Shown here one piece after another: positions 1 through 64,000 of a stretch of 64,000 nt of DNA; position 1 is the stretch's first letter, and each line of letters starts with the position of its first letter. The notes beneath the pieces are model-generated. The model searched no databases, was not told the origin of the DNA, and saw nothing but the letters and a program-made list of their open reading frames with translations. The position numbers were made by a program, and so were the translations under genes. This stretch comes from Malania oleifera (Eukaryota > Streptophyta > Magnoliopsida > Santalales > Ximeniaceae), in the NCBI RefSeq assembly GCF_029873635.1, contig NC_080421.1, positions 3,038,001 to 3,102,000 of the forward strand, given 5' to 3'.

Positions 1-420
1 TGGAAGACCAACTCACGAAGCTCCTGCTGCTGGTTCGAAGGGTCCACGACGAACTCACGAAGCTCCTGACGAACTCGCGAAGGGCTCCTGCTGGTTCGAA
101 GTGTGGAAGACCAAGGGTTTCGTGCCGGAATAGGGCTAGGGCTCGTTGTGCTCTGGAGCCTGGCAATTTGAGAATCTGGGACAGTGGGACTGGGCTGGCA
201 TGGGGCTGGGAGTGGCTGGGGCCGAGCGGGGCTGGGTGCTGTCAGCTGCGTCTGTGTGGCGACAGTGGCTTGTGGGCCGTGTCACGTGTGGGCACTGGGA
301 TTTGGCCTTGGGCACTTGAGCAGTGGGCTGTTGGGCTTTTATGGATTAATAAGTAATAGGCTTTTAAGCATGTTGGTATCCGCCAGATAAATCCGACCCG
401 ACTCACTAAGGAGGCAGATA
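1..420. repeat. Short degenerate direct repeats and G-rich sequence
   Basis: The first 115 bases repeat variants of ACTCACGAAGCTCCTG and GCTCCTGCTGGTTCGAAG, and TGGAAGACCA occurs at both ends of the block. The following 250 bases are G/T-rich with open frames in two overlapping registers, which fits base composition rather than coding. No transposon family was recognised. Confidence 0.4.
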
Positions 421-2286
421 TAAAAATAAAAAATTATATTCAATTTATTTAGCAAGCGGTTGATAATGAATCGGTTAAAATGGGTCGGATGCAGTTTGGA
501 TTAACGGATTTTTATCCATTTTGTCATATCTAATTTGGTGTCGTTTTTTATTTTTAATTTTTATTTTTATATAGTCAAAAAATAAATTATGAAAATATAT
601 ATGTCTATATTGTCTTCTTCTATTGATGGATTGTATCTATTTGTAAACAAAAATTAAATTAAATTTTATAATTTTCAGTTATTTTGAGAACCTCTCGTCA
701 ATATATTTTAATATTTATAATTAAATTTTTGAATTAAATCACTCATTTTTTCCATACTTTTTAATCAAAATTTAAATAAAACAATCACATGAATTTAAAA
801 TATAATTTAAATAAAAGGGTCTATAATTTTTTAAAAAATTTAAAATTCATAAAAATTATTAGCAAAATATTTTACTATACTTCAATTGTCATTGCACAAT
901 AAGATTGTTCTTATAAAATTAATTCTGAAATATAATTATTGAGTGTAATAATTATAATGTTTTTATTTTTATTATAAATTTTTAATTTATATTACTTCTT
1001 AATTATATTAGTTTAATCTTATCTTGTAACTATTTGATTGAAAGACAAAAATGAGTATTTGTTTAATCAAGTTTTTACTTTATTTTAGTTCCAAAAATAT
1101 TAACAAAACAGAATACTGATTTTTTATTTTAATTTTTTTCTAATTTTTTAGTTTTTGTTTCTAATTTTCATTTTCATAATTGTTTACAATGATATCAAAA
1201 AGTCCTTTAATATACCTAACGTCGTCGATCATGCCAAGAGCGTGTCAATATCCCACGTGCATTAGAGATCAAAAGCTTGTCTCTTTTAAAGTGTTAACAT
1301 TGCTAAGTCCTTACGTTTGCTTTGGATGAATAAGTAAAATAATGATAATCTCGCATTTTACGAGAACAAGGGATAACACAGTAACATCACACGCTATTAT
1401 TATATTTATAGTAAATTAATTATTATGATATTAAATAATATAATTTGTGGGATGTTGTTTACATTATTTGATGAATTCAATAAGGTTATTAAAGTCATTT
1501 TTTGCAAAGAAAAAATTGGTGGAATATATGGGCTTCATATAAGAAAAAAAAATAAGCATACTATCCAATTAAGTCCAACACTACCTACACATGTATAAAA
1601 GACTTCAGTGCATTAATTTTTTTTAAGTATATTTTTTTATTTTGTCATGTCTTAAAGGTTATCAACTATTCTTCTCTCTTTTATTACAATCATATGACAA
1701 GGCACAGTTAAATATCATATAGTGAGAATCATTTTTATCTCAGTATTCATATCCTATACGTATCATTTCATAGCTTTTAGTATCATTTTCAATGTGTTCA
1801 TTCAAATCAACTCCTATTAATATTTTCTTATTTCCAAAAATCCCTTGTACCATATCTATGTCTTCTCAAAATTATCTTTTTGATCCCGTTTTGAACTCAT
1901 AAAATATTATGGAGATTAAAAGAAAATATCAAATAGTTCACATTTTTATGTTAGGTTGTCGAGGAAAATGAGAAATAAGATAAATATATATATACCAAAA
2001 TATGAAGAAAAAATTTTAATTTTGCACATCATTAATATTTAGTTTTTTATTTATTTTTAGTCATATTAAAACAAATTTTTATTTTTGATGGTATTTAAAT
2101 GAGAATGAAAATATAAGAGGAAATGAGTTTCCTCCTTATTTTCCTTTTCTTTCATTTCCTCAACCAAAATCCTTGATCCAAATAGACTCATACGCCCTAT
2201 CTGGGAGCATTGATTTCAAACCTTGGATTTGACCTAAGAGCATAAATGGTAATAACATTTATGATCTCTTGAACTAAGACCATCTT
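421..2286. other. AT-rich stretch with no recognisable gene
   Basis: Long A/T runs, stops in all frames, and no motif, terminal repeat or homology that I can name. It reads as intergenic DNA or fully decayed repeat. Confidence 0.5.
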
Positions 2287-2309
2287 TGTAACGCCCCAAA
2301 CCATACACC

Positions 2310-2348
2310 TCTGATACCACATCTGTAACGTATCTCTGATACCACAAT
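2310..2348 (-). other. Two PBS-like sites beside a reverse LTR terminus
   Basis: On the minus strand TTGTGGTATCAGAG directly follows the LTR end at 2349, and GTGGTATCAGAG recurs about 25 bases further on. Both match the initiator tRNA-Met primer-binding consensus TGGTATCAGAGC. A second LTR-like end (minus-strand GGGGCGTTACA, at 2287) lies just beyond. This looks like the start of a lost internal region, or two stacked LTR ends. Confidence 0.5.
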
Positions 2349-3315
2349 TGTAACTACCTAAATCCCAGTGGGGTACGAGGGTGCACCTTTTCATCTCAAA
2401 ATTTAAAACAAACAACAGAAACACAATAAACCTCAAATAGCATACCAGAGTACTAAAATCATAACCATTATTACATAGGTACTTTCCCAAAAACAATATT
2501 ACATCCCAAGGTACACAAAAGCATAACTAGTCAAGTTTCATATAAACACTCACCCTAACAATACTATTTACACCCCGCTCTAAAACTCTTAAGTTTGATT
2601 CCCTGTTTACCCTTAAATGTGAAATAATTATTGGGGTGAGACACTTCTTAATAAAACGGAATAAATTATTATTAGTGTGTGGCTAATATGAGTTTTAGTG
2701 TAAGCAAAACACATTCATTAATTTAACTTTAACTGAAAATGACGTTTATAAACTGTGCTCACACTAGTATAGTTGAAAATATATATTTACCCTAGGTTTA
2801 TAACATTCGGCTCAATAATAGCCCATATATATATATATATATATAAATCTACAATTATGTCTAAAAGAACCTCCCTGATTGGACTATCATCATGTATAAT
2901 CCCCATGATCGGGTTGTGCAGTCTGAATAATGAACTTAACCTTGACTAGCCTACCACCAAGTTAAGTCAAAGTAATTCGTCTACAAGTTTGATTTGCTTA
3001 CCGCAACCTGGTCCGGGCTCTAGGAGGGTACAACAACTCTTTGTGGTCAAATCGATTTTTCCATGGCCTACACTTCCACAACAGTGTGGCTGCACTGACT
3101 TTCTCACTAGCTACAGTACCGAACTTTCCACTGGTCCATTAAGGTTCTTATAACATAAAATGCAATTTACATAAATTAAAAAAATACATGATCATAATTC
3201 TCATCACATAATTCACAATCATCCCTCCCCATCGTTCTCAACAATAAATTTCTCAACCATCACGCGATCATTAAGTATATCACTATAAAATTCACAATCT
3301 CTGCCTTATTCCTAG
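2349..3315 (-). mobile_element. Partial gypsy-type LTR, reverse orientation
   Basis: Read on the minus strand, the fragment has the shared LTR blocks: a decayed copy of the closing-box hairpin near 2634, and a hairpin ATCATG/CATGAT at 2889-2909 with CCAAGTTAAG-type sequence beside it. Its minus-strand 3' end is followed by a PBS. The U3 half is missing because the forward LTR starting at 3316 interrupts it. Confidence 0.6.
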
Positions 3316-3430
3316 TGTAGTAACCCAAACAAAAAAAAATCTTGGAGGAGATATTTTTATATATTTATATATAAATATCTTGAAGGAGATATTTTTAGAT
3401 TACTTAAGGGCTAAGTTATGTTTATTATAT

Positions 3431-3432
<2 letters not shown>

Positions 3433-3474
<42 letters not shown>
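3433..3474. repeat. (CT)n microsatellite
   Basis: An uninterrupted CT run in the LTR leader, where related LTRs have shorter pyrimidine tracts downstream of a TATA box. Confidence 0.95.
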
Positions 3475-3475
<1 letters not shown>

Positions 3476-4784
3476 AGATATCGGGTAGCTCGTTGCCCGA
3501 ATTAACAATCCAACATTACAACATGGATCAGCAAGTGAATCTCTACAAGTCCAATGAAGTAGAATCTGGATTTGAGGATTTCCGGGCTTTTACCCCAAAG
3601 TTGAGGTAAGGGTCGAAATGAGCCTAGTGACTTGTATATCTATACTAAATAAAGTGATATTAACTTATGGTCTTTCGGTTTTAGGATTTGGGAATCCATG
3701 TGGCTGTTTCAAGCCATTTGGAATCGTGATTCAGTATTCAGGAACAGGTAAGGGGATTTGTGTAACGACCTGCATATTTTCCACATAAATTTTTTTTTTC
3801 TATTAATAAATATCAACATTACACATCTCATATTCCACATTCCAGTTCAGCAGGTCACAATCCACCTGGCCCCGTGGGTACCAAGGATTTATCAGAACAT
3901 ACAACACAAGCCTACGTAACAGAAAGTATAAAATCATATACATCTCATCATAATGTGCATAACACATACCAGAGTACTACAATCACTATCTCTCCGTATA
4001 TACATCCCAAAAATGGAATCTAGGGACAATTCCCACAAAAACTTAACTGTCCCTATAAAAAACGTACCCTTCGCAGAGGGCAGAAAAACAACACTAATTC
4101 TGCGGGGCTTTTCCCGCTCTCCTATTCGGGGCTCCTAAAAAGTTAATAAGATTTAGGGGTGAGACACCTCTCAGTAAGGGAAATAAACTAATACTAGTGT
4201 GTGGCAACATGAGTATTTCGTGTTCAACATATATCATATAACACATTTAGTACTGTTTCATCAAATCTGGGAAAACATATATATATATAAATCAACATGG
4301 CAGAACATACTGCATTTTCATGACATATCTCATCTCATATCATAATAATAATAACATAAAAAAATCATGATAGGTTAGTTGGTTGTTGTCATGTATTACC
4401 CCCACATGACTGGATTGTGTGGCCCGAAGGCGAGACCTGACAATGGTTGGCCAACCACTACCAAGTCAATAGTCTAGTCTGTAGGTCCAATGGGTCTACC
4501 TAGACTGGTCCGTACACTAGGGGCGATAACAACACACTTTTTGAACATAACCACATCGACCATCCAATCTCACACCACTCCGTACAGTGGCGTTAACATA
4601 GATATCATGATCACGAGGACCATGGACACATAGCAACGGTACCGTGCAAGTGCTAGCCTAAACCAAGCTGACCAGATTCTGATATCATATACATATACTA
4701 AAATCGTGATACATAGATATCTCATATCATTCATTTTCACATCAATCATATCATTTCACACATATACGTGTATCATGAAAATCA

Positions 4785-4958
4785 TCGGCCCGTATGCCGG
4801 TATTACACATTTTATCATAGCACGGCCCGTACGCTGGCAATCCACATAGCACGGCCCGTACGCTGGCAATCCACATAGCACGGCCCGTACGCTGACAAAT
4901 CACATAGCACAGCCCGTACGTTGGCAAACCACATAGCACGGCCCGTACGCCGACAAAT

Positions 4959-4960
<2 letters not shown>
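4785..4960. repeat. Minisatellite of about 30 bp containing GGCCCGTACG
   Basis: About six imperfect units, consensus close to CGGCCCGTACGCTGGCAAAT followed by CACATAGCA. The same satellite is in the related LTRs at 18770-19050 and 33655-33850. The reading frames across it only reflect its period. Confidence 0.9.

Positions 4961-5006
<46 letters not shown>
4959..5006. repeat. Compound (CA)n(TA)n microsatellite
   Basis: A CA run passing directly into a TA run, next to the minisatellite inside the reverse solo LTR. Confidence 0.9.
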
Positions 5007-5010
<4 letters not shown>

Positions 5011-5814
5011 TCAGCCCGTATACCGATTTTCCATCATAAAAATCCATATCATCCACATTCCCAGAAAAACAGCATTTCACAACATTTTTACTTATGCCAC
5101 ACAGTAGATTTTCCACATATTCAACATACGATCATTTTCACAGTATTTTGCAAATATAAAACATATATATTTATAAACATATACATTTTCCATAAATCAA
5201 ATGATAAATATATATATATATATATACATATATATATAAGCATTTTCCAAAACAGTACTAGCTTAGTTTATTTCCTTACCTGATTCCTGCAAAGCCCCTA
5301 ATAAAACTGCCCCGCACCTGCAAGGTTCCTAACTCAACACCTTGAAAATGAAATTTACTAGAACTAAAGTTCAGTATTTTCATACGTACAACATTTTCTA
5401 TAACTATCACTAAGTCAAATTAGGCTTAAAAGCCTTACCTCAACTTAGGGAGGATTCTCAACGTTCCCAATCAACACCCCTGGAAACGAAAACTCCCAGT
5501 ATTAAACTTTAATATTTTAACGCGTACAACACTTCTTTCAACTGTCACAAATCCAAAAATTAAGTAAAAAGCCTTACTCTGGGTTTGGAATGGAATCCAA
5601 CTTCGTTTCCCTAACGATCCACCCCGGCAGACTTGTAGAGAACTCCGTCAAGATCGTTGTGATAGCTTCGGATCGTTGATCTGACGACTGGTGGGGCCGA
5701 AAACGAAAAGAGAAGGGAGAGAGAGTCGTAGAGAGAGAGAGAGAGAGAGAGAGGTTTCTTAAAATGAAATAATTCCCGGATTTTCGTATATATATATAAA
5801 ACAGGGGATTTCAT

Positions 5815-6045
5815 CGATGAGCCCGTTCTTCGTCGACGAGTCCTTCACAAATTTCATCAACGAGACCTTGTATTCATCGATGAAATTCAGGCTGCCTCAA
5901 AACCCCTCTCGGTATTTTCCCGCCAACGAAGCCCTGTGTTCGTCGACGAAATCTTTAAAGCCTTCGTCGACGAATCCCCTATATTCGTCGACGAGGCCCT
6001 GCTGAGCCCCTTTCCTTTAGTCCTTCGCGTTCGTCGACGAAGTCG
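5815..6045 (-). promoter_or_regulatory. Array of TCGTCGACGA palindromes in U3
   Basis: At least five CGTCGACGA cores plus variants such as ATCGATGA and ATCAACGA, spaced about 20-40 bases, lie upstream (minus strand) of the LTR's TATA-like region. The core is its own reverse complement and is CpG-rich in AT-rich surroundings. A promoter or enhancer role is inferred from position. Confidence 0.55.
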
Positions 6046-6519
6046 ACGGCCTCCTTTTGTTTCCGGTTTCCATATCCCTTTTCTTTTATTATTTAACTAT
6101 CATTTTATTCGGGTCATTACAATTTGTTTATATTAGTTATTTTTAAAATATGATCTGGTTGAACTGTAGGTTATGTTTATACGGATGTTTTGGTTACCTG
6201 TTTAGAAAATTTCACCGAGTGAGATTGCCGATTTTTCGGGTGTGCGGTTTTCGTGAAAATTAGGGCTTTGGGTGTCATCTTTGTTTTTTTTTTGGAAAAT
6301 CATTTATTTGAATAAAACTAAAGTATAAAGATGATCGTACCTTTATTTTATGTTAAACTGTATTTTCGGATCAATTATCATACGATTGTTTAATTATCCA
6401 AATAGGTGTGGCATGAGAGGATATTTTGTGATGGTTGAGATGAGATGTGTTTGAAATGAAATAAAGGAGCTGGAGTTCCAAACTGTTTTCAGGAATGGTG
6501 GTTACTAACATGCCAGTTT

Positions 6520-6850
6520 CATTACGTAGGGTCAATGATGACATGCCAGTTCGATTTGGTGGGGTCTAGACATTCCAGATTAATACTGTGGGGTCTAAGA
6601 CATGTTGGGTTAATACCGATGGTCGTAAATTGCCAGTTTATGCCGAAGAGTGTGAAAACACTAGATTTGTGCTAGTTCAATACCGACATGCCGGTTTGCC
6701 GAATTATGGTTACTAAAACGTCGGTTCAATGCCGTGGGGTCAATAATGACATGCCGATTTGCTGGATAATATCGAGGGTTGTGGAATACCGGTTCAATAG
6801 CATGGGTCAATAATGACATGCTGGTTTGCCGGATTATATCGATAATTGTG
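6520..6850. repeat. Degenerate tandem repeat containing GACATGCCRGTT
   Basis: Variants of GGGTCAATAATGACATGCC and of a TTTGCCGGATTATATCGA-like half recur about five times at 60-70 base spacing. It fills the slot that other LTRs here fill with a different minisatellite. Confidence 0.7.
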
Positions 6851-7636
6851 AAATATACTGGAACTGTTTGTGAAAATATTGGAAATGCTAAATGCTTTGT
6901 TTCTTATTGGAATAACACTCATGTGCCCACACACTGATATAACCTAATTCTCCCTTACTGAGAAGTGTCTCACCCCAATCATACAAATTTGTTTCAGGTC
7001 CTTCAGGTAGCCGGACCTAGCATTCTAGAGGGTTATGGAGGGTAGTATTCTGTTAATTTTTGTAAGTACTGTTGTGAGTACTAAACTGTAGCCAGGATGT
7101 CATTTTGAATTATTTTGGATACCTTGGGTTGATGTTTTGTATTATGACAGACTTAGTACTCTGGTATGAATGAATGTAATAGGTTGAAATATGTTCCACT
7201 GCGTTATTCATGTGAATAGTGGTTATGAGTAGGGTATCCGTGAGCCCTATCGGGTTGGACCCTTATATTTATTGGTATCATGGATGTTTGTATGATACAG
7301 ATACTGGTTAGGTTCTCAGATCACACCCTAGGGCGTGATAGCTCAGTATCTGAGCTAACCAGATTGTTAGGTTTTGTAGACTTGGTTAGGCTAGATTAGG
7401 TGAACATACCAGAGTATAGGAATGTGAGGAATGGGCAGATTGAGATATGGGTAGAATAGGTCGAGGGTTTTCTTGTAGTTAGACAAGGATTCATTGACGG
7501 TGTTATGTGTTTTTCATAAAATGACAATTTCAGTAAAACCATGACAAACCATTGATAGTTTTGTGTCGGTGCGGTGAGGCAGACCTGGACCCTAGAGTTT
7601 AGATGTTAACATGATTATTTACAAGGATTGTGTTAA

Positions 7637-8640
7637 TTGTGTTATGACATAGGAATACTAATCTATTATTATCCTGTTTTCGGAATAGAGCCCAAGGATA
7701 ACAACTTGGACGGTAGCTCGGAGGGGACTTCGAGCGATGGGTCTCCTGCCATGCCTCGAGGCTTGACTGAGCAGGTCTTGCGGGAGATTGGGCAGAGTGT
7801 TAGGGGATGGGAACGTCCACCTACTACTTCGGGTTGCACTATCAAGAAATTTACCCACATGCATTCTCTGACGTTCACTAAAGGATCTGACCCAATAGTG
7901 GCCGAGAACTAAGTAGAGAAGACGGAGAAGATTCTGAAAGTTTTGCACTGCACAGACGAATAGAGGGTTCTCAATGCTACATTTCTACTAGCAAGTGAAG
8001 TTGAGAGATGGTGGACGCCTATGAGTCTACTAGAGGAGCAGAGGACCGGGCCTTCAAATATGACATAAAGCCGTTTCAAGGAGGTATTTTTCAAGCGATA
8101 CTTCTTGGTTTCCACTCGAGATGTGAAAGCAAATGAGTTCTCAAGTCTGACCCAAGGAACCTTGACAGTGCAGAGATATGCGGCCAGGTGCATCGAGCTA
8201 TCTCATTTTGCTCTATTCTTGATATCGAATGAGTTTGAGAAGACTCGGAGGTTCGAGAAGGGTCTGAGGAAGGATATCCGTAAGCAGGTGGCAATCGTAT
8301 AGATTCGGGAATTCATTGTACTAGTGGATAAAGCCACTGTGGCTGAAGCTAGTCTTCAAGAGGAAGTGGCAGTCCAGGATCAGAAGAAGAGGCCAATGCC
8401 TTCTAGTTCTCAGACTGGTGCTTATTAGGGGCAGTGGAAGAAGAATAACTACAGTGCTAGTAAATGGCAGGAGGTGGAACCACGAGGTCCACATTGGGAT
8501 TCATTTGGAGCACGGTGTTTCGGGTGCCATAGGTGGCATGAGGGTGAGTGCTAGTCGTTCACGGGTAACTGTCACTGTTGCGGCGAATAGGGCCACGTGG
8601 CATGAGTCTGTTGTGTGTCGATGAGTGCTACACCTGCACT
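7637..8640 (+). pseudogene. Gypsy gag remnant of the outer element
   Basis: Translated pieces resemble plant chromovirus-type Gag capsid: FTHMHSLTF, EVERWW, RFKEVFFKRYF, EFSSLTQGTLTVQRYAAR and FEKGLRKDIRKQV in the usual order. A zinc knuckle CFGCHRWHEGEC follows at about 8520-8553, then a decayed second one. Stops interrupt it at 7910, 7961, 8066, 8300 and several times after 8425, so it cannot make intact capsid. It lies between the decayed PBS near 7267 and the protease. The family is Ty3/gypsy (Metaviridae); the Tekay/Del-like assignment is inferred. Confidence 0.8.
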
Positions 8641-8664
8641 AAATCAATATGGGGGAGGTAACTA

Positions 8665-9027
8665 GTGCCCTGGAGAAGTTTGCAGAGAAACATGACTCAA
8701 GCGAGAGTTTACTCACTTACCCCTACCGATGCGGAGAACGCGGGCGATGTGGTGACAAGTACCATGTTATTGCTTTCAAATAAAGTCATTGTCTTATTTG
8801 ATTATGGAGCAACCCACTCCTTTATATCTGCAAATTTAATGAAATTGTGTGGGGTTGAAACCCAAGTGATGGATGCGAAATTGTCTGTGACGACACCATC
8901 GGGGAGTATGGTGATATGTAGGAAGAAGTTGGGGGATTATCCTATAGAAATTCAGGGAAGGACGCTACCGGTGAATCTAGTGGTATTCAAAATGTACGGG
9001 TTTGATGTTATTCTAGGGATGGACTAG
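8665..9027 (+). pseudogene. Gypsy aspartic protease remnant
   Basis: A 120-codon open stretch includes LFDYGATHSFISANL, which matches the plant gypsy protease active-site block. The usual D-S-G triad reads D-Y-G, so Ser is replaced. The downstream flap GFDVILGMD is intact and is followed at once by a stop. It sits in the expected Gag-PR-RT order. The active-site change and stop imply a dead enzyme. Confidence 0.8.
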
Positions 9028-9269
9028 TTATCCTCCAGTTTTGTTGTCAACGACTGTAATCGGAAAAAGGTAGTGTTCAGACCTCCGGATGGACAGGAGT
9101 ATAAGTTCGTGGGATCGTGCGTGCGCTCGGCGCCACAGATTCTATCGTCAATGCAGGTAAAAAGGTTACTCTTGGATGGATGTCAAGGGTACCTAGCATG
9201 TGTAAAGGAGCCACCGCGGGATGGGTTAAAGCTCTAGGATATCCGAGTGGTTAATGAATTCCCAGATGT

Positions 9270-9722
9270 ATTCCCTAGAAGACTTACCTAGTTTACCTGC
9301 TGATCGTGTGGTGGAGTTCACTATTGAATTGCTACTAGGAAAGGTATCGATTTCTAGAGCTCCATACCGGGTGGATCCAACATAACTTTAAAATTTGAAT
9401 GAGCAGTTGCAGGAACTACTGGATAAAGGCTTTATCAGACCCAGTGTTTCGCCTTGGGGAGCTCTAGTGTTGTTCGTGAAAAAAAAAAATGGTTCAATGA
9501 GGATATGCATTGACTACCGTGAGATTAACAAGGTAACAATTAAGAACATATATATGTTGCCTCGTATAGATGATCTATTTAACCAACTGCAGGGAACGCA
9601 TGTCTTCTCTAAGATCGATCTACGGTCAGGGTATTATCAGGTGAAGGTTAAGTCCGAGGATGTGGTAAAGACTACTTTTCGAACTAGGTATGGCCACTAC
9701 AAGTTTCTAATCATGTCATTCG
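9270..9722 (+). pseudogene. Gypsy reverse transcriptase N-terminal part, interrupted
   Basis: An open stretch at 9395-9722 has the plant gypsy RT fingers/palm signatures in order: [48 protein letters not shown] and [17 protein letters not shown]. The coding match stops at 9722, where an LTR begins, so the catalytic YVDD part is absent. Upstream 9270-9394 is frame-broken. No continuation of this RT was found on the far side of the nest. Confidence 0.85.
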
Positions 9723-10020
9723 TGGAACGACCCAGGAAATTTTAACTATTTAAAATAATAAAGAAAGAAAATAAAAGGTAAAGGGGGAAATAGAAGAAAT
9801 GGAAAAGAAATTTTAAATGGTAATAAGCAAGCGCTCGTCGACGAACTTGATTTTCTTGTCGATGAGCAATATTTTAAGCCTCGTCGCCGAGTATGCATGT
9901 CTCATCGATGAGGACTTATCGATAGAGGTTTTCATATTTCTGAATTTCGTCGACAAGCTCCCGGATTCATCCATGAATGGTATTCTTGGGCTCGTCGGCG
10001 AGGCCGTGGGGCAAGTTGCT

Positions 10021-10029
10021 TATAAATAG
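10021..10029 (+). promoter_or_regulatory. LTR TATA box TATAAATAG
   Basis: It lies 20-190 bases downstream of the palindrome motifs and just upstream of a pyrimidine-rich leader, the layout repeated in the other LTRs. Confidence 0.6.
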
Positions 10030-10536
10030 GAAAAAATCAAAATTTTAGCGAGGAATACATTTCTCTTCTGTCTCTCTCTTTAAAATTTGTCCCCTCTACC
10101 TTCTCTCTACGATTTCAAGCCTATTTCTCCTTAGTTCGACGATCAGAAGCTACCACGTTGATCCTGGAGAGTTTCTCTACAACTTAACCATAACAAAATT
10201 TCAGTTTGAGGAGTTTGAGAATCATTCCGAAATCAGGGTAAGTATGATATTTTAAGTTATATTGTTAATATGGAATGTATAGGGTTTAGGGAGTGATAAC
10301 ATAACATTTTGTTGAAATTTGGGTTGATAAGCTCGGGTTTTTTGAATTAGGGTCCTGGTGAGTACCGTCGGCGTCATTTTGGGGTTTTCGCAGGCATAGT
10401 TTAGAAGAAAAGGTAAGGGGAAATTTATTATAGTAGGATTTTTATTAAAGTTTAAACTGGTTACTTTGAGAATATAAAAGATATATATTTAAGTATGATT
10501 TGTTTGAACAGCTGAACATTTAGGAAAATATTAACT

Positions 10537-10573
<37 letters not shown>

Positions 10574-11029
10574 AAAGAAAATAGTGTGGCTGGAATACAA
10601 CTTTTTTACAATTTAATTGGCTGGGGTAAGAACAGGATGATGGAATATACTGTTGGATTGAGAATAATGGTTAATTGTGGATTCTGGCATGATCTGAATA
10701 CTGATTGGTGATGAATGCGGATTGATTGTGAATACTGTTGCTTGTGTTTGCTACGTTACAAATAATGTGATATGCGTGTGTGGATTTTTTTGTGGTTATT
10801 CATGTGTATCACAATATGACGTTGGTAGGCCCGAGGAGTTCGTTATATTGCCTAGATGTAATCACGATATACGTTGGCAGGCTTGAGGAGTTCGTATATT
10901 ATCATTATATATTAGGGTAGATTATTGGCAGGACAGATGAGGTTGTTCTACTGATATACTACGGGTAGGTCATGGGAATTTGTACGGGTGGTTAGTGGTG
11001 CCTTAGTGAGCCACGTTATGTTCATGTGA

Positions 11030-11205
11030 TGATGTTTGCCCTGTGTGGACCAGTCTTGTGTGAACCATGTGATGATGCTTGTCCTGTATGGACCAGTTCT
11101 GTGTGGACCATGTGATGATGTTTGTCTTGTGTGGACCAGTCCTATATGGACCATGTGATGATGTTTGTCCTGCGTGAACCAGTTCTGTGTAGACCGTGTA
11201 TCGTT
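11030..11205. repeat. 45-bp minisatellite (GATGATGTTTGTCCTG type)
   Basis: Four imperfect units of CCATGTGATGATGTTTGTCC plus a TGTGTGGACCAGTTCTG half. Confidence 0.85.
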
Positions 11206-11997
11206 TATATGGAATGTGATATGATGAGATACTTTCTGTCAAGAGCTTGCTGAGAAAGGCGAGTGCCCTGGTATTTTCAGTTGATGCTAGAACAGAGGGA
11301 AGCTACTTGTATGAGTGAGTAATCTTCCTTATTCTTAGAGACTTTGTCTATATACATAGCCCAAGGGCTTACCGAGTAAGGTGAGTGCCCTAATACTGGT
11401 ATTAGAGCAGAGGGGAGCTACTTGTATGGGCGGGTAGTCTTCCCTATTCTCAGGTAATATTATTAAAAATAGTTATGAATATGAGAATGAAATCAGAAAC
11501 CAATATTTATGCATATTAGATATGAGTATGAAATCAGAGGCCAATATTGATATTATTGATGTGTTTCTTAGCTACGGTTGATGGTGAATGGCAAACAAAT
11601 ATATATTTTGTAATATTTAAACACTCTACCGCACACGCTGCTATGATTTCTTCTTCCTTATTGAGATGTGTCTCATCTTAGTGGATGATTATATTTTCAG
11701 GTCCATTAGGAGGTCGTGTTTAGGACTCGGGCAGGGTAAAGTTTTGAGTATTTTGGAGAGTCTATATAAACAAGTTATGTAAGTTTATGTTTTTTTTTTT
11801 TAAATACCAGTATGTAATATAAGCGAATGGTGATGAATGTTTATAGGGTATATATATGTATATAGGTTGACTCTGGTATTTGAATTTGAGGTTATATGTT
11901 TTAATTCCGCTGCATAATTGTGGTGTATGGTATCAGAAGCAGGTGTATGTGACACGTGACCCCTGGACCCCACTTGGTAGGTATAGAGCGTTACAAT

Positions 11998-12009
11998 TGG
12001 TATCAGAGC
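11998..12009 (+). other. Primer-binding site for initiator tRNA-Met
   Basis: TGGTATCAGAGC lies two bases after the LTR terminus TTACA. It marks the start of reverse transcription for the element whose LTR is 9723-11995. Confidence 0.9.
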
Positions 12010-12400
12010 ATAACGGTCATGTGGACTTTTAAGGATAATGAATACCAGAGCATAGGTTCGAGTTAGGGTAGGGATAAGAGTGGGTAGGTTATGATGAATA
12101 GGGGTTTGGAAACTTGGAGACAGTAATCCCTTGATGGTTTTCTGTATTTTTCTATAGGTGATGATTTCTGGAAAACTATGGTAAATCCATTAATGGTTTC
12201 GTTTATGGGTTGAGAAACTGGAATTTGGGCACATAAGTTGGAATGATAGGTCGGTTGAGCGCGTAGTTGTGTTGGTGTTATGACTCTGTATTGAGATGAT
12301 ATGAATGAATTGTGGATTGGAACTTATGTGTTATTGTAAGTTTGTGTGCTAAAACTTGTTTCAGATATGATAAACGAGGAATTACAAGCTTATTTCTAAT
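12010..12400 (+). other. Untranslated leader of the second gypsy element
   Basis: Sequence between PBS and gag with no sustained frame. It parallels the leader of the outer element at about 7270-7640: both have ACCAGAG(C/T)ATAGG near the start and a track of GGGTAGGT-type motifs. Confidence 0.6.
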
Positions 12401-13140
12401 TTGTCTTCACGAGGGATCCTAGGGGGAAGGGCGTTGATGTTGGAGTAGATTTACATGTGGATACCTCCAGTGAGAATGAAGTTGATGTTACGGCAGTGCT
12501 GCGTAGCATAACATGTCATCCTAGGAAAGAAGCTCGGAGAGATTAGGGTCACCCATTGGCAGTTGGAGGCTGCACTTTTCAGAAGTTCACCCAAACGAAT
12601 CTGTTGGCTTTTGAAGGAGTTGCAAATCCGATCGTAGTTGAGGACTGAATTCAGGAGATGGAGGAACTCCTGACTATTATGCACTGTACTGAGGAGCATA
12701 AGGTATAATACACCACCTTCAAACTGATTGGGGAAGCTAAGATATGGTGGAGGTTGGCAAAACTGGTGGAGGAGCAGCGGCCAGGGTATACATCTATTAC
12801 CTGGAGTCATTTCAATGAGGTGTTCTTTGGCAAATACTTCCCGATTGGCACCCGAAAGGCGAAAGGAGAGGAGTTTCTACACTTGACTCAGGGGTGCATG
12901 ACGGTGGAACAATATGCGGCCAAGTTTGTGGAGTTATCATGTTTTGCTCCACACATGGTTTTGGACGAGCCACTGAAAGCCCGAATGTTTAAGAAAGGAT
13001 TGAGGTCGGGGATACGCGCTCAGGTGGTGGCATTGATGACTCAGAGTTTCTCTGATCTGGTGGACTGAGCCATGGCAATTGATACCTTGCATTTCCTGTA
13101 TTTTCAGAATCCAGTTCCAGTACATACGATACCAAACATA
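12400..13140 (+). pseudogene. Gag remnant of the second gypsy element
   Basis: Capsid-like pieces CTFQKFTQTNLLAFEG, EELLTIMHCTEEHKV, IWWRLAKLVEEQRPG, WSHFNEVFFGKYFP, FLHLTQGCMTVEQYAAKF and FKKGLRSGIRAQV occur in the same order as in the outer gag. The longest open piece is 12754-13068. Stops at about 12646, 12706 and 13066 break it. It ends where reverse LTR sequence begins near 13141, before any zinc knuckle or polymerase. Confidence 0.8.
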
Positions 13141-14417
13141 TGGTTAGTGTCGTCACACTCAAGCACCTGATATCCTGCAATAACCAAAGCCTCACAGCGA
13201 TATCGTGCTAATACGGTGTCCACTCACAATCATCGATGACCAGCTGGAACAAGCAGGCGATATTTCACACCCTCAAATATAGAGCCGAACACTCTTGCCC
13301 GCGGTATGTAGCCGAGACATGACATATGCCCACGGTAATTAGTCGAGACGTGGCAAAATTTCACAAAACCTGGAACAATTTTGGAACTCATGTTCCTATA
13401 CCCATCAGCGTACGGTAATTAACCGCCTCTAGTTGTTTTCCAAAACCTAGAACATTTTACATACAACAGTTCATTCCACACTTATTTGAGTGCACAACAA
13501 TCATATCGTTTTCAATTTGAGAAATACAATTTGATACAAATACATGTACAGTCATCTCATTACTACTATTTTATACAACATTTGATTTTCCAACTGAAAT
13601 AATAAATGATACTTGAAACCCCAAATTTTCTCAAAAACTGTAACCCAAAAATCCCGCATTTTTATCCGATAGATTTTCCCAAATAAGTAACAAAAACATA
13701 CATTCAATCGTAAACTACATGTTTACTGATTCCGATTTCAAAAATAACTTATATAAATAATCCCTTACCTTTTCTCGAATACTAAAATACGAATTCTATG
13801 GCTCCAAAACTACGAACCGAGTTCCCAAATCCTAAATATCCAAGAACTATACTTTACTATAATTCTTACTACTACATATATACCGACACAAAACTGAAAT
13901 CAGACTCTTACCTTGGTTTTGGGTCAAAACCTGAAAATCCTCGAAACAAATTTATGATCCGCTAAAAATGTAGAGATTCCTCCCCTGATCCACGCGCTCA
14001 CATCGGATCATTGAATTAAGTGATGAACAGCGAAGAATCGAAGAAAGAAGGAGAGATTCTGCTGGTTCTAGAGAGAGAGAGAGTTTTAGCTTTCTTAGAA
14101 ACTAAGCAATAAAGGAGGATATATATATATATATATATTCCATTTGATCTGACCAACCTCGTCAACGAAACGTCACCTTCATCGACGAATCATCCACATA
14201 TTTCGTCAACGAATGGCTCCTTCGGCAACGAACCCTTTTCCGATATTTTACAACTTGTTCGGTATCTCTTCGTCGATGAGACTCTGAATTTTGGCGACGA
14301 AGAGTATAAGGGCCTTCATCGACGAGAACAATGGCTTCGTCAACGAAGCCTGCTAAATTTACCTTTTTACCCTTTTCTTACCTATTTAGTCTATGTTACT
14401 CAGATCGGGTTCTTACA
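13141..14417 (-). mobile_element. 3' LTR of a reverse-strand gypsy element
   Basis: On the minus strand it starts TGTAAGAACCCG at 14417, adjoining (apart from the later 14418-16430 insertion) a polypurine tract. It has cgtcgacga-like motifs (14155-14350), an AT/GA-rich TATA and leader zone (14080-14140), and runs to about 13141. The exact lower end is uncertain by about 15 bases. It matches 23031-23201 plus 25800-26884 almost end to end, so the two are the LTR pair of one element of about 1.27 kb LTR length. Confidence 0.8.
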
Positions 14418-14548
14418 TGTAATGACTCAAAGAATAATGGTATTTAAATAATAAAGAGCGAGGGAAATGGAAACAGAAACAGAAGGAGGGCGTTCATCCA
14501 TGACAGTGCACTTTGTGGGTAATAACTGAGGAATTTAATCTAAGACTC

Positions 14549-14715
14549 GTCAACGAATACAGGGGATTCGTCGACGAGGATAACATAGGGTCTCGTCGAC
14601 GAGGGTATGTTTCATCGACAAGAAAATACTGAGAGGATATTTGGGCGACTCTGAATTTTGTTGACGAATTGTCTCTTGACCTCGTCGACGAGGTGACGTG
14701 GCTTGTCGACGAGGG
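14549..14715 (+). promoter_or_regulatory. TCGTCGACGA palindrome array
   Basis: Exact or near-exact cores near 14551, 14568, 14592, 14614, 14661, 14683 and 14703 end only a few bases before the TATA box at 14722. This is the tightest such array in the window. Confidence 0.6.
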
Positions 14716-14721
14716 CCAGTG

Positions 14722-14730
14722 TATAAAAAG
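14722..14730 (+). promoter_or_regulatory. LTR TATA box TATAAAAAG
   Basis: It directly follows the palindrome array and precedes a CTCTCTCTC leader at about 14770. Confidence 0.65.
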
Positions 14731-15389
14731 GCCAAACTTCATTTTACCAGCAGAATTTTGACACTTAACCCTCTCTCTCTCCTCTCTACGGTTCCTCCCT
14801 CTTCTCTCTTCGATTTCGGCCCTGTTAGTCGCTGGATCGACGATCTGAGGCCACCATGATGGTCCTAGGGAAGTTTTCTCCGAATCTGCCGGAGCAGATC
14901 ATTGGTGGAAGCAAGTTGAAATTCATCATCGAGTTGAGGTAAGGCTTTTTATTCGAAATTTGGTCTTTCCACGGTTGAAGGAAATGATGTATTCAAATAA
15001 ATACTAAAGTTTAGTTATGAGAATTATCATTTTCAGGGTACTGCTTAGGGTTTCCTATGGGTGTAAGACCAGTATTATAGAGGGGCTTTTCAGTTGCCAG
15101 GTAAGGGGATAAATTAAAATAGTTATTTTTCATTGAAATTACCATTATTTAATCATAGAATAATTTTCAGAAAGCATGTGATGATTATATATGAGTATAA
15201 TTGAGAAAATGTAAGTTTGGGAAAATACTGCAATTGTACAGGAAATGTGATTTCAGAACGGAATATATGGTTTTATTCAATTTGTGTAATATACCATGTT
15301 AAGTTAGGTTTACAAAATAAAGCATGTTTACAAATATTTTCAGGAATAACATGATAAACACGATAAATTATGATTTCATAGTATATGAT

Positions 15390-15500
15390 ATGTTCGGTGC
15401 AATGCCGTAATTGATGGTTGGCACAAGGCCGCAATTATTCATGTTATTCGGTGTAAGGCCGCATTTATTCATGTTTTTGGTGCAAGGCCGTAATCATTAT
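15390..15500. repeat. Minisatellite with GGTGCAAGGCCG
   Basis: Four units of TTCGGTGCAAGGCCGTAATT-like sequence. The reverse relative has the complementary array (GGCGCAAGGYYGTATTT type) at about 21250-21360. Confidence 0.85.
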
Positions 15501-16435
15501 GTTAATGTAGGATTCAGAAAATGTTATTATTTGATTTATGATAAACAGTATATGTTTATGTTCTATATGTTATCAGAACCCGGATGTTAGTTTAGTTCAG
15601 TTTCAGGAGCACGGTACCATAGTTTATAGATCAGATACCTATGTTCAGATTGGTGCTAACCACCCCACGAGGGGGTGGGGGATGGATAGTCGATGTGGCT
15701 TCTAGTGTAGAGTTGTAAACATCCACCTAGCAGTCCAGACCAGGGTGTGGCGAGCCTATCATACTTACAAACATTTTTAACTTGGCAGTGGTCGGCCAGC
15801 CATTGTCGGGTCCCACCTTCGGGCTGCACAACCCGTCATGGGGGGTAATACATGACAACAACTAGCTATTCGTGCAGGGTAGTTTTCAGTATTATAGATT
15901 ATATCAGATAATACATGATTAGTCTGATTACTTGGAAGTATGAAATTATGTGTTTATCTAACCTTATCATAATTTATGTTTTATGGTATGTGAAATGTAA
16001 GGTATATGTATTACAACATTAAATATTCATATTTTCACACAACTGATTTTAATTTATCTACCCTTACAGAGAGGTGTCTCACCTTAAGTTTAAAATTATT
16101 TCAGGAAACCCAGAGAGACCGGCGGGTTAGGGCGGCCGCTAAGTGAGTTGAGCTTCCCTGCTAGAAGGGTAAGTTTTGATATAGGATCAGAAGATTTTTT
16201 TTATAAGATCCTAAGTTTATTTTGATGTTTTGGAGATTGTATATAAATACAGTATCTTTGGGAATATAGTAGACTCTGATATTATGTGATTTATGGTTAA
16301 TGAATGTGATTTACATTTATTGCTGCCTAGGTTCCGCTGTGTATGACAGGTGTCCCCGATACCCATGGGTTCAGGTTGACTTTGTTATTAATTATGTTTT
16401 ATTATATGAATATTTAAGTAAGTCGTTACATTACA

Positions 16436-16450
16436 ACCTCACCTCCTTAA
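16436..16450 (-). other. Polypurine tract of the reverse gypsy element
   Basis: Minus strand AAGGAGGTGAGGT would directly precede LTR start TGTAAGAACC once the insertion 14418-16430 is removed. This fixes the element's orientation and identifies 13141-14417 as its 3' LTR. Confidence 0.8.
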
Positions 16451-16738
16451 AAAAATTTCGTCATCAAAATTTGTAATCTCTCTTTTACCAACCCAACTAT
16501 ATACCCAAAAGCATACCCGACTATAGAAAAAGCCGGCGACCACCCATATAGCAGCCCCATCCCAAATACATACATACCCTCACTTATGGCAGAGAAATAC
16601 CGTGGTTACATACATACACTGTCTAGGGAGCTCACAATATTACCAAACTCTCCTAGAGACTAATTATACGACATTACTACAATAGTAGAATATTACATAC
16701 ATACATACCCATACCGATCCTACTATCGAAACTACTAC

Positions 16739-17832
16739 TTAGAACAATTGTGAATGTTTCCGGCATATTTTCGTCTCTAACTCCCAAGAAGCTTCCTCAA
16801 CCGCGTGATTCTGCCACAGTACCTTCACTAATGGTATCTCCTTGGTACGCAACTTATGAACCTTATTGTCCAGAATCTGAATGGGTATCTCCTCATATGC
16901 CAAAGCATCCCCAATCTCTAAAGATTCGTAACTAATCACATGCGACGGATTCGACACATACCTCCTCAACATAGATACGTGGAACACATCATGGATCCTT
17001 GAGAACGCTGGGGGTAGTGCAATCCTGTAGGCCATTAGACCCACTGGTTATAGTACCTCGAATGATCTAATATGACCTCAGGCTCAGTTTGCCCTTCTTC
17101 CCGAATCTCATCAACCTTTTCATCGGAGTGATTCTTAGGAATATCTTACCCCTAACCTCAAATTCCAACTCACGACGGCGAACATCTGCGTAACTCTTCT
17201 GCCTACTCTAAGCTAATTTAATCCTATCTCTTATCAATCTGACCTTTTCAGAAGCTCGCTATACGAGTTCAAGACCCAATATCTGCAGTTCACCGACCTT
17301 ATCTCAGTATAGAGGAGACCAACACCTCTGACCATACAATGCCTCGAATGGTGTCATCTCAATACTAGCCTGGAAGCTGTTGTTATAGGCAAACTCCACT
17401 AATGGTAGAAATTGAATCCAACTACCACTGAAATCTAATACATAAGCCCGTAACATATCCTCTAAGATCTGTATCGTCCTTTCTGACTGTCCACCAGTAT
17501 GGGGGTGGAACGTTGTACTAAAAGTAAGTTTCGTCTCCAGTGCTTCCTATAAGCTCTTCCAGAATCGAAAAGTGAATCTCGGGTCTCAATCTGAAACAAT
17601 GGACACTGGTACCCCGTACATTCTAACTATCTCCTGCACATACAAATTTGCTAGCCTACTTAAAGAGTAGCAAACCTTCAATGATACAAAATGAGCAGAT
17701 TTAGTCAACTTGTCCACGATTACCCAGATGGCATTATGCCCGTATAGTGTTGGTGGTAACCCGATAACAAAGTTCATGGAGATATGCTCCCATTTCCACT
17801 CCAAAATACTCAATGGCTGCAACGGCCCTGCC
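16739..17832 (-). pseudogene. Gypsy integrase core and C-terminal domain, reverse
   Basis: Minus-strand pieces in order: LQPLSILEWKWEHISMNFV (17822 down), VIVDKLTKSAHFV, YGVPVSIVSD, DPRFTFRFWKSL, TGGQSERTIQILEDMLRA, FAYNNSFQASIEMTPFEALY, then KVGPVAYRIALP-like and VFHVSMLRRYV (17044-16739). The tail WELETKICRKHSQLF resembles the end of a chromodomain-like C-terminus. The DD35E residues are visible in fragments. Several stops and at least two frame changes lie between 17580 and 17045. The upstream zinc domain is displaced to 20102-20306 by an LTR insertion. Confidence 0.85.
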
Positions 17833-18156
17833 TATAATGACCCGAATAAAAATGTAATTTAAATAAAAAGGAAAAGGGAAATGGAAGCCGGAAACAAAAG
17901 GAAGCAGTCGACGAAATTGAACTTTAGGAGGAAAAACGAAAAAAGGGGATCAGAAAGACTTTGTCGACGAATACTGGGGGTTCATCGACGAAGGCTTAAG
18001 AGAATTCATTGACGAACACATGGGACTCGTCGATGAGAAAATACCGAAAGGGGTTTTTGAGCCGACTGAATTTCATTGACGAGGAGCAGATTCATCGACG
18101 AAATGTGTGAAGGACTCGTCGATGAAGGACGGGCTCGTCGATGAAATTCCTTGTTC

Positions 18157-18164
18157 TATAAATA
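18157..18164 (+). promoter_or_regulatory. LTR TATA box TATAAATA
   Basis: It is 20-30 bases below the last TCGTCGATGA motif and above the CT-rich leader at 18230. Confidence 0.6.
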
Positions 18165-18769
18165 TGGGAAATCCGAATTTTAACTTCCTAATTAAGTTAT
18201 CTTCACCTTCAATCTCTCCTCTTTGGTTTTCTCCCTCTCTCTCTCTCTCTCTTCAATTTTGGGCTCGTTTCTCGCTGGATCGAAGATTTGAAGCTACCAC
18301 GATACTCCTGGCGAAGTTCTCTACGAGTTTGTCAAAGCAAATCGTTGGGAAAACGAAGTTGGAAATCATCCCTGAGTTAAGGTAAGACTTTTTAAGTCAT
18401 ATTTGGTCTTGCACTAGTTATAAGAAATGTTGTGTGCATGAAAATATTGAAGTTTAATATTGGGAATTTCCATTTTCAAGGTGTTGAGTTGGGAACCCTG
18501 CGGGTGTAGGGAAGATTTTCTTAGGAGCTTTGCAAGAATCAGTTAAGGGGATAAACTAAGTTTGTTTGTTTTGAGAAAATGTATGTATTTATATTTAGCA
18601 TTTGATTTGCGGAAAATGTATATATATTTATATATATATGTTTTATATTTACAAAATACTGTGAAAATGATTGTATGATTGAATATGTGAAAATCCGCTT
18701 GTGTGGCATGAGTATAAAATGTTGTGAAATATTGTTTTCTGAGAATATGGATGATATGGATTTTTATGA

Positions 18770-19050
18770 CGAGAAAACCGACGTACGGGCCGAGATTTTT
18801 ATGATATGGTTTGCCGGCGTACGGGCCGAGCTATGTGTGTGATTGCCAGCGTGTGGGCTGTGCTATGGTTTGCCGGCATACGAGCCGAGCTATGTATGTG
18901 ATTGCCAGCGTACGGGCTGTGCTATGGTTTGCCAGCATACGGGTCGAGCTATGTGTGTGATTTGCCAGCGTACAAGCTGTGCTATGATTTGTCGGCGTAC
19001 GAGCCGAGCTATGATAAAATGTGTAATACCGGCGTACGAGCCGATGATTT
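18770..19050. repeat. Minisatellite of about 30 bp containing CGTACGGGCC
   Basis: About eight imperfect units of GCCGGCGTACGGGCCGAG plus CTATGTGTGATT. It is the forward version of the array at 4785-4960. Confidence 0.9.
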
Positions 19051-19474
19051 TCATGATATACGTGTATGTGCAAATTGATATGATTGGTTTGGTAATTAAT
19101 GATATGAGATATTTATGTATCACGGTTTTGGTATATGTATATGATATCAGAACCTGGTTGGCTTGGTTTAGGCTAGCACTTGCACGGTACCGTTGCTATG
19201 TGTCCATGGTCTTCGTGATCATGATATTTGTGTTAACGCCGCTGTACGGAGTGGTGTGAGATTGGATGGTCGATGTGGTTATTTTCAAGAAGTGTGCTGT
19301 TATCGCCCCTGGTGTACGGACCAGGTCTGGCAGACTCATCGGACCTACAGACTAGACTATTGACTTGGTAATGGTCGGCCAACCATTGTCAGGTCCCGCC
19401 TTCGAGCCACACAACCCAGTCATGTGGGGGTAATACATGACAACAGTCAGCTAACCTACCAGGAATGTTTTATG

Positions 19475-19477
<3 letters not shown>

Positions 19478-19515
<38 letters not shown>
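19478..19515. repeat. (ATT)n microsatellite
   Basis: About twelve ATT units. Reverse relatives have the shorter CATAATAATAATAACAT at the same place (4338 and 33320), so it expanded in this copy. Confidence 0.9.
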
Positions 19516-19516
<1 letters not shown>

Positions 19517-20101
19517 GAGATGAAATATGATTATGAAAATGCAGTATGTTCTGCCATATTTTGATGATATATGTATGTTTTCCCAGATTTGATAAACAGT
19601 TACTGAGTATGTTATGTACAATATATGTAGAACATAGAATACTCATGTTGTCACACACTGGTATTAGTTTATTTCCCTTACTGAGAGGTGTCTCACCCCT
19701 TAATCTTACAAATTTTTAAGGAACCCCTGATAGGAGAGCGTGAAAAGCCCCGCTGATATAAAGTTGTTTATTTGCCCTCTACGAAGGGTAAGTTTTTGTA
19801 GGGACAGTTAGGTTTTTGTGGGGATTGTCCCTAGATGTGATTTTTGAGATGTATATAGGAGATACAGTGATTATAGTAACTCTGGTGTTGTAATGCATGT
19901 TGTGATGAGTTGTATATGGTTATATGCTTTCTACTGCTTAGGCTTCTGCTATATATATATATATAAATACTCTGATATATCCCTGGTACCCACCGGTCCA
20001 GGTGGATTGTGACCTGCTGAGCTGGAATGTGTGATGTGTGGTATTGATTGATGTTGATATTTTTTTTAAAAAAAATATGAAAAAATAAGCAGGTCGTGAC
20101 A

Positions 20102-20306
20102 CTACTGACCTCTGATGTTAAGTTTTCACCTACTGACACGTTAGACATTGCTCCACGAACTGGGCAATCTCCCGTTTCATGCCACTCCACCAGAAGGACT
20201 CACACAAATCTCGATGCATTTCGTACTACTCGGATGTACCGTATACAAAGAATGACGCACCTCCTCCAGGATCGTCCTCTTTATCCCCTCGTCGCTTGGA
20301 ACACAC
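20102..20306 (-). pseudogene. Gypsy integrase N-terminal zinc region, reverse
   Basis: Minus-strand reading gives DEGIKRTILEEVRHSLYTVH, PSSTKCIEICVSPSGGMA and GRLPSSW, then VKT-HQRS with a stop. It corresponds to the HHCC region that precedes the integrase core in plant gypsy elements. Removing the LTR 17833-20101 joins it to the core at 17832. Stops and base changes show decay. Confidence 0.75.
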
Positions 20307-22295
20307 TATAATGACTTGCTTAGTTTATCATATAATAATACAAATTGAATAAATAAGTCAACCCGAACCCGACGATAGGACACCTCTGACATTCACAGCG
20401 GAAACCTAAGCAATTGTAAATATAAATCACATTTTCATAACCATAAAATACAAATATCAGAGTCAACTACATTCCCAAATATTTGTGTTTATGTACAATC
20501 TCCAAACATACAACATACATATAAACATATCTAGGAACCCACAATACACATCTACTGTCCCAATATCAAAACTTACCCTCCTAGGGGAGAGTAGTACTAC
20601 TAACTCAGCGACGGCCTCGACCCGCCGGTTCTTATAGGTTTCCTGAAAATTATTTAAGTTCAGGGTGAGATACCTCTCAGTAAAGGAAAATAAAATAAAT
20701 ACAATTGTGTGACAATATGAACATTTAATGCAATTATTCATATACAGTACATTTCATATACTTGAAACATTCATCATAACATACTAAATAATCATATACT
20801 TTCGTATTTTCTATAAATCATATAGTTCATAAAATGTCTGGTATAACTGATAATACTGAAAACATACCCAGGATGAATAGCTAGCTGATGTCAAGTATTA
20901 CCCCCCATGACGGGTTGTGTAGCCCGAAAGCGGGACCCAACAATGGTTGGTCAACCACTGCCGAGTCAAAAATGTCTGTAAGTACGATGGGCCTGCCACA
21001 CCTTGGTCCGGACTGCCAAGTAGATGTTTACAACTCTACACTGAAAGCCACATCGACTATCCATCTCCCACCCCCTCATGGGGGGGGGGCAGTTAGCACA
21101 AATCTGAACATAGGTATCTAATCTATATAGCTACGGTACCGTGCTTTTGAAACTGAACTAAACTAACATCCGGGTTATGATAACATATAATACATGACAC
21201 TATAACGTTTAACATAAATGGATTGATAGCACTTTTTATAATTTCATAAATACGGTCTCACGCCGAACATTTTATAAATACGACATCGCGCCAAACATTT
21301 CATAAATACAGCCTTGCGCCGAAATCATACGTAAAACACGACCTTGCGCCAAATATCTTATACATATCATTCTAAATAAATAAATCAATTATCATATATT
21401 TTCAAAATCATAATGTACTATATTATTTCATAATTCCTGAAAAACATGTTTTACTCGTAAAATTGCCATGATATAATACTTATCACGCACAATACTGAGT
21501 AAAATCATACATTTCATTCTAAAATTACATTTCCTGTATAGCAATAGTATTTTCCCCAAATATGCATTTTCTCAATAATATTCAAATATAACACATGCTT
21601 TTATGAAAATTAATTTGCTGATAAATAATATTAATTTGCGTGGAAAAATAAATGCTTTAGTTTATTCCTTTACCTGGTACTAAAAAGAAACCCCCTAATT
21701 TCACTCGTCTTGCACCCGCAAGGTTCCCCGTTCAACACCCTAAATTCAACAACTCCTAGAACTAAATTTCAGTATTTTCACGTGAATATCATTTCCTATA
21801 ACTATGAAAAGACCAAATTCTGAATATTTAGCCTTATCTCGAATTAGGGATGAATTTTGAACTAGCCCCACCGACGATCCACTTTGGCAGATATGCATAG
21901 AACTTCCCTAGGAGTGTCGTGGTGACTTCTAATCGTCGAACTAGCATAAATCCAACCTAGAAACTTAAAGAGAAGGAGGAGAAACCGAAGGGAGGAGAAA
22001 GAGAGTGAATTTCCTGATTTCTTTGCGTTTAAATCCGAGTTTTAGGCTATTTATAGAGCTGGATTTGTCGACGAGACATGTCACTTCGTCGATGAGTCCC
22101 TAAAGAGTTTTGTTGAAGAACGTTCACCTTTCGTCGACGAAATTCATAATTGCCAAAATTCTCCTTGGTATTTTCTCGTTGACGAGCCCAATTGCCGCGT
22201 CGTCGACGAACGAAGTCTGCTATGCCCTTTTTTCTATTCCCATTTTTTCCTATCTTAGTTATTATTTAAATACCATTATACTTTGGGTCATTACA
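20307..22295 (-). mobile_element. Solo LTR, reverse, TSD CACAC/CATAC
   Basis: Plus-strand ends TATAATGACTT and GGGTCATTACA, flanked by CACAC (20302-20306) and CATAC (22296-22300), one difference. On the minus strand: palindromes (22215 to 22070), TATA as CTATTTATA at 22048-22056, open leader block with GATAAGG in place of the donor (about 21840), minisatellite (21250-21360), hairpin with one mismatch (20888-20909), TGAGA-TACC-TCTCA (20666-20679). Same subfamily as 14418-16430. Confidence 0.88.
22048..22056 (-). promoter_or_regulatory. LTR TATA box (TATAAATAG on the minus strand)
   Basis: CTATTTATA on the plus strand, just downstream (minus sense) of the palindrome motifs at 22070-22215. Confidence 0.6.
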
Positions 22296-23030
22296 CATAC
22301 AACCTGGTCCCAAACCTCAGCACACCTCCCTCAAATATGTTAAAATCTGCAGTCAACTGTTGCTACACTTTCTCCATAACCTCGACTAACTCCGCATCAT
22401 TAGCTTGCGCGACTTTAATCCTCTCAAATAACACAAATAACATCGGCTGGATCACCAAGTTAGCAATGAAAGCCTGATGATTACCATCCACCAACTCCAT
22501 GCCAAGACTCTCCAGATCCCGTATGATATGATGCTGACCTACCATTGCAGATACTAACGCGTGCTCTGACTTCCAAATCAACGCATCAGCTACCACATTA
22601 GCTTTCCTCGGATGATAGCTAATGGTGCAATCGTAGTCCTTAATCAGTTTCAGCCACCTCTTTTGCCTCATGTTCAACTCCTTCTATGTGAAAAAGTATC
22701 GGAGACTCTTTTGGTGTATGAAGATCTCGCACTATTCGTCGTACAAATAGTGTCTCTAGATCTTCAATGCATACCGCTACCAACTCCATATCGTGCGTGG
22801 GGTAATTTTTCTCGTACTCCTTGAGTTGCTGAGAAGCATAAGAAATTACTTCCCCTTATTGCATCAGCACACATCCCAACCCCTTCAGCAATACATCATT
22901 GTAAATCACAAAACCACCGTCCCTAGATGGGATAGTTAAAACTGGAGCAGTGATCAGTCAGTGTTTCAACTCCTAGAAACTCTACTCGCACTCATCGGTC
23001 CATTTAAATCTCACACCCTTCCTCATCGCA
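22296..23030 (-). pseudogene. Gypsy RT C-terminus and RNase H, reverse
   Basis: Minus-strand pieces in order from 23030: [63 protein letters not shown], then 22677-22363 [36 protein letters not shown]. This is the RT connection and RNase H of a plant gypsy polyprotein followed by the linker to integrase (20102-20306). In-frame stops and a frame change at about 22740-22680 inactivate it. The protein breaks off at 23030 next to LTR sequence, so most of RT, the protease and gag are deleted. Confidence 0.85.
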
Positions 23031-23201
23031 CTCAAGCACCTAATACCATGCAATAACCAAAGCCTCACAGTGATATCATGCTAATACAGTGTCCACTCAC
23101 ACCCACCGGTGACTATACAGAACAAACAAGCGATATTTCACACCCTTGAATATAGAGTCGGACACTCTCGCCCACAGTATTTAGTCGAGACATGGCGTTT
23201 G

Positions 23202-25794
23202 TGTAATAACCCGAGAAAAAAAAATTAATTAATAAATTAAAATTATTAATCAATTAATTAGTTAAACATTATTAAATTAATGTATTAAATAAACAAATAC
23301 AAAGAAATAATATGGAAAAAATTAAGACTAATTATTAATTAATTAAACATTATTGAATTAATTAATTTAATAAATAAATAAAAAGGAATAGTTAAAAAAA
23401 TGAAATAAAGATATATAAATATATATATAAGGTTATTATATAATATAAGTTAAAGTAAATATATATATATATAGAATATTAAAATAATATATATTAAATG
23501 TAATAAGATAGATTGGATTTCAATGTGAAATCCAATTCCATCATCATCTTCTTCTTCTTCTTCAGCGTCAATCTCTCTCTCTCTCTCTGTAATTCTTTCA
23601 CGTCCCCGCACCTCTCCGTCTCTACCTCTCTCTCTCCCTTCATTTTTCGACGGATATTCGACCGATCGGGAAATGGAAGGTGTCGTTGGATTCCTAACTC
23701 CGCCACCAACATTTCTACTGGAGCAAATTTATTGTGGGAGCGGCGTAGGCACCATTCCTAAGGTAAGACAGTTTTTCCCTAATTTCTCAATTTCTTATTA
23801 AATTTGTTATTAAATCGACAATCAGACACCACCATGGGGTCTTAGTCGTGATCGTCGTCATTTTAGCATAGGTAATTTTTCAATTGGGATTTTTTAGGCC
23901 CTACTCCAAAGCGAGAGTGAGATTTGAGAAATTTGATAATTTGACTATATTTAAGGGTATATCTATTTATTTAGAATTTATGGGTTTAAAAAAATATTTT
24001 ATTTAGGATTAATTACATAGAACTAGGATTTTTGATTCAGGGTCTGGGTGAGCGCTGCAGGTATTTTTCGGGATCCCTGGTGGCGTAGTTTAAGAAACCA
24101 GGTAAGTAGAAATTATATATTAAATCAGATTTTATGAAATTAAAAGTAATAATTTATGTTATATTATATGTATGTTTTGGTGTGAATTATTAAAATGCCA
24201 ACTATGTAAAATTATGATTTTTGAACTTAAGACCACTTATTTAGTTATGTATTTGTGGAAATGAACTGAAGAAAGTGGAAGGAATTTTTTGGATAATTAT
24301 GTAAAAAATGGAAATTATATTTTCAATAATTAAATGTTAAATGTGCGTTGACCTATTTTATAGGAATATGTATGAATTTTACTGTTAAATTGTGTGACAT
24401 GAGATTCTGTGCAAATATATGTTAAAGGTATGAGATGTAGGTTAAGTAAGTAATGCATTGAAAATAAAATATGATATGAACTATGTTGTTTGTGTGTGTC
24501 AACCATGTAAACAGCTGAAAGATGTTGGGTAAAATAGTTGAAAGATGCTAGATAAATGTATGACAGCTGAAAGATGCTGGGTAAAATAGTTGAAAGATGC
24601 TGGATAAATGTATGACAGCTGAAAAATATTGGGTAAAACAGCTGAAAGATATTGGGTAAATGTATGACAGCTAAAAAATATTGGGTAAAACTGCTGAAAG
24701 ATGTTGGGTATGAAATGAAATGAAATGAAAATAGAAATGAATGAAATGGAAATGAAATGTGAAATATGAATAATGTAAAATGAGAAAGAGCCACTTAAAG
24801 TGGAATGAAATGCAATGCTTAAGCTATGAACATGAACATATGTGTGTGATTGAATAATGACGGAAAGGAATAAAGTATTATGATATTAGAAGTACCTATG
24901 TACATAGAACATGATATGATTGGGCGGGGCGTACTCTTTGCCTGAGGGCTTGCTGAGAAAGGCGAGTGTACTAGTAGCTTCAGATGTGGCAGTAGCCACA
25001 TAACGCACTATGGCAAAAGGAACCTACTTGTATGGGCGGGTAGATTTCCCTATCCTTAGGGCCTTTGTCGGTAAGTTATTGTTGAACGGTGTGAGTACAA
25101 GATCAATCTAACACTTGAGGGCTTACTGAGTAAGGTGAGTGCCCTGGTATGCTTTAGTAATGACCTTAGGGTTACCTAAATATCAGAGTAGAGGGGTACT
25201 ACTTGTATGGGGGGTAATCACCCCTATTCTTGGGTAATCTCGTGGGTTAAATCTTTGTATGTAATTGATTAGGTTCAAAGAATGATTTCAGTATTATGTT
25301 AATAATTTGCAAATGTTTTTAAAATGATATCTACTTACCTTATGTTAGCTACATGCTGTTTTAATATATTATTTATTCCCTTACTGAGATGTGTCTCACC
25401 CGAATATGAATTTATCTTTTTCAGAATTTCCTCGAGATCGAGTTTTGAGAGCTCGAGGTTTTTATAGCATTATTGAGAAATAAAAAAATAAAAGGGTATA
25501 TTTCTATGTTAATTTTGGGATGTAAATATTTATGTTTCATGTCTTTATGTTTTAAGGTTATTGAGTAAGGAATGATTATGAAAATACTGAAATGTTTTGG
25601 GAGTTATGTAGATTTATGGAAATGCAGGTGATGGATGATTACTATGGATTATAGTTAGGATTAGTAAACTCTGGTATTATGTTATATGGAGATTATGTTT
25701 ATGTTTTTCGCTGCATGTATATTGATTTATGGATTATTAGGGTTTTATCAGGTATAACGCACCAGATTGAGGTTTAAGGGTTCGGGGCGTTACA
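23202..25794 (+). mobile_element. Solo LTR, forward, TSD GTTTG
   Basis: Ends TGTAATAACCCG and GGGGCGTTACA, flanked by GTTTG at 23197-23201 and 25795-25799. The U3 is very AT-rich and has no TCGTCGACGA motifs. A CT leader (23575-23640), exon-like block with AAGGTAAGAC donor (23760), 25-bp minisatellite (24510-24710), duplicated hairpin module (24946-25066 and 25107-25246) and TGAGA-TGTG-TCTCA (25385-25398) follow. Length 2593 bp. Confidence 0.9.
24510..24710. repeat. 25-bp minisatellite AGCTGAAAGATGTTGGGTAA
   Basis: Eight to nine imperfect units alternating GGGTAAAA and GATAAATGTATGAC spacers, inside the forward solo LTR. Confidence 0.9.
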
Positions 25795-26884
25795 GTTTGC
25801 CTACGTTAATTAGCCGAGACGTGGCAAAATTTTACAAAACCTAGAACAATTTTGGAACTCATGTTCCTATACCTATCAGTGTACGGTAATTAGCCGCCCC
25901 TAGCTGTTTTACTAAACCTGAAACATTTTACATATAACAGTTCATTCCACACTTATTTGAGTATACAACAATCATATCGTTTTCAATTCAAGAAATACAG
26001 TTTAATACAAATACAAGTACGGTCATCTCATTACTACCATTTTATACAACATATAATTTTCCAACCGAAATAGAGATGATACTCGAAATCCCAAAATTTC
26101 TCAAAAACTGTAACCCAAAAATATCACATTTTTACTTGATAAATTTTCCCAAATAAGTAACCAAAACATACATACAATTGTAAACTACATGTTTACCGAT
26201 TCCGATTTCAAAAATAACTAATATAAATAGAATCCCCTTATATTTTCCCGAATACCAAAATATGAACTCCACGGCTCCAAAACTACGAACCGAGTTCCCA
26301 AAAGCTAAGCATCCAAGAACTATACTTTACTATAATTCTTATTGCTACATATATATCGACAGGAAACTGAAATCAGACCCTTACCTCGGTTTGGGTCAAA
26401 ACCCGAAAATCCTCGAAACGAATTTCTGATCTGCTAAAAACGTAAAGATTCCTCCCTTTATCCACGTGGTAACGTCGAATTATTCAATTAAGTGACGAAC
26501 AATGAAGAATCGAAGAGAGAATGAGAGATTCCGCTGGTTCTAGAAAGAGAGAGAGAGAGTTTTAGCTTTCTTAGCAACTAAGCAATGAAGGAGGATATTT
26601 ATAACCCCTTTGACCTGGCCAACCTCATTTATGAAACGGCGCATTCATCGACAAATCATCCACACATTTCATTGATGAACCGGCTCCTTCGGCGATGAAC
26701 CCTATTATGATATTTTACAACTTGTTCGGTATTTCTTCGTCGATGAGAGTCTAAATTTTGGCGACGAAGAGTATAAGGGCCTTCGTTGACGAGAACAATG
26801 GCTTCGTCGACGAAGCCTGCTAAATTTACCTTTTTACCCTTTTCTTACCTATTTAGTCCATGTTACTCAGGTCGGGTTCTTACA

Positions 26885-27157
26885 CAGGGCGTGTCTTTTA
26901 CACATATATGCTAATTTACGTAAATGGTATTATTATTTATTGAACTGGTTTATACTGAGGAAGCAAATGCATTTTTTTCAACTATAAAGGTGTGAGTACT
27001 TGTATGTGAATTAAAATGCATGAATGTTTATGGCAAAGTAAACTCTCCGCCTGAGTGCTTATTAAGAAAGGCGAGTGTCCTGATAAATATTAGTTCTAAC
27101 CATACTAGGTTGCATGACGTATTAGAACTGAGTGAAGCTATATGTATGAGCATAAAA
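26885..27157 (+). mobile_element. LTR fragment, continues at 36002
   Basis: It contains GCTTATTAAGAAAGGCGAGTG and AACTGAGTGAAGCTATATGT, matching the duplicated module of the LTRs at 9723 and 23202. It has no LTR start because reverse LTR sequence abuts it at 26884. It continues across the nested insertion 27158-36001 into 36002-36550. Confidence 0.65.
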
Positions 27158-27288
27158 TGTCATGCCCCATAAAATGATATGCTTGGGAATGTAAAAAAAA
27201 TTTAATTAAATAAAATAATTAACTAATTAATAATAATTCTTAATTAAATTATATAATATATTAATATAATAAAATAATAAAATATATT

Positions 27289-27334
<46 letters not shown>

Positions 27335-28437
27335 TTGGTTAAAGCTTTTGGAAGAAGCTTCACAATTCCAAATTGAATTTGGTATTCAATTCACACCTTT
27401 CTGTCTCTCAGCATATCTTATGCTTTCATCTCACTCCTTCGTTTCTCCTTCCCTCTGTACTCATTTTCTTATCCAATATTCGGTCGATCGGAGATCGGAA
27501 GATACCGTTGGGTTCCTATCTCCGCCACCGACATTCTTATCGGATTAGATTTGTTGTAGTATTTTATTTGAGATTAAATTTATTAAACTATGGTTATTGA
27601 ATTCGGGGTTCGAGTGAGCGTCGTGTGTATAATTTCGGGATCCCTGCAAGCAGGGTAGGGAACCTAGAGGGTGTTTCCAGGAACTCAGGTAAGATGATGA
27701 ACAATTTATAATTCAGGAAATATAAGTATGAAAATTATTTTGGATTTTCAGTTGATTGATGGGGAAATATATATGTGTATAATTTCAGGATTTTAGGATT
27801 ATGAACACCGTGAGTGTCAATTAGAATTAGCAGACGAGCTTAGTTTGCCAGGTAAGGGAAATATGCTCTGCCAGCTGATTTAGAAATACTTACCAATAAA
27901 ATATGATATTTGATTATGGGTGTTTTCAGAGTTAGAAAATTATATAGTTTTACAAATTTTAGTATATGTGTTTTATTTGATTAATTGTGTGACATGAGAA
28001 ATTATTAGTACAATACATAATTTATATAGCTTTCATGTTATCGAGATTTATGTAGTTTTACAGAGTTAAAATATTTAGTTTTCTTAGTACCATAAATATG
28101 CAGTTTATACAGAAAACACGAGGCGCAGTGTAACGACCCGAAGAATAATGGTATTGAAATAATAAAGAGGGAGGGAAATGGAAATAGAAACAGAAGGAGG
28201 CAGTAGGCTTCATCGACGAACGCAAAGCGTTCATCGACGACGTTGCATTTTGAATATAATAACCCAAAAATTTTTTTACACAGGGTCTCGTCGACAAAGC
28301 CACTCCTCGTCGACAAGAAGATACCGAGAAGGGTTTTTGAACAGTTTGAATTTCGTCGACGAGGAGGTAGGGTTCGTCGACGAAATTACTTAAGGACTCA
28401 TCGACGAAATGACGTGTCTCGTCGATGAATTCGGCCT

Positions 28438-28446
28438 TATAAATAG
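28438..28446 (+). promoter_or_regulatory. LTR TATA box TATAAATAG
   Basis: Directly below the palindrome array 28208-28430 and above a CTCTCTCTC leader at 28484. Confidence 0.65.
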
Positions 28447-28884
28447 TTGAAACCTGAATTTTTTTTAATAAAAATTCAACGCAAACTCTCTCTCTCTCTC
28501 TCTAAAATGCTTCTCCCTCCTTCTCTCTTCGATCCTGGCCCCATTTCTGACCAAATTGAAGATCTAAGGCCACCACGACGCTTCTGATAAAGTTCTCTGT
28601 AAGTCTGCCGAAACTGATCGTGGGAGAAGTTGGTTTGGAATTCATCCCAAATCGAGGGTAAGACATTTTATTCATATTATGCCTTCCTCGTAGTTATAAG
28701 AAATGTTGTGGGTAAGAAAATACTGATGTTTTATTATGGGGGATATTGTTTTCAGGGTATTGAGTGGAGAATCCTGCGAGTGTAGGACTAGAGTTCAGTG
28801 AGAAGCTTTTCAGATTTAAGCTAAGAGAAATATGCTATGCTAGGAAATTTACTTACGTTATTAGAAATTATATATATATATATA

Positions 28885-31338
28885 TGTGATGACCCAAAAA
28901 TATATATAATTAAAGTACAATAATAATAAAATAATAAAAATGGTCATTAAGTTAATATTAATACAGAAGTGTTTTTCTGTAGGATCTTTGATTCCATGTT
29001 TGATGCCTAAGAAAGACCTTGTCTTAACGAGTGCTCAGAGACCATTGTGGCTCAGTCGCTCCCTGGAGGTCGGCCTGGTCAAAATGGAATTTCATAAGAT
29101 AAACAGGATAGACACTATTTGTACACGTAAATAAGTATATATACATAAAATAGTGTTTTGACAGACATAATTTGTAAAAATACATACTAAGATGATAATA
29201 ATATAGGTATCATATGTGGGGCCCACAAGACTATGTGAGGTCCACATAAGTCCCGGAGCCACAAGACACTATTTATATACGTAAATAAATGCATAAAATA
29301 ATGTTTTGACTGATATAATTTGTAAAAATATATGATAAAATAATAATAATATAGGTATCCTATGCGGTGCCCACTAGACTGTGTGGGGCCCACATGAGTC
29401 CCGAAGCTGTATGGAGGTTTACACGAGTCTCAAAGTTATGTAGGATGTATAAAATCGTATAAGAGTTATTCGAATTACGTAGGATTCATTCGAGTTTCGA
29501 AGTTGTGTGGAGCTCATAAGACCATGTCGGGCCCACATGAGTTTTCAAAATTTAAATTTAATTTTTTTTCAAAAATAAATAAATACTAAAAATAGTTTAA
29601 AAGTAAAAACAATGATAATAATGATTAAGAAAAATAATAACATAATAAAATAATTAATTAACTAATTGACTAATTAATTAGGTAAGTGATTAATTAAAAA
29701 TTTATTTAATGGGAATAGTGGCAAGCACTCCCACATGGCCTCCATCCCCATCCCATACTCAACCCATACCTTGCCCATTCCTTGCCCATTCTTTAATTTT
29801 AAAAAAATTATGATTTCACCAATCTCCCCACACTTTTATAAATTTCATTTCTTCGCCAAAATTTTCCTATAAATAGGGAGCTCTCAACCTTCATTTTTCA
29901 CAACAATTTTTCAAGGAAGAGAAGGATTAGTGAGTGAAAGAATTTGTGGTGGAGAGAGAATTTTTGAATAAATTCTCAATCACCCACTCTTTCCGATCTC
30001 ATTTCTTAGAGATAGTTACAGTATTCGTAAGGAATAAGGTAAGTAAATTTTGATTATGTTAGTTTTTTTTTTATTTAAAATTCATACCCAAGTTTATTTT
30101 ATAAGTAAATTTCAATTATGTTAATTAGTTTCACAAAATTTCCATAAGTTTATTTTTACGTGTATTTAATTATACCAGTTCTATTTTTAATATACTTGCA
30201 TCTATTTTTGGGTTAAGAAATGTTCTAATCCCCTCGGATAAATTTTCAGCATTTATTTCTATTCAAAAATAAAATTATATATATTTTTAACACAAAAATT
30301 GTGTGGCATGAGTTTATTTTTACGTTACATTTTTATGAAAATATGAGTAAAGATGAGATTTTCACGATATTATTTTAAATTGCATAAATTATAATAAGAT
30401 GATTTTAAAACCCCTTATGGCAACGAAAGTTTAAAGTTACAGATGCTCGGTACCGCAACTTAAAGTTTATACGGATCAAAGTGCACCCACACTATTTACA
30501 GAGTGGTTATTTATGTTAGTGAATTTCTCCTGAGTGCACACCTGGTTCTGGACCAGGACTTAATAAGGAAAATCTCACTTAAAGTTTACGTACGTTGATT
30601 TAATTTGGTCGGCCAGCCAGCTAAGTCCAGTCTTCGGACCGCACAACCCAGTCATGGGGGTAAACATGACTTACGGCAAACAGACCTAAGGGTAGTTTTT
30701 ATAATATATGTTTATACATATTTAATTACATGTATAAAGTTACTGATGATTTGAAGGAAAAGTGTAAGTTTACGTGAAAATGATCATTCTGGTGCTTAAA
30801 TGACTATCTAAGAAAAACGTATAAGGAAAAGTATATGTATGTTTATCATTAAATATTTTTATAGTTTTAAAGTTAAAAGTTTAATTTAACAGTTATAGTA
30901 TATGATTATAAAATATGACAAAAGTTTTATGTAGAAATTTTTAAATTTTCTGAAAGCAGTCTTGAAGTTATATTATTAAATATTATTTTACGAAATTCTT
31001 TAAAAGCTCATTTTGGCCACACACTAATAATAATCTTATTTACTTACTGAGCGTCGTCTCACCTCAATAATATTTTATTTCAGATAACTCTAAAGGACAT
31101 GTCGGAAATCAGGCTTAGCAAGCATGCGAGAGGGGGATTAGAAAAAATAAAGATTAATTAGAAATATTAGTATGGTTTCAAATATTTATGTTTGTGTAAT
31201 TTTTATTCTTTCGAAATAAATGATTGTAATATGGATAATTAGCGCTCTGGTTTAATAAAAATTGAGTTTATTTTGCTTCCACTGTAAATCAATGGTAAAA
31301 AGTTAATATCCCAGGCCCCTCAGGGTTGAGGTGTTACA
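28885..31338 (+). mobile_element. Innermost solo LTR, forward, TSD ATATA
   Basis: Ends TGTGATGACCC and GAGGTGTTACA, flanked by ATATA (28880-28884 and 31339-31343). The duplication is weak evidence alone because the target is TA-rich, but removing the element rejoins its host LTR. It has a 155-bp tandem duplication (29110-29410), TATAAATAG near 29871, GGTAAG donor near 30039, GGTCGGCC block and GTCATG/CATGAC (30651-30670), and TGAGCGTCGTCTCA (31048-31061). Confidence 0.85.
29110..29410. repeat. 155-bp tandem duplication with GGGCCCAC motifs
   Basis: Two units, each with CACTATTT, a long AT-rich section, ATATAGGTATC and GTGGGGCCCAC(A/T). Shorter GGGCCCACATGAGT echoes continue to about 29545. 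Confidence 0.8.
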
Positions 31339-31781
31339 ATATATGTATGTATGTATGCCAGATATTATACAAAATATGAATTTTTAAAGTATGTGTGGCC
31401 TAAGTACATGATATTGATATGAAGTTTTATGCAGTTTTTTTTTTTTTAGTATTTCAAATTATACAAATATATAGTTAGATATTTGCATATTTTATACAGA
31501 CAAAGTATGTATATATATGCAGTTTTATTCAGATGATTACATAGACAGATATATATATAACAGTATACAGATAATTATTCAGAATAATATATACAGTGTA
31601 TATAGAAAGCTATGTTTTCCTAAATGTCAAAACACTTAGATTATACAGATAGTTTATACAGACAGTTTATAAAGACAGATTATACAGTTATAACATCCAG
31701 ATGTTACAGTTATTCCGATATCACGGTATTTATAGTACAAAATTATGGTGTTATGGTTATTTTGGAAACATGATGAAAACA

Positions 31782-31820
<39 letters not shown>
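31782..31820. repeat. (TA)n microsatellite
   Basis: A TA run followed by TATG repeats inside the LTR 28129-32681. Confidence 0.9.
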
Positions 31821-31831
<11 letters not shown>

Positions 31832-32763
31832 TTATATAGTATCACATTCCTGTGGAAAGATTACAAACAGATACAGTTTATAGAGCACGATACCATTGCT
31901 AATATAGATAGAGTGCAACCACATATCTTAGATAGTGTGTGGGTACCGTCAAACTGTGCTCGGAGAGGATGCAGCTCCCCGGTACGCTGGGTTAAGGGGG
32001 CCAGTTTGACGAGGTAGCAGCTAGTCACGAGCTTAGAAGTGGATGCAGTTTAGCCGGGCTGGGGTAGTGTAGAGTATGATGACTTACCTAGAGGGCCGAC
32101 TAGGTTAAGTCCCGCCTATGGGCCGCACAACCTTGTCATGAGGGGTCAAATCATGACATACAGAGTCATAGGGAAAGAGCACAATTATTTATATGTATAC
32201 AGTTTTACAGCTTTTGTCGTATATAGTATGATATAGCAGTATGAATGATAGAAAGTTCAAATGATACAAATGTTTTAAGCTACTATGCATGTGTTTTACA
32301 GATTTGCCAGATCATGTAGTTTTATATATTAATGTTATAGTTTTATGACTCGGTCGCCACACACTAGTAATAGCATATTTCCACTTACTGAGCGTTGTCT
32401 CACCCTATTACTTTACTATTTTTTAAGTGAGCCAGTTAGGCGAGCAGAGCAGACTCACAGATAGAGTGAATACTTTGTTGCCCTAGTCGTAGGGTAAGTT
32501 TTGCAAAAAAATGTATTTTTGAGATATATGATATTGGAGGGAAATGTTTTATGGTTATAGTTTGTATGTACAGAATTTTGGTATTGTATAGTATATGTGG
32601 TTGTATGACTTACATTTCCGCTGTTTAGGTATGGTTATATAGATACAAAAAAAAAAATGGAGAAATTTTAAGGTTGTTGCACGCAGTATTAACCAGAGTT
32701 ATGATTTATGCAAATTTATGATTTTTAAAACTTATACAAAAATAAGAAATTCAGTTCTAGTAA

Positions 32764-34539
32764 TGTAACAACCTGCTCCTTTTTCACATTTTTTTTTATA
32801 TAAATAAATTATCATCACATCATACATACTCAGCAGGTCACAATCCACCTGGGCCCGTGGGTACCAGGGATATAACAAAACATACAGCAGAAGCCTACGC
32901 AGCAGAAAGTATAAAATCATATGCATCTCATCATAATGTGCATAACACATACCAGAGTCACTACAATTACTATCTCACAGTATATACATCTCAAAAATGA
33001 AATCTAGGGACAATCCCCACAAAACCTAATTGTCCCTACCAAAAACTTACCCTTCCAAAGAGGGCAACAACTGATCTAGATCAGCGGGGCTTTTCCCGCT
33101 CTCCTATTAGGGGCTCCTGAAAAATGTATAAGATTTAGGGGTGAGACACCTCTCAGTAAGGGAAATAAACTAATACCAGTGTGTGACAACGTGAGTATTC
33201 TGTGTTTTACATATACCATACATAACATATTCAATACTGTTTATCAAATATGGGAAAACATATGCATATCAAAACATGGCAGAACATACTGCATTGTCAT
33301 AAACATTTCTCATCTCATATCATAATAATAATAACATAAAAACAATCCTAGTAGGTTAGCTGGCTGTTGTCATGTATTACCCCCACATGACTGGGTTGTG
33401 TGGCCCGAAGGCGGGACCTGACAATGGTTGGCCGACTACTACCAAGTCAAACAGTAGTCTATAGGTCCGATGGGTCTACCCAGACTGGTCCGTACACCAG
33501 GGGCGATAACAGCAATAGTACCGTGCAAGTGCTAGCCTAGACCAAGCCAACCAAGTTCTGATATCATATACATATACTAAAACCGTGATACATAAATATC
33601 TCATATCATTTATTTTCATATCAATCATATCATTTCACATATATACGTGTATCATGAAAATCATCGGCCCGTACGCCGGTATTACACATTTTATCATAGT
33701 TCGGCCCGTACGCCGGCAAATCACATAGCACAGCCCGTACGCTGGCAAACCACATAGCACGGCCTGTACGCCGGCAAATCTCATCCACATAGCACGGCCC
33801 ATACGCCGGCAAATCACATATACATATAAAAATATCTCGGCCCGTACGCCAGTTTTCCATCATAGAAATCCATATCGTCCCCATTCCAAAAAAAAAAAAA
33901 ACAGTATTTCACAACATTTTTATACTCATGCCACACTAAACAAATTTTCTACGTATTCAACATATCATTATTTAAACAGTATTTTCCAAATATAAATCAT
34001 ATATATAAATATATTTATTTTTCCTGAAACCAGATGCTACATATATATACATGCATTTTTTCAAAACAAAACTAGCTTAGTTTATCCCCTTACCTAATTC
34101 CTGAAAAGCCCCTAAGAAAATCTTCCCCGTACTCACAAGGTTCTCAACTCAACACCCTGAAAATAAAAATTCGCAGAATTAAAGTTTAGTATTTTCGTAC
34201 GTACAACATTTTCTATAACTACCACTAAGTCAAATTCGACTTAAAAAGTCTTACCTCAATTTAGGGATGATTCCCAACGTTCCCAATCAACACCCTGGAA
34301 CTGAAAAATTCCAGTATTAAAGTTCAGTATTTTTACGCGTATATCACTTTCTTCAACTATCAAAAATCCAAATATTGAATATAAAGCCTTACCTTGGATT
34401 TGGGATGAAATCCAACTTCGTTTCCCTGACGATCCGCTCCGGCAGACTTGTAGAGAACTTCGCCAGGAGCGTTGTGGTGGCTTTGGTTTGTCGATCCGGC
34501 GTAAAACTAGCCCGGAATCGAAGAGAGAGAGAGTCGTAG

Positions 34540-34571
<32 letters not shown>

Positions 34572-34643
34572 TGCACTCACGCACACCAAAAATCCAATTC
34601 AATTTGGATTTTAACTTTCAAAACTTCTTAAAGAAGCTTGTGT

Positions 34644-34679
<36 letters not shown>

Positions 34680-34721
34680 GTAAACCTTAATTAAAGTAAA
34701 GCTTCTTGAAGAAGCTTTCAT

Positions 34722-34760
<39 letters not shown>

Positions 34761-34897
34761 GCTTTAATATTTATATATATATATATTTGTTTCTTATCAT
34801 ACTATTCATTTTACTTGTTAATTTAATTAATTAAATTTATTTTATTATTTTTTTATTATTTTTATTTTTATTTTTTATTTTTTTCCCGGTTACTATA
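32764..34897 (-). mobile_element. Solo LTR, reverse, TSD AGTAA, mosaic structure
   Basis: Plus-strand ends TGTAACAACC and GGTTACTATA (terminal CA mutated to TA), flanked by AGTAA at 32759-32763 and 34898-34902. The part from 32764 to about 34580 matches the 3761-6121 subfamily, including the minisatellite (33655-33850), hairpin (33369-33391) and TGAGA-CACC-TCTCA (33142-33155). The U3 part is AT-rich with AAGCTTCTT motifs, like the LTR at 27158, and lacks TCGTCGACGA arrays. Confidence 0.9.
33655..33850. repeat. Minisatellite of about 30 bp containing GGCCCGTACG
   Basis: About six units of CGGCCCGTACGCCGGCAAAT plus CACATAGCA, the third copy of this satellite in the window. Confidence 0.9.
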
Positions 34898-35927
34898 AGT
34901 AAACCATGATATGCAGATTTAGAACCATAACATACAAATACTTCAGTTTATTCAAATCAATTAATTACAAGGTTATGATTATTTCAGTTAAATAGAATCA
35001 TGGTTAAACAGTAATATAGAAATATCAGTTATATAAATATAAAGAGTATCAGACCCTGATGGACTAGATCAGTTTTTCAGAGCACGGTACCGTTGCTATT
35101 TTAGTTCAAAGTGTAACCACATATCTCAGATAGTATGTGGATTTTTAGTAGTCGATCGTGCCTTTGTTGTGGACAGGCTCTTCATTAGTTAGGGTTGAGG
35201 TGGCCGATCTGACTATTGGAGTTCAGTTGACTTATCCTGGTCGGCCAAACAGCATTAAGTCCCGCCTACGGGTCGCACAACCTTATCACGAGGGGTTGAT
35301 TCATGACTTTCAGTTATCCATCCAGGGAAGTTTTCTCATATATTATTATATAGCTAGATTTACAAAAACCACAGTCATACCTATAGATATTAAAAGTATT
35401 TTGAATAGAATATTCAAGAAAACAGTTTATGTTAAACAACATATGTGTGAATTATATTGTGTTTTATTTATATGTGTTTTCTCAGACTCAGTTGTTTACA
35501 ACATACAGTACTTTTAAATAAGATATTACCATTACGCAAACTCATCTGCCACACACTGGTAATAACATATTTCGTCTTACTGAGAGTTATCTCATCCCAG
35601 TAATTTAACACTTTTTAGGTGATCTAAGTACGCGAGCAGATCAGACATAGAGATAAAGGGGATCTTGTGTCGCTCAGTATGTAGGGTGAGTATTTTGGGA
35701 GAGACATTTTTGAGTGGCCCCTAGGTGATCAAGTGGGGCATTTTGGGTAAGATTTTGTATGTATATTTTGGGAAAGTATTGACATATGGTATTGTATATA
35801 ATGTGGTTATATGCATTTTTGTATTCCGCTGCATAGGTAGAACAAGGATATACAGGTTCCACAATCCCCACTTGGACCGTGATAATGTTATAAATTATAT
35901 TACAGGGTATCAGGGCAGTGAAACTTT

Positions 35928-35959
<32 letters not shown>

Positions 35960-36001
35960 CAAATAAATAGATAAAATGACATGAAAAATTAGGTCGTTAC
36001 A

Positions 36002-36550
36002 TGTAATCTCCTCTATCCCGAGGAACTTTTGTTTATAAATAATTGAGTGTGTGTGTGAGTATGGTCTGAGAATGATTTTATAACAGTGGTTAATTAACAA
36101 CTGATGATATTTTGTATACATTAAAATTCATGTTAGCCACACACTGATATTAACTTAATCTGTCTTACTGACAAGTGTCTCACCCCAATATACAAATCAT
36201 CTTTTCATGACCATCTCGAGATCGAGCTTAGTGAGCTTTGGGCGGGGGTGATAGCTAGTTTCAATTTTTGCGAGTGTCTATAAGAACTCTAATGTATTTA
36301 AATTATATTTGAAATCCCCTGATGTGTATAATGGTTGCATGGACTAAGTGAGTTTTTGTATTGTATTATGGTATGTAATATGGATATTTGGAGACCTTTG
36401 TGTATAAAGGTAGTTTAGGACTCTTAGTAATGTATTTTATAAGATGTATCATTTATTTTCGCTGCATTTATATAATGAATATGGTATCAAGAACACATAC
36501 GTCATTAAAGTAACACCTCCGGGCCCCACGTGGCGGGTCGGGGCGTTACA
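36002..36550 (+). mobile_element. 3' end of the LTR fragment begun at 26885
   Basis: GTAATCTCCTCTATCCCGAG continues the module interrupted at 27157. The shared box appears as TGACA-AGTG-TCTCA (36169-36182), followed by an acceptor-like TTTTCATGACC and the terminus GGGGCGTTACA. It is followed by ATTAC, and GAGGCGTTACA plus ATTAC recurs at 36590-36605, so a short duplicated LTR end may be present. Confidence 0.65.
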
Positions 36551-36654
36551 ATTACATTGTCACATTCAACTATAGCAGCTAAATGTTTTGAGGCGTTACA
36601 ATTACTTTAAGTAATATGTTCATCATATGGAAAAAATTCACTAAACACTAAATG

Positions 36655-36844
36655 TTTTTTTTTTTTTTTTTAATTTTTGTTTATGACCCATGAATTCTAG
36701 TCACCATCGCACCACATTGGACACTATGGTATGACACCAAACTCGAATAGACCCCACCACCAACATTCGATTAATATCTTGAGTATGATCTCAGAGGCAG
36801 CGGATTCGAACCCTTGACCATGTGGTAGACAAGACTCCCACCTT
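36655..36844 (-). mobile_element. tRNA-derived SINE, reverse strand
   Basis: On the minus strand a head with GGTCAAGGGTTCGAATCCG (box-B-like GGTTCGAATCC) is followed by a body of about 150 bases and a terminal A/T-rich tail, seen as a T run at 36655-36671. AATGTTT flanks both sides (36651-36657, 36845-36851) as a target duplication. The box A match is weak. Family not identified. Confidence 0.7.
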
Positions 36845-36851
36845 AATGTTT

Positions 36852-37520
36852 AAATATTGAATTAAACTAACAGATTATAATCTTCATTGCATAACCTAGG
36901 TCCTTTTTTTGTTGAGAAAAAAAATAATAAAAAAAAAAGCATAGGTTTTCCCAAAATATCAAAACATTACACAAAAAACAACAACACATCTCCATAAGCA
37001 AGCCCATAATCTTCACTTGAGTTCATCACTATTTTTCTTTTCAAGCATCTTTACTTTTTTTGAAGGAAGGATCACATCATGACATATTCCATATGAAATG
37101 GCATGCATTGCTTGGCTACAAATCAAACTTTAGATGTATCTGACTAAATAAAAATAATATATCATTACTCATTTCTTAATATAGCATTAAAGTTCCAAAC
37201 ATTAATTTGAGGTGTAGGATTTCAACAAAATCAAAGGGGAAAATTGAAGTCAAATATTACTTAATATTAATTTGAGAGAGTAGGGTGTTAATAAACCAAA
37301 AGAGAAAATAATTTGATGTATGAAATAAAGAATGCCATAGTTTCTACAATTAAGAAACCTTTTTCCAAGATTAATATTAGTTTGTGATATTCTTAATGAA
37401 ACTATATTTCTATACTAGCAAATCATTATAAGATTATTCATAAAAGCTGCATCTTTAATCGAATTATACATAAATAATAAAAAGGAAAAGATGATAAGTA
37501 ATTTTGTATAGTCAAATTTA
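36852..37520. other. AT-rich intergenic stretch upstream of the host gene
   Basis: No sustained reading frame and no transposon signature. It may include the promoter of the gene that follows, but no convincing TATA box stands out from the AT-rich background. Confidence 0.4.
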
Positions 37521-37529
37521 CCAAGTGTG

Positions 37530-37940
37530 AAAAAAAAAAAACTTCTCTCCCAAGAAAATTTCAAAGTTTAATCAGAGATTTCTCTTACCGAGGGAAAGAA
37601 AAACCGCTCTCATTACATTTCTCCTCACTCTCTCCCGCTCCTGGTGCCCATCTTTGATCTGCCATCTCCAGCCGGCCGTCTTCTCTAGCTGATCGATCTT
37701 TTCCAGTGGATTATCTATTTCTCTCCTCCTTTTCCCTCCGACTCTCACAGCCAGAGGCTGACCTAAGCCACCTCCGGTCGTCAATCTCTGGCCGCGGTCG
37801 TCTGCCCCCCACTCTCTCTCGGTTCGTCTTTGCGCAACTGGCCTTGCGCCACTGCTTTCCAGCCGTCTTCTCCAGCGACGGTCCTCCTCCGGCTCTGCGA
37901 AGGTCCTCCTCCGGCTCTGCGAAGGTCCTCCTCTTATAGT
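37530..37940 (+). promoter_or_regulatory. Pyrimidine-rich, GC-richer block: probable 5' leader
   Basis: A sharp change to CT-rich, CpG-containing sequence, including a direct repeat of GGTCCTCCTCCGGCTCTGCG at 37879-37925. Such blocks are typical of plant transcription starts and 5' UTRs, and it lies about 1 kb before the coding start. Frames through it are low-complexity. Assignment to the downstream gene is inference. Confidence 0.4.
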
Positions 37941-38319
37941 AATTAAAAAGTGTAGTTAATTTTTAACATAATGCACATATTTTTGAGTAAATTATACAAT
38001 ATATATTGTAATTAATAATTTAATTAAAATAATGTGCAAATATATCCTCACTAATAAAATTATCACTTTCTTTGTTTTTTTAGTTCAGCACCAAATAAGC
38101 TATTGTCACGCATGGTGGTGTAGTAAGTGCAGCCTGATGAGTACGATAGCCATTCTTTGCCGGTAGGCGGTAGGGAATCGCAGTCCTCAGGTGTCTCACA
38201 AATCAGCGGTGATTTTGTAGGTCCACGGTGGAGGGTTTGTTAGCGGCGCAACGGTTCGGTGCCCATTGATTTATTCTATCGATGAATTGCGAAGTTGCTT
38301 GACGTGATTGTTATTGCAG

Positions 38320-38377
38320 ATAATTGTTATTTCTAAAGAATCATTTTGTCCAACAAAGGCACCAATACCTGCCGTTC
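38320..38377 (+). other. Candidate non-coding 5' UTR exon
   Basis: It is bounded by TTATTGCAG and GTTC/GTAAGT, a strong acceptor and donor, in a region without a coding frame. It would join the coding exon whose acceptor TTTCTACACAG ends at 38927. Confidence 0.4.
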
Positions 38378-38937
38378 GTAAGTAATTGCTTCTAGTTTGC
38401 AGAACCTGTCATTTGTTTGTGTTTTCTTGGGTGTTTTTTTTTTTTGGGGCTTGCTGAAATATCCGTTCATATAGCTATGCCTTGTTCTGGAAGCACCCTA
38501 CTTGCCTCAGATTGACTTTAATTTATTTTAAAAGCTTCCGGATCTGGATTCTCCCAAATCATTATATTTAATATTTTCCTCTTCAAAGTTCTGTTCATTT
38601 GTTGTTGTTATGTCTTTTTCTAAAGCTTAAATCTTTATCTCTTTTTTCGATGGTAAACTATACGTACATATTGAAGATGCTTAAATCTTGAGAGTTGTTA
38701 CGACTCATCCTTTGGTTATTTAATTCTTTGATAACTTAGGATTGGCAATGAGGGGTAGGTATTGATAGAGAAGTTCTGAGTTCTTTGGCTTTTTGTTTTT
38801 TGAAGGTTTTTTAGACGTTAGCTGTTATATATATGTCCACTAGTTTTGTGTCTATTATTAACTAGCTTGGTTTCAAGAAACTGAACGGGCACTGGATCAT
38901 TTTGAATGATTTTCATTTTCTACACAGAGGTATTATA

Positions 38938-38975
38938 ATGTCATGGTAATGATGAGATTAAGTACAAGGGGGTGA
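38938..38975 (+). other. Two overlapping uORFs before the main start
   Basis: ATG at 38938 opens a 3-codon frame ending TAA at 38947-38949. ATG at 38943 opens a 10-codon frame ending TGA at 38973-38975, two bases before the main ATG at 38978. Both lie in the same predicted exon as the start codon, so they would be in the mRNA leader. Confidence 0.5.
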
Positions 38976-38977
38976 TT

Positions 38978-39059
38978 ATGGAGATGGAACTTCAACGGTC
39001 CATTTCTTCACGGGCAAACCGCAGAGGGGACCGAAATAATCAACACTCACAATCTAAAG
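38978..39059 (+). CDS. Coding exon 1 of the DUF616 gene
   Basis: It encodes MEMELQRSISSRANRRGD with following polar residues and ends AAAG/GTAAGT after 82 nt (phase 1). A second in-frame ATG is two codons downstream. The first is chosen because nothing in-frame extends it usefully. Confidence 0.8.
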
Positions 39060-42000
39060 GTAAGTAAAAATGTTTGTTCTCTCATGGGTTTTGAATGTAC
39101 AAGGAGTTAATCTTTAGTGGGTTGCCCAACGAAAATGTGAGTGAAATCTGTCGTGGCTTCTGCAGATGTTGAAGGCAGTTTCTTTTCGCCTGGGAGGTTC
39201 TCTCCAGATTATCCAATGAAAATTGTTTGGAAGACAGGTTTTATTCGATTGGTTCTGGTAGGGGGAATTTTGTGGATGCTACTCATTCTCACTGCATTAT
39301 TATTTCATATTTGGTCTTGCCAATCTTCATTGGCCTTTTTTTCAGGTAATTTGTCAACTCTCAGTAGGTTTATAACATTATTAATATTCATTTTTAGTTA
39401 CTATTTAATTATATTTCAATTTTTTTGCTTGGTAATTGTTGGATATTCTACTAAAAATCTGTGTTCTTACTTTGGACCAGATATTATCATATTAAGAATC
39501 AGATTGAGAGGTTTCTGTATTATTTGGGCTCTAGAAAAAGGAAAAACCTTAAGGAGTATTAGCTTACCAAACCTAGTACAATCACTTGGCCTGATTAATG
39601 TTGTTCTCGTTGTTTGGAGTCTAGAAACCCTAAGAAGATAAGAGTGGTAGATTTTTTAACATTTTTTTGTCAATGGAGGGTTAGAGAGAATTTTTTCATG
39701 GATAAAGTGATCGTGTCAGAACTATTGACATAATATATTCACTACAATTGGGGTTTGCTTTTGATATTTCATCAGGTTCATGTTTTAAGTACTCCTACCA
39801 TGTTCAATTCTAATTTCCCTAGGCAATGGTTGCCCAAGAAAGTGCAGATCAAGGATGTCCATGGAGGAGAGCTACATTTTATAGTCAATTGGTCACTTTG
39901 GGTGCATCTCTTTATTTACTTCTTAATGTCAACTCTAGTTGCCTTCTGTAGCCTCCTGGGCTGATTTGGAAAACTGAAAGGCCGGAACTCCCCCAAGCTT
40001 AAAGCTTTAGTGAGGATTGTGGTTTTAAAAGGTTCAAGAATCAAGTAGTTGCAGTCCCTTGCAATAAAAGAAAACATTAGGCTTTGCATTCCACTGTTTA
40101 TACTATATTCTAAGCTAGTGACGATATTTTTTTCTTTACTATCTCTCGGGGTGATGGTGTCTCACTTGTGGTCCTCCTTTATGACACTTTTTGATAATAG
40201 CTGGGTCATAGTTACCAGAAAAGTTGACACTGCAGCAAACCATGAGCTGGCATGAATGATTAAAAAAACTGCACATTCTCTGTTTGGAAAACTAAATCTG
40301 GCAATTTAAAGTTTTAATTCAAAATTTCTTGAATGGCATATTTTTATTAATAAAACTGGAGCATAGTCACAGTCGTTACTTACTTCACTATTCACCAATA
40401 CTCATCAAATAAAATTTGTATTAGATTTAGAAATGCCTTCAATTATAGAAGTGCCATTGTACGTTTTTCACCTTTATATGTATTTAAGCATACCCTTAAT
40501 GTATCATATTTAGACCATGTTCCATGCCATGGTCCCTTTTCAGTCCCTTAAAACAAGATGTTCCATGTTGCGGTAACTTTCCTCAAGAGACAGCATCCTT
40601 CCTCTTCATATTATTCTTCATTGAAATTTTGTTCGATAGTAGCAAAATCTTATGGAAACGTGGTTTTGTGGCTTCTTTACAATGTATATGGGGCAAAAAG
40701 TACACTGATATTTTTTAAAGTATCTTTTGATTCATTACTTCTATCTAGAAGACATATTAGCAACCCCCTTCTGGGTATGGTCCATATGGAATGTATGTGT
40801 ATGTCCCAGATATTTATGCAATATTCAATTGTTGCGGTCTCCTATCGGCCAGTCTAACATGATTAGGGTCTTGAGATCTGATGGCAATGTAAACTTCGTC
40901 AAAGCTGAGTTTCTATTCTCTTATCTGGATTAATTTTGAATTAAGTCACTGATTACCAGTATGAATCTTTGGATAAGGGAAGTTTGAGGATGCCCTTGGA
41001 GGAAATTTCACTATTTTGAAGAGCGAAAGATGTTGCTTTGTGTAGGGAGGCACTGGCCAAGCTAGCAACATAAGAGGAGGGTTGTACTGAGTTGCTCCAA
41101 CAAATTAAACCGTATTCAACTCAATTAAATTTAATTTCAAACAATTAAGCAATCACACAGGAGTTATATAGTGCACATACATAAAAGACTCAGGGTAGAA
41201 GTACAAAATGAATTTATAGTGGTTTTGCCCAAATTCCTAGGTCCACTTCTCAAGGCTCCTTTTCTTGGAGAAGATTAAGTTATCTTGAGACTAGTCTCTT
41301 TGAACCAATGACTATCCCTCCTACACAAGGAGGACTAACTGTCCTCCAATGAGGATAACTGTCCTCACAATCAACAAGGACTAACCTGTCCTCCCGTAAG
41401 TCTTACAATTACAAGTTTCAAATGATCTCATACTACAAGGTGTCTAAGGACAAGCTTAAACCTCTCAATAAAGCAATGAAGAGTAGACTTTGGAAGCAGA
41501 ATCAGGAAGCTCATAGTACTATTCACATTTACTTAGTACTTCTCTCATGTGTAGTCATCAAATACTAGCCATTGGAATAACGATGCCAATGCACAGTCAT
41601 TACTACCACTTTGTCTATTCATCAAAGCTGGTATGGAACATGACTCAAGAGACTGGCTTGTAGGGCAGCGGATTTTTCCAATCCACTGAATGTCTTTTTA
41701 AAAGGAATTATTGCTTTCTATTATTTAACCATGTAGCCGGGGAACATCGAGAGTCACGTATGAGCAAGATTAAGGCATTTGGAGACATTCATGTTAACAT
41801 ATGTGCAGGCAAAATTTACCAAATTATGTTTCCTTATTTAGGGATTTGACATTATTTACTAGTGATGGTTTCATGTACTCATTTAGTATTAGGAGAAAAC
41901 CTCTATGAAGGCTTGATGTGTAATTGTGAGAGGCAGATGTCTGAATGTTAAGAATTAAACCCTAAATTGAATCTGCCGTTGATTTTCCCCTTCTCTTTAT

Positions 42001-45000
42001 GTTTCTCATTTTATTTTCTATTACCTTATCTTGATTTTCTCTTAATTTCCATCATTTTCTTGCTGATTTTCTGGTGCCAATCTGTCCTGCATCAATTTGG
42101 TATCTGAGCCTCATATCAATCCTCCCCTGCTACCGTCATTGAACCGCCATCCATCACTGCAAGCCCAACGATCAGTCCAGTCTTACCAGCCACAGGTGAA
42201 ACCTTAGCCCATCTTAATTACATCCGCAGGACCCAGGCAGCAGATCTTCCTTGCTGAATGACTCCCAAATCATCCATTGGAATCCCCTTCAATTGTGGGC
42301 CATGAACAGAGAACCATCATTGTCGAAGCCTTGCCACTGTTGCCAGCAATATTTATAGCAGTGCAAGCTACCCTGCTGCTCATCTCCAACAGTGCACGTT
42401 TGTGGCTTTTCTGTCTTCCATCTGCATGTGCTATTGAACCTGAGAACTTCCCAAATCCCTAACACACAACCTCAATTTTTATCCTCACTGCTGTCATCAT
42501 CAAACCACCCTGCGCCCCCACAAATCCAAAATTCTTGTATTCTTGCTGTCATCATCCATACCCAAGCCTTGTCAACGACCATGGTGACTAAGGTCCAATT
42601 TTTGAGCCCATTCAGCGAGATGTTCTTGAATTGAAGATTTGGAGAGGTATCCATGTCCTTGTAAATCTACAATATAACCATGGACATGAACAGTGAATTA
42701 ATAAAGTAAAGGTTGGTTTAGATGTGTCAATAAAAAAGGTTGCAGTTGCAATCAACTGAATTCTTCTCACAGTTACTGAGCTCAAGCAATGAACGCGATT
42801 TTGTTAGCTCACAATGTAGCTGCTGAAAAGAGTTCTTCCTTGAAGGAGAAAGGGAGAGATGTGTGGAGATGCTTAGTGAGCCCATGTCAAAACAAGCGAT
42901 TCTCACTGTTGTCATCATCTACCCCTCACTCTCGTATTCTTGCTGTCATCATCCATACCCAATGCTTGCCAACAACCATGGGGACTAAGGACCAATTCGA
43001 GCGCATTCAGCGAGATGTTCTTGAATTTAAAATTTGGAGAGGTATCCATGTCCCTGTAAATATACAATATTATAAGAAGGAACCACGGACATGAACAGTG
43101 AACTCGTAGAAGTAAAGGTTGATTTAGATATATAGATGAAAGAGGTTGTAGTTACAATTAAGTGAACTATTCTCACAGTTACTGAGCTAAGCAATCAACC
43201 TGATGTTATAGCTCACAACGTGGCTGTCAAAAAGAGTTTGTCTTTGATGGAGAAAGGGAGATATATGTGGAGATGCTTAGTGAGCCCATGTCAAAACGAG
43301 AGTTGCAACCTGTTGTAGTAGCAATAGGATCTGAGGACATAAAGGACACTCCAAAATTGACATTCCAGCCCGAAGAATCCACAAAGTAACTTGAGGAGGT
43401 GAAAATTGTTGAGGTTAAGCCCTCCATGGAGGGTAAGTCCGTTGAGTTCAAGGTTCAAGACATGCGTGAGACTGCATATCTGGAATTTATTATTCCTGAT
43501 AAGTTTGTCTTTGATGTCTTTGCTCACTTTCATTCATGCTTATTATTGAGAATTGCGGATTGCATCATTCATTTACAATTTTGCACGATCCATTAGTTTG
43601 TCATCCTTCAAATGTTTTGAATTTGTGATTGGAATTTTTTCAGTAAGAGAATGATGAGGAGCATCAAAAGGTCGCATATGAGCAAGATTAAGTTATTTGG
43701 AGATGTTTGTGTTAACCCTTTGTGTGGGCATAATTGAGAATATTTGGAATTTTAGTCATTCAATTTTCAGAATTTAGGGATTTTCTATTATTTCCCAAAT
43801 TATGCTTCCTTATTTTGAGATTTGCTATTATTTTATAGAGATTGTTTCCTTATGGGATTGATGTTATTTCCTAGAGTTTGTTCGGTAGTTAGTATTAGGA
43901 GAAAGTCTATATAAAGGCTTGGTGGGTAATCCTGGGAAGCTGATCTGAGTGTTGGATTAAACCGTATATTGAGTCTTGCTTTGATTTTCCCTTTTGCTTC
44001 AGTTTTCCCATTTATTTTTTGTTACCTTCCTGTGGTTTTCTCTTAATTTCCTATTTTTTTTTTTTCTGTTGATTCTCTGTTTCCAACCAGTCCTGCACCT
44101 AGCCCACATCATTTTTGTCCCAGCTCTTATTGTTGTTCCACCAGTGGAGTATATCTCCAGCTCCGTCCCTTGTTATATTTACTTGTTTCTTTGTTATAGA
44201 TTTTATTATCTTATTATAAAATTAGTAAGCTATGCATGTGAGGGCATTATAGTCATACATTGTCATTCTATTATTCCAAGCTTTTAGAGATCTTAAGAAC
44301 AATCTGGACTTGCAGACATCTTTCCATATAATGTTCTAATTATTGAAGTATATATGGTTAATTTGAATTATATATGCTTATAACAGGGTCACGTGTAACT
44401 TACTGTTTTCTCTGTGATTGTGCAGATATTTTCTTAATAAATTGAAATCGTTTCATGGTTTTTTGTGCAGCCATATGCAACAGAGAAAGCAAAGTATATT
44501 TCATGTTAGACACGATGGGACTTGTACCAAAGGCACCGCACCGTAAGACAACTGTTGTTTTATATGAACTATGGAATTTTCCTCTTGTTGAGTCTGGGTC
44601 ATCAATGTTGATTGTCTTGATATGCATAGGTTGTCCAATTCCTGTTACCCTTGACCCAAACAAAGTAGTTATACCGAAGAGAAGAACTCCTGATGAAACT
44701 GTTCTAAATCTATCTTATATTATGGAAGATGAGCTTGTGAATAATGGATCTCAGTCATCTCCTTTATTTGGTGGACATCAAACGTGGTCTCAAAGAGAGG
44801 AGAGCTTTAAATTAAAGCCAACCATGGAGGTAAATGTCAATACTTTCTGCTGAGTCCATTTTGTTAGCAATAAATAACTAAATCAATTAGTTGAATTTCT
44901 TATTTTGATTGCTTTTCATTCTTTTGTTTTTTGATTTTTTTGTTTTTTTTTTGGTTTTGGTTGTGTTTGGAGGATTTCTTATCCTCGTATTTTATTTCTT

Positions 45001-46389
45001 TTCTCCATAAAGTGCCTTCATCTATCCCAAGAAAAGAATTTAATAGTCTGAAAAGTGACGGGCTTAAAGTTTAATTGCTATGAATGTGACATGCCTTTTG
45101 CATTCACTCAACAAAAATATTGTCTTGTGTGGCTTGCTTTTTGTGGTTATAGAAAAGCAAAGATTCATCATTAGTTGAAAAAGAGGTTCAAGGCAAAAAA
45201 AGTGGGAAAATGCTGAGGAATCTCCACGTACATTATGAACTTGGGTGTGGAAAACAGTTTTCATTTTCCACTTTGAGTTTTTCAAAGAATTAAAAAAATG
45301 TCATCTTGTTTTCATTTTTTATATGAGAACTTGGAAAATGGAAAATGATAAAAAAAGATTTTTTTCTAGTTGCTATGCAAATGTTGAAAAATTGGAAAAC
45401 AGGGTGTCGTTTTTGTAATTCTCTAGAAAGCTGGAAATATAAAATGAGAACTGTTCTCCACAACTAATTAGGCTGAATGTTTTCTTTTGAATTGAGTTTC
45501 TCTCTCTCTCTCTCCCTGTAGTCTAAACCTTAGAAAAGATGATTCCTACTTAAAAATAGAAAAAAGAGAAAAGGGTAGCCCAGTGCACAAAGCTCCCACG
45601 TATGCAGGGTCCAGGGAAGGGGCAGACCACAATGGGTCTATAGTACGCAGCTTTACCTTGCATTCCTACTTACTGTGTCTAAAATAATACTGGGTATTAT
45701 TTAAGGAAAAGTCTGTAATTGTGCTTACATTGTTGAAGTACTTTTTTTTGAGGAGTTAAATTAAGCTTTTTTACTAAATGTGATAGCACAGGCTTAGCTG
45801 TTCTTGTGCAACACCTCAAATAATTTGCGTCCTCAAATTATTATTTTACCACAGATTCACAACAGATGCATTTGCTGTGTTTGGGCTTAGAGAAATCAAA
45901 AGAGCAGATAGAAGTGTCTCCCCTGGCTTAAATATAGTAAATAAACAGAATTTGAGCCTTTTAAAACATTTTGTGGCTATGTATATTACTGGCCTATGAG
46001 ATTTCCTGGTGACAAGTGGTTCTTAATATGGAGTTCTGGCCTTCATCATTTGATCAATAAAAATGGTTTTTACAGTACTTAAAAAATGCTAACAAGGATG
46101 ATGGTGCTGGGACAGTTTGCATTATTTGGTGATTGTAAAGACTTGAGGACCGTTTAATTGTGGAATACAATTTTCATTTTCCATTTTTTAGTTTTACAAA
46201 AAAATTATGAAAACGTTAGTTAATTTTTCATTTTTACAACATTTGTGGGATATAAAATGAACAACAATAAACAATTTTGGCACTATTTCGTTTTGGAAAA
46301 TGCTTTTGTCTATTTCTAATTTTTTAAATAATTATAAAAATGCCTCCATTTTTCTCAATTTTTCAAATTTATATAGAAAAGTCGGAAAA

Positions 46390-46437
<48 letters not shown>

Positions 46438-49400
46438 CTAAATTTCTAACTCTTCGCATATCGAAGCATGGATTTGGATCTTGGATTTTAATTTGTGTGG
46501 ATTGTGCATAGAGTTCCTTCTAAATCCACACAAATCCAAATTCAAGCCCCAAAATCCTTGATCCCAATTATTACCGAATATAATTTTTGAAAAATTGAAA
46601 AACAAGTTGTCTATTTTGTAATTATTTTGAAATCTGAAAATAAAAAATAAAAAATTGTTTTACACATTTAAATAAACTCTTTATTTTCTAACTTTTTAAT
46701 ACAACCCTTAAAAAACTAAAAAATAAAGTTAAAATTTTTATTATTCTTTAGAAAATTAAAAAAAATAGAAAATGGAAAATGTTTTCCACAACTAAGTGAG
46801 CCCTTATTATTTTTTAATGGAAGGCTCTTGCACCTGAACCACAATATCCTCTTGTTTCCCTCTTGAAGATTATAGTAAAAACCAAATATTTAACTGGAGT
46901 ACTCTGTTATTTCAAACACTTAATTGCTTTTTATGTTAGTTCACTAGAAGGCTAATGTTGGAGTGCCAGAAATCCACTTATGCTGAGGGTCAACTGTAAT
47001 CTTATTGTATCAATAGGTTGTCTAAGCGAACAAGAAAATATATACGTGTACATTCAGATCTTAGCATTGTACTTCATTAATTGTAGTAAATCATGGGGTT
47101 CTTATGTTCTTGAGTTAATGATAACAAATATCACTTACCATGATCTAGTGTAAAAGATGTTCTGTGCAAGTAAAGGATGGGAATAATGTGTAATAACCTT
47201 CTACTTGTTAATAATAGTCTTTTTAATGAGCAAAGAAATATACTGTAAGAGCAAAGAGAATGTACAAATGTGAGAAATATCTTGATGAGGCATCGTCCCT
47301 ATACAAAGAGAAGAAAAAAGGAAAAAGCTAAAAATGTACAGCTCACTAATCCCTTTGCAAATCGATGTACATCATTGCAGAAATAGCACTTGTCCTCCTA
47401 TTCCTCTCTTTACCCCTGCAAGCCCTAAAGACAAAAGAAAAAGTATGTTCTCCAAAGTAGATGATAATCCCATTGCACACCAAAAACACTGAAAAACTTA
47501 TTCCAAATCTCCCACGCATAGCAGCAATGCAATAACAAATTAGAGATTGTCTCATGACTTGAAGGCAAAAGTACATCAGGATTCAGGAGACAAAGTTTAT
47601 TTGGCTTTCTTCTTTGAAGGACACTATTAGTATTAATGTTTCCAAGATGTTCAGCCCAATAGCGCATATAAAAGCCTTCATTTAGAAGGGATATTAGATT
47701 TGGGAATAAAGGGATCCAACTGATAAGGAACATTACCTGAAACATGTGTGAGACGAGTAAAGAATGATTTGCAAGAAAAATCCCCAAAAGATCTATGACG
47801 ATTAAGCACTAACCAAAAAGAGTCTAAGCACATCTAGCAAAGGAACAAGATCATTTGTCTCCCTCTTGTTTAAATTATGGAGAAAAAAATAAGAAAGTTC
47901 CAAAAGGCACATTCCCATGATGAAAGAAATGAACAGGATGGGCATCATGAAGACTAAAAAAAACAGATAAAGATGGGGAAAATTTGGGAAAGAAAGGAGT
48001 GTCCCCAACCCAACAATCTTCACAAAGATGATCTCTCTCTCCAATATCAACTTTGTGCCACACATAGGGAAAAACCAAGTTGTTGCCCTGTGACCTGGAG
48101 GTCACGGGTTCGAGGCGTGGAAACAGCCTCTTGCAAAAATGCAAGGTAAGGCTGCGTACTATGGACCCATTGTGGTCCGCCCCTTCCCCGAACCTCGCAT
48201 ATGCGAGAAATTTAATTAGTTTAGGGTTATTTGTGCATTTGAAGTACTTAGGGATTATTTTGAAATTTCTTGTTTTGTTGGGTTTTCATGTTAATATGTG
48301 TTTTAGTGAGTAGTGTGTATAAAGACTGGGCTTGTAAGTTACTTGGACAATTACTGATTTGAATCCAGAATTCCTTTGCAGTCTCTCTCTCTCTCTCGGG
48401 CAGACTCTTTCCCTCTCCTCTTTTTCTCCTTTCTCCTCCTTTCTTTCTTCTTCCTTCTTGTTCCCTTACTCTTATTTCTCTAGGTTCTGTTCTATCCCTG
48501 CTGCCCAGTGCCTCGTTTCTTCTCTCTTCTTATCTGTTCTTCTCCTCCTCCTCTTCATCTATTCTTCTTTCCACTCTCCCATAATTCTCTCAATTCCCCC
48601 TGTTTCTGATTTCAGTTGCTGTCCTACATCACCATACTTGCTTAGGATTATCTTATGCCACAAGACTCAAATTCTAGAGGAAACAACCATACCAGCATAC
48701 CACTTTCATGAGGAGGAAATATTTATGGACACTGAACTTCCCAGTCCTAAACTACCCACACTCTTAGACCTACACAGAGTCTCACTGAAATTTTTTTCTA
48801 AGACTAGATCTCACCACATCGGCACATCCCAACAACTTTAAAAAAAAAAACCCATGGCAAAACCATCAGATAAGTTTGAGAGCCTCTATACTTCAGATCT
48901 GAGAATTGTATTTCATTATTATGTGACATTATGGATTTGTTATATTTTAGAGCGAATGGGATAATGTGTAATAGCGTCATTAATAATAGGAAGGAATGTT
49001 CTTGATAGGATTTGTATTTCTTTCCTTTTCCGAGTTCATATAGGTTTTAGGCAGTTTGCTGATTTGTTTAATACTTGTGAGAGGTGTTGGAAGGGGAATG
49101 TGGGATAAAGAGTGTGTCAGCTATGCAGCAGTTTCCTATTCTGTGAGAAATATGAAATAATTTCTTCAGTGAAAAAAGAAAGCTTGAAATGGGGTATAAG
49201 GAAATAGAAAGGATTGCTTTCAAATGGCAATGAGCAAAATCAATTGAAAGTTTCACTTACTCTTGAAGGAGAGAATCTATTGAGGAGATCAGTAGTTGGC
49301 TTTTCTTGATATTCTGTAGCTTTAATTAAAACTAAAAAGAAAGGAAGTACAGCTGGGAAGTGCTTTTTGTAGGTACAAAGTACAATGTATGCTAAAAGCA

Positions 49401-51381
49401 CTTTCATATTTGTTGTCTGAGCAAAAGTTTAGTCAGTGTAGCCTTCCACCTGAATTTGATTTTTTGTATAAATAAAATTTATGTTTTCTATAGGTGCACT
49501 GTGGTTTCATGCGAAATGGTGGTGCAGAAATGGCTCCAAGAGACATCAAATATGTCAAGAAGTGTAAATATGTGGTTGCTTCTGGGATTTTTGATGCATA
49601 TGATACACCTAATCAGCCTTCAAATATAAGCCTCCGTTCTCAAAAGCTATTCTGTTTTCTGATGGTGGTGGATGAGATATCTCTTGACTTCATTAAAAAA
49701 AATGTTACTGTCACAGAAGATAATGATGGTGGACAATGGGTGGGAATTTGGCGCCTTGTTTTGCTGAAGCATCCACCATATGATGAGCCCAGAAGAAATG
49801 GGAAGGTCCCCAAAATATTAACCCACAGGTTGTTTCCTAGAGCGCAATACAGCATCTGGATTGATGGTAAAATGGAACTAATAGTAGACCCATTGCTCAT
49901 TCTAGAAAGGTATGTAATTGTTTTCTTGAGAAATATTTGTTTTAATATTTAATATTTTTAAGGCGCAGCGGTAAGTTTGTCACCGTGTGACTTGGAGGTC
50001 ACAAGTTCGAGGCATGGAAACAACCTCTTGCAAAAATGCAAGGTGAGGCTGCGTACTATAGACCCTTTGTGGTCCCCCCCTTCCCCAAACCCCCCATACA
50101 TGGGAGCTTTGTGCATTGGGCTGCCCTATTTGTTGGGGGGGAAGAGAGGAATGAGTGGGGAGGGGAAGTATACGATGCCTTTTAGACTTTTACCTCCATT
50201 CTGCTGGGTGCTGGCATAAGTTTGAGTATTACAAGCACAGAAAATCTACCTAACTAAATGAGGGAAGAATGATGCTTTTTGACCTATGAAAATGCAGTGT
50301 TCCTTATATTAAAAAGTGTGATTAGTTGATCACTGAGAGCAAATTAAAAGCCCTCTTGGGTGATGTTTTGTTTGCAAAATAAAAAATTATTCTCATGGAA
50401 TGACATTTGAGGGAATCTCATTCCCTGATTTAAGTGTAGATAGGATGCCCATTTTAGTGTTTGGTTCAAAATGGAAATCTTGGCATGTATTTAAAAAAAT
50501 TTCCATTATACATGAAATTTGTGTATGAACAATATATGAGAATAATGATATTTTTAGTACAAAAATCTACTAAGAGTATGTTTCAAATTAAATCCACATC
50601 CTAAAAATTTCATCCATCATAAATAAAAAAAATTTGATGCATTTCTACAACAGCAGCAAACAACAAAAATAATTATCTAATTTACAAAAATAATGGGGGC
50701 AATATGGTCCCAAAATTTCTAACATTAGATTACATCTTAATAATAACACTGATGATAATAGATTTTACTGATATCTATTTTTATTGCTATAATAACTTAC
50801 TATTATAAATATATTTATTGTGTTATAGGAGCATTAATCTCTGACCAGCCAAAATAGTAGCAGCAATTTAGTGTCGGAATAGGATAACCATGGGAATGGG
50901 AATGGGAATGGGATTGTCATGAAACTTACCCTGGAGAACATGGGAATAGAATTCTCATAATCTGTGGGAACCCTTCATTCTTAAGGAATATGAAATTACT
51001 GTTTACTGCCATGCCAGATGCTTAGCCTCCAAAACAAATGTGAGCATGGGATGTCATGGACATCACATCCCAGGATGGTGACAGATGATGCAAATCAGTA
51101 GTCACCCACGTAATCCTCCTGTTTAACTTGCAAGCGTGCATTTTCTTAATGAGTTTAATGCAGGAAAAAATAATTGTTATTGAATGTTATTTGCAGATAC
51201 CTATGGCGTGGGAAGCACACATTTGCTATTGCTCAGCACAAGCACCATCGTAGTATATATGAGGAAGCTGATGCTATCAAGCGGAGAAAACGATATGCTC
51301 GGCCTCTTATTGATCTCCACATGAAAATATACCGTTACGAGGGAATGGAGTCATGGAGTCCAATGAAAAAGACCATTAGTG
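38978..51381 (+). CDS. DUF616 (TOD1/MUCI70-like) putative glycosyltransferase, six exons, 3' end outside window
   Basis: Six exons join with consistent phases: 38978-39059, 39166-39345, 44471-44542, 44630-44829, 49494-49909 and 51197-51381, 1135 nt or 378 codons with no stop. Residues 1-52 are basic and cytosolic-like, 53-77 form one hydrophobic segment (type II membrane anchor), and from about 112 the DUF616 domain begins (CPIP; VHCGFMRNGGAEM at 179; VVASGIFDAYD; HRLFPRAQYSIWIDGKMEL; LWRGKHTFAIAQHKHHRSIY). Plant relatives, including Arabidopsis MUCI70 and TOD1, are Golgi/endomembrane proteins tied to pectin or ceramide metabolism; the activity of this protein is unproven. Relatives run roughly 100 residues further, so one or more exons lie beyond a last intron of more than 12.6 kb. 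The start gives an RSISSRANRRG N-terminus. Confidence 0.88.
39166..39345 (+). CDS. Coding exon 2: membrane anchor
   Basis: Acceptor CTTCTGCAG, donor TTTTCAG/GTAATT, 180 nt. It encodes VEGSFFSPGRFSPDYP and then the hydrophobic run FIRLVLVGGILWMLLILTAL, followed by FHIWSC. The next intron is 5.1 kb and holds an LTR element. Confidence 0.88.
41040..41731. other. Intronic sequence, no gene recognised
   Basis: Contains repeated GAGGACTAACTGTCCTCC-like motifs at 41320-41400 and otherwise unique-looking intron. No terminal repeats were found. Confidence 0.35.
41732..44097 (+). mobile_element. Non-autonomous LTR retrotransposon in intron 2
   Basis: Two diverged direct repeats, 41732-42091 (360 bp) and 43652-44097 (446 bp), share TATGAGCAAGATTAAG, TTAGTATTAGGAGAAA, ATTTTC(T)CTTAATTTCC and the end GTCCTGCA. 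Directly after the first lies TTGGTATCTGAGCC (42097-42110), a tRNA-Met-type PBS with one change. The second has TATATAAAG (43908). No gag or pol signature is present; the 1.56-kb interior is a tandem duplication plus an unknown open stretch. No clear target duplication remains. Confidence 0.7.
42538..43300. repeat. Tandem duplication of about 400 bp inside the LTR element
   Basis: Both units run from TCTTGCTGTCATCATCCATA through GCGAGATGTTCTTGAATT to TGCTTAGTGAGCCCATGTCA (42881 region and 43284 region), an offset of about 400 bases. Downstream, 43399-43596 is open in one frame (KIVEVKPSMEGKSVEFKVQD) without recognised homology. Confidence 0.75.
44471..44542 (+). CDS. Coding exon 3
   Basis: Acceptor TTTTGTGCAG, donor CCGCACC/GTAAGA, 72 nt. 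It encodes ICNRESKVYFMLDTMGLVPK, the stem region before the conserved domain. Confidence 0.88.
44630..44829 (+). CDS. Coding exon 4
   Basis: Acceptor TATGCATAG, donor ATGGAG/GTAAAT, 200 nt. It encodes RCPIPVTLDPNKVVIPKRRT and, later, SSPLFGGHQTWSQREESFKL. The upstream intron is only 87 bp, the shortest in the gene; the downstream one is 4.7 kb. Confidence 0.88.
45240..45475. mobile_element. MITE-like element in intron 4
   Basis: The left end GTGTGGAAAACAGTTTTCAT and the right end, read in reverse complement, TTAGTTGTGGAGAACAGTTC form inverted repeats of about 25 bp. No coding capacity. Exact ends and target duplication were not fixed. The superfamily is uncertain. Confidence 0.5.
45573..45666 (-). 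mobile_element. Au-like SINE fragment, reverse
   Basis: Minus-strand match to the 3' two thirds of the SINE seen at 49962: GCAAGGTAAAGCTGCGTACT, then the GACCCATTGTGGTC, CCCCTTCCCTGGACCC and GGGAGCTTTGTGCACTGGGC blocks. The tRNA-like head is missing, as in a 5'-truncated copy. Confidence 0.7.
46147..46803. mobile_element. Long MITE-like element with inverted ends
   Basis: The left end GACCGTTTAATTGTGGAATA... and the right end read backwards GGCTCACTTAGTTGTGGAAA... agree over about 45 bases, including CATTTTCCATTTT. The ends resemble those at 45240-45475, so this is a larger member of the same family. It holds an (ATT)n array and a smaller inverted pair TTTGTGTGGATT/AATCCACACAAA. Confidence 0.5.
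46389..46437. repeat. (ATT)n microsatellite
   Basis: About sixteen ATT units inside the MITE-like element. Confidence 0.95.
47300..48065 (-). pseudogene. LINE C-terminal (zf-RVT-like) fragment, reverse
   Basis: Minus-strand pieces in order: DIGERDHLCEDCWVGDTPFF, LHDAHPVHFFHHGNVPFG, NKRETNDLVPLLDVLRLF, MRYWAEHLGNINTNSVLQRR, KPNKLCLLNPDVLL, HETISNLLLHCCYAWEIWNK and FFSVFGVQWDY. This is the zinc-binding C-terminal region typical of plant L1-type LINE ORF2. It is split over at least three frames, with no RT or endonuclease nearby, so it is a 5'-truncated dead copy in intron 4. Confidence 0.8.
48072..48201 (+). mobile_element. Au-like SINE
   Basis: GTGACCTGGAGGTCACGGGTTCGAGGCGTGG holds a box-B-like GGTTCGAGGC in a tRNA-like head, then CTCTTGCAAAAATGCAAGG, GGCTGCGTACTATGGACCC and GTGGTCCGCCCCTTCCCCG. 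It abuts the LINE fragment, and the far 3' end is shortened compared with 49962. Confidence 0.75.
48202..49440. other. Intron 4 remainder with pyrimidine-rich block
   Basis: 48380-48620 is a CT-rich run that keeps one frame open for 160 codons of Ser/Leu/Phe, a composition effect. TATAAAGACTGGGCTTG at about 48318 followed by the CT tract resembles an LTR or promoter leader, but no paired repeat was found. The rest shows nothing recognisable. Confidence 0.35.
49494..49909 (+). CDS. Coding exon 5: core of the DUF616 domain
   Basis: Acceptor TTTCTATAG, donor GAAAG/GTATGT, 416 nt. It carries VHCGFMRNGGAEM, KKCKYVVASGIFDAYD, LFCFLMVVDEISLDF, GIWRLVLLKHPPYDEPRRNG and PKILTHRLFPRAQYSIWIDG. An Au-like SINE starts about 50 bases into the following intron. 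Confidence 0.92.
49962..50128 (+). mobile_element. Au-like SINE, near full length
   Basis: The head GGCGCAGCGGTAAGTTTGTC has box-A character, and GTCACAAGTTCGAGGCATGG holds the box-B-like part. The body TGCAAAAATGCAAGGTGAGG, GCTGCGTACTATAGACCC and GGGAGCTTTGTGCATTGGGC ends before TGTTGGGG. It is the most complete of three copies in this gene's introns. Confidence 0.8.
50130..51180. other. Intron 5 remainder
   Basis: AT-rich intron. GGGAATGGGAATGGGAATGG occurs at about 50895-50915, and ATTCCC/GGGAAT motifs at 50400-50430 and 50940-50960 hint at a decayed inverted-repeat element that I could not delimit. Confidence 0.35.
51197..51381 (+). CDS. Coding exon 6
   Basis: Acceptor TATTTGCAG, donor ATTAGTG/GTAAGG, 185 nt. 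It encodes LWRGKHTFAIAQHKHHRSIY, RRKRYARPLIDLHMKIYRYE and SWSPMKKTIS. No later exon of this gene is recognisable up to base 64000. Confidence 0.9.
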
Positions 51382-52242
51382 GTAAGGACGGGTTCTACAT
51401 TTATAGTCTTCTGCATTTTCTGTTTTCATGTCTTGAGCGAAAGTCAGACAAATGAATTCAACATTTTTACACGCCACACCTTGCAAATACAGGCCCAGGA
51501 TTTTTCATGCCAGCCAAAAGATGGGTCCTGGTAAAGAAAGTTATCTATATTTAACGCTTTAGACCAAAAAATCTCTATGTAGAGAAGTTTGCTGCCCTAA
51601 CCTTAAAGACTCTTGGGCACTTGCTGCAATATGGAGTGGGGATTTTCATGTTAGTCCCCATGGATAAAGACGGTTTTGATTCTGTTTACTAGTGCCATGT
51701 CTCATCCCCTTCCCCCCTGATGGTTGAAGAAAAGTTTTAATTGGCTTGTGGGCTTGTGTGTGTCTTGAGGTTGGACTCTCTGGGGAGCATGAAAACTTGG
51801 GAAATACATTATATGTTTGCGCATGGCATAATCATTGGGTCTAAATTTTTTAGAGAAGATAGCGGTGGACACATAGATTGTCTCATCTAACTTCCGCAGT
51901 TGTTTCATGGGTAAATTCCATTATGGTCACTGAAATTTTGACTAAATCCCATTGAAACTTTCAATTGCCTTAGTTACATAACTAAACTTCAGTAAGTCTT
52001 GCTGTGTCCATTTTTCCATCCAAGGAAAACACCTATCTGTTGCACCTGCCTTCTGGGCAGCCCTATGACTGATGCACACCTCTCTGTCTGTCTCCCCCCC
52101 CCAAATCAATTTTTTTGTGTATCAATAGTACATGTTAATAGCACATATTTGTGAAAAAGGAAGGGTTCATCCCCTTCCTCTGGTCCCCTGCAACCACCTG
52201 TGAGGTGTTTCTGGAGAGGCACAATGGGCATCCATTGCAGCC

Positions 52243-52274
<32 letters not shown>

Positions 52275-53200
52275 TCCCTTACACCTTTTCTTTTTCTTCT
52301 ACTTCTTCCTCTCCTTCTCTTGTAACAGGCAGAGCAGCATAGCCAATTGAATCTCACGACTGCTCCTGCTTTCCCTCCTCTTCCTTGGCTTTGTCATGGT
52401 TCTGCTGGAGCCCACCCCCAAGCACAGCTGCCTCACTACAGTTGACAACCCCAGCAACACAACTCCTGCCCCAACCCAAGCGACGTAACTGGAGATGGAC
52501 CACCTACCTTAAAGGGCTGCTCCTGTCCGTTGGTCTCCAGTTTCTGGCCAGCACCATTCCCATCATGAAGTTCAACCTCTCCTACGTCACAACCATCAAC
52601 AACCACCTGTAGGGCACCAGATCTGTGCCACCCTCAGCAGTGGTGCTTCTAGCATTCACAGTTATTAGAATTGTATGACTCTTGATTCTAATCGTACAAT
52701 TTGTATCGAGAAAGGCATAAGTCCGTTCAAATCAGATGGGAGAATCACAGAATGCTGTGAATCGAGGTGAATCATATGATTCATGTAGATTCACCAGGTG
52801 AATTGATGAATCGAACTGAATCAGAAGAATCTGAAGATTCAGATCTGTCTCTTCTAAAATCCAACTTAAAGGCTTCTAAACTTTTTTTTTTTGGTGTGAT
52901 GGCCTTCTACTTGCTATTTACATGATTTCTGTACTCCCAAGAGAAAAGTAAGAAGTCTGTTGGCCTTCTTATTCTGCACCTTTCTTTTCTGCCATTGGAT
53001 GAGATTTGAAAAAAAAAGAAGAAAAAGCGAGGGTTAGAGAAGGAAACCAGTCTTGAGAAGAGACCAAAGTCGACTAAGGTGGGTGAGCTTTTGCTTGGCA
53101 TGTTTCCTTTTCCACTCCAGATTTGTAGTTCTGATTTTTTATTAGATGATTTTTTATATTAATTTTTTTTTATTTCAAAAAATTTATTAATGTTTTTTAT
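51382..53200. other. Last visible intron, first part
   Basis: No coding similarity recognised. (CTG)n at 52247-52275, a poly-C tract near 52095, and a GC-richer section (52150-52640) that could be an old insertion. A 75-codon frame at 52385-52612 has no family features. Confidence 0.4.
52247..52275. repeat. (CTG)n microsatellite
   Basis: Nine or so CTG/TGC units; the minus strand would encode an alanine run. Confidence 0.9.
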
Positions 53201-53885
53201 TTGCTACTTGTTTTAGTTGTTAGAGAAAGCACATGCACCATTGCCGGCGCGTGGGCCACTGGCAATGGTGCTCCGGCAATGACTTTTCAGGCAAGGGTAG
53301 ATCAGGGGGTGAGGAATATGGTGGTGGTGGCTGTATGTCAAAAGAACTCTGGAAAGGGTGGATTTTGAAGGGGTCGGCAGCTGGAGAAGTTTGGCTGGCA
53401 CATGGGCCACATGACTGGTCAGACAGTGATGAAATTTTCAGGGGAAGGGTTTCGGAGGTTTCTGTTTTCAATGGAATGGGTGGTGCTCCAGGATGGTGGC
53501 TGGAGATTGCTGTTTGAATAAATGGGGACACGACTGGAATTTTTGAAGAAGTTCAGAAACTGCAGAACTACTTTTTTTCATTTTTTATTTTTTAAACTGA
53601 AATTTCAGAAAAGAGAAGAATGAGAGAGAGAATGATGGAATGGAATCAAAGAGAAGAAGACAAGAAGGAAGAATGAAGAAGAAGATGGAAGATTGGAGGA
53701 ATTGCTGGACAGAGACTGCTGCAAGTAGAGGAGCAACAGAATTCAGAAATCAGAAAGAAAGAGGGCAGAATGCTACTGGGCAGCAGGGGATTAGGGACAG
53801 AACTGGAGATCAGAACACAGAAAAGAAAGAAGAAGAAGAGAGGATGAAGAAGAAGAGAAGAGGAGAAGAGTGAAGGAAAAATGGT

Positions 53886-53898
53886 TGCTCTGACATCA
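53886..53898 (-). other. PBS beside the lower LTR
   Basis: Minus strand TGATGTCAGAGC, a decayed tRNA-Met-type PBS next to the LTR ending at 53904. Confidence 0.55.
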
Positions 53899-54499
53899 AA
53901 TGATGCAGGGGCAGCATCAAGGTTCTGCAGCCATGGAGGAATTAGAAGAGGAGAAGGAAGGGGAAGGGAGGAGAGAGGAGATACCGGGGGGAACTCACGT
54001 TCACTTCAATTCAAATTCATCATCAACTGCCTACATCATGGCTTTCACACACTATTTATAAGAAAGCCTCTAAAATTACATTGCATTACAAACATATCCC
54101 TAGAGCACACAAATATTACAAACAAGCCTCCAAATACACATTATACTATCTTAATTAAACTAAACATATAGTAAATTACTAATTAAACCCAACAATTATC
54201 AATCCAATTCTTCTTAAGTAGTCTCCAACATGGATCTTCCCAAGATCTTGCTTCTTGTCCTACATCAACTCTCCCCTAGTTAGAAAAAATTCGGCCTCGA
54301 ATTTGAAATGTTGGAGGATCAAGTTGGATTTTTCAAAAGCCAACGCTTGAATGAGGCAAGAAACTACGTTTCATTGGCAGTAACATAGACTTGACTTGAG
54401 AATTAGCATCATGAACTCATTGGGGTTGACAAACTCTACAATTGGAATGTTTGAAAGACTTTGGATGTCTTTCAAACACATTCATTTCCTTGCCTTGTA

Positions 54500-55020
54500 A
54501 TGTCTTCAAGTTGAGTAGCTTTGACATGATCGATAATCTCATATTCTTTGTCCTAGTTGGTTGGTAGAGCAGGCTTCAAAATGATTTTCTTTCTATTATA
54601 GTGGAAGACATGTGTTCTCATGTCCTTGAGTCACCTAAATCATCCAACCAAGGAGAACCAAGGAGTACATGGCCAATCTTCATAGGTATAATATCACACC
54701 AAACGTTATAAAAAATAGTCACCCATTTGAATAGGAACCGAACATCTTTCATAAACATGTACAGTAGAGTTATCAACCCAAGGAATCTCATAAGGCTCTA
54801 GGTGAGGTTCTAAATGATGCTGCATCCAAGTGACTCCATTTATGGAAACCACATTCATTGGAAATCTTCCATCAATGATGATTTTGCATACATTTTCTCT
54901 GCATTTGAGAAAGGTACTGAAGACCTTGAAATTGTGTCCAAGGTTTGGAAAATGGCATTCATTTTTCTTATAATTTGTCACCATCTGGCTGAATTTATGG
55001 ATATATATGCTGCAACACAT
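54500..55020 (-). pseudogene. Gypsy protease remnant, reverse
   Basis: Minus-strand 55020-54706 reads ENVCKIIIDGRFPMNVVS, HLEPYEIPWVDNS and VYERCSVPIQMGDY, matching the plant gypsy protease region. The catalytic D-[ST]-G is altered (IDGRF). Further down, MKIGHVLLGSPWLDDLGDS continues it in another frame. No RT or integrase remains, so the element is internally deleted. Confidence 0.7.
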
Positions 55021-56107
55021 ATATCACCAACAGCCCTCCAACACAATTTTCTACAAGCCTTAAATCCCAATTTCTTAAAAACTATCTTCAATTCACCTTG
55101 ATATTGATTGTCCTGCTGAAATGAAACAAATTCATGGAGAAAATTCACAAATTACAGCAGCAAAAGCTGATTTTTAGTGCTGGAGTGACAGTTTCTAGGG
55201 TTCCATGCCTAAAATTATTGTTTATGCTTGCAATATATTGTTACACAATCAAAATATCTTCTTGCAGCTCAAAATATTGCAAATAAAACCCAAAATATTG
55301 TGGCTGGGCAATTTCTCACAAGACTGGAAACAGGAAATTCTGGCAGACACTCTTATTGGCAGTTGCCAGTGCGTGGGGTGCCAGCAGTGGTGTTCTGGGA
55401 GGACTATTCAGGCAAGGGTAGATCAGGGGTGGGGAATACAGTGGTGGTGGCTGTATGCTAAAAGAACTCCAGCGGATGGATTTTGAAGGGTTCAGCAGCT
55501 GGAGAAGTTTGGCTGGCATGTGGGGCCATGTGACTGGTCTGATGGTGATGAAATTTTCAGGGGAAGCATTTTGAGGTTTCTATTTTCAATGGAATGGGCG
55601 GTGTTGCAGGATGGTGGCTGGAGAGTGGTGTTTGAACTAATGGGGACACAACTGGAATTTTTGAAGAAGTTCAGAAACTGCAGAACTACTTTTCGTTTTT
55701 TTTTTTTTCAACTGAAATGTCAGAGAAGAGAAGAATGAGAGTGAGAGAGAATGATGGAAGGGAGACAGAGAGAAGAAGACAAGAAGGAGGAATAATGAAG
55801 AAGAAAAGAAGAAAAAGAAGGAAGATTGGAGGAATTGCTGGACAGAGACTGCTGCAAGTAGAGGAGACAGCAACAGAATTCAGAAATCAGAAAGAGAGTC
55901 GAGAGAATTAAAAGAAGAAGAAGAAGAGAAGGAGAAGAGAAACAGAGAAGAAGAAAGAGGGCAGAATGCTGCTGGGCAGCAGGGGATTAGGGACAGAACA
56001 AGAGATCAGAATTGAGAAAAGAAAGAAGAGAGGAGGAAGAAGAAGAGAGAGGAGGAAAGTGAAGAGAAAATGGTTGGACTAAAATGGGAGAATGGAGATC
56101 GAGTTTG

Positions 56108-56120
56108 GGCTCTGACACCA
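56108..56120 (-). other. PBS of the upper gypsy unit
   Basis: Minus strand TGGTGTCAGAGCC, five bases from the LTR edge at 56126; one change from the initiator tRNA-Met consensus. Confidence 0.65.
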
Positions 56121-56507
56121 AATGATGTAGGGGCAGCATCAAGGTTCTGCGGCCATGGAGAAATTAGACAAGAAGAAGGGGAAGGGAGGAGAGAGTTGCC
56201 AGGGGGTAACTAACATTCACTTCAATTCAAATTTATCAACAACTGCCTACATCATGGCTTCACACACTATTTATAAGAAAGCCTCTAAACACATGAAATT
56301 ATCAACATACCCCTAAAAATACATTGCATTACAAACATACCCCTAGAATGCACAAATATTACGAACAAACCCCCAAATACTCATAATGCTGTCTTAATTA
56401 AACTAAACTCATAGTAAACTACTAATTAAACCCAACAATTATCAATCCAATTCATCTTAAGTAGTCTCTGACATGGATCTTCCCAAGGTCTTGCTTCTTG
56501 TCCTGCA

Positions 56508-58709
56508 TCACAACGGTTCCAACTCAACACTCACTACCTCCAAAAATAACTCACTATCACACTCTGGAGACATGTTAATTGTCACGATACCACTCTTCCC
56601 CATATTAATTATAAGCCCCAAATACTCTTTCAAAAATATGGAGAGACCCCCAATATATTCAAAATAGAAGGCATGTGATCCTCGAAGAAAAAATATAATA
56701 TCGTCAGCATATTGAAGGGATGAAACCTTAATCTCCTCCCTCCCCACTCCCAAACCTTTCACTAAACCTCGATCCACCGCCCTATTGACCATCTTAATCA
56801 AAGCATCCACTACTGAAACAAACAAAAACTGGGAAAGAGGATCCACTTGTCTAATCCTCCTTGTGGCCCTAAACCAAGATTTAGGCTCACCATTCACTAT
56901 CACCGAGTAAAACACGTTAGACATACAGCCTTTCACCCATCTACAGCATCTCTCTCCAAATCCTTTACTCATAAAAAAGTTTCAACTCTATCAAAAGCAT
57001 TTTCGATATTCAACTTAATGATGAAGCCCTTATTTTTCCTCCTAATGTCCTCAATAGTTTTCACAATCAAAATGGCATCCATAATTTCTCTTCCTCACCC
57101 CCTCACTAGGGAAAAAAACATTTTGGGCCTTAGAAATAGTCTTATCAAGCACCACACTCAACCTATTAGCTCGTACTTCACTGATTATTTTAGGCCTATA
57201 CTCATAAATTTTAATAGGCCTACTTTTCTTCGGAACGAAAGCAATAAAGGTAGAATTAATACTCTTACTTAAAGTCCCCATTCCCATAAAATTCGTTGAA
57301 AACCTTCATTAAGTCATTCTTCCCTATTGGCTAATGATCTTGATAAAAAGCTAAATTAAAACCATCTGGCCAAGAGCTTTATCCCTCTCCATTTCGAAAA
57401 TTGTAGACCTAACTTCCTCTTCCTCAAAAGGTCTCTTTAACCAGACTATCTTGTCAACAAAAAGAGGATCTCACTCCAACCTTTCCACCATCAGTCTGCT
57501 CATCCTCCTCAAAAAACAAATTGTATTAAAATTAGTGATCTCAAAGGCAATCCTGCTCGTATCTGAGATTTTAACCCCTTTTTCCACCTCCAAATCCCTA
57601 ATCAAATTCTTTCTCATATTCCCACTGGCTAAGAAAAAATCTAGAATTACAATCACCCTCTCTTACCTATTTAAACTTTGTTTTTTGCTCCAACTTCTCA
57701 TTTTCTTAAAAATCAGCTCTTCGAATATGTTCTTCAAGGAAAACCTTCTTAGCTCCCCCTCCCTTGAAAGAGTAGCGCTTTCTTCCTTTGTATCCATCTC
57801 CTCCAAATCTCCTAATATTCTAGTCTTTTTAAACCTAATATCGCCGAACACCTTCTTGTTCCATTCTTCTAGTTTTTCTTTCAAACTCTTCAACTTTTTT
57901 ATAAATCTAAACCCCTCACAACCTCTTTCCACATTCGTAGTTCAAGAATTCCTTACAAAGTTTGAAGGAGCCATGGTCCAATCACATAGTTTTGAACTTA
58001 AAAAGGAGTGGGACCCTAAGGCACCTTCATTGATTCCAATAAGATGGGAAAATGATCGGAGTGTGTCTAGATAGCACGATTGCGAATAGATTAGGAAACC
58101 CCTTCTCCACTTGGTACACAAAACCTGTCAATGCTACTCGCCACCTCCCTGGCTCCACCTACCGACCACGTAAAATTAGCATTATCCAAAGGAAGATCGC
58201 TCAAACCACACTCCCTAACAACCAAATCAAACTTCTACATAGTTGCAGTAGCCCTACCACCCCCTTCTTCTCCTGCAGGAACATCATCGCATTAAAATCA
58301 CCACCCATAGTCCACCTAGGAGAACAAAAGCCAGAGACAAAATAAAGCTCATTCCAAAAAGAGCCCCTAAGAGTAAGTCTAGAAGGACCATACACAGAGG
58401 AAACCCACCATTGACCCTTGTCTCTAACTTCTAACTGGATAGAAAGAGAAAAAAAAACCTCTAGACTATCCACTCTGGTAATAGAACAAGTATCCCACAA
58501 CATGGGGATGCCTCCTGTCGACTCCCATGAGGATACATAAATCGAATCCTTGCAACGCTCTTCCTAAATCCCTCAAACAACCTTCCCATCGACTAAGTCA
58601 AGCTTAGTCTCTTGGATCAAAACAATGTCAGGAGAATTGCAAAACCTCCCTAACTAAATTTTCTTCCTAACATCCCTAGACCCCTAATGTTCCAACTTAT
58701 AATCTTCAT
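56508..58709 (-). pseudogene. LINE ORF2: endonuclease and reverse transcriptase, reverse
   Basis: The minus-strand start at 58709 reads MKIISWNIRGLG, the standard N-terminus of the L1 endonuclease, followed by IQETKLD, WWVSSVYGP and GGDFNAMM (58503-58201). A linker rich in K/E (57932-57471) precedes RT pieces STFIAFVPKK (57287 down), RRIRQVDPLSQFLFV and SSLQYADDIIFF with the YADD site (56972-56508). The protein ends at 56508 against an LTR, so RNase H and the zinc-binding tail are missing. Multiple stops and frame changes make it non-functional. Confidence 0.85.
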
Positions 58710-58712
58710 AAT

Positions 58713-60180
58713 CTACCACGTTTTCCCCCCTTTCCTTGTAACCTTACTGCTCCCATAATTGATGGAAGAAACCAAATTCTTTAATTCTTTTTGCACCTTC
58801 ATTTTCTGCTCCTCACTTTTTGGACTCATCCCCAACTTAACTTGAGCTCTAGCAGGAATCACTAATTTTAAACCCATCTTGTTCATAAGTTCATTTGGGT
58901 CTCTATAGTCCCTCTCATTATCCCCTAGACCAAAACCAGAGGCGCTAACCCCAATAGATCCCTCATTATGGCATAAAGCATCAAAAGGTAAAAAGGGCTG
59001 AACAGGAAGAGGAAGAATACCTTTTCCCGGTTTTGAAGAATTTAGATCACTCGATGGAACTGCTACTTCTTCATCATTACCCTTCCCATTATTGGAAGGT
59101 ATAGCAACATTCTCCACCTTATTAGGAATAGGCTAAGGAACAAGGGGAAAATATGCTGAATTGCATGAAAGGGTTTCTCACTCTGTATCAAGTTTCCTTC
59201 CCTTTCTTAGAAATGAAGTCCTCTTGAAAGTTCTGCCCATTTGTCTTCTTCTTCCATATCTATCTCACCTCTCAACTGGTCAACTAGCAAGCCATTATTA
59301 GAATTGCGGAAGCTGTTTAGGTCGTCTTCTGAATCTGAGTTTTCCTCATTGTCAGTAATCGCTTCCCCTGCCGTCTTCAATTTATGCTAGATCTTGAGAG
59401 CCAATTTTCAAATGGTATTGCCATCTTTGGTGTGGCGAGCTAATTTCCTGTTCATCTTTTCTCTCACTCTTTGTAACCCTGCAGCTACTTTAACTTTATC
59501 ACTATTCTCCTCCCCTATCTTCAAAATAGGATCATTGATAAGATCAATCTTATTTTCCTGAAAGAATTTCTTCTGGTTAATATTGCTGGAATCATCTTTT
59601 TCTGAATTGACTTCAGTTAAAGATACTCTAGTCTTTGCCAAATTTTTGACCTTAGTGCCTGCATCTCTAGCGTCTCTAGTACTTATTTGGCTTTGGTTAC
59701 CAAGCCTGATTTTGTTTCTTTTGTGGAAGGCTCATCACCCTGTTGACCTATGCTTGGCCCATTTCCCCCCTTTATCTTTTATGACCCATTTAGTGTTGAA
59801 CTAAAAAGCCTACTATTGTCAGGCCCAAACCTCCCTCTCCTGAGTCCATAATTATAATTATTAACTGGTTTAAAAGTTGCACTGGAAGGGAAGTTTAAAA
59901 TTTTATTCCTGATTTCATGGGATTCCCAATCACTTCTTCCTGATTCCCTCCTCCCATCACCAGCGCATTACTGACAACCTTTGCAGAAGTGTGCTTCTCC
60001 GACTGTCTCGAACCGCAGCTCTGCTTCATCGCCAACCTCTCATGGCATATTAGGTTCAAGGAACCACACTCCGTATCTGATTGTGAAGTCTTTGCCATGT
60101 TCAGACGAAAGCTTTAGTAGGGTTTCAAACAAGCTTCCCTTGGCTTTGCTGTTCTCACTCTTAGGGTCGGGAACATGATG
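58713..60180 (-). pseudogene. LINE ORF1-like region, reverse
   Basis: Broken minus-strand frames (60098-59895, 59641-59408, 59117-58713) lie directly before ORF2 and share its orientation. They encode hydrophilic Ser/Lys/Glu-rich pieces, such as EEQKMKVQKELKNLVSSINY. No RNA-binding zinc knuckle is visible. Assignment as ORF1 rests on position, so it is inferred. Confidence 0.6.
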
Positions 60181-60436
60181 ATTTCCTCCTATGAACTCCT
60201 TTCTCTAAATGAAGGAATCTCCCCATAACATTGAAATGCAGCTTGATTGAGTCCTATGCACCTTCACCTTTAAGATACAGTCCTCCTCAATTGAGCTCAT
60301 TGACTCCTTGCTTCCATATGCAGATCACCCTCAGTGGCTTAATGATCCAGAGGAATCCCTCTTTCGTAGTAAAATATGAGAAACTTTTTCCCAAAGAACT
60401 CTGAAATCTGGAAGACCCTAATGGCTCTATATTATT
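60181..60436. other. Junction sequence between LINE and copia LTR
   Basis: It may hold the LINE 5' end on the minus strand. No copia sequence is recognised here, and the frames are short. Confidence 0.35.
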
Positions 60437-60781
60437 TGTGGAATGACGGCTAGCAATGTGAACAACGGCCACGGTTGGTGAATGATGGCCAGCAGTGTGA
60501 ACGACGGCCACTGTTGGTGAATGACGGCTACCTACCATGGTAGGTGAGCCACTGCCACCTACCATGGTGTGTGAGCCACCACCACCTACCATGACATCTT
60601 GCCACAAGCCAGAGGCTATAAATTGAGACCCCCCACCGAAGCTAAACTACACATCTCAACTGCAAGTTGTGTCCTCTTCTATTTTTCCATATGTTATTCT
60701 TTCTGTACATGTTAAATAGGGACCCGAGTATGTGAAGAATACACAATTGAATATACAGTTGATTCATTCTCATTCTCTACA
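60437..60781 (+). mobile_element. 5' LTR of a Ty1/copia element
   Basis: Proposed start TGTGGA and end TCTACA form a short imperfect inverted repeat. The end is fixed by the PBS at 60782; the start is the less certain edge. Internal repeats of GAATGACGGC/GAACGACGGCCAC and of CCTACCATGG occupy the first half, then TATAAATT at 60617. Confidence 0.75.
60617..60624 (+). promoter_or_regulatory. Copia LTR TATA box
   Basis: TATAAATT about 165 bases before the LTR end, a usual distance for short copia LTRs. Confidence 0.6.
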
Positions 60782-60793
60782 TGGTATCAGAGC
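60782..60793 (+). other. Copia primer-binding site
   Basis: TGGTATCAGAGC, a perfect initiator tRNA-Met PBS, directly after the LTR terminus. Confidence 0.92.
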
Positions 60794-60805
60794 TTGGTTT
60801 ACTCC

Positions 60806-61556
60806 ATGGCTGCCCAAAAAGGAGACAGCCATGAGTCTAGCCTGTCGGCAACCCAGGAAGGAGAGTCAGAGATAACCTCCTCCATGGGCTCGGCTGGCAT
60901 ATTCAAGAATTCCCCACTCCATCTTATTGTTGAAAAATTCAATGGTAAGAATTACAGAGAATGGGCATAGTTAATCAAGCTCGTTATCGATTTTAAGGGA
61001 AATCTTGGCTTTCTTATTGATGAGACTCGGCGACCACTTCCTACCAATGCAGTGGCATCCCAAAAAGGGCGGTCCAAGAACTCCTTGATAATGTCATGCT
61101 TGATAAACTCTATGAAGCCAGCCATTGGCAAAATGTACCTGTTTCTCCCGATGGCAAAGGACGTGTGGGATGCGGTGCGTGAGACATACTCCGATGCTGA
61201 AAATGCTTCCCATATTTTCGAGTTGAAGATGCAGCTATGGCAGACAAAGCAAGGAGATTGGGAAGTCACGGAATACTACACTGAGATGTTCGGACTTTGG
61301 CAAGAACTCGATCCAAGCTACAAAGAGGAATGAGAATGCACGGGTGAAAGTGTATGTTTAAAAAAGAAGACGGAGAACGAGAGAGTATTCGAGTTTCTGG
61401 CAGGACTGAACCGAGAGCTTGACGATGCGAGGAGCAGGATTCTAGGTCGTTGGTCGCTGCCCTCCATCCGAGAAGTCTTCTCTGAGGTTCGGCGTGAGGA
61501 AAGTAGGAGGAACATGATATTGAAGGAGCAAAACAAGTCTTGGCCCGAGGCATAAG
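60806..61556 (+). pseudogene. Copia Gag (UBN2-type) remnant
   Basis: From ATG 60806: a short N-terminus, then FNGKNYREWA, RSKNSLIMSCLINSMKPAIG, AKDVWDAVRETYSDAENASH, ELKMQLWQTKQGDWEVTEYY and LNRELDDARSRILGR, REVFSEVRREESRR, the usual order of plant copia Gag. In-frame stops occur at 60968 (TAG) and 61331 (TGA), with a frame change in the A-rich stretch near 61362. Few lesions suggest fairly recent insertion. Confidence 0.88.
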
Positions 61557-61603
61557 CTTATAACCCATGGGCCTCATACTAGATCCTGCCCAAAACAGTC
61601 TAG

Positions 61604-61700
61604 AAGGCCCTATTGTGAGCATTGTAAGAAAACGAGCCATACTAAAGACATTTGCTAGACCTTACATGGCAAGCCCGCAGATTGGAAGCCCAGACAGCCC
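61604..61700 (+). pseudogene. Copia Gag zinc knuckle
   Basis: RRPYCEHCKKTSHTKDIC followed by a stop, then TLHGKPADWKPRQ. The spacing C-X2-C-X4-H-X4-C is intact; the stop and frame separate it from both Gag and protease. Confidence 0.8.
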
Positions 61701-61936
61701 AATAAAGCCCATGGTCATCAATCCTCCACCGAAACCTAGGAAAAAAAATTACCCACAGAAGCCTATGGCTCAACAGCTTCTAGTGGGGGATTTAATTTCG
61801 ACCAACTTGCGAAAATATATGATCTATTTTCCAATTTCCAAGCCTCGGGTCAGTCCGCTAATACTCTGTCATCTGGCTCTTTAGCCCGCAAAGGAACTTT
61901 TTTGACAGCCCTTAGTACCACTCCTCATTTTACCCC

Positions 61937-63148
61937 TTGGATATTGACTCTAGTGCATTTGACCGTATGACTGATGCTCATAATTTATTTTCAACATACT
62001 CACTTTGTGCCAGTAATTTAAAAGTCAAAATTGTAGATGAGACTCTATCCCTTGTCGCTGGCGAAGGGAGTATTCATATTTTAGAATCTATTACTCTTGA
62101 ATCTATCCTCCATGTTCCTAATTTATTGTGCAATTTGCTGTCTATTAGTCAATTAACCAAACAGTCTAATTGCTCAACTAAATTCCTTCCCTCTCATTGT
62201 GTCTTTCAAGACCTATCATCAGGGAAGACGATTGGCAATGCTAAGGAATGTGACAGGCTCTACTGCTTCGACAAAGCTAATGTGAATGGATCGTCTCTTC
62301 CTACTGTTTGTAATTTTGCATCTCGTCCTAGGGAAAGTGAACTTTTGTTATGGCACAAAAGGATGGGACATCTTAGTTTTCAGTATTTGCAGCACTTATT
62401 TCCTTCAATATGTTCGAATAAAATTGCCTTGGATTTTCAGTGTGAAGTGTGTGAACTTGCCAAACACCATCATACTACTTTTCCTAGATCTCAGTATAAA
62501 CCATCCATGCCATTTAGTCTGATTCACAGTGATCTATTGGGACCTTCTCGTACTCCTAATAGGATCCATGCAAAATGGTTTATTACTTTTATTGATGATC
62601 ACACTTGTCTGTGTAGGGTATATTTATTGACTGATAAAATTGAGGTTCGATTAGTCTTCATGAATTTTCACTCTATGATACAAACCCAATTTCACTCAAA
62701 AATCCAAATCCTTTGTACTGACAATGGTACTGAGTATTTCAATCACTCCTTGGGCACGTATCTTCAAGAGAATGGTATTATCCTTGCATTGACCCCTCAA
62801 CAAAATGGGGTTGCTGAATGGAAAAATCGACATATCCTTGAAGTTGCTCGTGCCCTGTTGTTCACCTCTCACATGCCAACAAAATTTTGGGGTGACTCAA
62901 TTTTGACAACCACATACCTCATTAACCGAAGAGTCCTGTCCCTTGCAACTCCGCTCCAGAAACTCCAAGAGACTTTTCCCAATTCTAGGCTCGGCTCACA
63001 TCTTCCTCTTCGTGTCTTTGGGACCACTGTATTTGTTCACATTCACGCACCCAAGCGAAACAAATTGGATCCCAGAGCACTTAAATGTATCTTTCTTGGT
63101 TACTCTCCCACACATAAGGGTTACAAATGCTATGACTTGATCTCCTAG
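61937..63148 (+). CDS. Copia protease end, GAG-pre-integrase and integrase
   Basis: An open frame of 403 codons. The protease motif is DIDSSAFDRMTDAHN, where the usual D-S-G reads D-S-S. Then come HVPNLLCNLLSISQL, the GAG-pre-integrase LWHKRMGHLSFQYLQHLF with CEVCELAKHH, and the integrase core: IHSDLLGP (first Asp), ILCTDNGTEYF (second Asp), NGVAEWKNRHILEVAR (Glu), KFWGDSILTTTYLINR. The catalytic triad is present. It ends at TAG 63146 before the RT, so polyprotein continuity is lost. The upstream protease frame is shifted near 61935. Confidence 0.88.
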   Translation: MDIDSSAFDRMTDAHNLFSTYSLCASNLKVKIVDETLSLVAGEGSIHILESITLESILHVPNLLCNLLSISQLTKQSNCSTKFLPSHCVFQDLSSGKTIGNAKECDRLYCFDKANVNGSSLPTVCNFASRPRESELLLWHKRMGHLSFQYLQHLFPSICSNKIALDFQCEVCELAKHHHTTFPRSQYKPSMPFSLIHSDLLGPSRTPNRIHAKWFITFIDDHTCLCRVYLLTDKIEVRLVFMNFHSMIQTQFHSKIQILCTDNGTEYFNHSLGTYLQENGIILALTPQQNGVAEWKNRHILEVARALLFTSHMPTKFWGDSILTTTYLINRRVLSLATPLQKLQETFPNSRLGSHLPLRVFGTTVFVHIHAPKRNKLDPRALKCIFLGYSPTHKGYKCYDLIS

Positions 63149-64000
63149 AAACTCTATGTTAGCGTGGATTTCACCTTCTTCGAACATACCCCCTACTACT
63201 CGCTTCAGGGGGAGTCCTTGAGCAAAGCTCGACCCTCAAACTTGGACTACTTCGATATTGCTGTTTTCGAGACCACTTCATACCCTATATCCGCTCCTTC
63301 GCCTAGTACAGAAGGAAACTTGAGTTTAGGGGGAGATGTGGAAATACAAACAAATAGGGAAACACTTGTCTACTCAAGGAGGCCAAAATCGAAGTCCAAT
63401 GAGACACTCACTTCCGAAGCACCAAAAGAGTTAGAACCGGTGATAGTTCCAACTCCTCATGAGTCCAACTCCAATCCCGACCAGGTAAAACATGACTTAC
63501 CATTGCTCTTAGAAAACAACGTCGTTCATGTACTCTCCACCCTATCTCAAAATTTGTATCTTACAATGCTCTTTCTGCCAAGTGTCATCCTTTTACTACT
63601 AACCTTGATAGAATCCAGATTCCTAAAAACATTCAAGAAGCCTTGGAGATTCTAGAGTGGAGAGAGGTAGTGATGGAAGAGATAAGGGCACTAGAAAAGA
63701 ATGGAACTTGGGAGGTGGTGACTTTGCCAAGGGGGAAGAAACTAGTGGGCTGTAAGTGGGTGTTCATAGTAAAGTAAAAGGCTCATGGCACAGTAGAACG
63801 ATACAAAGCCTGGCTTGTGGCAAAGGGGTTCACTCAGACATACGGTATTGACTACGTTGAGACATTTGCACCAGTAGCAAAGCTGAACACTATGCGGGTT
63901 CTCTTGTTGTCCCTAGTAGCAAACTTGGACTGGCCACTCCATTAGTTTGACATCAAGAATGCTTTTCTAAATGGTGAGCTAGAAGAAGAAGTGTTCATGA
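63149..64000 (+). pseudogene. Copia reverse transcriptase (RVT_2) start, cut by window end
   Basis: After the integrase stop, 63164-63655 stays open through the hinge (RRPKSKSNE), then the frame changes near 63540. From about 63650 RVT_2 reads [64 protein letters not shown] and FDIKNAFLNGELEEEVFM, with stops at 63775 (TAA) and 63943 (TAG). The YVDD part, RNase H and 3' LTR should lie beyond base 64000. Confidence 0.85.

Follow-up and report, generated by a model that had tools for sequence, protein, structure and literature searches.

The window, i.e. the whole 64,000-nucleotide stretch of Malania oleifera DNA analysed here, contains nested, broken elements with Retrotrans_gag, RVP_2, RVT_1 and SH3_Tf2-1 matches, which are not individually tied to the module-bearing LTRs described below. 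A first-pass annotation had reported nine copies of a GTCATG/CATGAC hairpin, all of which are found in the window. This hairpin (hairpin II) belongs to a module of about 85 nt in LTRs of Ty3/gypsy retrotransposons, together with a longer hairpin located just upstream (hairpin I, e.g. GACTTAGC...GCTAAGTC) that was absent from that annotation.

Copies of the module and their LTR context

Three copies form family A, at 33366-33451 (minus strand; hairpin I 33415-33448, hairpin II 33369-33391; covariance model 99.2 bits, alignments), 19359-19444 (plus strand; 19362-19395 and 19419-19441; 101.1 bits, alignments) and 4385-4470 (minus strand; 4434-4467 and 4388-4410; 98.8 bits), the last with both hairpins present in its predicted fold. 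Family B consists of 15776-15859 (plus strand; hairpin I 15779-15812, hairpin II 15835-15856; 89.3 bits) and 20887-20970 (minus strand; 20934-20967 and 20890-20911; 86 bits). The other copies are located at 35226-35310 (plus strand; 35229-35261 and 35285-35307; 79.8 bits), 30594-30673 (plus strand; 30597-30627 and 30651-30670; 79.2 bits), 32078-32160 (plus strand; 32081-32111 and 32135-32157; 78.3 bits) and 2886-2971 (minus strand; 2933-2968 and 2889-2909; 71.5 bits). The LTR of the 30594-30673 copy is of the type found in the homeodomain-carrying family, as it matches the LTR of the element L158. In this module-bearing family, an intact WUSCHEL-like homeodomain open reading frame is present in five of the five elements read that have a second LTR nearby.

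The covariance model, run over the whole window, matched these nine copies and found no tenth full copy; four more weak matches (E 0.02-0.35) correspond to the reverse strand of hairpin I in the same nine. Some details of the first-pass annotation need adjustment. The copy placed at 20888-20909 on the minus strand is real but lies two positions away, at 20890-20911, and it does carry the single mismatch ascribed to two copies (GTCATG/CTTGAC), whereas two mismatches interrupt the 6-bp stem of the other copy so described, at 35285 (ATCACG/CATGAC). The ATCATG/CATGAT stem of the 2889 copy is as described, and so is the 7-bp pairing of the 32135 copy (GTCATGA/TCATGAC), an extension also present in the 4388, 19419 and 33369 copies (GTCATGT/ACATGAC). 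Perfect GTCATG-n6-13-CATGAC arrangements occur six times in the window, whereas 100 dinucleotide shuffles average 0.03 each; the copies being homologous, this is not a count of independent events.

Between-family identity, measured in 25-base windows, peaks at 0.81 over hairpin II and ranges from 0.58 to 0.75 in the 75 nt preceding it. Another block, 225-274 nt downstream, reaches 0.73-0.76, and the remaining windows range from 0.33 to 0.62. This second conserved block, about 230 nt downstream, is exemplified at 19650-19697 (plus strand; GTCACACACTGGTATTA...CTTACTGAGAGGTGTCTCACC; pattern scan and between-family identity), and its CTTACTGAG part was also retrieved by pattern scan at 2635, 4158, 16063, 20664, 31043, 32384, 33140 and 35576. 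Upstream of hairpin II, a possible core promoter spans 19130-19198 (plus strand; TATATGTATATGATATCAGAACC ... GCACGGTACC), its TATA-like stretch being judged by eye; in nine of nine copies, a block resembling GCACGGTACC with at most 3 mismatches is located 135-250 nt upstream.

Each LTR copy in the window has a single module, which stands about 570-660 nt ahead of the LTR 3' end in five LTRs. Genome-wide, a hairpin-containing pattern gave 7,872 + 7,746 matches with up to 3 mismatches, versus 0 + 0 for the reversed-pattern control, and one anchor free of the arms gave 26,408 at the same threshold. The LTRs of L158 end in ...GTTACA at 2247 and 7630 and are followed at 2250 and 7633 by TGGTATCAGAGC, which we take to be a primer binding site of the initiator tRNA-Met type, about 690 nt downstream of the LTR-encoded module. 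This succession of an LTR ending in CA and a tRNA-Met-type site is that of Ty3/gypsy elements. Together with the Ty3/gypsy proteins of the same window, it recalls Del/Tekay chromoviruses. PMC6377399 gives Del as the commonest Gypsy clade in Malania oleifera, and the module-bearing LTRs are probably of Del/Tekay type, a label drawn from resemblance and from that paper; no chromodomain match is reported.

Evolution of pairing in the two hairpins

Pairing was followed in 133 copies, 128 of them distinct and all from one genome. Anchors inside the module selected 110 of the 133; among these, the search pattern fixed the hairpin II left arm in 40 and the search anchors fixed the last three stem I bases in 70. 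In the MAFFT alignment, stem I of the GACTA/TAGTC family sits about two columns out of register, which was kept and works against pairing.

Hairpin I is paired in 84.0% of cells versus 73.7% in a tree- and rate-preserving null (1/200 simulations as high, on the 128 distinct copies as well as on a tree built from non-stem columns), and cells changed on both sides number 107 versus 38 (0/200; 6/200 on the non-stem tree). The five pairs untouched by search anchors behave likewise (paired fraction 8/300; both-changed 89 vs 30, 2/300). On internal branches, Watson-Crick pairs turned into G.U far more than into A.C (26.9 vs 3.5; non-stem baseline 43.5:45.9), whereas terminal branches display 24.1 vs 23.0 (baseline 79.7:105.2); the non-stem tree gives 20.1:3.0 and 31.0:26.0, respectively. 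Random sets of eight control column pairs reached the G.U-A.C difference of hairpin I in 0/5,000 cases and its fraction in 1/4,993. At the tips, one pair is CG in 69, UG in 33 and UA in 18 of the 128 copies, and another is UA in 59, UG in 38 and CG in 12, each with a single CA and the rest unpaired. The lineage changes along internal branches are those that selection on sense-strand RNA should produce. When only the 19 copies taken from the window and from random stretches are considered, hairpin I still exceeds the null in pairing (1/300) but without an excess of both-side changes (6 vs 4.4, 82/300), and the internal-branch G.U:A.C ratio is just 4:0 (p 0.13).

Hairpin II evolves otherwise. 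Its paired fraction exceeds the null (0.788 vs 0.688; 5/200, and 3/200 on the non-stem tree), whereas its both-side changes show no excess in the large set (51 vs 37; 41/200, and 103/200 on the non-stem tree) nor in 88 copies retrieved independently of the arms (59/300 simulations as high); they exceed the null only in the 19 window and random-stretch copies (8 vs 2.4, 4/300). Internal-branch changes lean to A.C (10 vs 1.4 G.U), the middle three pairs are strongly kept (CG 107, AT 122 and TA 117 of 128), and one group of copies holds GTCATG/CATGTC, T.T mismatch included. The first-pass annotation had proposed a selected structure, to be judged by compensatory changes in a larger alignment. Selection on pairing is supported mainly through hairpin I, and through hairpin II for the paired fraction; compensatory changes exceed expectation for the module, albeit not in every subset, and do not for GTCATG/CATGAC alone.

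When all column pairs of 69 copies were tested for covariation, none was significant; the inner pair of hairpin II came closest, with E 3.2 under one null and 2.0 under another. From 46 profile rows, 20 diverse sense copies were retained after leaving out 18 antisense or weak ones and 8 fetched by the hairpin itself, three of which later re-entered as family A examples. On 20 copies, two of five measures fail to rise above shuffles, namely both-side-changed pairs (68/500) and pair types (390/500). Of the 128 copies, 98 have a hairpin I that folds more stably in sense than in antisense, and 28 show the reverse (mean z -2.38 vs -1.48), whereas hairpin II has its lower z in antisense (-2.55 vs -1.96). 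In four of five family A/B copies, hairpin I is predicted as one continuous hairpin of 13-15 bp. The folding energy of the whole module barely beats shuffles (z -2.7 to +0.1, falling below -2 in two of the nine). A further candidate hairpin, the third, over GTCCCGCCTTCGGGC, was rejected (both-side changes 19 vs 16 in the null; C.A in 66/128 at one pair); its paired fraction is nonetheless above the null (0.814 vs 0.711, 10/200).

Possible roles of the module

On balance, and with confidence only a little above even, we regard the module as an RNA element acting in cis within the LTR transcript, common to many Ty3/gypsy (probably Del/Tekay) families. The sense transcript would fold into hairpin I (8 bp and an inner helix), followed by a conserved linker with CACAACC[C/T] at its end and by hairpin II, in which GTCATG/CATGAC would enclose the G-rich loop. 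The module would lie in the R/U5 leader, with a TATA-like core promoter upstream and the primer binding site downstream, and genomic RNA would thus contain it. There, its most likely role would be in the recognition of this RNA by Gag, for packaging or dimerization, or in leader translation, and non-autonomous families with the module may be mobilised by others through it. An extended version, to which we give a low probability, casts the module as an RNA "passport" valid across families. It would be a single two-hairpin signal, kept through G.U-mediated covariation in many LTR families and in tens of thousands of copies. The Gag of autonomous elements would recognise it in trans and non-autonomous families would exploit it, one of them carrying and spreading the intact WUSCHEL-like homeodomain gene.

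Hairpin II and the TGG...CCA palindrome within hairpin I could instead be inverted half-sites for a dimeric DNA-binding protein controlling LTR transcription. The arms of hairpin II, conserved in sequence without G.U preference or compensatory excess in the large set, speak for this unlikely reading, and so do the family-specific palindromes upstream of the TATA box in Sirevirus (Ty1/copia) LTRs described in PMC2829016. The RM boxes reported there are, like hairpin II, short dyads conserved amid diverged plant LTR sequence, with both arms differing together between families. However, each Sirevirus LTR has 3-14 of them; they form CpG islands, lie upstream of TATA and nearly always have a CGG-CCG core, whereas hairpin II is present once per LTR, has a GTCATG/CATGAC core, adjoins a second hairpin with RNA-type substitutions and appears, by eye, to lie downstream of the TATA-like box. 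A DNA dyad also leaves the strand-specific G.U path of hairpin I unexplained, and for this hairpin a dyad or cruciform is disfavoured, whereas one may apply to hairpin II.

It is rather improbable that the module is an R-region hairpin positioning or exposing the poly(A) signal. R must contain the RNA 3' end, a point in favour, and PMC3601003 describes long retroviral R regions whose conservation is tied to stem-loops, but the second conserved block about 230 nt downstream is an equal candidate. Shared family ancestry, with sequence conserved for another reason, might also mimic pairing: the all-pairs test, hairpin II covariation and hairpin I covariation in the 19-copy subset all stay within their nulls. 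The set-level tests of hairpin I in the large set and its contrast between internal and terminal branches make such an absence of structural selection quite implausible. Finally, an H-type pseudoknot pairing CAACCY with the G-rich loop and GTCATG with CATGAC is highly improbable; by eye, many copies keep the two segments and their complementarity (AACCY with GGGTT), but copies with a GGGGAAG loop retain CAACCC and lose A-U pairs while the partner is unchanged.

To our knowledge, the packaging and leader signals of plant Ty3/gypsy elements are largely unmapped. The LTRs of these elements were too variable in length for one LTR-modelling study to build a model, according to PMC3601003. With a compact, alignable module, probing gains a defined target and families with a common mobilisation signal can be traced, and comparing lineage branches with dead copies is a usable internal control when seeking RNA structure in repeats.

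Comparison with known RNA elements

Conserved hairpins and RNA elements of plant Ty3/gypsy LTRs were absent from the results of the literature searches, which included the Sirevirus palindromes. The structured 5' leaders of Ty1 and retroviruses, involved in packaging and dimerization (e.g. PMC5454406), resemble the module as hairpins in LTR-retroelement RNA; the module differs in being LTR-encoded, in lacking an Rfam relation at gathering score and in having a function inferred from sequence. RNA pairing under selection, as in a packaging or leader element, is found for hairpin I only, in the 128-copy set. Retrozymes, i.e. hammerhead ribozymes in plant LTRs (PMC4918200), offer a parallel as functional RNA structures of plant LTRs, but the module matches no ribozyme family.

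Viral contigs scanned with CTTACTGAGNNNNGTCTCACC gave 0 matches, and GCACAACCCNGTCATG matched 19 stretches, none with CATGAC within the next 40 nt, so that these matches are attributed to chance. Rfam 15 returned 0 matches at gathering score over the whole window. At E up to 5, the 30-36 kb region gives five matches, all far below gathering: four to microRNA families (E 0.8-3.7) and one to Phage_DGR at 35177-35273 (E 3.4; 20.2 bits, where gathering requires 50). The Phage_DGR match shares positions with hairpin I in the 35226 copy.

Hairpins of the LTR module

The Ty3/gypsy material of the window (C5:3,038,001-3,102,000, in a genome of 1.494 Gb and 510 contigs) is nested and diverged, with LTRs of 1,987-2,361 bp in the four cases where both ends could be placed. 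The first-pass annotation described nine LTR copies of hairpin II, a GTCATG/CATGAC stem with a G-rich loop. All nine are present, the one placed at 20888 lying in fact at 20890-20911 and the one at 35285 having two mismatches in the stem. Hairpin II stands 574-660 nt from the LTR 3' end (five LTRs). It is less diverged than the surrounding LTR: in 25-base windows, between-family identity is 0.81 in hairpin II and lower in all others, namely 0.58-0.75 over the preceding 75 nt and 0.73-0.76 in a second conserved block (GCCACACACT...CTTACTGAGNNGTGTCTCACC) located 225-274 nt downstream, the remaining LTR windows giving 0.33-0.62.

Directly upstream of hairpin II, a helix unreported in that annotation was detected by RNAalifold in an alignment of 20 copies. 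This hairpin I, which together with hairpin II constitutes one module of about 85 nt, is exemplified by GACTTAGC paired with GCTAAGTC, with a TGG...CCA inner helix between them. One continuous hairpin of 13-15 bp is predicted in four of the five copies from families A and B, two of the groups of module-bearing LTRs in the window.

Pairing across genomic copies

The module is abundant in the genome. At up to 3 mismatches, 15,618 matches were counted for the family A hairpin pattern, 9,502 for CGCCTACGGGTCGCACAACCTNRTCATG, 26,408 for an anchor that does not constrain either arm of hairpin II and 8,705 for the anchor of the 30651-type LTR, these counts not being additive as the patterns overlap; reversed-pattern controls gave 0 or 1 match. 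Ten further copies were recovered in twenty 10-kb stretches, taken at regular positions on seven chromosomes, with a profile built on the 60 nt that precede hairpin II. With 110 added short stretches and three family A examples, the large set reached 133 copies, 128 of them distinct. Pairing was compared with a tree-aware null preserving the tree and the number and kind of changes per column, and with the same null on a second tree built from non-stem columns.

In the 20-copy alignment, 87.9% of the cells of the named hairpin I pairs are paired, versus 24-41% with partners shifted by 1-3 columns, and 17 cells are changed on both sides versus a shuffle mean of 8.3 (0/500 shuffles as high). No excess was found there in the pairs changed on both sides (7 versus 4.9; 68/500) or in the number of pair types (390/500). 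Among the 128 copies, the paired fraction is 0.840 versus 0.737 (1/200 simulations) and both-changed cells number 107 versus 37.8 (0/200), with 1/200 and 6/200, respectively, on the non-stem tree. For the five pairs that the search anchors leave untouched, pairing gave 8/300 and both-changed cells 2/300. When the set is restricted to the 19 copies that come from the window or the random stretches, the paired fraction also exceeds the null (1/300) and both-changed cells show no excess (82/300); thus, it is only in the larger alignment that hairpin I displays the compensatory excess. An all-pairs G-test on 69 copies returned no significant column pair, the lowest E being 3.2 under one null and 2.0 under another.

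For hairpin II, the paired fraction among the 128 copies is 0.788 versus 0.688 (5/200; non-stem tree 3/200), and both-changed cells remain within the null (51 versus 37.4; 41/200; non-stem tree 103/200). Taken alone, hairpin II therefore lacks, in the larger alignment, the excess of compensatory change on which the first-pass annotation had made its proposal depend. The 88 copies found without the hairpin II arms gave 26/300 for pairing and 59/300 for both-changed cells, and the 19-copy subset 36/300 and 4/300. Double changes do occur, as ATCATG/CATGAT (L050), ATCATAA/TTATGAT (L084) and TGCCAT/ATGGCA (L079); evidence against pairing comes from GTCATG/CATGTC in some copies and ATCATG/CATGAC in many.

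RNA or DNA level and possible role

When a Watson-Crick pair is lost, RNA tolerates G.U and not A.C, whereas a DNA dyad treats both alike. Internal branches record lineage history, and terminal branches were assumed to reflect mainly the decay of copies after insertion. In hairpin I, internal branches carry 26.9 G.U versus 3.5 A.C (non-stem baseline 43.5:45.9) and terminal branches 24.1 versus 23.0 (baseline 79.7:105.2); on the non-stem tree, the ratios are 20.1:3.0 and 31.0:26.0. When eight control column pairs were drawn at random, the G.U-A.C difference was reached in 0/5,000 draws and the fraction in 1/4,993. Predicted stability of hairpin I is higher in the sense than in the antisense strand in 98 of the 128 copies and lower in 28. 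Hairpin II leans the opposite way on internal branches (1.4 G.U versus 10 A.C), and its folding z is lower in antisense (-2.55) than in sense (-1.96), so sense-RNA selection is not demonstrated for it.

Each of the nine window copies has, 135-250 nt ahead of hairpin II, a GCACGGTACC-like block, which in most copies follows a TATA-like stretch (judged by eye); in L158, a locus elsewhere in the genome, the PBS lies about 690 nt downstream of the module. Were transcription to start at the GCACGGTACC-like block, the module would fall within the R/U5 leader. Our best guess is that it would serve there in genomic RNA recognition (packaging, dimerization) or in leader translation. The Ty1 leader structures (PMC5454406) would offer the nearest functional analogue. 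The nearest plant case found is that of the Sirevirus LTR palindromes, which are repeated, share a CGG-CCG core in nearly all cases and lie upstream of TATA (PMC2829016). No Rfam family matched at its gathering score, and no conserved RNA element of plant Ty3/gypsy LTRs was found in the literature searched, most subscription papers being outside its scope.

A homeodomain-carrying element and other features

L158:1-9000 is a tandem array in which an element bearing a 30651-type LTR and the module recurs about every 5,383 bp; the repeats are 99.8% identical over 3.6 kb, and a third anchor match stands 5,379 bp further on. The internal region includes an intact 236-codon ORF (L158:4141-4848, + strand) with a WUSCHEL-like homeodomain (Pfam E 1.1e-8), whose best solved relative is WUSCHEL (E 6.9e-11). 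The sole relative found in the databases is annotated as an uncharacterized protein of Malania oleifera (69% over 66%), and a literature search on such homeodomain capture by an LTR element returned no paper that appeared to concern it. The element looks non-autonomous because neither of its two + strand ORFs of at least 100 codons matches gag or pol by Pfam. The homeodomain ORF is in frame in all five elements read with a second LTR nearby (L158-L162). Of eight loci beyond L158 examined at the corresponding offset, four have a second anchor match at a distance of 5.2-5.7 kb, and each of these has the ORF in frame, ending at the same stop and 92-99% identical; it is absent from the other four, which lack such a second match among the 100 listed. 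Its pN/pS is 0.16-0.79 over ten non-independent pairs.

A second LTR group (window 11228-11450 and 25000-25240; L029, L041 and L046) shares the same downstream block and bears G-rich-loop hairpins, mostly two in tandem, with a nearly constant loop CTACTTGTATGGGYGGGTA (15 matches) and stems read by eye as GGGAAA/TTTCC, GGGGTG/CACCC, GGGGT/ACCCC and GGGAAG/CTTCC. A pattern scan of the window for the CTTACTGAGNNNNNTCTCACC block, which contains a small TGAGA/TCTCA dyad of its own, gave 15 matches, two of which were taken as chance; the 13 copies are at 2635, 4158, 6954, 11657, 16063, 19677, 20664, 25380, 31043, 32384, 33140, 35576 and 36164. Downstream of the block there is often a TTTTTCAGG resembling a 3' splice site and, beyond that, a GGGTAAGTTTT resembling a 5' splice site, both read by eye. 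A probable Ty1/copia element lies within 56511-63774, its long open stretch including gag_pre-integrs, Pol_BBD, rve and SH3_retrovirus domains (61916-63145). At 56511-56981, a weak RT fragment, perhaps of a LINE, scores 27 bits, below the Pfam cut-off of 29.6.
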